From Moorena sp. SIO3I8 (lineage in GTDB: Bacteria > Cyanobacteriota > Cyanobacteriia > Cyanobacteriales > Coleofasciculaceae): a stretch of 43,162 bases of DNA. This document shows, piece after piece, positions 1-43,162 of the stretch (position 1 is the stretch's first letter; each line of letters starts with the position of its first letter). The stretch is taken from assembly GCF_010692325.1 (NCBI RefSeq), contig NZ_JAAHHW010000050.1, positions 1-43,162 of the forward strand. The letters run 5' to 3'. Under the pieces are notes generated by a model. That model had not been told where the DNA came from and searched no databases. It saw only the letters and a program-made list of their open reading frames with translations. The translations under genes and the position numbers were made by a program.

Positions 1-104
1 GGGGAGATGGGGAGTGGGGGAGATGGGGAGATGGGGAGATGGGGAGATGGGGAGATGGGGAGATGGGGAGATGGGGAGATGGGGAGATGGGGAGATGGGG
101 GAGT
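1..104. repeat. 8-bp tandem repeat (ggggagat)n
   Basis: About a dozen near-perfect copies of ggggagat open the window. The reading frames through it give only low-complexity Gly/Trp/Met protein, so it is treated as non-coding. The reverse-complement motif recurs at about 42776-42813. Confidence 0.9.
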
Positions 105-172
105 GTGGGAAGAAAAAACGCCATATTATATAGAGTTTCTCATAGTTATGAGGCAAATTCAATTTTCGCAAC

Positions 173-259
173 CCCGACTCCCGATTCCCGACTCCCGACT
201 CCCGACTCCCGATTCCCGACTCCCGATTCCCGACTCCCGATTCCCGACTCCCGACTCCC
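173..259. repeat. 7-bp tandem repeat (gactccc/gattccc)n
   Basis: About twelve 7-nt units alternate between gactccc and gattccc just upstream of sfsA. This matches the short tandemly repeated repetitive (STRR) heptamers known from filamentous cyanobacteria. Confidence 0.9.
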
Positions 260-295
260 TTAACCAATTAACCATTAAAAACTAACAAATATAAC

Positions 296-1027
296 ATGAC
301 TAATGACAATAACTTGATTTACTCCTACCCACCCCTAAAAGCTGGAACTTTACTCAAACGCTACAAACGCTTTCTTGCGGATATTGAACTGCCATCAGGG
401 GAAATTATTACTGCTCACTGCGCCAATACTGGCCCAATGATCGGAGTTTCAACTATTGGCTCTCCTGTACAAGTGTCCCATAGTGATAACCCAAAGCGGA
501 AGTTACCATACACTTGGGAAATGATTCAGGTCAAGGACAATGAACCCACTTGGGTAGGGGTTAATACGGCTTTACCTAATCGAGTGATTAAGTTAGCGTT
601 GGAACAAAAACTGATTCCCGAATTAGCGGACAGCTACAGCGAAATTCGCCCTGAGGTGCGTTACGGAAAAGAACGGAAAAGCCGCGTGGATTTTTTACTG
701 ACTGGCTCAGAGCGCCCGATTTATTTAGAAGTGAAAAGTGCTACCTTAGCTGAAGAGAATCGTGCTTTATTCCCTGATACAGTTACTACTCGTGGACAAA
801 AACATCTGCAAGAACTGATGGCAGTACTTCCCGAAGCACGAGCCGTGATGCTTTATTTTATTAATCGTGCTGATTGTTTGCACTTTTCCCCTGGTGATAA
901 GTATGATCCAGACTATGGTAAACTCTTAAGAGAAGCAGTTAGCAATGGTTTGGAAGTGTTGCCTTGTCGCTTTGAAATTACCCCGTCAGGAGTTCGCTAT
1001 TTGGGGTTAGCAACCTTTGAGTGTTGA
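296..1027 (+). CDS. sfsA: SfsA family DNA/RNA nuclease-like protein
   Basis: SfsA (sugar fermentation stimulation protein A) family, 243 aa, about the usual family length. Residues 12-80 (LKAGTLLKRYKRFLADIEL onward, then CANTGPM) form the OB-fold-like N-terminal part. The second half has the PD-(D/E)xK-like nuclease pattern: Asp in SRVDFLL and EVK in IYLEVKSATL, followed by FPDTVTTRGQKHL. The E. coli protein was named for a maltose-metabolism phenotype and binds nucleic acid; its cellular role in cyanobacteria is unclear. The protein is soluble, with no signal peptide. No Shine-Dalgarno is evident before the ATG. The gene stands alone between a heptamer repeat and an IS630 element. Confidence 0.93.
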   Translation: MTNDNNLIYSYPPLKAGTLLKRYKRFLADIELPSGEIITAHCANTGPMIGVSTIGSPVQVSHSDNPKRKLPYTWEMIQVKDNEPTWVGVNTALPNRVIKLALEQKLIPELADSYSEIRPEVRYGKERKSRVDFLLTGSERPIYLEVKSATLAEENRALFPDTVTTRGQKHLQELMAVLPEARAVMLYFINRADCLHFSPGDKYDPDYGKLLREAVSNGLEVLPCRFEITPSGVRYLGLATFEC

Positions 1028-1196
1028 TGGTGTTAGTAGGTTATAGCAGTTCTCAATTATTATTTATTGGTAATGGGTAGTTTACAATTATCAATTCCCC
1101 ATTACCATAACCCAAAAATCCACAGACTCTTTGATAAGTGATTAACTGGATTTGATCTAATCTTTAATCAAATTAAACCTTAGGAAACTATGCCAG

Positions 1197-2226
1197 TATA
1201 GCGGTTTTTAAGCTAGTAAGGTACAATAATGATGATACATTCTAATAAAAAACCATGAAACCCTACTCCGTTGATCTTAGACAAAAAATTATTGATGTTT
1301 ATACTCAAGGTAATATCTCTCAACGTCAGCTTGCTAAACAGTTCAATGTTGCCTTAAGCTTTGTTCAAAAATTACTCAAACAGTATCGGGACACTGGAAA
1401 TATTGCCCCGAAAATTCGCACTCAACAAACTCCGACAAAACTTAAGCCAAAACAATTAACGATTCTCAAAAATCTGGTGACCATGACTAATGACGCTACT
1501 TTAGAAGAACTGCGGAACATGAAGCGCGAAAGAAACCGGAGTTTTCATTGGTATTTCCACAGTATATAGAATGCTAAAGCGTCTAAAAATAACCAGAAAA
1601 AAAAACACTGTACGCCACAAAAAAAGGCACAGATGAGGTACAAAAACAACGTTTACATTTCTGGGAAAAGGTTAGGGATATTAACGAAAAAGACCTGATT
1701 TTCCGTATTGGAATCCGGAGTGAATTTAGCAATGGTTCGTCTCTTTGCTCGCTCTGAACAGGGTCAACGTGCTTATGGTCAGCGCCCTTATAGGAAAGGT
1801 CAAAATCTTTCACTCATTAGTGCCATAAGTTGTGAATCTATCCTCGCCAGCACCTGTTTGTTGGGAAAAACTGATGCCATCACTTTTGAAGCTTTTATTT
1901 CTAAAAAATTAGTCCCTAAACTTTGGAGTGGAGCTTGTGTAATCATGGACAATTATTCAATTCATAAAGGAGATGAAACTAGAGATTTAATTGAAGCAAC
2001 GGGTGCTAAATTAATCTATCTTCCCACTTACTCCCCTGAATTTAACCCGATTGAACATTGTTGGTCAAATATCAAAAGTATTTTACGTAAAATTGGTGCA
2101 AAAAAGAACTTATCTTGATTTAGTAGAAGCTATTGAATTTGCTTTTAATCAAATCTCCCTTAAGGATATTCGTAATTGGTTTGCTCATTGTTGTTATTGT
2201 ACCTCATTAGACTAAAAACCGCTATA
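1197..2226 (+). mobile_element. IS630-family element, decayed, both inverted repeats present
   Basis: Terminal inverted repeats of 33 bp lie at 1197-1229 and 2194-2226 and agree at about 29 of 33 positions. Both begin TATAGCGGTTTTTA and end AGGTACAATAA. The ends are flanked by TA, the target of IS630/Tc1-mariner elements. The only gene inside is a frameshifted transposase, so the copy should not move on its own. The end sequence matches a MITE at 13751-13859 and a lone end before cobA. Confidence 0.88.
1255..2215 (+). pseudogene. IS630-family transposase, frameshifted
   Basis: Three reading-frame pieces make one transposase. Residues from 1255 (MKPYSVDLRQKIIDVYTQG, SQRQLAKQFNVALSFVQKLL) are the helix-turn-helix half and stop at 1569. 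The DDE half is open around 1708-2118, with IMDNYSIHK (second Asp) and YSPEFNPIEHCWSNIK (Glu). The tail (RTYLDLVEAIEFAFNQ) is in another frame and ends at 2215, inside the right inverted repeat. Between 1569 and 1708 the expected sequence (YRMLKRLKITRKKKT) is readable only after a shift. The usual first catalytic Asp (IDESG) reads as VLESG, so the active site is also damaged. Confidence 0.9.
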
Positions 2227-2264
2227 GCAAATTCAAAGGTTTTGAAGTGAATGCCTTGTTGGTT

Positions 2265-2298
2265 CTTCCGATCCTGTTATCCTAAATAGGATCGGAAG
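2265..2298. terminator. 11-bp stem hairpin between convergent IS630 element and dehydrogenase gene
   Basis: Perfect arms CTTCCGATCCT (2265-2275) and AGGATCGGAAG (2288-2298) enclose a 12-nt loop. It sits between the plus-strand transposase remnant and the 3' end of the minus-strand gene at 2312, so a bidirectional terminator is plausible. Neither side has a clear T-tract. Confidence 0.4.
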
Positions 2299-2311
2299 AG
2301 CGACTTGATCT

Positions 2312-3487
2312 TTAGGGCAATAATGTTACTGCCTCTCGGTCTGCATACCGTAGCATGGCTTCATAAGGAGTTAATCCTGAAGATGCTGATAATGCTTTAA
2401 TTTCAGTGACTAAAAACTTAACCACATCCCTGACGACTAGGTGAGCTAGAGGTTTATCGAAAGGAACACCTGCATTGCTTTGCCGCCAGAACCACTCTAC
2501 CCGAGAGGTTAACGCTCCTCCCAATGTCAAAACTTGACCAGGTAAGGCGAAAACGCCATGTTGCTGAACTCGCTGCATTAGTTCAGCACCTGCTTCACCT
2601 CCAGGAATTGCCATATTATGAGCCAGGAGTAAGGTTGTACCCCTGGGCATTGTCTCCCAAAAAGAGTTTTCCAATTCCTGTCCAACGGTAGTAGCAACAA
2701 TTAATCCTCCTCGCTCCAAACAATCTGTAGTGAAGGCTTTTTGCTTGGAGGGAAGCTTTAATAAGTTATCTGGAGGGACAATTCCACTATTAGGATCATC
2801 ATACACCAGATCACAAACAGCTACATTTTGGTATGTCTCTCGCAAAAAGTACTTCAAAACGTCAGAACCCATGGCTCCCACTGCCCCAATTAAGGTAACT
2901 CGGTCTTCTTTCTGTTGTTGGAAACCAAGGGTTTCAATCGCTGAAATAATACCTGTTGCTGAGTAGGAAGATTTACCACCACATCCTCCCTGATCACAAT
3001 TAATGCCGAGAGAATGAGGAGTAAATCGGTTCAAAGTATCCGCCAAACCAGCAAACCGACCAAAATCCGGAGTCAACTTGATCTTGCCTTGTTTTTGATT
3101 GAGGGATTCGCCAATGTGTTGAAAAATTGGTGAAATGGTAGAATCCCAATCTGGATGTTCTGGATTAACAAGGATGTCAGCAGTATCTTGGTGCTTGGGT
3201 CTGATTACGCAGCGAGCACCACCAACTTTGCTGTCCAAGAAACCTCCAGGAAGTCGATCGCTATAGTGGTTTAAAACACCTTTGCTTAATGCTGCATTGA
3301 TCAGTTGATTTTTCAGGGCACTTTCAGACCACATCAATCGCTCGCAGATTTGCTTAGCTTCTGACTCCTGAGTATCAGGAGTTACCATTCGCGTTCCCCC
3401 ATAAGAGTAGTTTACGGTTGGATTATTATCATTTGCGATAAAGATTTCAGCCAAATCATGATCTAACTTTTCGATTGTATTCGCCAT
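2312..3487 (-). CDS. Divergent Glu/Leu/Phe/Val dehydrogenase-like NAD(P)-binding protein
   Basis: A 391-aa protein whose layout resembles amino-acid dehydrogenases of the Glu/Leu/Phe/Val family. It has an N-terminal substrate-type domain (SKVGGARCVIRP), a linker GRFAGLADTLNRFTPHSLG, then a Rossmann domain at about 190-330 with VTLIGAVGAMGSDV as the dinucleotide loop and VAVCDL at the end of the second strand. The classical catalytic lysine motif (GGGKA) is not seen, and GINCDQGGCGGKSSYSATG replaces the usual hinge, so substrate and activity are open. The start at ATG 3487 is chosen because AAGGAG lies 12-13 nt upstream; an earlier in-frame ATG at 3523 would translate that site. The protein is soluble and the gene is probably monocistronic. 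Confidence 0.6.
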   Translation of the reverse strand: MANTIEKLDHDLAEIFIANDNNPTVNYSYGGTRMVTPDTQESEAKQICERLMWSESALKNQLINAALSKGVLNHYSDRLPGGFLDSKVGGARCVIRPKHQDTADILVNPEHPDWDSTISPIFQHIGESLNQKQGKIKLTPDFGRFAGLADTLNRFTPHSLGINCDQGGCGGKSSYSATGIISAIETLGFQQQKEDRVTLIGAVGAMGSDVLKYFLRETYQNVAVCDLVYDDPNSGIVPPDNLLKLPSKQKAFTTDCLERGGLIVATTVGQELENSFWETMPRGTTLLLAHNMAIPGGEAGAELMQRVQQHGVFALPGQVLTLGGALTSRVEWFWRQSNAGVPFDKPLAHLVVRDVVKFLVTEIKALSASSGLTPYEAMLRYADREAVTLLP

Positions 3488-3681
3488 TATTTGTTGATTG
3501 CTCCTTTTAAAGTTCAAACCCAACGATATAAGTCCAAAAAAGACTCAGTAACCCCTCACTATCCAACTAGTTTATAGTAAAAAAAAATCTGGATAGGGTG
3601 TTACAGGCATAAACAAGCCTTAAATATACTCTAAGACGGGTTGGCTATCTTCTCCATAACAACTGCTTCAAAGTCTTGTAT

Positions 3682-4125
3682 TTATGTAAAAGGCTTGAAC
3701 ATTTGCTCGGGGTTCTTAAAAGCCTTAAATTCCAGAACATTTCCACAAGGATCGTGAAAATAAATCGTTCCTTGTTCTCCATTTTTGCCGACAAAACGTA
3801 CTCGCGGACCAATTGTAAATTCGATGCCTTTTTCCTTTAAACGTTCAACTAAGCTTTCCCATTCTTCCCATTCTAAAATTATGCCAAAATGACGAACAGG
3901 GATGTTTAAAGGAGTTTGATCTCGATCAACGTGGTTGCTAGGTATATCTCGCGTTGCCTCCTGGGGTTGTAAATAGGCTGAAACGGAATTACCATAGAGG
4001 TTAAAATCAACCCATAAATCTGTACTACGTCCTTCTTTACAGCCAATCACACCACAATAAAATTGGCGTGTTTCTTCGAGATCGGCAACAGGAAAAGCTA
4101 AATGAAAAGGTTTAGATCCGGTCAT
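3682..4125 (-). CDS. VOC superfamily (glyoxalase/dioxygenase fold) protein
   Basis: A 147-aa single-module vicinal-oxygen-chelate protein, cytoplasmic. Two beta-alpha-beta-beta-beta halves are visible: FHLAFPVADLEETRQFYCGVIG near residue 7 and VRHFGIILEWEEWESLVERLKEKG near 77. It ends with the typical YFHDPCGNVLEFKAF. Candidate metal ligands are His8, the His in VRHFG and the Glu in NVLEF. The family covers glyoxalase I, ring-cleaving dioxygenases and antibiotic-binding proteins, and the sequence alone does not say which. It is transcribed away from the methyltransferase at 4464 across a 338-bp spacer. No strong Shine-Dalgarno is seen. Confidence 0.8.
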   Translation of the reverse strand: MTGSKPFHLAFPVADLEETRQFYCGVIGCKEGRSTDLWVDFNLYGNSVSAYLQPQEATRDIPSNHVDRDQTPLNIPVRHFGIILEWEEWESLVERLKEKGIEFTIGPRVRFVGKNGEQGTIYFHDPCGNVLEFKAFKNPEQMFKPFT

Positions 4126-4269
4126 ACAGAACTGAGTATTAGATTTAGACTGTGATTTTATTTTATTAATTAAATCACTTATATCATTAAACAGCTTTTT
4201 TTTTATTTCCTCATTATCTTAACGAAAACTTTATTTTTTTTACTTTTCTTAATTATTCAGGTTGTGGGG

Positions 4270-4299
4270 TTGACAAAAGGGTAAAAATGAGCATAGTAA
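4270..4299 (+). promoter_or_regulatory. Candidate sigma70-type promoter for the methyltransferase gene
   Basis: TTGACA (4270-4275) and TAGTAA (4294-4299) are separated by 18 nt in the spacer between the divergent VOC and methyltransferase genes, about 165 nt before the ATG at 4464. The remainder of the 4126-4463 spacer is AT-rich with no other feature seen. Confidence 0.4.
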
Positions 4300-4463
4300 T
4301 CCCTGAAGGCGTGACATGAGCCCCCTCAGATACCTGATCAACTAATGTCTATAGTGGAAGATTGTCTGCCGTTTTATGAGAAATTCTATCAAGAGGTATA
4401 ATTTTGCCTGCCAAGTTAACTAGCTCTGACAATAACGTGCATGTAGATTTAGGAGAAGTATAA

Positions 4464-5450
4464 ATGAAGGACAGCATCGACAATATATGTTTTAGCTTCT
4501 GGAACTCTGCGGTTCTCAGAGCGGCCATAAAACTTGGAATATTTCCTTTACTGGAACAACCTATTTCTGCCCGAGAAGTCTCCGATCACCTCAAAGCTAA
4601 TCCTGGTTTTGTCGAAGCTTTTCTTGAATCCTGTGCTGGATTAGGTCTGCTGGAAAAAGAAGAGGGTAATTTTAAAAACTCTCAAGTCGCTTCTAAATTT
4701 TTAATACCAGACAAGCCAGAGTATCAAGGTGATTACATCGTCCATATTACCAATTTCTGGTACACTTGGGGCAATCTAGACCAGCTGATCCGTGAAGGTA
4801 GACCAGATTTTCCCTTTGAGAATGGTTTTGTTGATGCTGCTACCTATTGGACAAGCTATATCAAAGGTCGGCATAACCTAGCTATGGCAGGACAAGGAGC
4901 AGTGCTGGCTGAATATACTAACCTGAACAATAGGCGTAAAATGCTGGATTTAGGGGGAGGCTCTGGAAGCTACAGCATTGCTCTTTGTAATGCTAATCCT
5001 AATTTAACAGCTGTAGTTGTCGATCTCAAAGAACCTTTAGAAATCGCCCTCAGCCTCTTGAAGCAATACAATCTCGAAGAGCGAATTACCCTATGGTCGG
5101 CGGATTTTCATACCACTGAGTTTGATCAGGACTATGATGTCGTTCTGCTTTCTGCAGTCTTGCGTCATATATCTCCGGAGCAATGTCTGAGGCTATTGTC
5201 CAAAGCTTACGATGCTCTATTGCCAGGTGGATTGCTGATCGTGCAGGAGTTTATAAATCCAGAAGATAATCCTAAGCAGTCATTGCGCAGTACAATGATG
5301 GAACTGTACTTAATGATTGGCTTTCATTCCGAATCGGGCAATCGCTCTAAAGAAGAAATTGCCCTATGGCTCGAAAAGACAGGATTTAAAAATATTAAGG
5401 TTATTCCTTTGCCTACACAAACAACTCTCATCCTTGGGGAAAAGCCATAA
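4464..5450 (+). CDS. SAM-dependent O-methyltransferase-like protein (methyltransferase_2 type)
   Basis: A 328-aa class I methyltransferase with the two-domain layout of caffeate/acetylserotonin/hydroxyneurosporene O-methyltransferases. Residues about 8-80 form a winged-helix dimerisation domain (AAIKLGIFPLLEQPISAREV, LESCAGLGLLEKE). The SAM domain starts near 160 with motif I LDLGGGSGSYSIAL, then VVVDLKEPLEIA, the acidic DVVLLSAVLRHI and post-motif LLPGGLLIVQEF. In place of the catalytic His-Asp pair of plant enzymes it has LRHISPEQC, so the substrate cannot be told. AGGAG lies 8 nt before the ATG. Similar enzymes occur in secondary-metabolite clusters, but no such cluster is here. Confidence 0.82.
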   Translation: MKDSIDNICFSFWNSAVLRAAIKLGIFPLLEQPISAREVSDHLKANPGFVEAFLESCAGLGLLEKEEGNFKNSQVASKFLIPDKPEYQGDYIVHITNFWYTWGNLDQLIREGRPDFPFENGFVDAATYWTSYIKGRHNLAMAGQGAVLAEYTNLNNRRKMLDLGGGSGSYSIALCNANPNLTAVVVDLKEPLEIALSLLKQYNLEERITLWSADFHTTEFDQDYDVVLLSAVLRHISPEQCLRLLSKAYDALLPGGLLIVQEFINPEDNPKQSLRSTMMELYLMIGFHSESGNRSKEEIALWLEKTGFKNIKVIPLPTQTTLILGEKP

Positions 5451-5735
5451 TATAAAGTCTGCTTGAATACCCATAATTAAGGAGAGGGTGGGACCCACCC
5501 CTAACCCCTCCCAGGAGGGGAATGTGGGGAGATGGGGAGATAGGGAGCGGTGCGACCCGTGGCGAATTTAATTCGCCTACGGAAAGCGCACCGAGGGAGA
5601 TTTTTATTATTAAGGGTAATTATTCTGAGATGATATAAAACTCCTATTTCTGGCAAATAAGGCTGTTTAGTAGGGATTGAAACAGGCAAGATGCCTGTTC
5701 CACGCCTGATGCCTGTTCCACCAATCAGATGCACC
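5451..5735. repeat. Repeat-filled spacer including a dispersed palindromic element (5549-5592)
   Basis: The spacer holds a G-rich inverted repeat at about 5484-5522 (CACCCCTAACCCCTCCC region), a short ggggagat stretch, and a 44-bp element. The element starts GGTGCGACCCGTGGCG and ends GGAAAGCGCACC. It recurs in slightly altered form at 8151-8195. The motif gatgcctgttccac is repeated near 5690-5720. No gene is supported. Confidence 0.75.
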
Positions 5736-6590
5736 CTATGTCTTTCCCCCTCTCTCAGTCTCCCATGCTACAATCGCCTCAGTTAAACCTTCTAAAGTAT
5801 ATTCAACTGCTTCTACATCTACTCTGCCTAACAATTGGCGACAGCTTTCGGATGTTTGGGGACCAATGGAAGCGATACAGACATTTTCTAAAAGGTAATC
5901 AAGAGTTTTTAAGGGTGCAGATTGTTCGCGGTCGGCATTAGAGTAGGGTTGGTTAGTGTCCGTTGAAGCGTTAAAGGATTGGTTGAGAAGTTTGTAAAAA
6001 TTATTCACGGTTTTAGAACTAGCAAACGTAACAATATCTATTGCTCTCTGTTGCCAAGCATCTAAAATAGCAGGAGCCATGTAATCTGGACAACCAGACT
6101 CATAGGCAGCAACTTCTACCACTTGAGCACCTTTTTCCGTTAGTTCTTTTACTAACACCTCTCGCCCACCGGTTTCGACTCGGGGGAAAAGCACTTGTTT
6201 GTTAGTTAAAGACTCTGGAAAATGTTCCACCAAAGAATCAGCTACAAAGTTTGGTGGGATAAAGTCGGGTTGTAAATTGTGTTGTTTCAGACTGGCAGCA
6301 GTTTTCTTACCCACCACAGCAATCTTAATCCCGACTAAAGCACGGGCATCTTTACCATTATTCAATAATCGTTTAAAAAAGTAATCCACCCCATTGCTAG
6401 AGGTGAGAATCAACCAATCGAAGTTAGCGAGATTAGCGATCGCATAATCTAATCCAGCCCAACTAGAAGGAGGAGTAATCACCAAGGTGGGCATTTCGAT
6501 AATAGTCGCTCCTTCTTGTTCCAGGAGCTGGTTAAATTTTTGGGATTGACTAGCGGAACGGGTAACTAAGACAGTTTTTCCAGTAAGCAC
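5736..6590 (-). CDS. hemD: Uroporphyrinogen-III synthase
   Basis: HemD closes hydroxymethylbilane to uroporphyrinogen III with inversion of ring D, a shared step of haem, chlorophyll, phycobilin and cobalamin/sirohaem synthesis; cytosolic. The 284 aa show the family's weakly conserved landmarks: TGKTVLVTRSASQSQKFNQL at the N-terminus, WLILTSSNGVDYFF near 58-72, VGKKTAASLKQH near 95, KQVLFPRVETGGREVLVKEL near 133, IVTFASSKTVNNFYKLL near 187 and CIASIGPQTSESC near 238. The start is GTG at 6590 and no Shine-Dalgarno is visible, because the upstream DNA is a repeat array. The gene lies downstream of cobA on the same strand, about 700 bp away. Cyanobacterial homologues are often adjacent to cobA, so these were probably one unit. 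Confidence 0.93.
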   Translation of the reverse strand: MLTGKTVLVTRSASQSQKFNQLLEQEGATIIEMPTLVITPPSSWAGLDYAIANLANFDWLILTSSNGVDYFFKRLLNNGKDARALVGIKIAVVGKKTAASLKQHNLQPDFIPPNFVADSLVEHFPESLTNKQVLFPRVETGGREVLVKELTEKGAQVVEVAAYESGCPDYMAPAILDAWQQRAIDIVTFASSKTVNNFYKLLNQSFNASTDTNQPYSNADREQSAPLKTLDYLLENVCIASIGPQTSESCRQLLGRVDVEAVEYTLEGLTEAIVAWETERGGKT

Positions 6591-6599
6591 TTTGGTAGT

Positions 6600-7010
6600 T
6601 TTGGTTGAAGGTTTAAGGTTTGTGGGAGTTGAAGGTTTGTGGGAGTTGAAGGTTTGTGGGAGTTGTTCGCCTTTGGCGTTCGGTGAAGGGTAGGTTTAAG
6701 GTTTGTTGGAGTTGTTCGCCTTTGGCGTTCGGTGAAGGGTAGGTTTAAGGTTGGTGGGAGTTGAAGGTTTGTGGGAGTTGAAGGTTTGTGGGAGTTGAAG
6801 GTTGGTGGGAGTTGAAGGTTTAAGGTTTGTGGGAGTTGTTCGCCTTTGGCGTTCGGTGAAGGGTAGGTTTAAGGTTTGTGGGAGTTGAAGGTTGGTGGGA
6901 GTTGTTCGCCTTTGGCGTTCGGTGAAGGGTAGGTTTAAGGTTGGTGGGAGTTGAAGGTTTGTTTCGGTTGTTCGCCTTTGGCGTTCGGTGAAGGGTAGGT
7001 TTAAGCTGGT
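6600..7010. repeat. Complex repeat array (ggagttgaaggtttg / ttcgcctttggcgttcggtg units)
   Basis: Two unit types are mixed. One is a short run of the gtgggagttgaaggttt kind. The other is a longer unit beginning ttcgcctttggcgttcggtg and ending gggtaggttta, at about 6666, 6715, 6839, 6905 and 6971. One minus-strand frame stays open through it, but the protein would be pure repeat. It abuts the hemD start. Confidence 0.85.
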
Positions 7011-7036
7011 CTTGATAACCTTGGCCTTTCGGCCAA

Positions 7037-7302
7037 GCTTCAACTGGCTAACCTTCAACTGGCTAACCTTCAACTGGCTAACCTTCAACTGGCTAACCTT
7101 CAACTGGCTAACCTTCAACTGGCTAACCTTCAACTGGCTAACCTTCAACTGGCTAACCTTCAACTGGCTAACCTTCAACTGGCCAACCTTCAACTGGCCA
7201 ACCTTCAACTGGCTAACCTTCAACTGGCCAACCTTCAACTTGCTAACCTTCAACTTGCTAACCTTCAACTTGCTAACCTTCAACTTGCTAACCTTCAACT
7301 TG
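7037..7302. repeat. 15-bp tandem repeat, about 18 copies
   Basis: Units of aaccttcaactggct, with ggcca and tgcta variants towards the cobA side, run head to tail without spacers. A 7-bp palindrome (CTTGGCC/GGCCAAG) precedes them at about 7019-7036. Because 15 is a multiple of three the minus strand stays open as KVSQL-type pentapeptides; this is read as a by-product of the period. The cobA stop codon lies inside the first unit. Confidence 0.92.
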
Positions 7303-8034
7303 ATCAGCTAATCCCATAGATGCCCTTAACCCCACTACTTCACCAACTACAATTACCACAGGTGAGAGGGAGATACCAAGGGTTTGGTTTACAATAGTGC
7401 TTAAAGTACCCAGCCAAACCTGTTGCTGGGGGCGTCCACCATTCCGAATCAGAGCAATGGGGGTCTGATGCGATCGCCCATTGCGTTGTAGCTGCTGGAC
7501 AATTTCCCCCAGATGACGTCCTCCCATTAAAATCGCCAGGGTGTCGATTCTTGCTAGTGCTTCCCAATCTAGTTGCTCTGGCTGATGAGCAGTGACAACA
7601 GCAAAGCATTTGCTCAAAAGGGAGTCTGTTAAAGGAATTCCCGCTAGTAAGGGAGCTGCTAGGGCTGAGGAAATGCCTGGTATCACTTCAAACTGACACT
7701 CAGCAGCAATCAATGCCTGAATTTCTGAGCTAGAGCGCCCGAAAATAAACGGGTCACCACTTTTTAGCCTGACGACTTGCTTGCCTTGTCGGCATTGGTC
7801 TACTAGCAGTTGGTTAATCCTAGCTTGGGGTGTAGAAGGGCGTCCACCCCGTTTCCCTACATCGAAGAGTTGACAATCACAGGGCACCAGTTGCAATAAA
7901 AGGGAATCTACCAAAGCATCATAGACCAACACTTCAGCTTCAGTCAGTAGTTGTTGCCCCCTTACGGTTAAGTAGTTAACATCTCCTGGACCAGCACCTA
8001 CGATGTAAATTTTTCCCTTTTTGTGATTAGTCAT
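7288..8034 (-). CDS. cobA: Uroporphyrinogen-III C-methyltransferase
   Basis: SUMT adds two methyl groups from SAM to uroporphyrinogen III, giving precorrin-2 for sirohaem and cobalamin; cytosolic. The tetrapyrrole methylase signatures are present: IYIVGAGPGDVNYLTVRG at the N-terminus, VLVYDALVD, DVGKRGGRPSTPQ, the hallmark VVRLKSGDPFIFGRSSSE, and VIPGISSALAAPLLAGIPLT. At 248 aa from ATG 8034 the length is normal; an in-frame ATG at 8067 would add 11 residues encoded by an IS630-type end, so it is rejected. The C-terminus GLADQVEG ends at a TAG provided by the 15-bp repeat, so the last residues are probably not ancestral. No Shine-Dalgarno is seen. Confidence 0.95.
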   Translation of the reverse strand: MTNHKKGKIYIVGAGPGDVNYLTVRGQQLLTEAEVLVYDALVDSLLLQLVPCDCQLFDVGKRGGRPSTPQARINQLLVDQCRQGKQVVRLKSGDPFIFGRSSSEIQALIAAECQFEVIPGISSALAAPLLAGIPLTDSLLSKCFAVVTAHQPEQLDWEALARIDTLAILMGGRHLGEIVQQLQRNGRSHQTPIALIRNGGRPQQQVWLGTLSTIVNQTLGISLSPVVIVVGEVVGLRASMGLADQVEG

Positions 8035-8036
8035 TA

Positions 8037-8068
8037 TATAGCGGTTTGCAATTGCTGTTAGGTACAAA
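8037..8068. repeat. Lone IS630-type inverted-repeat end next to the cobA start codon
   Basis: TATAGCGGTTT and, 13 nt later, AGGTACAA match the ends of the IS630 element at 1197-2226, with one extra base in the spacer. It begins 2 bp upstream of the cobA ATG. No partner end was found nearby. Confidence 0.55.
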
Positions 8069-8487
8069 GTTCTGGGTTTTTAGGGAGCAGGGAGCAGGGA
8101 GCAGGGAGCAGAGAAGAGGTAATAGGGAATAGCGATGCGCTGCATCAAGAGGTGCGACCCGTGGCGAATTTAATTCTTAATGCGGAAAGCGCACCTAACA
8201 GGGAATCAATGTCAAAGAATAGTGTAGCTCATAACTGCGATAAACGCTAAGCGCGTTTGTATTTGAGATGTAAATCTAGGAATTTTTTTTATTGTCCAAT
8301 AAAACTCCGGATCTCTTTGCGAGCCTGGGAGCAGGGCTGTTTCTTGCGTCGCACCTAAAAACTCTTAAAATCATTCCATTATTAAACAACGCCAAAATTT
8401 TTGTTGAGCGGTGGCACAGTACATTAAAACGAAGCACCATGTCTCTCGCCCATCCGCTCCACTGAAGTGTTAGCTTGCTTCTGAAAG
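8069..8487. repeat. Gene-free spacer with 7-bp repeats and a second palindromic element copy
   Basis: It contains gggagca heptamers at about 8080-8107 and a copy of the 5549-5592 palindromic element at 8151-8195 (same arms, changed centre). The motif 'attgtccaataaaactccggat' type near 8290-8312 also appears, varied, at about 33402-33425. No coding sequence is supported. Confidence 0.7.
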
Positions 8488-9227
8488 TTATTCAAGCCAG
8501 CGAAAAGCACGGCGTAACTCAGCAGCACCGTTATTCTCATACCAACCACCGTGAGATAGGATAACTTTTTCAGGGTTCCACTGAAGCATTCGCTTTAAGC
8601 AGCTACGGGACTGCTCCTTTTGTCTCCAAAATGTCATTCGCAAATCCAATGCAGTTTTTCCATCAGGATCGACAATGCCAACTAACTTAAGCAGCCGACC
8701 AAACTGCTTACTAACTTTATTGAGTTCAAAGTTTTCAATGAGATCGGTAAGAATGACAGTAGAACTCTTCCGGTGAAAAAATACAACTTCATCCATGAAT
8801 CGACTACCCCGGAAGATTAATTGGTCTAAATCTGTGACCCACTGAGGCGGCGGTTCATTTTCCAAATCGGCATTAAAACTAACTTCAATTTTCTGTTGTG
8901 CTGCGCGATCGCGGACACCTGGGGATGCCCATGCTATGGCCTCTGGATAAGCAAAGCGCCCAGGTGCCAATGTGAGCATAGTGAATTTTGTTGGGTGAAA
9001 TGAGGTGGCGCACTGAGCCAAGAGAGTCAATTTGAGCTTTGAGTTCTCGAGTCAATTCTGTTGGTGAATGGCACCATAGCTCACTGTTGCTCAACCGCAC
9101 AATAGTCATACGTGTTGGAAAAGGAATCTTTGCCCCATACATTGACATCTGTACAATTGGGCCATCCTTCACCAATCTGTTTAAGGATATTGATCGGTTC
9201 ATATAGCTTGATCGCATCGTGTCTCAT
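8488..9227 (-). pseudogene. DUF4336 family protein, at least two frameshifts
   Basis: DUF4336 proteins resemble metallo-beta-lactamase-fold hydrolases. Here the family sequence is split over three frames. From ATG 9227 the first frame gives RHDAIKLYEPINILKQIG. A second gives DGPIVQMSMYGAKIPFPTRM, then SELWCHSPTELTRELKAQID and HLISPNKIHYAHIGTWA. After a shift near 8960 the third frame continues AYPEAIAWASPGVRDRAAQQ, IFRGSRFMDEVVFFHRKSST, ILTDLIENF and ends KVILSHGGWYENNGAAELRR. The order and completeness of the pieces show a once-intact gene of about 240 residues. Sequencing error could explain single shifts, but the first junction also seems to lack residues. Confidence 0.82.
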
Positions 9228-9316
9228 AGCTACTCACAGAGGTAAAGTAAGGTGAATTACACAGATGATGTGGGGGTTTTGAGAGTAAAACTGGCAGGAA
9301 TCGCACTCTGGAATTT

Positions 9317-9694
9317 TCATGACCTTGGAGGAAACGGATAGTTCTGCTCAAGTAGGATGCACCGTATCAAGCACGGTAGCATCTTCTCAGCCTCACCTGG
9401 TTCGCGAGGATACTTCTCGCTCTCTTGGACTACGTGGGCGCTGGCGACCGTTGCACCACCGGTAGTACCTACACGAAGCTCAACCTTGTAGATCAGGTAT
9501 CCCGTCCAACTTCGATGGAAAAACAGCGTGGGTTCGTCGAAGTAGATAAACCACTTATCTTCCATTTCGCGCGGAATGAGACCCAAACGTATCCGATTCA
9601 CCTCCGCTGGCGTAAACTCGTCTTCGTATGTTATCGGCACAAATTCCCCCTTCGAAGGACTGGTCTTCCAACTGTCTCTAGTTGCTGCTTTCAT
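9317..9694 (-). CDS. Conserved hypothetical protein
   Basis: A 125-aa soluble protein I cannot assign. It is charged and aromatic: residues 36-75 read PREMEDKWFIYFDEPTLFFH then RSWTGYLIYKVELRV. That looks like an antiparallel beta-sheet, and I have an impression of similar uncharacterised small proteins with a KWFIY...FHRSWTG core. No signal peptide or membrane segment. It lies on the same strand as, and about 90 bp upstream of, the DUF4336 pseudogene. An overlapping plus-strand frame (9425-9829) is judged a shadow because it lacks such a pattern. Confidence 0.65.
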   Translation of the reverse strand: MKAATRDSWKTSPSKGEFVPITYEDEFTPAEVNRIRLGLIPREMEDKWFIYFDEPTLFFHRSWTGYLIYKVELRVGTTGGATVASAHVVQESEKYPREPGEAEKMLPCLIRCILLEQNYPFPPRS

Positions 9695-10120
9695 GACGAT
9701 CTTAAGCCTAACTATTTATTATACGGAAACTTTCCATCTATCACACCAAACAATCCAGCTAAATCAAGGGTTACAGATACTTTAATTATAACATCAATAA
9801 CTTTTCCGGATACAGACTATATCAATTAGCATCTTCTGGGGCTGTATCGTTTTACCCTTACCATCTTAAGCCTCTCTTTTTCTTGCGCTTACCCTGGCTT
9901 AACAGCCCTGCCCGTGAAGAGGGATCCGCTGGTGCATCTCATTTTTGTACAAACATCATTCATTAAGTTTTGGGATTTTGCTTGCTTGAGGTTATCTTCA
10001 CAACAAGTTAGCCAGGCTGATACTGATGTGCTGAATTTGAAAAAGATAGACTGTATTCAAACTGCGATTAAGAATATGATATCCTAATAGTTGGCTAAAT
10101 TAAATTAGAGGCAAAGGACT
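9695..10120. other. Gene-free spacer
   Basis: No RNA gene, repeat array or conserved palindrome was recognised in this 426-bp stretch between two divergently oriented genes. A phrase like acagccctgcccg also occurs near 12715, varied. Confidence 0.6.
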
Positions 10121-10882
10121 TTGGTTACAGAATTTAAAGACTACTTCTCAAAGCAAGCAAATGATTATAGAAACTATAGACCTCATTATCCAAAATATTT
10201 GTTTGAGTATTTAGCTGCACTTGTACCTGATCGTCAAGCAGCGTGGGATTGTGCCACTGGTAATGGTCAAGTAGCCTTGGGCTTAACCCCTCATTTTCAA
10301 AAAATTTATGCTACAGATGCCAGCGAAAAGCAAATTAGTCATGCATTTCATCATGATAAAATTAACTATTCTGTGGCAGTGGCCGAAAAAGTCGGGCTAG
10401 GGAATCAATCTATAGATTTAATAACTGTTGCCCAAGCTGTTCATTGGTTTAATCTAGAAAAGTTTTATCAGGAAGTGCAGCGAGTTTCTAAACCTGGAGG
10501 AATTATTGCTCTCTGGGGCTACTGGTATTTTGAATTACCTCCAGAAGAAAATCACATAGACCAAATGTCTAGGAATTTTTTCACCACAGTGGTTGACCAG
10601 TATTGGCCAGAAGAAACAAAACTACTGCTTCAAAATTATCAAACCATTCCTTTTCCTTTTGCTGAGTTAAAAACACCTATTTTAACAATTGAAACCCAAT
10701 GGAACATGGAAGAATTTCTGGGATATTTGACTACTTGGTCTGCTATTCAAAAGCTTATCGCTGTTCAATCCCAGGAACCAATCTTGGAATTCTCCAACCG
10801 TCTAGTCGAGGCTTGGGGCGATCCCGAGAGGAAAATTATATTGCAATGGCCATTACATATGAGAGTTGGTCGGATAGAGTGA
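10121..10882 (+). CDS. Class I SAM-dependent methyltransferase (methyltransferase_11 type)
   Basis: A 253-aa methyltransferase of the small-molecule type. After FKDYFSKQANDYRNYRPHYP comes motif I AWDCATGNGQVALGL (residues about 42-56), then IYATDASEKQISHA (motif II acid), AEKVGLGNQSIDLITVAQAV with HWFNLEKFYQEVQRV, and KPGGIIALWGYWYFELP. The C-terminus RKIILQWPLHMRVGRIE matches the usual end of this subfamily, so it is complete. The start is TTG with AAAGGA upstream. Yeast Tmt1-like trans-aconitate methyltransferases share the layout; the substrate is unknown. It stands alone. Confidence 0.85.
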   Translation: MVTEFKDYFSKQANDYRNYRPHYPKYLFEYLAALVPDRQAAWDCATGNGQVALGLTPHFQKIYATDASEKQISHAFHHDKINYSVAVAEKVGLGNQSIDLITVAQAVHWFNLEKFYQEVQRVSKPGGIIALWGYWYFELPPEENHIDQMSRNFFTTVVDQYWPEETKLLLQNYQTIPFPFAELKTPILTIETQWNMEEFLGYLTTWSAIQKLIAVQSQEPILEFSNRLVEAWGDPERKIILQWPLHMRVGRIE

Positions 10883-10990
10883 ACTACCCTTGGGGTTAGG
10901 GGGGCAAAACCATACTCAGAATCAGCAACGCCAAGCCAGTTACTGATCTGACTCCCCATCCCCCCACCCTTCCCACCCTTGCAACACTCC

Positions 10991-11182
10991 CTATTCCTCT
11001 TGCTCCATCGGCAGACTTATATCTAAAATAATTAGAAACTTAGCATCAGGCAGCAGCTGTTTCAGGGTCTGGGAATAACCTTTGGCATCACAATAGTAGC
11101 GGAACCGAGCGAAAACGACTGGTGGCATCGGTGGTAATAGCCGAATCAGGACCCATGGGTATAGGCTTAGATGATGCGACAT
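10991..11182 (-). CDS. Small conserved protein, copy 1 (MSHHLSLYPW family)
   Basis: A 63-aa protein. The core is SLYPWVLIRLLPPMPPVVFA, then RFRYYCDAKGYSQTLKQLLP and DAKFLIILDI. A second copy at 15752-15949 is nearly identical over the first 50 residues and then diverges (SLPMEQEE here). The core looks like one beta-alpha-beta unit, with an Arg-Phe-Arg after the first strand and Asp-Ala-x-Gly-Tyr starting the helix. I have an impression that similar 60-75-residue proteins occur in many filamentous cyanobacteria, with no function known to me. AAAGGAG lies 11-12 nt before the ATG, and the preceding leader is conserved with copy 2. Confidence 0.65.
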   Translation of the reverse strand: MSHHLSLYPWVLIRLLPPMPPVVFARFRYYCDAKGYSQTLKQLLPDAKFLIILDISLPMEQEE

Positions 11183-11339
11183 AATATGAAGTTATCTCCT
11201 TTACTTTAAGGGGTAGCCAGAGCCAGCCTTCGCCCTAGCAAGTACGTCAGGCTGGCTCTTCCCGTGGATTTGATTGTCCACGGTTTTATTGTAACATAAA
11301 AATTTGCATATTATAGCATATTTTTAAAAATTTTGTAAA
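11183..11339 (-). promoter_or_regulatory. Promoter and two-hairpin leader of small gene, copy 1
   Basis: Minus strand: TTTACA (11334-11339), 18-nt spacer, TATAAT (11310-11315). The transcript would then fold hairpin I (CCGTGGA/TCCACGG, 11262-11283) and hairpin II (GAGCCAGCC/GGCTGGCTC, 11220-11258) before the ribosome site and ATG at 11182. Copy 2 keeps the promoter boxes, spacing and both stems. A second candidate -10, TGTTACAAT, lies at about 11290. Confidence 0.6.
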
Positions 11340-11673
11340 AAAATATTGAGAGAGTCGGGAGAAGTACAGTCTTATATAGCAGTCGCCAGGGCAGGCGCGG
11401 ACATGACAAAAGTCTCAAACCTAAGTAAGCGCAAGAGTTTGACTTCTGACTTCTGACTTCTGACTTCTGACTTCTGCTATAGCGCTACGCGCAATGGCAT
11501 TGGCAAGAGGCAAGAGGCAAAAGTTTACGTGCATTAGCGTTTGAGCTTGTATCAATGTCAAACACTTTAATGGGTAGTGCTATACCGAAAATATTCAATT
11601 CCCGATAAGACCTATTAACAGAAATAAGATGACTTTTCTTTATCTTTTATAACTGATATAAAATCAAAGGTCA
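11340..11673. other. Gene-free spacer with 7-bp repeat
   Basis: It carries five gacttct heptamers at about 11439-11475, followed by agcgctacgcgcaat and a short gcaagag repeat. Nothing else was recognised. Confidence 0.7.
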
Positions 11674-12321
11674 TCACCTGGACTCCTTAGGGGAGTTGAA
11701 TAACCATACAAGTATACGACCTTGGATCAAGCTGGCGATGGGAATAATTAAAATTATGAGTTTTACTGCCATCTCACCAGTTATATTGTAGTCGTAGGCA
11801 TAAGGAGAATTGTAGTTCCTAAGATCGTTCATAAAATCATGAGCACCAATCTCAATTATCCAACTAGAGAATGCAGTCCAAACTAAGCTGTTAAGAACAA
11901 TCCACCAACCTGCCCGAGTCGTATGCTTAGAAAGAGCTACCGATTGGAACCAAGATATCACTACGCAACCAATTAGGGTCGTAAGGATAGATGCTGTCCA
12001 GGTCATGGGTAATCGGATAGTTGGATTTTGTACAAATATAGATTGATATCTTAGATACCAAGAATAGAAAAAAGCCATGGTTGGTATGGCAACGTAGGCT
12101 CCTAACACAGTCCGCACAACCCATGACCAAGCGTCGGAAATGTAACGTCGCAGAACAACCCATTGTGCGATCGCTGGCCAAAACGGTATAAGCATGAACA
12201 AATACACATAAAAATTATTTTCAGTTAGCGATAACCATAACGCAACAGTAATTATCAGACCCGTGGTTGTTGGTATCGTCCACTCGATTAGAAATCTCAG
12301 ACTAAGTGCTCGTTTTAGCAT
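11674..12321 (-). CDS. Multi-pass membrane protein, hypothetical
   Basis: A 215-aa protein with about six hydrophobic segments: residues 15-33 (TTTGLIITVALWLSL), 37-55 (FYVYLFMLIPFWPAIAQWVV), 66-85 (VVRTVLGAYVAIPTMAFFYS), 105-125 (MTWTASILTTLIGCVVISWF), 139-157 (WWIVLNSLVWTAFSSWIIEI) and 187-208 (VKLIILIIPIASLIQG). The N-terminus is basic (MLKRALSLRFL). It shares the look of small cyanobacterial membrane proteins with aromatic-rich WVVLRRYIS loops, but I cannot name a family. It is monocistronic on the minus strand within the segment bounded by the duplicated small genes. Confidence 0.75.
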   Translation of the reverse strand: MLKRALSLRFLIEWTIPTTTGLIITVALWLSLTENNFYVYLFMLIPFWPAIAQWVVLRRYISDAWSWVVRTVLGAYVAIPTMAFFYSWYLRYQSIFVQNPTIRLPMTWTASILTTLIGCVVISWFQSVALSKHTTRAGWWIVLNSLVWTAFSSWIIEIGAHDFMNDLRNYNSPYAYDYNITGEMAVKLIILIIPIASLIQGRILVWLFNSPKESR

Positions 12322-12582
12322 TGAATTCTAAATTATCTATTCCTAACTTTAGGGTGATGTCTTTGGCAAATTTAAAATCAGGCTGATTTCCCAAATCGAT
12401 ATAATCATACTACGATTGCGGTTCACAAATATCTAAGGAACAGGAATTTTTAACAAGGAATTTCTCCCCATCACAAAACTCCTTCTAGGAATGTGCTGAT
12501 CAAGAAGGGTTATTGTTGTGGCTTCATCGTAATCATTCATTTGTAATCCATACTTGACATAGCAAATCCCATTCAGGACTTT

Positions 12583-12725
12583 CGAGCCGGTTATGATTTA
12601 AAGAGTATTACTTACATCGGTCAAGCTCTGTTTATCGACGTAATAAAGTGACCGCTGGCATTTGACATCACAGCGGTCACCATTGTTGTCAACGGCTCTA
12701 CCCGACAATTAAACAACCCTGCCCG
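12583..12725. repeat. Dispersed repeat, copy A, with hairpin
   Basis: Phrases ggttatgattta, gagtattacttacatcgg and gacgtaat are shared with copies near 13880-13975 (B) and 21000-21205 (C). A perfect 10-bp stem, GTGACCGCTG (12648-12657) and CAGCGGTCAC (12671-12680), lies inside; copy C has it with one mismatch. It is just 3' of the minus-strand lectin gene, so it could act in 3'-end formation. The rest of the 12322-12754 spacer has no feature I recognise. Confidence 0.7.
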
Positions 12726-12754
12726 AAAGGGTAATTTCTAGTTCAAGCAGTTAG

Positions 12755-13279
12755 TTAAAAATTAGGTATTTGCCAAAACTGTCCTGAATAATTACCACAA
12801 TTAGCCATAATCGGTTTATTGTCTTGGGAATCATTAATGATATCTAAACATTTATCACTGCCCGTAAACATGGTTTTGAGGCGATAATATCCAGACTTGT
12901 TTGTTGCTTCTATTTTCCAAAATTGTCCTGAATAATTACCACAGTTAGCCATAATCGGTTTATTGTCGTTAGAATCATTAATGATATCTAAACATTTATC
13001 ACTGCCCGTAAATAGGGTTTTGAGGCGATAATATCCAGACTTGTTTGTTGCTACTATTTGCCAATATTGTCCTGAATAATTACCACAGTCAGCCATAATC
13101 GGTTTATTGTCGTTAGCATCATTAATGATATCTAAACATTTATCACTGCCCGTAAACATGGTTTTGAGGCGATAATTTGTTTGTCCTTGGGCAACGTTAG
13201 TAGTACTGGCAAAAGCAAGCACAGAAGACGCAACAGCTATACCAAAAGTGAAAATTATCTTTATATTTTTGTTAGACAT
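12755..13279 (-). CDS. Secreted ricin-B-like beta-trefoil protein with three near-identical repeats
   Basis: The protein is 174 aa from ATG 13279 (an alternative in-frame ATG at 13294 adds five residues; neither has a clear Shine-Dalgarno). Residues 1-33 form a Sec signal peptide: MSNKNIK, a hydrophobic run, then AFASTTNVAQGQ. The mature part is three 48-residue repeats of RLKTMFTGSDKCLDIIND, DNKPIMANCGNYSGQFW type. Each repeat carries the Q-x-W motif of ricin-type lectins (GQYWQI, GQFWKI, GQFWQI) and two cysteines. The DNA repeats have an exact 144-nt period, implying recent amplification or gene conversion. Sugar binding is expected from the fold; the ligand is unknown and no catalytic domain is attached. 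Confidence 0.8.
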   Translation of the reverse strand: MSNKNIKIIFTFGIAVASSVLAFASTTNVAQGQTNYRLKTMFTGSDKCLDIINDANDNKPIMADCGNYSGQYWQIVATNKSGYYRLKTLFTGSDKCLDIINDSNDNKPIMANCGNYSGQFWKIEATNKSGYYRLKTMFTGSDKCLDIINDSQDNKPIMANCGNYSGQFWQIPNF

Positions 13280-13623
13280 GGTGGTATGAGACATTTTTTT
13301 AGTTTTAGAGAAAAATTGATCAATAATTGTGCCACAAACTCAACTTACCTGAGTTCGATATACCTAGGATCCACACTTACAGGTATGGGTTCTAGTTGAT
13401 AGAGACTTTTTAACGACCTTGAACTCTAAGATAATCATCAGTTTCGATCTGAACTCTCCTATACCTTTTACTACAACGCCATTAGTAAGATTCCCGATTC
13501 TCTAGAAATATTTTTATCACAGCGGGTCAAGCCGCTATGAGTCTTGATCCCCGGTTTTAAAAGACGGGGCTTTAGACTTACAGGTTCCCTCGTAAATCGG
13601 CTCTTAACTACTTTCCTTGAGCA

Positions 13624-13703
13624 GGTAATAGGGAATAGGTAATAGGGAATAGGTAATAGGGAATAGGGAATAGGGAATAGGGAATAGGGAATAGGGAATA
13701 GGG
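13624..13703. repeat. 7-bp tandem repeat (gggaata/ggtaata)n
   Basis: Eleven or so heptamers. The minus-strand frame through it gives repeated LFPIPYS peptides and is not accepted as a gene. The flanking 13280-13620 stretch has no other clear feature. Confidence 0.88.
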
Positions 13704-13750
13704 AAAACAATCCTGTGTAGCTGATAGTTATGCAAACCGCCGTAGCTATA

Positions 13751-13859
13751 TATAGCAATTCTCTATGCCATGAGGTACAAAAAGATCCCCCTAAATCCCC
13801 CTTATCAAGGGGGATTTTGAGGTTGAGAAGCGTACCTCATAAATCCTATAAACGCTATA
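13751..13859. mobile_element. 109-bp MITE with IS630-type ends
   Basis: Both ends read TATAGC, 13 nt, ATGAGGTAC, in inverted orientation. The right end of the IS630 element at 1197-2226 has exactly this arrangement, and the left end differs only at two positions of the inner box. The interior is a separate hairpin of the gatccccctaaatccccc / gggggattt type. There is no coding capacity, so this should be a non-autonomous element once mobilised by an IS630 transposase. Confidence 0.75.
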
Positions 13860-13879
13860 GTACCTGAATGCGAACGCGC

Positions 13880-13975
13880 CCCGCGTGGCCTACGGCCAAT
13901 CGCATTCACGCCCACCTCCGAGTAGGTTATGATTCAAGGAGTATTACTTACATCGGGCAAACCAAGTTTTTCGAC
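13880..13975. repeat. Dispersed repeat, copy B
   Basis: gtggcctacggccaatcgca, then cacgcccacctccgag, then gttatgattcaaggagtatt and acatcgggcaaac are shared with copy C at about 21035-21110. Its end overlaps the 3' end of the HIRAN gene, supplying the last codons and the TAA stop. Confidence 0.75.
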
Positions 13976-14736
13976 TTTTCTTTTTCCTTAGTTAACGGCT
14001 GATAGGTCTTGTGAGCATACGGTTCATATCCCTCAAAACCTGAATAAGTCATCTCACACAATAACCGAGACTTGAGTGGAGAAGGAGGTAAATTTACCTT
14101 TGCTACTTTCACTTCTACTAAACCTGGATCACGCCTTAAAAGGTCAAATACATCGTGTGACAAGTAGCGGGGACAATACCCTAGGTGATAATGATCTTCT
14201 GTGGTTAACGCTAAAGCCTTATTGTCATAAGGATTATGAAGCTCGTGACATAGCCACAAAGTATCACCAACTTGTAGCTGATCTATGCGATCCATAGAAC
14301 ACTTTGGTAAGTGACGCAAACCATGTACTAGAAAACAAAGGTGGTATTTCCCGTCACTGTCGAGGTCTGGATAAGGAAAAACTTTAAAATTATCTGTTTG
14401 TCGATTTCCTTCGCTCCTTCCTAAAAATTCCATCAAATCAAAACTCTGGGCTGATAAGTTGAGCCGGTCTAGATGCTTTCGGTAATCTGGACGCGAGGGT
14501 GACATAACTCGGTTGGCAAAAAACGCAAACAACTCCGCCGAACAATAGGTTTTATTCCACTCTGGAAAAGACATTAGAGGCTCAAACCCAAATTTTTCTT
14601 GCGCTTCCTTTGCACCTTCTATATAAACAAACGTGTAAATTTTTTCATCAAATGTTAATCGACCCACCGGGTTCCACGATCGACTTTGATAATCTTGCCA
14701 AGCTAAAAATAAAGTTTTTAGGGAAGTGATACTCAT
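13948..14736 (-). CDS. HipA N-subdomain (HipS-like) fused to a HIRAN domain
   Basis: A 262-aa protein with two recognisable parts. Residues 22-122 follow the N-terminal subdomain of HipA: PVGRLTFDEKIYTFVYIEG, then SAELFAFFANRVMSPSRPDY, then SFDLMEFLGRSEG, in the order of VGEL, HTFKY, FNFFDN and FDLLSEIGRD in E. coli HipA. Residues 131-215 read as a HIRAN domain: YHLCFLVHGLRHLP, LQVGDTLWLCHELHNPYDNK, ALALTTEDHYHLGYCPRYLS. HIRAN domains, as in HLTF, bind DNA ends. The start overlaps the kinase stop as ATGA, implying translational coupling. In HipBST systems the same subdomain is a separate antitoxin-like protein (HipS); by analogy this could restrain the kinase while the HIRAN part contacts DNA. 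The last residues (LVCPM) come from repeat copy B. Confidence 0.78.
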   Translation of the reverse strand: MSITSLKTLFLAWQDYQSRSWNPVGRLTFDEKIYTFVYIEGAKEAQEKFGFEPLMSFPEWNKTYCSAELFAFFANRVMSPSRPDYRKHLDRLNLSAQSFDLMEFLGRSEGNRQTDNFKVFPYPDLDSDGKYHLCFLVHGLRHLPKCSMDRIDQLQVGDTLWLCHELHNPYDNKALALTTEDHYHLGYCPRYLSHDVFDLLRRDPGLVEVKVAKVNLPPSPLKSRLLCEMTYSGFEGYEPYAHKTYQPLTKEKEKSKNLVCPM

Positions 14737-15641
14737 AAATTTAATAGACAGAGCAGTCTTTTTTTGTTGGTGAGCAAAATTTTATTAGCAAAGTCAGATG
14801 CTTCTTTTGAGATACGACAATCTGGAAATGCCTGTAAAGTTGAATTTATCTGTTGCTCTGAAATTTGCTCAAGACGGTTGAGCCACTCCTGACTAGCTTT
14901 AGGATAGTGAGTGTTAACGTATTCAAAAAGTTCAAATGTTTTCAGAGGCTTTTTTTCATTTTCGTTAAGATAAAATGCTGACGGGCACCGATTTACGTAA
15001 GACTCTACAGACTTATGCTGGCGTTTAGTATCAGAAAGTTCACGACCCAGGCATGAGGCGTGATCGTAAGTGGGAGCTAGATAAATACCTGTTTGAGAGG
15101 TCTTAGGAAGTACAAACCCCCAATTTTCATGATGACGATCACCATTACCAATCCACGCATCTAGCAGCAAGTAGCCAACAAACAAATCTCTGGCATCTGT
15201 GAAACCATCAGGTACTGTCCAACTAGGGGGGAAGTTAACAGATTTTTCTCTAATCGCCTCCATAACCACTTCAATTGTATGTTGATAAGCCTTTTGCGTA
15301 ACCAAAGCGGGATAATCAGGATTAATGCCACTAAGTACTTCATTACCATGCACTAGGGTTTCTCCCTCTCCTAAAAAATTGACTGTAATCACCCCTTTGT
15401 TTCCATCGGCTGTTTCTGCTAACTCATACCGCGCCGCAGGTATATCTAGAAGATTGCATAACTCAAATGCCACTTTTTCTGACCAGTCTTCTCCTGTGTT
15501 TTGTCGAGGATACTTGAACAGACACTTTTTCAATTGAGAATGATAAAACCAAAATTTTTCCTTTGTCCCCATTGTTTCCTCTTGAGCCTGACTCTCTTGC
15601 TCCGAAGTTAAACGAATGATCTCGTACTGATTTGCTACCAC
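14733..15641 (-). CDS. HipA-like Ser/Thr kinase lacking the N-terminal subdomain
   Basis: A 302-aa HipA-fold kinase. CLFKYPR gives the ATP-binding Lys43 and EDWSEKVAFELC the helix-C glutamates. LLLDAWIGNGDRHHENWGFVL is the catalytic loop (Asp168, Asn173), and APTYDHASCLGR holds the Mg-binding Asp193. E. coli HipA (440 aa) phosphorylates glutamyl-tRNA synthetase. Here the usual first 100 residues are absent and encoded by the next gene, so the pair is a split HipA. The start is GTG 15641; ATG 15572 (GTKEKFWF) with GAGGAAAC upstream is an alternative. No HipB-type helix-turn-helix gene is visible; the upstream neighbour is a small conserved gene. The target is unknown. Confidence 0.85.
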   Translation of the reverse strand: MVANQYEIIRLTSEQESQAQEETMGTKEKFWFYHSQLKKCLFKYPRQNTGEDWSEKVAFELCNLLDIPAARYELAETADGNKGVITVNFLGEGETLVHGNEVLSGINPDYPALVTQKAYQHTIEVVMEAIREKSVNFPPSWTVPDGFTDARDLFVGYLLLDAWIGNGDRHHENWGFVLPKTSQTGIYLAPTYDHASCLGRELSDTKRQHKSVESYVNRCPSAFYLNENEKKPLKTFELFEYVNTHYPKASQEWLNRLEQISEQQINSTLQAFPDCRISKEASDFANKILLTNKKRLLCLLNL

Positions 15642-15751
15642 CTACAAAACGCTATTAAAACCCATTTACTCAAAGATGAAGTCACGTGATCGCCCTCTTC
15701 TGTCATTTTGGCACAATCGAACCAATTGGCGTCATTTCAGCCTAGGAAAAA

Positions 15752-15949
15752 TCAGGGTTTGACCCCAGTTTGACAGAAGAGGGGTATATCGAAAATAATT
15801 AGAAACTTAGCATCAGGCACCAGCTGTTTTAGGGTCTGCGAATAACCTTTGGCATCACAACAGTTGCGGAACCGAGCGAAAACGACTGGTGGCATCGGTG
15901 GTAATAGGCGAACCATGACCCATGGGTATAGGCTTAGATGATGCGACAT
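15752..15949 (-). CDS. Small conserved protein, copy 2 (MSHHLSLYPW family)
   Basis: A 65-aa paralogue of the gene at 10991-11182. It differs at a few positions of the core (MV for LI, NC for YY, V for L), and the C-terminal tail is unrelated (LFCQTGVKP). Most of the roughly nine nucleotide differences in the shared coding part fall in three short clusters. It ends about 110 bp upstream of the HipA-like kinase start, on the same strand, and could share its transcript. AAAGGAG precedes the ATG. Confidence 0.62.
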   Translation of the reverse strand: MSHHLSLYPWVMVRLLPPMPPVVFARFRNCCDAKGYSQTLKQLVPDAKFLIIFDIPLFCQTGVKP

Positions 15950-16105
15950 AATATGAAGTTATCTCCTTTACTTTAAGGGGTAGCCAGAGCCAGCCTTCGC
16001 CCTTGCAAGTACGTCAGGCTGGCTCTTCCCGTGGATTTGATTGTCCACGGTTTTATTATAACATAAAAATATTAAATTATAGCATATTTAAAAAATATTT
16101 GTAAC
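15950..16105 (-). promoter_or_regulatory. Promoter and two-hairpin leader of small gene, copy 2
   Basis: Minus strand: GTTACA (16100-16105), 18-nt spacer, TATAAT (16076-16081), hairpin I 16029-16050, hairpin II 15987-16025. The stems are identical to copy 1; one base differs in the loop of hairpin II (tgctagggc against tgcaagggc), whereas the AT-rich promoter spacer has drifted more. If the kinase lacks its own promoter this leader would also precede the hipA/HIRAN pair. Confidence 0.58.
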
Positions 16106-16590
16106 AAATTATTGAGAGAGTTGGTAGAAGTATAGTGCTACGCGCAAGTCCGCAAGTCCGCAAGTCCGCAAGTCCGCAAGTAAGCGATTACTTACGTTTC
16201 GGAGTTTAAGAATGTCTTACACCTTAATGCCTAGTGCGCTTGCAGTCTTATTTGAGGCTGATTCCCTGTCTTGATGCAGCGCAAAGTAGCCGATAATCTA
16301 TCCAAGATTTCGGCTCTAATGGCAATATATTTGGTTGGCAGGTACTCGTTGAGGCGTTCGCGTAGCGTGGCCTAAAGGCCATGACTTGAGTACTTACTTC
16401 ATTCTCCTGACCCCAAGTATACCATCCGGAATAAATGGGGATGCGATCGCATCCAGGCTGAATCTCTCGCACCGCGATCGCTGAAAGCGGGCTCTTCAAG
16501 AGCACAACGGACATAAGGTTGAGTATGTTAACCTACTAGACGTGAAATAATCCTTTACAAACATCTCTTTTTTTTTTCTGGGATTACTAA
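16106..16590. repeat. Gene-free spacer with 8-bp repeat and HIP1 sites
   Basis: gcaagtcc is repeated about four times at 16147-16182. The palindromic phrase cgcgtagcgtggcc lies near 16360, and HIP1 octamers near 16442 and 16475. An 88-codon minus-strand frame (16248-16514) runs through these repeats and is not accepted. Confidence 0.7.
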
Positions 16591-17085
16591 CTAGCATCCT
16601 GGCAAATCAGTAATTTTAATGAAAAGCCATAACTGATCGTGGAAAAATTTATCAAAAGTCCCAACCGTACCATCACCCTGCCCAAATAAGTTTCTACCAT
16701 TATTACCGTTCTTGATTTTATAATAATCCTGGTTATTTACATCATGTTTTATCAACTTCCATAACTGATCGTGGAAAAATTTATCAAAAGTCCCAACCGT
16801 ACCATCACCCTGCCCAAATAAGTTTCTACCATTATTAGCGTTCTTGATTTCATAATAATTCTGGTTGTTTACATCATGTTTTATCAACTTCCATATCTGA
16901 TCAAAGAAAAATTTATCAAAAGTCCCGACCGTACCATCACCCCGTCCAAATAAGTACCGACCATTATTAGCATTCTGGATCCGAAAACATCTCCCATAAG
17001 CAGGGACATTTACCATTGCTAACAGACCCGAGCAAGCAATCAGGACTGCTATAGTACGGACAAAAATCTTTGTTGGTTTTCTCAT
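16591..17085 (-). CDS. Second secreted beta-trefoil protein with three 44-residue repeats
   Basis: A 164-aa protein. Residues 1-31 (MRKPTKIFVRTIAVLIACSG, LLAMVNVPAYG) form a Sec signal peptide. It continues as three repeats of the form YEIKNANNGRNLFGQGDGTV, GTFDKFFHDQLWKLIKHDV. Each ends in Q-x-W (DQIW, DQLW, DQLW), the ricin-type beta-trefoil signature. The repeats are not alignable by eye with the 12755-13279 protein, so this is a different subfamily with the same design. The DNA period is an exact 132 nt. No catalytic domain; probable extracellular or periplasmic carbohydrate binding. Monocistronic, with a perfect palindrome about 87 bp upstream of the start. Confidence 0.78.
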   Translation of the reverse strand: MRKPTKIFVRTIAVLIACSGLLAMVNVPAYGRCFRIQNANNGRYLFGRGDGTVGTFDKFFFDQIWKLIKHDVNNQNYYEIKNANNGRNLFGQGDGTVGTFDKFFHDQLWKLIKHDVNNQDYYKIKNGNNGRNLFGQGDGTVGTFDKFFHDQLWLFIKITDLPGC

Positions 17086-17171
17086 GTTTATTCTTCAATA
17101 TTTACAACTTAAACCACTCATTTAAACCACTTATTTAACCCACGAAAGTAGGCGGTAAGTTTTTTCAGTAA

Positions 17172-17189
17172 TCCTTTACCGGTAAAGGA
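17172..17189. promoter_or_regulatory. Perfect 18-bp palindrome upstream of the beta-trefoil gene
   Basis: TCCTTTACCGGTAAAGGA is self-complementary without a loop, as expected of a dimeric repressor operator. It lies 87 bp before the ATG at 17085. No regulator is encoded nearby that would suit it. Confidence 0.35.
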
Positions 17190-17946
17190 CAATATACCAA
17201 AAAATGGCCACACCCCCTAAAAAGTTGCCAAGGTTACTCCTCCACCCTTACTGGGTAAGGGTTTCAGCGATTTATCCACGTAATAATGCGGGTTTCAGCC
17301 ATCAAAAAGTGGCCACTTTTAAAAATGCAGTGTCTTTTGAATATAACTATACGCCTAGTGTTAGTGTCGCGAGGGCAAGCCTGATACTTCACCTAAAGTC
17401 AACTTGGCTCTCCTATAGGGATTAAAGGAAATAGTAATTCAACTTAACTCCTTGGGGCTAGGGACTGAAAATAGCCCCAAGACCAAGATAACTTAATTAC
17501 CTTAGTTCGTAGTCTCGTTAATAGTAATTCAACTTTGTTTCCTTGAGCTTCTGTCGGTAAGAAGAACTAGGTCTAATTCTTGGTGTAATTATGGGCAATT
17601 CGTAATACCAATAACGCCTATTTAAGGCATTAAAGTTGTTTTCCGTTATCTTTTTCCACCTATCAAAAAAAACAAAAGATTGAAAGTGAAAATACGTTCG
17701 TGAAAAGTGGAAGTTCATTTGCGTCCACGATAGCTTAAAGGCTTATGGGAAAAGGGATAGAGGTAGTTTAGTTCTTATGTGGATATGGGCTGATATTGAG
17801 TATTTTTACTTAAGACTGTGCTAATAGCTAGAGCGAATGGCTACTAATGGTTGACTATACTGATAAAAACGAAAGGGATTAAGTCAAATTACAGAATATT
17901 CTGCATGTATGACTTTCTCCCTAAATTTAACTACTTTTGATTTCTC
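17190..17946. other. Gene-free stretch with one stable hairpin
   Basis: A perfect 10-bp stem (CTTGGGGCTA 17451-17460, TAGCCCCAAG 17472-17481) is the main feature. A 15-bp direct repeat atagtaattcaactt at 17431 and 17520 brackets it. Short frames here, including a 66-codon minus one at 17518-17718, show no recognisable pattern. Confidence 0.55.
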
Positions 17947-18170
17947 ATGTTACCATCTCAGAATTTTGATTCCAACAACCTTGAAGCTAATCAGCTTTTA
18001 GGCACTTCAACTGCTGTGTTAAACCCAGATATATCTTCAAGTTCTGTTTTTCCAGTTCCCTTGTACGAGGTGGAACTGCGATTGCTTTAGTTATTGCTTT
18101 AGCCTTTTTCACGAAAACAGTAATCGAAGCGATTACTAAATTGGTTAAAGAGATCAATAATGATAAGTAA
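17947..18170 (+). pseudogene. Small single-span membrane peptide, interrupted by one frameshift
   Basis: From ATG 17947 a frame gives MLPSQNFDSNNLEANQLLGT, then STAVLNPDISSSSVFPV and stops at 18090. From about 18057 the -1 frame continues SLVRGGTAIALVIALAFFTK, TVIEAITKLVKEINNDK to a TAA at 18170. Joined, they form a 74-residue peptide with a polar N-terminus, one transmembrane helix and a charged amphipathic tail. No canonical slippery heptamer is seen, so a mutation or sequencing error is likelier than programmed shifting. No Shine-Dalgarno. A terminator-like hairpin follows at 18223, which supports transcription of something here. Confidence 0.45.
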
Positions 18171-18222
18171 ATACTCCGATTTTGGTATTCCTACTTGTTA
18201 ACTACCAATAGCTTAACATGAA

Positions 18223-18260
18223 AAAATCCTCAACCATTACTAGGTAGTGGTTGGGGATTT
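18223..18260 (+). terminator. Hairpin terminator-like structure
   Basis: AAATCCTCAACCA and TGGTTGGGGATTT pair over 13 bp with one G-T wobble, about 55 bp after the peptide's stop. AT-rich sequence follows without a clean T-run. Confidence 0.5.
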
Positions 18261-18717
18261 ATGATTTTGAGCAAGTACTGGTCAAACTGCTTGGGAGCAG
18301 GTCAGTTTTATAATAACATTTGTACTATTAAGCCCTGAGACTTAGAAGTTTTTAGTTTCAAGACCCACATTATTTTATTCAAAATATAATGCATATAATA
18401 CTATTTGACAATATTCTGTTGTGGTGCCGGTAGAGAGCTTCGACACCTAGTTTATTATTCTCAGCCAGTGGGATAAATTAGGATGTTTTGATAGTGGGTA
18501 GTTTGGGCAAAACGGTTAAACTCAGCCCCTAATAAGGATAATATCCGCATAGAAGTCCCATTGAAGAGCCGAATGTAGGAGAGCCAGGAATGATGTTGGG
18601 TACGGTTCTGCAATCATGAATATGCCTGATAGCGGTTATTTATCCAGTTACTGTGCCATTATAATTGACTGTTCTTGGAGAGGTACTATAGTTACAATCG
18701 AGATATTTATAGTTTTT
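18261..18717. other. Gene-free stretch
   Basis: AT-rich, with no open frame, array or palindrome that I could support. Confidence 0.55.
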
Positions 18718-19140
18718 TTATAAGTTCTGTTTTAAATTACAAACTGCTTCTGCATTCCAAGTACCTCCATTTGCATTATCGTTCAAAATTCCCGACATTT
18801 TGTAGGCATTAGTGCCAATGGAAGTGACTCTCAAATTAGCTTGGTCTATTGTCTGATCGCCGCGTTTGGTTATTACACTAGCTGTCACATTGGCTCCATT
18901 CATCTTAAAGCGAAGCTCGATCTTGCCTCGTCCTCCGCGACTATTGAGGTATTGTCCTAAAAATGCAGTCTCCTTGGTCGCTACCCCTACTTGTTTCAAT
19001 GCTTGATAATCGCCTATTTGAGGAGATAGGTTAAATGGTGTTTCTGTTAATAGTCGAGCTTGGACACCAATTGGATAGACTGTAGATAAAACTATGCCAA
19101 ACGCATGTGTAAAAAAAGATTTTTGCTTTATAGTAGTCAT
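18718..19140 (-). CDS. Secreted hypothetical protein
   Basis: A 140-aa protein from ATG 19140. Residues 1-28 (MTTIKQKSFFTHAFGIVLST, VYPIGVQA) look like a Sec signal peptide with an AxA-like end. The mature part is beta-rich: GQYLNSRGGRGKIELRFKMN, ANVTASVITKRGDQ, NLRVTSIGTNAYKMSGILND. It ends GGTWNAEAVCNLKQNL with a single cysteine. I do not recognise the family. The frame extends upstream to 19257 but those 39 residues are Arg/Ser-rich, precede a good signal peptide and overlap another frame, so the internal ATG is preferred. Confidence 0.6.
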   Translation of the reverse strand: MTTIKQKSFFTHAFGIVLSTVYPIGVQARLLTETPFNLSPQIGDYQALKQVGVATKETAFLGQYLNSRGGRGKIELRFKMNGANVTASVITKRGDQTIDQANLRVTSIGTNAYKMSGILNDNANGGTWNAEAVCNLKQNL

Positions 19141-19336
19141 GTCTAATAAGCTCAGGAAAAAAGAGGCCGATTCCTGTAGTAGCACCCGCGCCTTTGCTCT
19201 ATGCCTCAAGAAAGACCTAGACCTAGCCAAGGAAGGCAAAGCCCGAGCACTATACAAACTGCCCTTCCCAGAAATCGAAAGGCTGATCAGAAGAAGGGTC
19301 TACCACTATACATTACTCCCTCGCAGTGATCATTGA
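19139..19336 (+). CDS. Possible small basic protein
   Basis: A 65-aa frame starting MSNKLRKKEADSCSSTRAFA and running to RRRVYHYTLLPRSDH. Its codons favour C in third position, like the gene at 19455, which argues it may be real and belong with that gene. Its ATG shares a CATG with the divergent gene on the other strand, so both cannot keep separate promoters in the gap. No Shine-Dalgarno or known motif. Low confidence. Confidence 0.33.
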   Translation: MSNKLRKKEADSCSSTRAFALCLKKDLDLAKEGKARALYKLPFPEIERLIRRRVYHYTLLPRSDH

Positions 19337-19387
19337 TTTTCCTGTCGTCGGAGGATATACTGATGACAGACAACGACAAATCTAAAA

Positions 19388-19424
19388 AGCGATCGCACCA
19401 ACTTATCCCGGAAGTGCGATCGCT
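19388..19424. repeat. HIP1-based hairpin
   Basis: Two HIP1 octamers form the arms AGCGATCGCAC (19388-19398) and GTGCGATCGCT (19414-19424), a perfect 11-bp stem 30 bp before the next gene. It could end transcription from upstream. Confidence 0.6.
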
Positions 19425-19454
19425 AAGTAAATGTAAAACCATTCGAGATTGATC

Positions 19455-20087
19455 ATGACAAAAAATCCAAATTTCGCACAAGTAGCTCCCATCAACCTAG
19501 GACACGGATACAAGATTGAAGGGCTGTGGCACCCCCAACTAGACAAATTTGGGTCTGGTGCTTCCCAATTAGCTAAGCTTTTCCAATTCGACCAATCTCA
19601 GGCTTCAAGGACACTCAAACGCTTATTAGGCAAGGGTTTCCAATTCGACCAATGGAAGTCAGAAATCCACCCAGACAAGGTAAATGTAGTCTTGGTCGAG
19701 ACAATCGCAGATTTGATTTGGGAATTAAGCATTCTGAAGATCGACAAGCGGAACGAAAACCTTATCCCTGGCCAGAAGACAGCCATAAAGATAGGCAAAG
19801 GATTGATGAGTATGGGACTGGTTGAGCGCTACCGGGACGGTTTTGGCTTCGAGAGTGACAAAAACTTCAGGGATAGCTTTCTCCAAGAGCAAGTGAAGCG
19901 GTTAGAAGGGGAAGTTATCGATCTACGGAACAACGACGAGTGCTGGCGGTACCTTAACCAGGAACTGAAGCAACAGCTAACGGATCTCTGTGAGGGTATG
20001 GCTGAACCTGATCAGTTAAGGACAGAGAACGAGTATTTACACCGCCTCCTTCGGGAAAATGGCATAGACCCGTACCAACCCCGATAA
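19455..20087 (+). CDS. Putative DNA-binding protein with C-terminal coiled coil
   Basis: A 210-aa protein from ATG 19455 (an in-frame ATG two codons earlier is possible). Residues 20-75 (HGYKIEGLWHPQLDKFGSGA, SQLAKLFQFDQSQASRTLKR) look like a winged or helix-turn-helix domain. The TLKRLLGKGFQFDQWKS and NVVLVETIADLIWEL part recalls the N-terminal domain of phage antirepressor-like proteins. Residues 140-200 are heptad-like with Leu/Glu/Lys (LQEQVKRLEGEVIDLRNND), a probable dimerising coiled coil. The C-rich codon choice differs from the neighbours, suggesting transfer, perhaps from a plasmid or phage. I cannot name a family with certainty. A terminator follows at once. Confidence 0.62.
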   Translation: MTKNPNFAQVAPINLGHGYKIEGLWHPQLDKFGSGASQLAKLFQFDQSQASRTLKRLLGKGFQFDQWKSEIHPDKVNVVLVETIADLIWELSILKIDKRNENLIPGQKTAIKIGKGLMSMGLVERYRDGFGFESDKNFRDSFLQEQVKRLEGEVIDLRNNDECWRYLNQELKQQLTDLCEGMAEPDQLRTENEYLHRLLRENGIDPYQPR

Positions 20088-20112
20088 CACCCCACAATAC
20101 TCCACTCAATTC

Positions 20113-20136
20113 TCCCGTCTCTCTGGCGGGATTTTT
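20113..20136 (+). terminator. Rho-independent terminator between convergent genes
   Basis: Stem TCCCG/CGGGA with a 9-nt loop, followed by TTTTT. It ends the 19455 gene; the minus-strand PEP-CTERM gene converges on it at 20146. Confidence 0.72.
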
Positions 20137-20145
20137 ATATTGATA

Positions 20146-20802
20146 TTACTGCTTTGCTTGTTTCTGCTGCTTGAGCTTGTGCTTCAATAAGGAACTAATT
20201 CCTAAAGCTCCCAAAGCTAAAATCCCTAGAATAGAAGTAGGCTCGGGAACTCTTTCACTTGTAGACAATGACAGCTCAGCACGAGATACAATGGCATCAT
20301 CTCTGTAAGATACCGAAATTTTGCCACTATTAGCATTAAATACCTTCTCGATTTCTTCTGACTTGTAAAACTCCAGTAATTTTAAAGATAGCGATTGCTT
20401 GGTTCCTATTGGTAAATTGCGGGGCGGAGCAATAATAATAGGATCTAATCCTATGATCCCAAATGTATCATCAGTGATCAGGACGTTGTTTGGTGTCAGG
20501 TCTAAAATTAGGTTCGCTTGGGATAAGTTATTGATTGATGTAGCCAAGTCAGAAAAATCAAAGCTCCAACTTGTCTGTTCATCAATCCCATTACCAAGGA
20601 TGTTATCCCCATTCCTTTCTATCGTAAAATCGCCGTTTTGTAGGGTTTGACCAATACTGGGATTTAGGATTATTGAAGGAGTTGAACTGCCAATCGCTTC
20701 AGCTGTGAAATCAAGACGACTAGCCAAGGCTTTTTCAGGTATTAAGCAACTGCTCAAAACGACGGCAACTGTAGCCACTGAGAACACTTTTAAAGCAACC
20801 AT
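20146..20802 (-). CDS. PEP-CTERM sorting-domain protein
   Basis: A 218-aa exported protein. The start at ATG 20802 gives a signal peptide (MVALKVFSVATVAVVLSSCL, IPEKALAS); the open frame reaches 20958 but that extension has no such pattern. The C-terminus shows VPEPTS, then a hydrophobic helix (ILGILALGALGISSLL) and a basic tail (KHKLKQQKQAKQ). That is the PEP-CTERM signal cleaved by an exosortase/EpsH-type transpeptidase. The body (DFTAEAIGSSTPSIILNPSI, WSFDFSDLATSINNLSQANL) is beta-sandwich-like with no catalytic motif. Such proteins are surface or exopolysaccharide associated. No exosortase is in the window. Confidence 0.85.
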   Translation of the reverse strand: MVALKVFSVATVAVVLSSCLIPEKALASRLDFTAEAIGSSTPSIILNPSIGQTLQNGDFTIERNGDNILGNGIDEQTSWSFDFSDLATSINNLSQANLILDLTPNNVLITDDTFGIIGLDPIIIAPPRNLPIGTKQSLSLKLLEFYKSEEIEKVFNANSGKISVSYRDDAIVSRAELSLSTSERVPEPTSILGILALGALGISSLLKHKLKQQKQAKQ

Positions 20803-21496
<694 letters not shown>

Positions 21497-24400
21497 CTAT
21501 CCCTCAATAATATCTGTAAGCAAAAGATTCAAGTTTTCCACCGTTAACAGAGGCAAGTTAGGATTCTCCGTACTACTCACATTTTCTGGGTTGGAAAAGA
21601 GACTAAAACTAAACAGATATCGTCCCCTGGTTTGATTGGGGTTTTTCTGAGTCTGCCAATTGTCAATTTCCCGGACAATATTTGTTCGCAGTTGTTGAGT
21701 CACTGCTAACATATCGGTGGAATCCCCAGACTTTTGAACCGTAAATCGAGGAGTTAGTAGAACAGGTAAGGAAGCTAACAGTTCCTCATCATTAGTGTTG
21801 CTAGCTAAAGCAAAGGCATACTGACAGCTAATCCGAATATCATAAGGACGGTTAATGATAGCTGGGAGCAAGACTTTGAATAACTCTTCGAGATGCTGTG
21901 TCAAGGTTTTACTTCTGGTATTGCCCAGGTCGGCAATATCCCAACGCTTATCATTAACAATTAGAGGAGTAATCCGATTCTTAAACCTTACTTCAGGAGT
22001 CTGGAAGATGAAAGCAGCATTAGTTTCCCTGCCATCAATCAAATTTTTATTGCGGGCGAGACGGATAGCACCCCAGGCATTTTGATAGTCCAACACATCC
22101 AAATTAGTCACAGTCACCTTACGATCCGGTAATGCCGACTCCCCAAAGGTTTCTACCCCAGTTGCATCAAGCAATTTGGTGAAATCATACTCAATTGTCG
22201 TATAAGGTACTGTGGGGGAGTTAGTGGTTACATCGTTTTGCCTGGTCTCATTTAACTCATACCCTGGTAACTCAATGTCTAAGACTTGTTGATCAGCAAC
22301 GGGAAGATTGTTAGTGGGAGTGATGATAACCGTTTTGGTTTCTTGGTCAGCGGATAGGTTTTCATCAATATTGTAGTGAACTGTCTGGCGAGATGCCTGT
22401 GCGATCGCAATCGGTTGCCAAATTTGCCATGACCTAGCCACGTCTTCTGCTAGAGTCGCAAAGGCACTGAGGGCAGAGGTAACCGTAGTCTGGTTGTCAT
22501 CGGTTAACCCTGTTTCCAAAGCTTTGAGATCACTGGCTAGGGTTGGATATAGATTGTTAAACCGCACCAGGGTATCTAACAGTGGATCAATAGTATTAGT
22601 CGTATCAATAATTGTGCCAACACCCACTGGGTCCGCAATCTCTGCATTAACTGCATTACTCAGGACAATAGTAAAGGTTTCATTATTTTCAACAACATCA
22701 TCGCTCTTGACTTCCACCTGAATTTCTTTGCTGGTTTCACCTGGATCAAATTGTAGAGTTCCTTGAGTTGCCGTGTAATCTTCTGGTGCTTTCGCAGTGA
22801 CATCCTGGGTTTGATAATTAACAGTAACAGTCTTTTCAGAGGGAGGAGATAAGGTAACAGTGAAAACTGCAAATGTTTCGTCTTGATTTTCTTCGGGTTC
22901 CTTCAAAGAGACATCATTAATCGTTAATTTAGAGGAACCATTGTATTCAATCCGGCATTCAATGGTATCTTGAGCCACATCGGGATGTTCATAGAGGAAA
23001 ACATAATTCCAGTCTCGAATATCCTCAGCACTGAGAATATCACCAGCAAAACTGTCGGGGTCAGGAATTGCTGTATGGGAAATCAGAGAAGGAGGAAGGG
23101 GAAAATCTCGCAAAGGAATCGGAATTTGAACATCTCCAATTTGATTAGGCTCATCGTTGAGAGGTTGAATAAAATTGAGCCAAGAGGAGGTGGAATTGGT
23201 AGTATTAATATTATATTCCAACTCATTAACCTGATAGTTCAGATTAACCGCAATATCTTCGTAACGCTGAGGCGTTTGGGTATTGAAGAAAAAGGTCAGC
23301 GTAGACTTACCATTGTTGGCATCGCTCAGGGAAATTTTAGCTGGAGATAAGGTGAAATCTATCGATTGAAGCAGAGCTTGCTTTTCTGCGTCAGAACTAG
23401 TGGAGTTGGGTGTACTTTCAAGATTGGTGTAATAAGCCCCGCTCATGACTGGTTGCCCAGATAAACGAGGAATATCTTGACCAGACCATTGATAGCCATC
23501 AGCGATCGCTACATCCACGTTATATTGAACAATGGTTTCAATGTCGTAAGCATCTGCTAAATTTGTCAGCAATTCCTTTTGGAGTGCTGCCACTGCTAAG
23601 GTTTGGCGAGTAGTATACTCTGAGGAATTTGTATCCACAGAAGTATCCAATACATGGGTCACATTGTTACTAATCGAATCTGCCAAACTTGCTTTGACAT
23701 CTAAAATCCGCCCAAGCTCACCCTTTAAGGTGGTATCATTCACTGCAGGAATAGCTGTTTCCGGTTTCAGGATATCTTCAATAGCACGTAAATACTTACG
23801 GGCTAAACCATTCAGGTCTACCGCATCCACTCGCACGGTTTCTGTTGAGGTTTGGTCAAGTCCACCATCTTGGGTGTAGCTGTAAAGGCTTACTTCCCCT
23901 GACATTAAGGTATTGCTCAAAGGCGCAGCAGAAAAGAAGTAGGGGAAATCCTCTTTGATATCGTAACTAATCCCCGTATCCCCCAGATGAACTGCCCACA
24001 GGGTATCGCTGTTTTGAGGATTAGCATTATCAATATTCCCAGCATTCCGCCCCACTGCTAGCTTTAAGTTAGGTAGTGCTTGCTCAAAAGCCTTGGCAAA
24101 GGGGTCAAGGGAGGCCAGGCGTTGGCTAAACTCAGCATTTTCATCATCTGAGGAGCTGGTCAGCACAACGGTTTTGGGGGCAAAATAGGCTGATACTACC
24201 TCAGCTTCAGGCACATAGCCTGGATGCATCAAATCCTTGTTGCGTCGCATTTCCAGCTGTACGGTGACCGAGAATAGTAAATCCGTTGGATACAGAAGAC
24301 TATTATTGTTATCTCGGATGGTGATATCAACCGTTGTGCTAGCTACTGCTGGGGGAACAATCCAATTCTGTAAGGGCTCAATTAGACCCGATTCATTTTG

Positions 24401-27400
24401 GAGCGCCTCTGCTACTTCTGCTACAGTCAGGGGGCGTTGCGAACGCTTTTCTAAGAGATCCACCGCTGTTTTCAGACAACTGAGGTCATACATCCGATGA
24501 ATAATGTCCAATGATGTCTGTAAGGTGTCGATCAATACCTGATCATCGGGTTGACCATGGGCAGTTTCGATATTAGCGATCGCGTAGCGTGACCTTTGGT
24601 CAATCGCATCCGGGACATCCAAGGTTTCAGGTTGAGTATGAACCGTTGATGGCTCGAATTGGGGTTTAAGGTTACCTTGAGCATCCAGCAGTGTTGCTTT
24701 CAAGATACTCAAGGAAGATTCACTATCACTGGGATCAAGTAAGGCCCGTAACGCAATGCGATTTGCCCCTGCTAAGTTGTCCAGTTGCTCATAAATAGCA
24801 TTCACCGCCCCAATGCTTTGCTGGGCTTGACTGGCTTCGGCATCAATAGTATTTTTGAAATTAACCAGGGTTAGCGCCCATCGAGAGGTGAGGGTGTAGA
24901 AGGTTTCATCGGTTCCGGTCTGGATAGTTTGACTATCGATGAAAGCCGCTAACCGTTCTAAGTCGCTATTTACCGTATCGTCACTGTTGTAACTAATCTT
25001 AGTCAGGGATGCCAAAACCGGACGGACATCGATAGCAGTATTGCCACTCAACAGTCCTGCCAGGGTTTGGTTAGCGATCGCTACTGCTGCTGCAGTAATT
25101 TCCGTTCCCATGGTACTGGTTAACGTACTCAGGGATGTTGTTTGAGCTGTGGATTGTACCACTGCTAGAGAGTCAGCGTTCTGTGCAGAAGAGGTATCCA
25201 GGGTAAAGCGATCCGGAATGTAGAGGGTTGCCCCGGACTGTAACGCTAAAGTGGGATTTTGAAGGGCAATATCCCCTGCTGTGGTTTGATCGGTAATAAT
25301 TTGACTATCATGGGCAGCAGCAATAGCAATCATTTGGTCAAAGCTATCCCCACTGGTGACAGTGTAGTTAAACAGCACGTCAGCCAGGATTACATCCTCC
25401 GTACCAAATAACCCAGTCATATCGCTGACAGCACCAGCAACCACAGCTAATTGACTAGCGATCGCAGACTCAGTCAGAATATCACTGATATTGCCCACCG
25501 CTTGTACCGTTTCCAACACCGTGCGATGAAGGTTGGTTTGTAGATGAAGCTGCTGAGTTAGGTAAGCAAGGGTGTTCCGTTCGGGCAGAATTGCCTCAGC
25601 AATGGTATACTCCAGGGCACCCACTTCAGCAACAATGCCCGATTTCAGCACATCGATAGCGCGAGCATCAGTAGTGGCGACAAACTGGTTAAGGGCAATG
25701 TGATATAGACTATCCTGATCCTGGATGGTGTAATCAAGGCTAATCTCGGGGATTGTTATTGTGGAACCTGCCACCAGTAAATCCTGGCGTTGGGCATTGG
25801 CAGTAATGACCGTTTCAGTAGTTTCTATCCTAGACGTATTGGGGAATGCCGTAGCGATCGCACTCCAGGTCTTGTCAGTGATCACCTTGATGTCTACATT
25901 AAACGGAGTTGGTGAAGCTTCATCTTTCTTGGTCACCGTGACCGTTAATGTTGTGTCCGTGGGGAAAATTTCCAGATTACGAATGGCCTCAACCACATCC
26001 TGGGATTCTGCTAACAGACGGTCTCGAAGAGTGCCCAAAGTTTCGCCATCCTGGGTTGTGCTATCCAAGGCTGAAACCGTAACCCCTGCCAGCAATACCG
26101 TCGATTCATTCTCTGCAATAATCTCATTGATCCGGTCGGTCAGGATCTGGTCAAACTCCCGATCCAGGTCAGCATTTTCCAGCTGCAATACCCCATAGGC
26201 AATTTCTTCTAGGGTGGCATTTAGGGTAACGTAATTGTTGACGTGGGGTGCTTCTAGACCGTTGATCAGGACACCATTGGTTAAAGTTTCGGTCGTATCT
26301 AACCCTTGAGCAATGGTTTGTAGCAGGATTTCGATCAGGTGGTCTTCCTCTAGGGCGAGTTGTGCGATCGCAATTGACTCGAAGGTATCCCCATCTTGAA
26401 CGGTATAGCTTACGAAATGATTAGCGGTATCAGTGTAAGAAATAATCCCACCGACCGCTAATAAATCCGCCGTTTTTGCATATTTAGTGACAATTTCCTC
26501 AACTTTGGCACTTTGAGTGCCGTAATCTTTGTTGAGCTTAGTTGCGATCGCATTTAAGCTGTTGGTTGGCTCAACCCGAATACCTACAGGAACAGGAATC
26601 TGAATACTTTGATCACTGCTGAAAATACCACTAACTGCACTATTACTATCTCCTAAATCTCCAATATCACACCCATACTGATTAGCAACTGATTCCAGGT
26701 CTTCACTGTTACCAGCCACTGTATAGGCAAATTCCTGGAGATATTCCAAAGTGACCAAATACTTATAGACATTATCCACAAAGTCCGTGAAGGCGGCACG
26801 CTGGGAATCAGTCAACTCCTGGTCACTGCTGGGAATCACCGATGTACTCACCGTAAAGGTTAAGTTTGAGTCATGAACCTGATAGTAAATTTGTTGATAA
26901 GTAGCGCGGTCAGTTTTAATCTTATCCAGTGCCTCAGTGAAAAGATTCCCAGGAGTGGGAATATATTTAGATTGGTCTAACACCAACTCCAGAATCAAAT
27001 TAGCAGTCTTATCATCCTTGCTGGTAATCCTATAGCTTTCACCCACCGAGGGCCATTGATTGATTCCCAAAATCTGGTCGAAATAACCTAATTTTTGGCT
27101 AATACCTTCTGCAAAGTCCCCATCACTTCCCAAACGATTCCCATAGATATCTTGCCAGCGAAAATCCAACTTAAAGGTATCTCCAATACCGTAATAGGGA
27201 TTGAGGGTATCCTTGAGAATTTCCGGTAATGCTTGGGATTCTGTGTGGGCGGCGGTAGTTAAAGCATAAACCGGCAAGACTTTTTCATAGACCCATGTTT
27301 TATGTTTTTTATTATCCTCATCTTCTTCAATCGGTCCGATCGGTAGACGGTCTTGCCCGGTTTTAAAGTCAGCTTCAATTGTACTGGGCAGCTGATAACT

Positions 27401-30400
27401 TAAAAGCTGATAGAGGTTTTGAATCTCATCGGTAGCAGTATTATTGTCTACAGGTTCAATGGAGTCACGGGTCAGTCTAAAACCAAGATTTCCCGCCGGA
27501 ATCCTTAACACATCAATGGTTTCACTACTGGTGGCAAAAATTTCGCTGACACCATTGAGTGTACTACTCTGGGAATGATCAGACGGAATATTAAGGCAGT
27601 TGTGATAGCTAGCGGCAGTACTGCTAAAGGTCATTAACAGAGTTACCTGAGCCGTGTCCCCATCAGCAAACAGAGAATCTGGTAAGCCCTTTTGCTCATC
27701 GTTTTCTGTATAGCTATAGTTGAGGTAATAGCCTTCACTATTTACAACAGTGCTTTCCTGTACCAGTCTTAGGAATGGTAGGAAGGTCGTAGACACGTCT
27801 AGTGTCACCGTACGGTTATCCCCAGAATCTAGGGATAAATTCGTCTTCAGCATCAAGACTTCAGCACTGCCATTACGGGTCAGAACTTTCGAGCCACCAC
27901 TGTCATCACTGTCATCCAAATACAACAAGGTCAAGGTTGTAGGAGTTACGTTTGCGGTCAGAATATCTTGCAGCAATTGCCGACTAGCCGTTTCAATCCG
28001 TTCAATAGCGTATACCGTGGCCAAAAATCCGCTCCCATCTGAGGTCGAGACTTGGCGGATTTCCAATGTTAATTTAGTTGCCCAAGTATATCCTGCTTCA
28101 ATCTCCGCAGTATCTAAAGTTTCCCCATCTTGAACTGGCTGCTGATTGTAGAAAAGGGTTAAGCTTGTCTGATCAGACTTAGACTTGAGATAATCACATA
28201 ACCCGGAAGGAAGTTCCCACAGCAGATTATTGCTAGTTGCATTAATAGATTCATTCCAGTCAGTTTTGGCGCGAATAGTGTATTGCTGCTTAGTGGGATT
28301 GTAAAACTCCAGCAGTGTTGGAGGAGTTGTGGGCAAAATTCCACTGGTTTCTGCCTCATCAAGCTGCTTAATAAGCGTAATGGTGTTGTAGGGAGGATCA
28401 CTATCCGGGAAAGGGTAATTGAGTTCACAGGTTAACGTTTCACTATCACTGGTCTGACTAGTTTGACTGTCACTGGTCTGACTAGTTTCACTATCACTGG
28501 TCTGACTAGTTTGACTGTCACTGGTCTGACTAGTTTCACTATCACTGGTCTGACTTTGATAATCAATTAGTCGAATCCAAGTCAAGGTATCTAGTTTAAA
28601 TAACCGGATTTCATTGGGGCTAATCGTTACCGTCTCACTATCCCCGTCTGTTGCGGGAGGGGTGCGCGTGACTGTGACAGTAAATTGTTGTCCTGTAGCA
28701 AGATAAGCAGCTTGTTGTTGTCCATTAATGGTTGTAGTGCTACCTGTAAGGATGGGTAATCGCAATCCATGCAACAAGAATCGTGAGGTCATTCCCGCTA
28801 AGGATTGGAACGACTCACCACCATTGAAATGATTGAGTAAGTCAATCAGAGTAATCGTACCATTGGCATCAACCCCATCTTTTTTATCCCTAACATGATC
28901 GATGCCAAGCTGCACGACAGAACGAATAATTAAGGTGAAGTAGTCAATAAATAAAAGTTCAGCGATCGCTAAACTTCCAGATGCATCGTTGGTCGGTATT
29001 TGTCCCAGGACTTCTTCTGTGCTCTGGTTATGGTTATAGTTGGAGGATTGAAAATAATTTTGAATCGCCTTGATTTGAGCGGGAGAATATTTCGTACTAT
29101 CAAAATCAATGATATTGGGCTGCTTATTGGGATCATTCTCATCAGCACCATCCTTGAGTTCCATCTGAAGTTGAGGAAACATCGGGAAAATGGTACCACT
29201 AATTTCCGTATCCGCACTAATGGGGCGGTCGGTGATATCAAATATAAAATTCCTAGACAAGAATCGAATTAGCGGTTCCCAAAACTCATCCGCAGGTTCT
29301 TCCTCTAAGTAGTTAACGAATAGGGTATAAACATCTTCTAACAATTCCAAAGTTAAGACTTGAGCATCAACATTAACAGCACTTGTGTCGATATTTAAAG
29401 CATTACGCTCACTATCTGATAAATAGGCATAAATCACCCATTTAAATAGGGCTTTAACTAACTCATCAAAGTCCGTATCATTATCATTGGTAGAGTTATC
29501 ATCTAGAGGAATCGAGTTTTCCATAAACAATAACCCGATACCACTTACCCCTGTTTCGGTCTTAGTATCTGTTTCGGTCTTAGTATCTGTTTCGGTCTTG
29601 GTAAAGGACGGTTGAAAATAAATATCGAGGCGAAGCTTCCCGTCTTTTACAGTTTCCGTGCGCACGTCTCCGGGGAGTGCTAGCTGAATTCCCGTTGTGC
29701 CATCATCCCATCGCAATGACCGTCCACCAGATGTTTGGGTAGTGCCATTTGTCGTAGTAGTATTTGTAGTAGTTACATTTGTAACTGTTCTTGTGCTACT
29801 AATGGTCTGGGCTTTAGCAAAACCAAAGCGATTAGCCCTACCATTTTTTTTGATTCGATAGGGACGCACGGTTTGAGCACGGGCAGTAAATACCGGCACA
29901 GTTGCTGCCATGGCTCCCCCAGAACCAGCAGCGAGTTGCCAGGGTGGTGTGCTATCTGAACCGAGGACAAATTGCTCCCGCACGGTCAAGTTAAACTTAA
30001 ATCTGATCCGGACAAAGGCAATCTTGATTGATGCTCTGACAGAAACCGTAGCCACCAGAGCCACCTGAATGGCTTTGTATACCTCCACCACAAACAGCAC
30101 CGCAACTTTAACCAGGACTTCTACATCAACCTGAATCACTTTAAAGTCCACGACACCATAGATCCGACCAACAATGGCTACACCACCCTGAATCCGGTAA
30201 TAGGTGGCCTTTTTCTCATTAGTATCGGTGGGATTATAGGTAGCAAACACCCCTTGCAAAAGGCCATGGATGGTAATGCTGAATTCCGCGCGCAGAGGAC
30301 CTTTCTTGATAATTTTCCCCAACCCGACCTGTAAGCCAATGCCAAATTCCAATACCGGGTCAAAGGTGCCACTAACAATGTCGGGAACACTGGTGGCTGT

Positions 30401-32533
30401 TTCTGCACTCAGTTTATTGAAATAGAAGCCCCCTAATCCTAAAAAGATGCCGACATTAACGGCAATGGATCTGGAAAAGTCACCACCCCAAGGGAAGCCC
30501 ACATCGATACCAAAGTCCCCATTGGTATAGATTTCAATGGCAACCACCGGCAGGGTAATATGAACAGCACCAAAGTCGATATACCGCATGGTGTCGGGTA
30601 AAACCAGCTCACTGCGATAGACCCCGACAGTGTCACTAATGCGGCGATAGAGGATTTCAAATTCAAATCCAGCAAAACTCTGTACTGGGGGTCCCGACAA
30701 GCTAATGCGCAGCCCGTAGATAAAGGGATCGTTGAAAATTACACTGATCTCAATGGCACCCAAAATCACAAATTGGGCACCAATTAACCACCCACTCTCT
30801 GCACTAAACTGAATGGGCTGACCTGAAAATTGAATCGGTTGAGTGGGGTCAGAACTTACGGCTGAGGGTAAGGACTGTTGCAGAGCTGTCAGGGGATTTT
30901 GCCGCCGTTTAATGGGAGGAAGGGGTACCAAGGTTTGGCGCATCACCGTGGTGAATTGCTCAATAGTACGAGCTTGTTGCACAATTTCCGGTGCGAAGGC
31001 AACCCGTTGTCCCAAAGCCAGGAACTTCAGCTCGAAGATCGGGGCTTTAGTGCTGGGCACTTCTGGGGGATTTTCATTGACTGGGTCCCACTGAACTCGC
31101 TTTTTGGGTTGTCCAGGAATACTTAAGTCTACTGCGATCGCTATTTTTTTATTGGATGCTGTTCTAGCATTATTTTGTTGGGTACTGACCTGAGATGACT
31201 TAGTCCCAAACTGGTAAGACAGTCCCACATTGGATACCTTAGCAATCAAGACATTCAAGGTAGCCTTGTAGGAAATGGTGATGGATTTATTAGTTAGGTC
31301 TATCTCCAGACTAAACTTATCTAGCGCTATCTCTTGTTTAGCAAATTCATCCCAGGGTGGGTCGAGTTCAAAGTCAGTAATGCTGGAGTCATATACACTG
31401 ACAATATAGGCAATCAGGTCACCAATAGTGGGATTCTTATCCCTGACCACACTAACGCTAAACCGCAACAGTTTACGATTATTGATATTGGTGTACACTG
31501 CGCTCAACAACAGGGTACTGATTTGGAGTTGGAAAATTAACTCACCGGTACGATTTGCCAGGGCTTGGGATGAACGACCAGAGCTAGAGGTGCTACCGGT
31601 TTGGCTAAAGGTATAGATAACCGAGAGTTGTAAGGTATCGAAAAAGGGAATAGAGGCTTTGACCGTTCCTGCGATCGCGCCTTTCAGGGTCGTAGAGGTT
31701 CCCCCTGGTTTATTACTCGACCTTTTAGTAATTTGAATCGCTGCTTGGATTTGCAGGGTTTCTTCCCCTGGCACTAAAGCAATGCCAGTATCCCAATCCA
31801 TGGATCCGGTGAAGGTATAGCGGGATTCGACGATTTGGGTATTACTGTCTTGATAGCGAGTTTGTTGTAGCGCAAATGCCAGGGAAACTACTAAATCCCG
31901 CAACCCATACTCATCGAGCTTATCCTGGGAAAATCCAAAAGCTTTGATGACTTCGGTAATACTAATATTTTCAGCAGTGGCAGAAAATCCCCACTGACTG
32001 GCAATATTTCCATTTTTTGAGGAAAATTGATGGGCGACCTTAACCGCAAATTCGCCCCCAAATAACTCAAACAGCCCCTCAAATGACAGTTTTCGCTGCT
32101 GGGAGAGGGATTCTGCCGTATTCTGTTGAGTGCCATTGGTTGAGCCAGAAGATTTGACCGACGACACTGACAGAGCAAGCTGTTCGATCGATAAGGTTGG
32201 CCCCGAATCGAGGGTAATCGACCAGGCCCCTCCCCCAGTAACAGACCCAATAGCAGCCTCAAAGGAAAATGCCCCTTTATCCGGTCGCAATTCCACCGCC
32301 ATTTTGGTAATGGCTAAGTTCTGAATCGAGTCTGGTGCATCTAATTCTGGAATCAGTTCTTCCAAAAGCGCCACGACATAAAGTCGCTGTCCAGCAATCA
32401 TACCGCCCCGATAAACCGTTACGTTGCGGTCTTCAATTTTCTCCAGGATCAAATTGACAGTTTCACCAGCAACGGTTAGCTCGGAGACCAGACCAAAGCT
32501 AACACTGGTTGTTCTTTGCACTATTGCAGTCAT
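21497..32533 (-). CDS. Giant 3678-residue protein with LysM-like segments and a Calx-beta domain
   Basis: Last and largest gene of the minus-strand series; function unknown. Residues 1-770 are long amphipathic beta-strand repeats (e.g. GSVTGGGAWSITLDSG near 95), which recall DUF6603-type proteins, though I am unsure. About 780-850 is a hydrophobic beta stretch (FKVIQVDVEVLVKVAVLFVV). Low-complexity linkers occur at about 977-995 (KTETDT repeats) and 1327-1367 (SQTSDSET octads). LysM-like segments lie near 1940, 2042 (SYTVQDGDTFESIAIAQL), 2265 (DYTIQDQDSLYHIALNQF) and 2388 (NYTVTSGDSFDQMIAIA). A Calx-beta domain spans about 3201-3311 (DDVVENNETFTIVLSNA). No signal peptide, RTX repeats or membrane anchor is evident. 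The Shine-Dalgarno is weak. The frame is intact over 11 kb, so it is under selection. Confidence 0.9.
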   Translation of the reverse strand: MTAIVQRTTSVSFGLVSELTVAGETVNLILEKIEDRNVTVYRGGMIAGQRLYVVALLEELIPELDAPDSIQNLAITKMAVELRPDKGAFSFEAAIGSVTGGGAWSITLDSGPTLSIEQLALSVSSVKSSGSTNGTQQNTAESLSQQRKLSFEGLFELFGGEFAVKVAHQFSSKNGNIASQWGFSATAENISITEVIKAFGFSQDKLDEYGLRDLVVSLAFALQQTRYQDSNTQIVESRYTFTGSMDWDTGIALVPGEETLQIQAAIQITKRSSNKPGGTSTTLKGAIAGTVKASIPFFDTLQLSVIYTFSQTGSTSSSGRSSQALANRTGELIFQLQISTLLLSAVYTNINNRKLLRFSVSVVRDKNPTIGDLIAYIVSVYDSSITDFELDPPWDEFAKQEIALDKFSLEIDLTNKSITISYKATLNVLIAKVSNVGLSYQFGTKSSQVSTQQNNARTASNKKIAIAVDLSIPGQPKKRVQWDPVNENPPEVPSTKAPIFELKFLALGQRVAFAPEIVQQARTIEQFTTVMRQTLVPLPPIKRRQNPLTALQQSLPSAVSSDPTQPIQFSGQPIQFSAESGWLIGAQFVILGAIEISVIFNDPFIYGLRISLSGPPVQSFAGFEFEILYRRISDTVGVYRSELVLPDTMRYIDFGAVHITLPVVAIEIYTNGDFGIDVGFPWGGDFSRSIAVNVGIFLGLGGFYFNKLSAETATSVPDIVSGTFDPVLEFGIGLQVGLGKIIKKGPLRAEFSITIHGLLQGVFATYNPTDTNEKKATYYRIQGGVAIVGRIYGVVDFKVIQVDVEVLVKVAVLFVVEVYKAIQVALVATVSVRASIKIAFVRIRFKFNLTVREQFVLGSDSTPPWQLAAGSGGAMAATVPVFTARAQTVRPYRIKKNGRANRFGFAKAQTISSTRTVTNVTTTNTTTTNGTTQTSGGRSLRWDDGTTGIQLALPGDVRTETVKDGKLRLDIYFQPSFTKTETDTKTETDTKTETGVSGIGLLFMENSIPLDDNSTNDNDTDFDELVKALFKWVIYAYLSDSERNALNIDTSAVNVDAQVLTLELLEDVYTLFVNYLEEEPADEFWEPLIRFLSRNFIFDITDRPISADTEISGTIFPMFPQLQMELKDGADENDPNKQPNIIDFDSTKYSPAQIKAIQNYFQSSNYNHNQSTEEVLGQIPTNDASGSLAIAELLFIDYFTLIIRSVVQLGIDHVRDKKDGVDANGTITLIDLLNHFNGGESFQSLAGMTSRFLLHGLRLPILTGSTTTINGQQQAAYLATGQQFTVTVTRTPPATDGDSETVTISPNEIRLFKLDTLTWIRLIDYQSQTSDSETSQTSDSQTSQTSDSETSQTSDSQTSQTSDSETLTCELNYPFPDSDPPYNTITLIKQLDEAETSGILPTTPPTLLEFYNPTKQQYTIRAKTDWNESINATSNNLLWELPSGLCDYLKSKSDQTSLTLFYNQQPVQDGETLDTAEIEAGYTWATKLTLEIRQVSTSDGSGFLATVYAIERIETASRQLLQDILTANVTPTTLTLLYLDDSDDSGGSKVLTRNGSAEVLMLKTNLSLDSGDNRTVTLDVSTTFLPFLRLVQESTVVNSEGYYLNYSYTENDEQKGLPDSLFADGDTAQVTLLMTFSSTAASYHNCLNIPSDHSQSSTLNGVSEIFATSSETIDVLRIPAGNLGFRLTRDSIEPVDNNTATDEIQNLYQLLSYQLPSTIEADFKTGQDRLPIGPIEEDEDNKKHKTWVYEKVLPVYALTTAAHTESQALPEILKDTLNPYYGIGDTFKLDFRWQDIYGNRLGSDGDFAEGISQKLGYFDQILGINQWPSVGESYRITSKDDKTANLILELVLDQSKYIPTPGNLFTEALDKIKTDRATYQQIYYQVHDSNLTFTVSTSVIPSSDQELTDSQRAAFTDFVDNVYKYLVTLEYLQEFAYTVAGNSEDLESVANQYGCDIGDLGDSNSAVSGIFSSDQSIQIPVPVGIRVEPTNSLNAIATKLNKDYGTQSAKVEEIVTKYAKTADLLAVGGIISYTDTANHFVSYTVQDGDTFESIAIAQLALEEDHLIEILLQTIAQGLDTTETLTNGVLINGLEAPHVNNYVTLNATLEEIAYGVLQLENADLDREFDQILTDRINEIIAENESTVLLAGVTVSALDSTTQDGETLGTLRDRLLAESQDVVEAIRNLEIFPTDTTLTVTVTKKDEASPTPFNVDIKVITDKTWSAIATAFPNTSRIETTETVITANAQRQDLLVAGSTITIPEISLDYTIQDQDSLYHIALNQFVATTDARAIDVLKSGIVAEVGALEYTIAEAILPERNTLAYLTQQLHLQTNLHRTVLETVQAVGNISDILTESAIASQLAVVAGAVSDMTGLFGTEDVILADVLFNYTVTSGDSFDQMIAIAAAHDSQIITDQTTAGDIALQNPTLALQSGATLYIPDRFTLDTSSAQNADSLAVVQSTAQTTSLSTLTSTMGTEITAAAVAIANQTLAGLLSGNTAIDVRPVLASLTKISYNSDDTVNSDLERLAAFIDSQTIQTGTDETFYTLTSRWALTLVNFKNTIDAEASQAQQSIGAVNAIYEQLDNLAGANRIALRALLDPSDSESSLSILKATLLDAQGNLKPQFEPSTVHTQPETLDVPDAIDQRSRYAIANIETAHGQPDDQVLIDTLQTSLDIIHRMYDLSCLKTAVDLLEKRSQRPLTVAEVAEALQNESGLIEPLQNWIVPPAVASTTVDITIRDNNNSLLYPTDLLFSVTVQLEMRRNKDLMHPGYVPEAEVVSAYFAPKTVVLTSSSDDENAEFSQRLASLDPFAKAFEQALPNLKLAVGRNAGNIDNANPQNSDTLWAVHLGDTGISYDIKEDFPYFFSAAPLSNTLMSGEVSLYSYTQDGGLDQTSTETVRVDAVDLNGLARKYLRAIEDILKPETAIPAVNDTTLKGELGRILDVKASLADSISNNVTHVLDTSVDTNSSEYTTRQTLAVAALQKELLTNLADAYDIETIVQYNVDVAIADGYQWSGQDIPRLSGQPVMSGAYYTNLESTPNSTSSDAEKQALLQSIDFTLSPAKISLSDANNGKSTLTFFFNTQTPQRYEDIAVNLNYQVNELEYNINTTNSTSSWLNFIQPLNDEPNQIGDVQIPIPLRDFPLPPSLISHTAIPDPDSFAGDILSAEDIRDWNYVFLYEHPDVAQDTIECRIEYNGSSKLTINDVSLKEPEENQDETFAVFTVTLSPPSEKTVTVNYQTQDVTAKAPEDYTATQGTLQFDPGETSKEIQVEVKSDDVVENNETFTIVLSNAVNAEIADPVGVGTIIDTTNTIDPLLDTLVRFNNLYPTLASDLKALETGLTDDNQTTVTSALSAFATLAEDVARSWQIWQPIAIAQASRQTVHYNIDENLSADQETKTVIITPTNNLPVADQQVLDIELPGYELNETRQNDVTTNSPTVPYTTIEYDFTKLLDATGVETFGESALPDRKVTVTNLDVLDYQNAWGAIRLARNKNLIDGRETNAAFIFQTPEVRFKNRITPLIVNDKRWDIADLGNTRSKTLTQHLEELFKVLLPAIINRPYDIRISCQYAFALASNTNDEELLASLPVLLTPRFTVQKSGDSTDMLAVTQQLRTNIVREIDNWQTQKNPNQTRGRYLFSFSLFSNPENVSSTENPNLPLLTVENLNLLLTDIIEG

Positions 32534-32766
32534 GGCTCGATTCAGAAATATTACTAGGCAAAAATGGAATTATCGGAAATCAGCGCTCAGCGGTCAGCAT
32601 TCAGCCGTCAGCCATCAGGGAGCATTTTTTATTCAAAAGCACCTCAAGTAGCGTGGCACAGGCTTCTAGCCTGTGACCTAACCTATAAGCTGATAGCTGA
32701 TAGCTGATAGCTGATAGCTGATAGCTGATAACTGATAGCTGATAGCTGATAGCTGATTACTGATTG
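32534..32766. repeat. Spacer repeat cassette, copy 1, with (gctgata)n
   Basis: Order: tcagc heptamers, tttattcaaaagc, the palindrome CACAGGCT-tct-AGCCTGTG (about 32656-32674), acctaacctataa, then about eleven gctgata heptamers. The same cassette fills the gap at 34155-34293. No independent promoter was recognised. Confidence 0.88.
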
Positions 32767-33273
32767 CTATTCTTCATTACTGATTTTGAAATAGACCCCC
32801 CTTAATTTAAGGTCTAATCCATCTATTAATTGACCTGAATTCTCTTGCCATTCTGCTGATAGTCCAACAGTATAAGCTGTCTTCGTTTTATCAACGACTT
32901 TCTTTCCATCAGCATTTGTCGTTGAAGCACTAGAACCTGGAATTCTGACATGAAATTCATCCACATATAAACCAGCTTCAACCAGCACACTTGCCGCATC
33001 CTGTAAGACGGTAATATCTGGTAATTCGTCGGACTTGAGAGTGCCATCCTCATTCAGAAAGGAAGCCGTTGTGCCTGACTCAACTGCTCCTAGGGTTTGT
33101 AAAATACTGTTAAGAGAGGTACCTACTGTCCCTAAATAGACTCTCTCCCCTGCCGGAAGTTCAACTTCAATTCCCTTTTCTTTAATTTCATTAATAGCAT
33201 TTTTAGGTTCTAAGGAAATTGTCTTTCCAGCCAGTTCTAGAGAAACACCAAAAAATACTTTAGTATCTGACAT
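32767..33273 (-). CDS. Small protein of the giant operon (168 aa), unknown
   Basis: The sequence starts SDTKVFFGVSLELAGKTISL and ends GLDLKLRGVYFKISNEE; no signal peptide or cysteine-rich motif. The predicted pattern is beta-strands at both ends around a helical middle (LPDITVLQDAASVLVEAGLY). The alternating VFFGVSLEL, AYTVGLSAEW and LDLKLRGVYFKIS strands resemble the strand style of the first 500 residues of the giant protein, so a shared fold or assembly partner is possible. AAGGAG lies 6-7 nt before the ATG. Gene order and strand place it in the operon, between the 180-residue and 3678-residue proteins. I do not recognise the family. Confidence 0.85.
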   Translation of the reverse strand: MSDTKVFFGVSLELAGKTISLEPKNAINEIKEKGIEVELPAGERVYLGTVGTSLNSILQTLGAVESGTTASFLNEDGTLKSDELPDITVLQDAASVLVEAGLYVDEFHVRIPGSSASTTNADGKKVVDKTKTAYTVGLSAEWQENSGQLIDGLDLKLRGVYFKISNEE

Positions 33274-33558
33274 GTTTTTGCTCCTTATTCAAAAATATTT
33301 AGTTTCAACAACTATCAATTTACAACAATTATAAATTAGACATTTACCATTGAATTATATATCATATATAAATGATATGTAAACCTAAGAGGTATTTTTT
33401 TTATTGGGCAATAAAACTCCGGATATCTTTCCCATCTTGCCTCTTGCTTCTTGCCTCTTGCCTCTTGCCTCTTGCCTCTTGCCTCTTGCCTCTTGCCTCT
33501 TGCCTCTTGCCTCTTGCCTTTTTAAGCAATTCGTGTGTTTACAACCGAGATACAAAGG
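33274..33558. repeat. Spacer with (cttgcct)n heptamers
   Basis: About twelve cttgcct units at 33436-33520, preceded by an AT-rich stretch and the phrase gggcaataaaactccggat, which also occurs near 8293. No gene is supported. Confidence 0.88.
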
Positions 33559-34101
33559 CTATAGTTGATCGAGCTTAACGTCAGCTTCCGGTGGCACCAC
33601 TGATTCTTCTGGAATCTTTGTTGTTGAAAGATTATCATCAGCCACAGGATTTCCATTTGCGTCCACAAAGGTTAAGCCTTTTTTAACAATGACACCATTG
33701 GGATAATCATCAGATTGGGGTACCGAAAATACGGTTACTTTAATCCCCCTCCTATCTTCAGGTTCCGGGATAGGTTGGAAGACATCAATCTTCAACTTCA
33801 TTGCCAGTTCAGGAGCAACATCTTGGTTGGTTAGAAAACTGAAATCTTTAATATCAAAGGGAAAATCCTTGGCAAAATTGAAGGGAAACTCATCATTAAT
33901 TGATCCAGTAGCCGTATAACAAGGATCTGGTGATGTACCTTCCGTAACAGTAATTGGTTTTGCCCACATATCAGATAATGGATGATTGTCAGATAAGGTG
34001 ATGGGCAATTCTTCAGTAATGCTATAGGTAGTCTGTACTTCCTCCATAAACGTTGGGATATCGTTAATATCTTGATAATTAGGGATTTTCTGCTCTGCCA
34101 T
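33559..34101 (-). CDS. Small acidic protein of the giant operon (180 aa), unknown
   Basis: The protein is rich in Asp, Glu and Pro. It starts AEQKIPNYQDINDIPTFMEE, has an aromatic stretch NDEFPFNFAKDFPFDIKDFS in the middle and IKVTVFSVPQSDDYPNGVIV later, and ends PPEADVKLDQL. No signal peptide or membrane segment. AGGAGA precedes the ATG by 5 nt, a strong ribosome site. Third gene in transcription order; it may be an accessory or linker subunit, but that is only position-based inference. No family recognised. Confidence 0.85.
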   Translation of the reverse strand: MAEQKIPNYQDINDIPTFMEEVQTTYSITEELPITLSDNHPLSDMWAKPITVTEGTSPDPCYTATGSINDEFPFNFAKDFPFDIKDFSFLTNQDVAPELAMKLKIDVFQPIPEPEDRRGIKVTVFSVPQSDDYPNGVIVKKGLTFVDANGNPVADDNLSTTKIPEESVVPPEADVKLDQL

Positions 34102-34354
34102 CGTATCTCCTGTTTATCTAAATTAAATTCAACCTATTGGTTAGTGGCTTTGTAAGCCGTCAGCCGTCAGCCGTCAGCCGTCAGCTTATTTTATTCAAAA
34201 GCCAACTAGCGTGGCACAGGCTTCTAGCCTGTGACCTAACCTATAAGCTGATAGCTGATAGCTGATAGCTGATAGCTGATAGCTGATAGCTGACGTTGCT
34301 TTTAATAGTTGGACATTAACCTTTGGTGGGGGACGCACCACCAGATAGCTGTAG
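34102..34354. repeat. Spacer repeat cassette, copy 2, with (gccgtca)n and (gctgata)n
   Basis: gccgtca heptamers (34157-34185), ttattcaaaagcc, palindrome CACAGGCT-tct-AGCCTGTG, acctaacctataa and gctgata heptamers (34247-34293), in the same order as 32580-32766. A GGTGG/CCACC hairpin near 34324-34341 is close to the stop of the 1279-residue gene. Confidence 0.88.
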
Positions 34355-37300
34355 TTATTTAGCATAAGCAGCATACCAACCAACGGCATCATTACTATCC
34401 GTGGCATCAGGATTGCCAAAGATAACAATTTCGGTTTGTCCATTGGGGGGAAATGAGAGGACAAAAAACTTAAGAGCAACCTTCTTGATTTTTAACAAGT
34501 AAGCTGTACCAGAAGCGCTAGTCGAATCAACCAGTAATTCCACCGTCTTGAAGGACAGCTTCAGTACACTCTGGAGAGGAAAACCGAGCACATCCCCACC
34601 AATTCCCGGTAGCCTCAATCCCACAAAGGTTGTTGCTTTTTCCTGGGAACCATCCTGATTCGGTTCCCAGATAATCAACAGATTAACCACAAACTGAGCT
34701 GAACCCGACAATGCCCCCAAACTGCCCAAATTAAACTCGAAGTTAAAACCAAAGCCACTGTCGGGCATAGAACCACTGCCCAAGGGAGTTTTAACCGTAA
34801 GATACCCTTTAGGCTTGTTATCGGGTTGAGCAGGGTCGAGATAGACGAAGTTAGTCAGCTTAAGGGGAAATTTGCTGTAGAGACTATGGGGGCGGGCTTT
34901 ACTGCGAGCGAAATCAAAGGCAATTTGGCTGGGCTCCACACTAAAGGTGATATCCTGGGTACCATTGGTATGCTTGCAGTTCATCACAATACTCAGCTTT
35001 GAAAACTGGAGGAATTGTTCGTTATTAGCTAGCTCATCCAGTTTTTGCTGCAACTCCGCTGATGCTTGATTGAGAGTATCAATCCCTACCTGATAATCGT
35101 CTTCCAGGGCACGGGCACTGCGGTTGACCAGGTTGCTGGCAGTTAACACTTCATCGGACAGGGAAGTATCTGACCCAAAGGATAATCCATCAAAGGCCTC
35201 TAGGTCACGGAAATTGAGACGGCCCCAGAGGGTAAATCGTCCAATGGTGAGTGTAGTATCATTGCCTGGGGGATCTGTGGAAAAAGTGGCCTTAACGATG
35301 TCAACATTATTGAGAATATGACTATCGGGTAGGGCAAAATAGTTCTCGCCGCTAAAGCTAAAGCCATAGGTAATCACCCCATTGTGTTCTTCCGTAAAGC
35401 CCTGGAGAATGACGATATTCCGTCCTGAGCGGCTATTGAGTAATTGGGTGGCTTCGTCAAAGAGTTTATCTAGGGTAAGATTGACTTCACTGGAAAATGC
35501 GGTAATTTGAGAATTTTGGAACTGCACCCGTAAGTTGGCCACCTGGAAGGCATAGCCCAAGGGACCCGTTTCTGGCACGGAGTTGTCTTCATAGTCCAGC
35601 AATCCAAACAAAGAAGACTGTTCCGCTACCAATTGCCCATTTTGGGGCAAAATGGGGGTGCCATTACTTCCAACATACTGAGCGTAGAAATTATCCCGGT
35701 CTTGTATGCCACATTCTAGGGCTTTCAAGTCTGGAGGCATTCCTGTCCCGACCGGGAGCTTAACATTTAACGCGATCATCCCTGACCAAAAGGTGCTGCT
35801 GCCAACCCGGGCTAGAGGGGCAGCATTATCCCGGTCTTTTTCAGCAGCATTGGGGTCGTTGGCGGTTGCGATCGCATTTTCAAAGAATGCCACTAAGCGA
35901 TCGCGCACTGCTTTAATCTCTTTGACCCGTTCATCAGCATCCGTTGCCGTCCCGACAAATACCTCCGGTTGTTCCCACAGGGCGGTATCCTTGAGAATAT
36001 CAATCAGGGGCTTATCTAGGAATTTAAACAGTAAGACCGTATCCGTATCCCCTGTGCCCTGTCGCCAATTGTCTGGATTGAGATCAAAGGTCCACCCTTG
36101 AATAGTCAGTTGATTATTCTGAAAATGCTCTTTGATAACTTGAGGAGGTTCATTGGTATCAAAGGTTTTGAGGGAACTCGGGTCAGTTATCACCAGGAAC
36201 ATCTGACTGGACTGGAAAGCTGAACGGAGGGATGAACCCCGTTCTAAGTCCTGCAAGCTTACATCATCATTGTCGGTATCCTTCGCCAGTAATAGACTAT
36301 TGAGGGTTTGATAATCAGAGGAATAGGTTGCCAACAATCCCAGGGAAGTTGTACCAGTAATGGTTTCCGTTGTTGAGCTAGCAGCAGCCATGGCCTGAGC
36401 TTCAGGGGTAGCTGATCTACTCAAGGCACTGAATGCTTGCGGACTAGATGTCCCTATGCCTATGCCCTGTATTTCCTGAGCTTCACCGCTAAGTTGAGTG
36501 GTGTCTGTTTCAGCAACAATTCTAATTTTTTGGCGGCGCTGGGGATTGAGGATTTGTTCCTCCATTTGCTGATAGTGAGCCAGGGTTCCACTTACTCCAC
36601 CATAGGGAAACAAGGGTAAATACTCTCCCCTTGGCAGTCCTGTAAAGGGAACCTCCAAAAACCTGAGGGGATCATCAGTTGGGTCTTGGTTTCCATCCTG
36701 AAACGTTGATGCTCGATACAGCAAGGACTGCTTGGGTTGGGAAAAATAGACCGGTAAATTCGTTACTTGGTCATATTCAATATATCCCCAAGCTGTGGTT
36801 GTTCCCGATTCTAGACGCTGCCCAGCTTCATTGGTATCTACAATTTGCTCAGGAACGAAATCCGGCGCAAAGGTCGGTTTTCCAGCTTCCAGATGCAGAA
36901 TATTAACCTGTTGACTCGACAGTTGAATGTATTCAATCCCCGCTAATCCACACAAGAAGTTATCTTCATCTCGTATCGAAAAGTCCTTTCCACTGGGGAT
37001 AGGGGTACTCTCGTAATTGGGAACCGAGAGAGTATATTTCCCTTGGGGGACTAGATACAAGGGTGAACCAAAGATGCTAGAATTCTGCCCTGGACGCTCT
37101 GCAAAGATTAGCCGACTGTCCCCATGACCATGGGGAGTGACATGGATGGAATATCCCAAATTGGTGCGATAACAAGAAGGCAAGGATAAATCCGAAATAG
37201 TAGAGTTTCCTGGCTCTACAAAGGCAAAGTAAGTGCGATCGCCATTCAATGGTTGGAGGGGATCTAGGGCGCTATATAAGGTCAGATTTTGGCTACCATC

Positions 37301-38194
37301 CCCCTGCTTAGAATAATGGGAAGCAGCATCCCTATCTTCCCCCAGAAAAGGATATCGATGGCTAGAAATCAGGAATTCCTGGTCGCTATTCAATCCTGCA
37401 AAACCAGACAAGGGGTCACTCGGGTCTAGTAAGGAGTTTGCGGATTTGAAAAACATCCGCAACGTCACATCCAGATAAACTAGTTCCTCAAAGGAGGCTG
37501 TGCCAGGAGATTGGTTTTGCAAGGTCAGGGCAAAGGTCAGGCAACCGGCCAACTCTCCACTAAAGGGTAATGCCATAGCTTCCCCTGCTTCATTGACCTC
37601 AATGCCTTTGAGCTGATGAGCACCATAACCTGTGGACAAATAAAAGGGGTCAGTTTTCGGTAATTCAGTTTCCGGTGATTCAGTCCCGGTGTTAGGGAGG
37701 TTGTGTACAGACGGATCCAGAGCAAACACAAACCCGTCTTTAGTTCCATTCAACTGACAAATTACGCCACTAGCGATCGCTAATTCATAGTTGCGGAAAT
37801 TAAAAAAGGTCAGTCGCTCTACGGTATCTGTTGGAGACAGGGTCAGGGCATGAAATCGCCAGCGAGAGACTAACTCCTCTGGGTTATCAATCCACAAAAA
37901 CCGAGTATTGCGTACCGAAGGTGTAATCAGAAATTCACGAATGCGATCGCATAGCGTCGGCAAAGCCGAATCGCTCAACACCGAAGGGTCTATAGCATCA
38001 TTCCCCTCTAGAGCAGCTTTGAGAAATAGATATACTCCCGTCTTTATTGTCCAAGTTTCTTCCAGGGAAAGGGTTTGAGAACCTTCTATCGATCCTTCAT
38101 TCACCCAAAAACCAATGCTATAGGGCACGGTAGGGTTAACGGATTCAGGTAAAAAGTAGAGCGCCTGTGCTGTTGATTGGGTAAAGGTAGTCAT
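34355..38194 (-). CDS. Large protein of the giant operon (1279 aa), unknown
   Basis: Second gene in transcription order. Its ATG is 11 nt after the preceding stop, with GGGGGTGAG overlapping that gene's end, so the two are translationally coupled. No signal peptide: MTTFTQSTAQALYFLPESVN. The N-terminal 500 residues are beta-rich with FLWIDNPEELVSRWRFHALT and YSIHVTPHGHGDSRLIFAER. Residues about 600-640 are Ser/Thr/Ala-rich linker (SRSATPEAQAMAAASSTTET). About 720-1000 has WTFDLNPDNWRQGTGDTDTV and ALWEQPEVFVGTATDADE. The C-terminal 250 residues are long amphipathic strands (FNFEFNLGSLGALSGSAQFV) ending DAVGWYAAYAK. I know no named domain for it. The intact frame over 3.8 kb supports function. 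Confidence 0.9.
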   Translation of the reverse strand: MTTFTQSTAQALYFLPESVNPTVPYSIGFWVNEGSIEGSQTLSLEETWTIKTGVYLFLKAALEGNDAIDPSVLSDSALPTLCDRIREFLITPSVRNTRFLWIDNPEELVSRWRFHALTLSPTDTVERLTFFNFRNYELAIASGVICQLNGTKDGFVFALDPSVHNLPNTGTESPETELPKTDPFYLSTGYGAHQLKGIEVNEAGEAMALPFSGELAGCLTFALTLQNQSPGTASFEELVYLDVTLRMFFKSANSLLDPSDPLSGFAGLNSDQEFLISSHRYPFLGEDRDAASHYSKQGDGSQNLTLYSALDPLQPLNGDRTYFAFVEPGNSTISDLSLPSCYRTNLGYSIHVTPHGHGDSRLIFAERPGQNSSIFGSPLYLVPQGKYTLSVPNYESTPIPSGKDFSIRDEDNFLCGLAGIEYIQLSSQQVNILHLEAGKPTFAPDFVPEQIVDTNEAGQRLESGTTTAWGYIEYDQVTNLPVYFSQPKQSLLYRASTFQDGNQDPTDDPLRFLEVPFTGLPRGEYLPLFPYGGVSGTLAHYQQMEEQILNPQRRQKIRIVAETDTTQLSGEAQEIQGIGIGTSSPQAFSALSRSATPEAQAMAAASSTTETITGTTSLGLLATYSSDYQTLNSLLLAKDTDNDDVSLQDLERGSSLRSAFQSSQMFLVITDPSSLKTFDTNEPPQVIKEHFQNNQLTIQGWTFDLNPDNWRQGTGDTDTVLLFKFLDKPLIDILKDTALWEQPEVFVGTATDADERVKEIKAVRDRLVAFFENAIATANDPNAAEKDRDNAAPLARVGSSTFWSGMIALNVKLPVGTGMPPDLKALECGIQDRDNFYAQYVGSNGTPILPQNGQLVAEQSSLFGLLDYEDNSVPETGPLGYAFQVANLRVQFQNSQITAFSSEVNLTLDKLFDEATQLLNSRSGRNIVILQGFTEEHNGVITYGFSFSGENYFALPDSHILNNVDIVKATFSTDPPGNDTTLTIGRFTLWGRLNFRDLEAFDGLSFGSDTSLSDEVLTASNLVNRSARALEDDYQVGIDTLNQASAELQQKLDELANNEQFLQFSKLSIVMNCKHTNGTQDITFSVEPSQIAFDFARSKARPHSLYSKFPLKLTNFVYLDPAQPDNKPKGYLTVKTPLGSGSMPDSGFGFNFEFNLGSLGALSGSAQFVVNLLIIWEPNQDGSQEKATTFVGLRLPGIGGDVLGFPLQSVLKLSFKTVELLVDSTSASGTAYLLKIKKVALKFFVLSFPPNGQTEIVIFGNPDATDSNDAVGWYAAYAK

Positions 38195-38205
38195 CTGCTC
38201 ACCCC

Positions 38206-41200
38206 CTACAGGACAATGCGATCGCCTTTGACCAGAGGCAAATCAAGCACTGGACTATCTACGTCCAGGTAGATAAAGCGATAGCTAGGTTCGTTAGACA
38301 CCCCTTCGTGTAAAAGGCGACTCAACCTCGGTTTTCCGGTAGAGTTCAGTAGGGATTCTCCCAGGGATACTGAAGGAATACTGACACGTTGCTCCATCAG
38401 TTGTCGTAAAGTCGTTCCCACCGGAACAAATACCGGTTGTTCCTGTAGCACCACCGTAATTTCTGGAATCACTGTTGCCCGTCCTCGGAAATAAAAGCTG
38501 GCAACGTTTGTCTTTTTATCCAGGTCTGTTACTGTTGCGGCTCCCATAATGGTTGCAGCTTGTCCGGGATCGAGGGAACCTGCAGAGGGAGCTGCCAAAC
38601 TAGGATAAACTAGCCGCAAGTAGGGTTTTTGATAGCCAACTTTAAAGGTATCCAGACTACTCCCAGCCCCTACCGTAGCAATATCTGTGGTGACATAGGG
38701 CTGAATTTGGGACAAAAACCCATCAAAGTTGATCATTAGGTTAGTGCCATCCCGATAACTGTTGAGGCTATAGTAGGACGTGCCACTGCCCACAAACCCT
38801 GAATTAGCCGTAGATTGGGCTGGATGAACGAATTGATAGTTTTGGTAATCGACCCGTAACCGCATTCCAGCTTGCAAATCCACTGAGCCATTAACAGTAT
38901 CCAAGCCGTAGTAGTAGTAGAGAATTTCCTCAACCAACAACGGCATCCGTTCAGCAATGCGGGTTTTGACAAGGGTGAGGGTACCAGGAATCAGATTACT
39001 GTTGGTATCTAGTTGAGTAATAAAGTTGTCGTAATCGGTCTTAAGTTGATCTAGCCAATTGTCACTGCTTTCCGGAGGAGTTATGGTCACGGTGCAGCTT
39101 TGATCAGCATTTTCTGTAAGGGTAAAGATGCCTGCGGTGCTGGAAATGTTATTGGAATCCGCAGCAGTGTTGAATAACTTGGGCAATGTTGTGGTTTGGG
39201 TGATGGCAGCAGAGTCGTTGGGTTTGCCCAAATAAATAACAGGTTTTTGCTCCACCACCGTAAAGTAGTAGTCCGCTTGATGGCGAAACTGTTGTGCAAA
39301 GATCACATCTACTTGGGAGTTTAACCGTTCCAAAATCGCTTCCAGGATGTGATTGGGAGTCAGCGGTGGGCGAACTAGGGTAAACTCCGGCACTGTAAAG
39401 GTGTTTACCGTCCCTGCTTGATCTGTCCAATCAAAGGTTCCAGAGACTTTGGCCAAAAAGCCTAACTCAGTCAGTTCCAGGATTACAGTGGCGTTCATCA
39501 CGGAAGCGATCGCTACCTGGTCGATAATCTTGTGGGAGGTACCGGGTTCAAAGATTGGACCCAAGGTAACTTCAAACGGTAGACTCAAATTCCTTTGCCC
39601 TTCCAGGACAAACTGCTCATTGCGCCACCAGCCATGAAGTACAAGGTTTTCTCCCAACCAATTGCCCTTGAGAACGACTTTCCCATCTTCAATCCCGAGG
39701 GGGTCAAATTGACTCCGTTGTTGATTGTGACGAGCAAAGAGTAGCTTGAAATCTACCGTCCAATCAAATGGGCGATAATCCCTTAATTGGGGGAGTACTA
39801 GTTCAGACACAGAGGTGATGGAAGACATCTGCCAGATCTCCCCGGTGGTATCTGATTTCAGGAATAGACACAACCCCTCTAGGGTATTAATTTGTCCTAA
39901 TCCGATTTGAAGGTCGAATTCCGGTGAATTGAGGGCAAGTTTACCCGGCGCATCCGCTTGAACTGCCGTAAAGGGAATTGACGTTTTCCATAACGTGCTA
40001 TCCACTTGTCCCCACTTAAAGTACCAGGTTGGGGAGGTTCCAGGTTCTGATTGCCATTCCAGGGCAATCTTGGTGAAGTCAAACTCAGGGGTAACTTCCC
40101 GGATTTCAGAGGTGTCAACCTTAAGATTGAGCTTAGACTCTGAATAATGCTCTACATCCGGCATACCCTCCAAAGTCAGTTGAGCAGTTAGGGGTTGGTT
40201 CAAAGGAGTGGGCATATTAGTCAGCGTCAGGTTGCCCAAAATTTCAATAGTGGGGTAGTAGCGCTGGTAAATCGCCTCTGGTGTCAGGGCGGAGTCATAA
40301 ATTGCCACCTCGTAGAGTTCCCCTTCCCAAGGGAAATCTTGATTCCTTCGGGAGTTGCCCCTGCGATCGAGAAATAAAACGTCATTTGCTAAAGCTAACT
40401 TAACAGCAGGGTCATTTGTCCAAAGATTAAGCTCCTGATCATCCCGATCTTTCCAAGGAGAATCCTCCTCATCATCCCGATTTTTCCAACGATTACCCCT
40501 CTGATTCCTATTTTTCGCACGATTACTCTGCTGATTCTTATTTCTCCAAAAATGACGCTCCTGATTATCGCTATTAATCCATTTTGAATTGTCTAGCTTG
40601 CCATTGAGATACAACTTGGCATTATCACTCTCATCCCCGAAGTTATTCTGTGAGAAGGTATAGACAACATAGGTTAGCTCGGTTGTTACTGTGTCGGGAC
40701 TTGTCGTCAGGATTTGCCAATATCGGTTTCTATCATTAGTGTTGGTGCGCAATAGCACACTATACTCGTCGTGATGGTACCAATCCCCCGACCACCGATT
40801 TCCATAACCCTCTAGCCATTCTGAATCCCCTTGAGCGAGAGTCACATAGGGATTTTGAGGATCTTCGGATAGAGTCAGGACTATAGCTGGGTATTGTTGA
40901 CCCGTTTGGCTAGGCTTAATCCAGGTTGCAATAGTGATTTCGTTGCTCTCTTGGAATGCCTTGATCAGTTTGCTAGCAGAACTTAGGTTTGCCGCTTCTA
41001 GGGTCGCATTTTCACTCTCGATCAAGCCATCTTTAACAGCGATAGACCCTAATCCCCACTGCACTGTTTCTGGCTCCGTTTGAATCCGTAAGTCGATGGC
41101 GGGTGCATCTTCGGTATTCCTCAAGGAGCAATCATAAACCCATTCTCCCGACTTTTCTCCAAACCAGTAGAGCACCTGGGGTTGAAGAGGATTTGATCCA

Positions 41201-41781
41201 GGTTTGACCGTAAAAGTCGTCAACTCCAAATTGCCCCACGGTTGAATCGGGATTTCCTGAGGATTATTAGGATTGTAATTAAAAATTAGTTCAGAGCCAT
41301 CGCTCAACCCTGCCTCAAGGACAATATCTTGACCAGAGAAAACCGCCGTCACTGTTCCACTGACAGTGACGGTTTCGGAATTAAGTTGCTGGGTAAAACT
41401 CAGATTTAAATCTTTGAAATGAGTTGAGCCTTCCGGACTAAATCCAAAAGAATCAGTAGATTGAACTCCTAACGTAAATGAATCGCTGTCGTAGGTTAGT
41501 TCAATAGTATAAAATGCATCGAAAGGTGAGGCTGGTAATCCCGGTAAAATTAGGCTAGCTTGATAAAGGCTCTTATCAAGGGGTGCTCCAGGTTTGAGAA
41601 TTTGTGCAACTGATGATTCTGCTAAAAACTCGGAGATTGTTTGTTTGCTATAGCGTTCCTTATCGAGTCCCTCAGGGATTGTAATCCAATAGATCTGGAA
41701 ACCAGTCTGAGCATCAATCTCGTATTTAAAGTAGTACTCAGAACCTAGACTCAATAATGTTATAAATCCGTATGCGAGCAT
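38206..41781 (-). CDS. Large LamG-domain protein, first gene of the giant operon (1191 aa)
   Basis: Start ATG 41781 with AGGGAG 5 nt upstream. The N-terminus (MLAYGFITLLSLGSEYYFKY) is only weakly hydrophobic and is not a convincing signal peptide. Residues about 240-510 form a laminin-G/concanavalin-like domain: EITIATWIKPSQTGQQYPAI, LTYVVYTF, KLYLNGKLDNSKW, and the closing FPWEGELYEVAIYDSALTPE, AIYQRYY. Within it residues about 401-455 are an inserted array of five 10-11-residue repeats rich in Asn, Arg, Asp and Trp (e.g. RGNRWKNRDDEEDSPWKDRD). The remainder is beta-rich and ends SYRFIYLDVDSPVLDLPLVK GDRIVL. LamG domains bind sugars or proteins, usually outside cells; here the location is uncertain. 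Confidence 0.88.
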   Translation of the reverse strand: MLAYGFITLLSLGSEYYFKYEIDAQTGFQIYWITIPEGLDKERYSKQTISEFLAESSVAQILKPGAPLDKSLYQASLILPGLPASPFDAFYTIELTYDSDSFTLGVQSTDSFGFSPEGSTHFKDLNLSFTQQLNSETVTVSGTVTAVFSGQDIVLEAGLSDGSELIFNYNPNNPQEIPIQPWGNLELTTFTVKPGSNPLQPQVLYWFGEKSGEWVYDCSLRNTEDAPAIDLRIQTEPETVQWGLGSIAVKDGLIESENATLEAANLSSASKLIKAFQESNEITIATWIKPSQTGQQYPAIVLTLSEDPQNPYVTLAQGDSEWLEGYGNRWSGDWYHHDEYSVLLRTNTNDRNRYWQILTTSPDTVTTELTYVVYTFSQNNFGDESDNAKLYLNGKLDNSKWINSDNQERHFWRNKNQQSNRAKNRNQRGNRWKNRDDEEDSPWKDRDDQELNLWTNDPAVKLALANDVLFLDRRGNSRRNQDFPWEGELYEVAIYDSALTPEAIYQRYYPTIEILGNLTLTNMPTPLNQPLTAQLTLEGMPDVEHYSESKLNLKVDTSEIREVTPEFDFTKIALEWQSEPGTSPTWYFKWGQVDSTLWKTSIPFTAVQADAPGKLALNSPEFDLQIGLGQINTLEGLCLFLKSDTTGEIWQMSSITSVSELVLPQLRDYRPFDWTVDFKLLFARHNQQRSQFDPLGIEDGKVVLKGNWLGENLVLHGWWRNEQFVLEGQRNLSLPFEVTLGPIFEPGTSHKIIDQVAIASVMNATVILELTELGFLAKVSGTFDWTDQAGTVNTFTVPEFTLVRPPLTPNHILEAILERLNSQVDVIFAQQFRHQADYYFTVVEQKPVIYLGKPNDSAAITQTTTLPKLFNTAADSNNISSTAGIFTLTENADQSCTVTITPPESSDNWLDQLKTDYDNFITQLDTNSNLIPGTLTLVKTRIAERMPLLVEEILYYYYGLDTVNGSVDLQAGMRLRVDYQNYQFVHPAQSTANSGFVGSGTSYYSLNSYRDGTNLMINFDGFLSQIQPYVTTDIATVGAGSSLDTFKVGYQKPYLRLVYPSLAAPSAGSLDPGQAATIMGAATVTDLDKKTNVASFYFRGRATVIPEITVVLQEQPVFVPVGTTLRQLMEQRVSIPSVSLGESLLNSTGKPRLSRLLHEGVSNEPSYRFIYLDVDSPVLDLPLVKGDRIVL

Positions 41782-41862
41782 AAAAACTCCCTTGAATTCT
41801 ATGGTAATGATTCAGAACGTAAGGTTATGGAATCAAATAAGGAGCAAGTGCAGTTTTATCAA

Positions 41863-41887
41863 GTTGAGCCGGTCGAGCTTGCTCAAC
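41863..41887. promoter_or_regulatory. Inverted repeat upstream of the giant operon
   Basis: GTTGAGC (41863-41869) and GCTCAAC (41881-41887) are 7-bp perfect arms around 11 nt, 82 bp before the first start codon. It may be an operator. The only promoter-like pair near it on the minus strand (TTGAGC, 19 nt, TGATAA) is weak. Confidence 0.3.
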
Positions 41888-41984
41888 AAACTCTATCACA
41901 GACTACCCCTAAGCAGAGCATTTTTTTGACTAAACTTAATATTTACTTAACTTAATAAATTAGCCGATAGATAAATTAGCAGTA

Positions 41985-42311
41985 TCCTGAAAAGGTTCCC
42001 GAGACCGAGAGCCACTCCAGGTTTTTCCTTGATGTCCTTGCTGTCTGCCTGGTTGACGTTTAGATTTTTATCCTGTATCTTGTTTTTACTATTTCTGAGT
42101 AGGTCTGTTGATCGCAGTTTTGATGATATTTTGCGATCTAACTCTGCTAATTACAGGCAGTTTATCTATTTCTTTTTTCAGTTCTTCTATTGTTGCTTGC
42201 TGCTGATATATCTATAGACTTCGCTGCAGTCATGAGCATTTCTACCACTTCCTCCTTCGGCAACTGGTTTAATCGTTCTATATCTAGTTTTTTCGTCTGG
42301 CATTTGGTCAC
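41985..42311 (-). pseudogene. IS66-family transposase N-terminal remnant, three frames
   Basis: From GTG 42311 one frame gives TKKLDIERLNQLPKEEVVEM. The next frame continues QQATIEELKKEIDKL, and the third gives SSKLRSTDLLRNSKNK. KRQPGRQQGHQGKTWS is found in a fourth segment. In that order these are the leucine-zipper N-terminus and the SSKPPSTD...KRKPGGQPGHQGK segment of IS66-type transposases. The zinc-finger and DDE parts are missing, as similarity ends near 41985. No intact frame remains. Confidence 0.82.
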
Positions 42312-42318
42312 GTTCGCA

Positions 42319-42348
42319 ATACTATCCCCTTTGTATCGCTTTTGTCAA
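42319..42348 (-). promoter_or_regulatory. Residual promoter of the IS66 remnant
   Basis: TTGACA (42343-42348), 18 nt, TAGTAT (42319-42324) on the minus strand, 7 bp before the GTG. A 10-bp-stem palindrome TATCCTGACT/AGTCAGGATA lies just upstream at 42363-42384 and may be part of the element's end. Confidence 0.5.
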
Positions 42349-42384
42349 TACCCCACTCCTTTTATCCTGACTTTAGTCAGGATA

Positions 42385-43078
42385 TCAAAAACCTATCGCC
42401 AGTTAAAACCACTGTTAAAATTTAAAATTATGTTCATAATATGTCTTTTATTTGCTAGACTGTTATCCGTATATCAAAACGATAAATTTTTGATTTTTAT
42501 ATATAAATAAATGTAGAAATATGCAGAATATTACCGAAAAATAAATCAAATTCTATCATAATAATTTTCCCTTATTAAAACATTATTCAAGCATAAATTT
42601 ACGGCAAATAAAGCAAACAAAAGGATGCATTAAATTCTTGCCAAAAATTAGCTGATAATTCTTAAGCATATGCGCTACGCGGACGCTACGGGAACAGCAT
42701 TCAGCCAACTCAACGAAAGGATAAAGACTTACAGTGATATCAAGTTGCGGTCAAACTTATAACTTCCTCTTCCACCCATCTCCCCATCTCCCCATCTCCC
42801 CATCTCCCCATCTCTTTATCCAACCAATCTACTCTTTTTGAATGCAACTCGGTATAACGTGGAAATCCCCCAGCGCGAGGATTGTTCCTGCCGGGGGAGG
42901 ATGCCAATCCAAACCATACCTTAGAATTAGAGAGTTTTCCTATTTCATCAGCAAATTGGCTATATTGTTAAGTTTTGATAAGTTTTGATAAGTTCTATGG
43001 TGAGATGCCCAGAGGATGTTACTATCCGATGTTTCTGTATAAAAATTGTTAACGTGGATTAATGGGTGGAGAGATTTG
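42385..43078. repeat. Gene-free spacer with 8-bp repeat
   Basis: AT-rich to about 42650, then gcatatgcgctacgcg (shared with 21290), ccccatct octamers at 42776-42813, a hairpin-forming TCCCCC/GGGGGA pair at about 42867-42898, and a tandem of gttttgataa at 42970-42993. No coding pattern seen; short plus-strand frames over the IS66 remnant are shadows. Confidence 0.65.
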
Positions 43079-43162
43079 GTGAGCCACTTAAGTCTAGAGC
43101 AAGAGGAGCAACTCCAGAAAATAGGGACCTATCTCAGCCAAGTCAGGCAGGAGAAATCTATA
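43079..43162 (+). CDS. RodZ-like helix-turn-helix protein, 5' part only
   Basis: GTG start at 43079 with GGTGGAGAG 5 nt upstream; 28 codons reach the window edge: MSHLSLEQEEQLQKIGTYLS then QVRQEKSI. The KIGTYLSQVRQEKSI stretch is the start of the RodZ/COG1426 helix-turn-helix (usually continuing with a helix-turn-helix and, later, a membrane span). RodZ links MreB to the cell wall machinery; many cyanobacterial relatives are uncharacterised. An overlapping ATG at 43062 runs into a stop within seven codons. Confidence 0.6.
   Translation, partial: MSHLSLEQEEQLQKIGTYLSQVRQEKSI

Follow-up and report, generated by a model that had tools for sequence, protein, structure and literature searches.

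What do five very large and small genes, lying head to tail over 20 kb of Moorena sp. SIO3I8, make together, and do they belong together at all? We examined the window (the whole stretch of 43,162 nucleotides) and found five intact open reading frames on its minus strand, named P1 to P5 in reading order, with repeat arrays in three of the spacers:

38206..41781, minus strand: P1, 1191 aa, a variable N-terminal head and a conserved C-terminal third
34355..38194, minus strand: P2, 1279 aa, core protein without known domain
34155..34293: heptanucleotide repeats of the P2-P3 spacer, in two arrays (34155-34185 and 34246-34293)
33559..34101, minus strand: P3, 180 aa, slot gene, cyanobacterial form
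33435..33519: heptanucleotide repeat array of the P3-P4 spacer
32767..33273, minus strand: P4, 168 aa, slot gene, cyanobacterial form, highly conserved
32688..32768: heptanucleotide repeat array of the P4-P5 spacer, its last two bases touching the end of P4
21497..32533, minus strand: P5, 3678 aa, giant core protein and last gene of the set

This layout agrees with the original prediction, made from the DNA letters, of five intact frames in a row with an 11-nt gap between P1 and P2. Its statement that most of the frames have strong ribosome sites was also correct, a Shine-Dalgarno-like sequence being visible by eye ahead of P1-P4 and absent ahead of P5. The remaining spacers, which hold the repeats, measure 253, 285 and 233 nt (P2-P3, P3-P4 and P4-P5, respectively). 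Promoter and terminator matches in the Moorena locus were no better than chance. The five genes are under purifying selection in the cyanobacterial branch: each of 20 comparisons between the Moorena locus and four relatives gives dN/dS of 0.10-0.40, with synonymous sites saturated in the five that involve Symploca. Gene order is the same in three Moorena congeners and Symploca, a conservation of neighborhood among cyanobacteria that the original prediction had proposed as a check. Since dN/dS is low and gene order is kept, the five-gene set is beyond chance. No shared units or internal repeats were accepted among P1-P5, where the best windowed hhalign probability was 41% and that of P4 against P5 was 0.4%.

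The Moorena row proved to be one branch of a P1-P5-type set found in six phyla. Our genome scan, itself done with P2, yielded a P2 relative in 37 of 37 loci, and because it used P2 and a single peptide motif, so that P2-less forms would escape, the distribution is a lower bound. P5 lies beside P2 or is fused to it in 42 of the 43 named records, the exception stopping at a contig edge; in one locus (L075) the two form a single ORF. Eight plasmid records carry the set. A separate search, limited to the conserved P5 block, recovered the same seven plasmid records and, in addition, Azospirillum lipoferum 4B, whose P5 has as neighbors an annotated EEP gene and a relative of P2 (hhalign 100%, E 7.9e-60). 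Thus the claim of a co-inherited unit of giant proteins is supported, P2 and P5 being paired almost everywhere they were found, and homologues scattered singly, which had been named as the refuting case, did not occur. The five-gene operon that had been proposed stands as a five-gene row in cyanobacteria; it is only the cyanobacterial form, with P1, P3 and P4 outside the universal core.

The constant core is P2 and P5, in which the following parts can be distinguished:

35585..35608, minus strand: signature FGL(L/I)DYED of P2, the sole peptide pattern of the genome scan
29984..30736, minus strand: most conserved block of P5, about residues 600-850
26369..26407, minus strand: best piece of the LysM-like stretch of P5, residues 2043-2055 (Pfam LysM, E 0.0039, below cut-off)
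22628..22882, minus strand: Calx-beta domain of P5, residues 3218-3302 (Pfam PF03160, E 3.5e-22)

The F, G, L, D, Y and D columns of the signature are invariant in the 37-row alignment, a conservation that is partly by selection because the same pattern drove the scan. The P5 block, in 45 rows, has occupancy of 0.94-0.97 and a majority residue at 0.50-0.65. Pfam, NCBIfam and PHROG have no model that credibly accounts for P2 or for the conserved P5 portion, and neither protein has credible relatives in PDB. LysM-like and Calx-beta parts had both been predicted. The Calx-beta domain passes (79.1 bits vs the Pfam cut-off of 27) and occurs in one of the 14 scanned P5-family proteins, Moorena's own; LysM falls short in Moorena P5 (17.5 bits vs 20.9), yet it appears at E <= 0.01 in seven of the 14, Moorena P5 included. 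Downstream of P5 there is no common gene family, with few scattered matches (18 regions, first nine listed ORFs of each).

P1 is less constant, with relatives in 25 of 44 examined loci (two pairs among these loci are the same records), and has two parts:

40567..40956, minus strand: LamG/ConA-like lectin domain of P1, residues 276-405 (Pfam PF13385, E 2.5e-8)
38209..39234, minus strand: conserved C-terminal region of P1, about residues 850-1191, from alignment occupancy

The LamG part that had been noticed earlier was confirmed, at 34.6 bits against a Pfam cut-off of 27.6. Occupancy of the 26-row alignment is 0.23-0.81 before residue 800 and 0.92-1.00 from residue 901 on, and the heads differ, fn3 being found in six and LamG in five of 18 P1-family proteins (E <= 0.01). 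P1 has no credible PDB relative.

A further variable feature is a swappable slot, located either between the two core genes or immediately ahead of P2. Among 43 records it holds a metallo-beta-lactamase-fold (MBL) protein in 17, a DNase I-like EEP protein in 10 and a type X protein in 3, classes assigned from motifs, BLAST or public annotation and backed by above-cut-off Pfam matches in three EEP proteins only; P3 and P4 fill it in 8, all cyanobacteria, nothing was found in 4, and one could not be scored. Enzymes had not been seen in the original reading, and this holds for Moorena P1-P5, where searches with Pfam, NCBIfam and PHROG recognised none; it does not hold for the set at large, since in 27 of the 43 records the slot or its direct neighborhood has an MBL- or EEP-type protein, and in 3 more it has type X. 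P3 and P4 occur, among the examined loci, only in Moorena, Symploca, Leptolyngbya and Adonisia. As they occupy the slot in the Moorena branch, that branch would either have lost its effector or use a small one of a new kind. The Moorena branch without recognisable enzyme, the four records in which no cargo was found and the want of a recognised immunity gene all count against the explanation that we favor below.

Cargo is also found fused to the core. In Niastella an MBL domain is joined to the N-terminal side of P5, and in Azospirillum B510 type X is joined to the same side; in Mycetohabitans the fusion partner of X is a piece that matches the N-terminal part of P5 of relatives (E 8e-34 and 1e-27), the rest of P5 being a separate gene. 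Five EEP proteins were scanned with the Pfam Exo_endo_phos model, of which three (L063, L072 and L074) are above cut-off and two (L038 and L055) below. The first of these, from Nitrosospira, resembles DNase I over nearly its full length (E 3.8e-7), and by profile and by this similarity the slot EEP proteins can be described as putative EEP/DNase I-like nucleases. The only match of the Labrenzia EEP protein is weak, to sphingomyelinase (E 0.016), which would mean lipid, not DNA. The MBL proteins have HxxxDH/HHG motifs; of five scanned against Pfam, three (L057, L061 and L066) match below cut-off and two (L039 and L076) do not match. One of the 14 P5-family proteins, probably the fusion of Niastella, matches Lactamase_B at E 0.003. 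One protein listed among the MBL set (P0008) has no PDB match. We take the MBL motifs to resemble those of ComEC. A metal-dependent nuclease activity of ComEC that is important for transformation has been reported (PMC8579336).

Upstream genes deserve mention in some relatives. Tistrella has an annotated Hint domain in an upstream gene, the upstream region of Rhodanobacter has Vint/PT-HINT matches below cut-off, and that of Dyella has weaker Hint matches. Genes that by eye resemble response regulators and kinases are repeatedly found upstream (two clusters, four loci each). Among the small genes in the slot or upstream none was recognisable as an immunity gene.

The distribution would fit horizontal spread. 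Single distant genomes in unrelated phyla hold the set, and clades of the P2 tree (quick method) mix phyla, with at least 3 changes between MBL and EEP, a count that is approximate because Azospirillum B510 (L040), carried in the tree as having no cargo, has since been relabelled X and because five loci (L049, L050, L069, L070 and L078) are absent from it. The label that L064 has in the tree, an EEP gene upstream, was confirmed. Viral or phage origin was considered and rejected: there is no relative in phage records (searched for P2 only), and of 26 pattern matches in viral contigs none was confirmed. Literature searches, covering titles and the starts of abstracts, found no description of the set, nor do the passages available from PMC12419801 treat it.

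Where would these proteins act? Signal peptides were judged by hydropathy scan and by eye, with no trained predictor. As had been predicted, none was convincing in Moorena P1-P5, the highest value (1.92, at the start of P1) being borderline. By hydropathy P2 has a signal peptide in no locus and P5 has none that we accept outside the Niastella fusion, both of which weigh against our preferred explanation; values for cyanobacterial P5 reach 2.43 about 50 residues in, and a Sphingomonas P5 (L079) has 2.09 at its start. Signal-peptide-like starts are present on cargo in nine of 30 cargo-bearing records: seven from Bacteroidota (hydropathy), and Kosakonia and Nitrosospira (eye); in one of the nine the cargo enzyme is fused to P5. 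Counted by protein, such N-termini occur on all nine separate Bacteroidota MBL proteins scanned, the Niastella fusion and two EEP proteins (eye). That such starts were seen in only nine of the 30 records also counts on the negative side. No secretion genes were recognised, again as predicted, among neighbors clustered by sequence only, and this too weighs against our preferred explanation. The domain types found in the set are, as had been pointed out, ones associated with the outside of the cell. Two options had been left open for the set, unusual export or an intracellular assembly; the cargo starts in nine of the 30 records favor export, short of proof. From these starts and the exchangeable LamG or fn3 heads of P1, we infer that the set makes a modular effector complex that acts outside the cytoplasm and has, most likely, an antagonistic role.

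It is very probable that the set is one modular unit with exchangeable cargo. For what the unit does, our best explanation, at a rough probability of 0.4, is a horizontally spread modular machine that would act outside the cytoplasm and bring a nuclease-type effector to other cells. In this machine P2 and the giant P5 would form the constant core. P1 would be an optional targeting subunit, its binding head (LamG or fn3) being swapped while the C-terminal part stays constant. The slot would supply interchangeable cargo, usually of a metal-dependent phosphoesterase type (MBL with ComEC-like motifs, or DNase I/EEP), or X. P5, which has LysM-like repeats, would be the scaffold, with cargo docked on its N-terminal side. 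The assembly would be exported and would most likely carry its effector onto or into other cells. More tentatively, we propose the specific form of an unnamed extracellular effector-delivery machine, with a P2-P5 core, plug-in enzymes and binding heads, horizontally spread across at least six phyla, in which cyanobacterial P3 and P4 may be a new small cargo.

The enzymes could also serve the producing cell itself. An extracellular or surface scaffold might display nucleases that degrade extracellular DNA for nutrients or for biofilm remodelling, leaving other cells unharmed; the cargo folds are like those of extracellular-type nucleases (DNase I and, presumably, the ComEC-like MBL motifs), LysM-like and lectin-type domains would fit a surface matrix, and such a scaffold would not need the immunity gene that we did not identify. 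We consider this unlikely, since it leaves type X cargo, the exchangeable heads and the enzyme-free cyanobacterial form unexplained, and so large a set would be costly where single secreted nucleases suffice. It is distinctly improbable that the set is a structural surface assembly, such as a sheath or an adhesive or gliding matrix, with enzyme-like genes as incidental modifiers and the Moorena form purely structural. LamG and Calx-beta domains typically belong to adhesion proteins, and the enzyme-free Moorena branch with its conserved P3 and P4 and the patchy distribution would suit such an assembly; however, 27 of 43 records have MBL- or EEP-type proteins, cargo and P5 sequences are fused in three lineages, and occurrence in single distant genomes of unrelated phyla is unlike a house-keeping sheath. 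Least probable is an intracellular conflict system, for example anti-phage defence, whose effectors would be MBL, EEP or other proteins. In its favor, Tistrella and Embleya MBL cargo is weakly similar to PADLOC RTasMBL, LmuA, PDC-M48B and Avs1a (E 5.8e-8 to 0.026), the distribution is mobile and patchy, P2 and P5 show no convincing signal peptide, none was seen on most cargo, and the regulator-like and kinase-like genes recur upstream. Against it, P1-P4, the Nostoc EEP protein and Tistrella P5, scanned in its second half, have no match to PADLOC defence models (E <= 0.1), and the cargo starts in Bacteroidota, Kosakonia and Nitrosospira are of secreted type.

If the delivery reading is correct, a modular machine not described so far is common to bacteria of at least six phyla, and in it the same giant core takes interchangeable nuclease-type enzymes and binding heads. 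This would be a new delivery or antagonism system, would account for very large proteins now labelled as hypothetical or LysM, and would offer natural cargo swaps with which to probe the role of the core. Even if the role were nutritional or structural, a conserved 20-kb set whose core lies outside all scanned families is a real annotation gap.

Several known systems invite comparison. DUF6603 proteins are alike in being giant proteins beside other large proteins, and this label had been suggested for the set; it was rejected, PF20248 giving no match to P5 (no Pfam match at E <= 1). In the same genome, that model (E <= 10) matches only two other contigs (C112 and C12), whose two DUF6603 loci have no significant BLAST match to P1-P5, and for one of them hhalign against the P5 alignment was negative as well; no mention of DUF6603 was found in the literature searched. 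The ComEC MBL domain and the DNase I/EEP nucleases share the cargo motifs, and the Nitrosospira protein shares DNase I similarity almost end to end; this likeness concerns cargo only, as the core shows no relation to them and the MBL proteins stand alone or are fused to P5 and are not competence channels. Tc toxin complexes are multi-subunit assemblies of giant proteins without signal peptides and with an exchangeable enzyme part, and in these features our set is alike. Its gene layout differs, and Pfam gave no significant match to Tc, Rhs or YD-repeat models in P1-P5 or scanned relatives (TcaA_3rd_4th, at E 0.14, is not significant). LysM occurs in some parts of contractile injection particles. 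No Pfam or PHROG match to sheath, tube or baseplate was found in Moorena P1-P5, and here P5 is the last gene with no common family after it; as far as the available passages on extracellular contractile injection systems go, the likeness is in patchy spread among environmental microbes and in variable effectors (PMC8213781). In polymorphic toxin systems the toxin is the C-terminal tip of the carrier, a layout that we did not find here, where the interchangeable component is encoded separately or joined to P5 on its N-terminal side; no immunity gene is recognised, the scanned libraries have no family that the core proteins match, and Pfam finds no Hint domain in Moorena P1-P5. With those systems (PMC3482391) the set nonetheless has in common a constant carrier whose effector can be swapped, horizontal spread and, close to some relatives, Hint-type domains.

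The five genes P1 to P5 of the original prediction are all present and intact, and lie as follows:

38206-41781, minus strand: P1, intact ORF, 1191 aa
34355-38194, minus strand: P2, intact ORF, 1279 aa
33559-34101, minus strand: P3, intact ORF, 180 aa
32767-33273, minus strand: P4, intact ORF, 168 aa
21497-32533, minus strand: P5, intact ORF, 3678 aa
34155-34293, 33435-33519, 32688-32768 and 21450-21489: heptanucleotide repeat arrays, in the spacers from P2 to P5 and directly after P5

The 11-nt gap between P1 and P2 was confirmed. The spacers after P2, P3 and P4 are 253, 285 and 233 nt, all three with heptanucleotide repeats inside, and spacer lengths vary between Moorena relatives. Ribosome sites had been ascribed to most of the genes, and sequences resembling them are found ahead of P1-P4, with none ahead of P5. 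The predicted LamG and Calx-beta parts scored above the Pfam cut-off (LamG_3 in P1, Calx-beta in P5), but the LysM match in P5 fell below it. The NCBIfam match of P5 is confined to its Calx-beta part, and P2, P3 and P4 have no credible matches in Pfam, NCBIfam or PHROGs. The DUF6603 suggestion was rejected: PF20248 does not match P5, yet has matches at two loci elsewhere in this genome (G000). These loci, L082 (contig C112, 25395-26858) and L083 (contig C12, 14432-15838), are two more rows of giant-protein genes with true DUF6603 domains; BLAST of their proteins against P1-P5 gave nothing significant.

Elsewhere in the window, tandemly repeated units of 144 and 132 bases (12767-13176 and 16627-16980) fall in ORFs 12755-13294 and 16591-17085; their position within ORFs and unit lengths in multiples of three suggest that these ORFs encode repeat proteins. 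At 6611-7005 and 7038-7300 a 15-base unit occurs about 17 times, adjoining 49- and 66-base tandem repeats.

The window's genome is 8.0 Mb in 510 contigs, and the nearest relatives of its P2 are from Moorena. In a set of 57 genomes, made up of the window's own and its relatives, P2 and the P5 N-terminal region were found in the same seven, with P1 in six of them. Neighborhood conservation, which had been proposed as a check, was borne out in cyanobacteria: gene order and frames are retained in the three congeners and in a second genus (contigs named Symploca). Comparison of the window with four relatives gave dN/dS of 0.100-0.400 in 20/20 cases, with synonymous sites saturated in five against Symploca. 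Another family member (G016) has a distant P2/P5 pair, at which locus P1 was undetected. The set is rare in Cyanobacteriota: in an even draw of 386 genomes two have it, one being the window's own and one a congener.

Used in a protein search of plasmids, P2 turned up seven records (Nostoc, Tistrella, Azospirillum, Embleya, Lysinibacillus, Mycetohabitans and Paenibacillus). A single P2 motif, scanned against GTDB species genomes, gave 77 pattern matches, of which 37 loci were confirmed, two being the Nostoc and Tistrella plasmids again. The conserved P5 block alone retrieved the same seven plasmid records and a weak new one, Azospirillum lipoferum 4B, whose public annotation lists consecutively a hypothetical protein of 1083 aa, an endonuclease/exonuclease/phosphatase family protein and a protein of 3380 aa; the first of these is a P2 relative (100% probability, E 7.9e-60). 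This set (L114, 21346-24768) is on a plasmid, with transposases on either side and a type III-B CRISPR module nearby. The 37 scan loci, five other plasmid records and A. lipoferum make 43 named records, a distribution that depends on a single motif and on searching with P2, and that includes close kin (e.g., three Moorena, three Chitinophaga); they span Cyanobacteriota, Bacteroidota, Pseudomonadota, Acidobacteriota, Actinomycetota and Bacillota. No relatives were found in phage records and viral contigs. P2 is single-copy in 17 of 18 genomes searched and present twice in Chitinophaga hostae; in Caulobacter sp. B11 the gene is broken into two frames (L069, 1472-5121).

In 42 of the 43 records P2 comes with a P5, separate or fused; the contig of the sole exception, L052, stops 31 bases past P2. 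P5 is divided between two ORFs in Tistrella, Paenibacillus, Magnetospirillum and Acanthopleuribacter, and in a Bacteroidetes genome (L075) P2 and P5 form a single 3437-aa ORF. The first nine ORFs listed downstream of P5 in each of 18 regions hold no recurrent gene family, beyond a handful of scattered matches between two to four regions.

What varies is the gene in the slot, a position that separates P2 from P5 or directly precedes P2. Classed largely by motifs and BLAST, the cargo falls under the metallo-beta-lactamase (MBL) fold in 17 of the 43 records, on the strength of HxxxDH and HHG motifs or of BLAST similarity to proteins that have them. Ten records have cargo of the DNase I-like endonuclease/exonuclease/phosphatase (EEP) fold, three have a further type, X, and eight, all cyanobacteria, have the small P3+P4 pair. 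None was found by tblastn check in four (L042, L044, L075, L079), and the slot of L052 was not assessable. By Pfam, the EEP match clears the cut-off in L063, L072 and L074 and falls short of it in L038 and L055. Of five MBL proteins scanned, three match below cut-off and two (L039 and L076) give no match. Among 147 Chitinophagaceae genomes, six have P2, at seven places (four MBL, two X, one EEP); two of the MBL places, L107 and L108, are L057 and L065 of the 43-record count. On a P2 tree of 38 rows, where L040 still bore the label 'none', clades mix phyla and the slot changed at least eight times, at least three between MBL and EEP. Directly ahead of P2 in Paenibacillus (L044, 14457-16381) are a trypsin-like protein (Nal1_C, above cut-off) and a weakly hydrolase-like one.

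Cargo may also be fused. The MBL protein of Niastella is joined to the front of P5 and has a signal-peptide-like start, and type X is likewise joined to P5 in Azospirillum B510; in Mycetohabitans, X is joined to a piece matching the N-terminal part of relatives' P5 (E 8e-34 and 1e-27), the remaining P5 being a separate gene. By hydropathy scan, all nine separate Bacteroidota MBL proteins examined have signal-peptide-like N-termini (2.43-3.12), the P2 maximum at any locus being 1.75, and the Kosakonia and Nitrosospira EEP proteins have such starts by eye. Cargo starts of this kind occur in 9 of 30 cargo-bearing records; for proteobacterial, actinobacterial and most EEP cargo there was none or it was not assessed. 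In cyanobacteria P5 reaches 2.43 some 50 residues from its N-terminus, and in Sphingomonas (L079) it scores 2.09 right at the start; neither was accepted as a signal peptide.

P1 relatives are present at 25 of the 44 locus entries, among which two records figure twice. They are conserved in the C-terminal third and diverse in N-terminal parts, with fn3 in six and LamG in five of 18 scanned; P1 is a putative targeting subunit. A further upstream family is common to five relatives, its Rhodanobacter and Dyella members giving weak Hint-type matches, and Tistrella has an annotated Hint-domain gene at the equivalent position. Small upstream proteins recur as one family in six Bacteroidota loci and one in four EEP-clade loci, and regulator-like genes as two clusters of four loci each. 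Upstream of P2 in Bacteroidota L057, L058, L059 and L065 lies a gene of about 215 aa that resembles response regulators (labelled by eye); at two Chitinophagaceae places (L111, 3-662; L113, 3-1262) ORFs with collagen-like GATGP-type repeats lie upstream of P2.

Taken together, the adjacency, the fusions and the swapping of cargo point towards one modular unit. In some lineages the cargo is of a secreted type; this, along with the lectin-, fn3- and LysM-type domains, leads us to infer a site outside the cytoplasm. The earlier statement that no enzymes are present stands for the window's form, but relatives carry MBL-type proteins in 17 and EEP-type proteins in 10 of the 43 records. The Moorena form is odd, and the role of the window's own locus the least certain, because its slot holds P3+P4, with no recognisable enzyme. 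DNA scavenging, a surface structure and defence are candidate alternative roles; the most economical is that the unit would carry a nuclease-type effector to other cells. As to known enzymes, the Labrenzia EEP protein has no more than a weak match to sphingomyelinase (E 0.016), and that of Nitrosospira matches DNase I across nearly its full length (E 3.8e-7).
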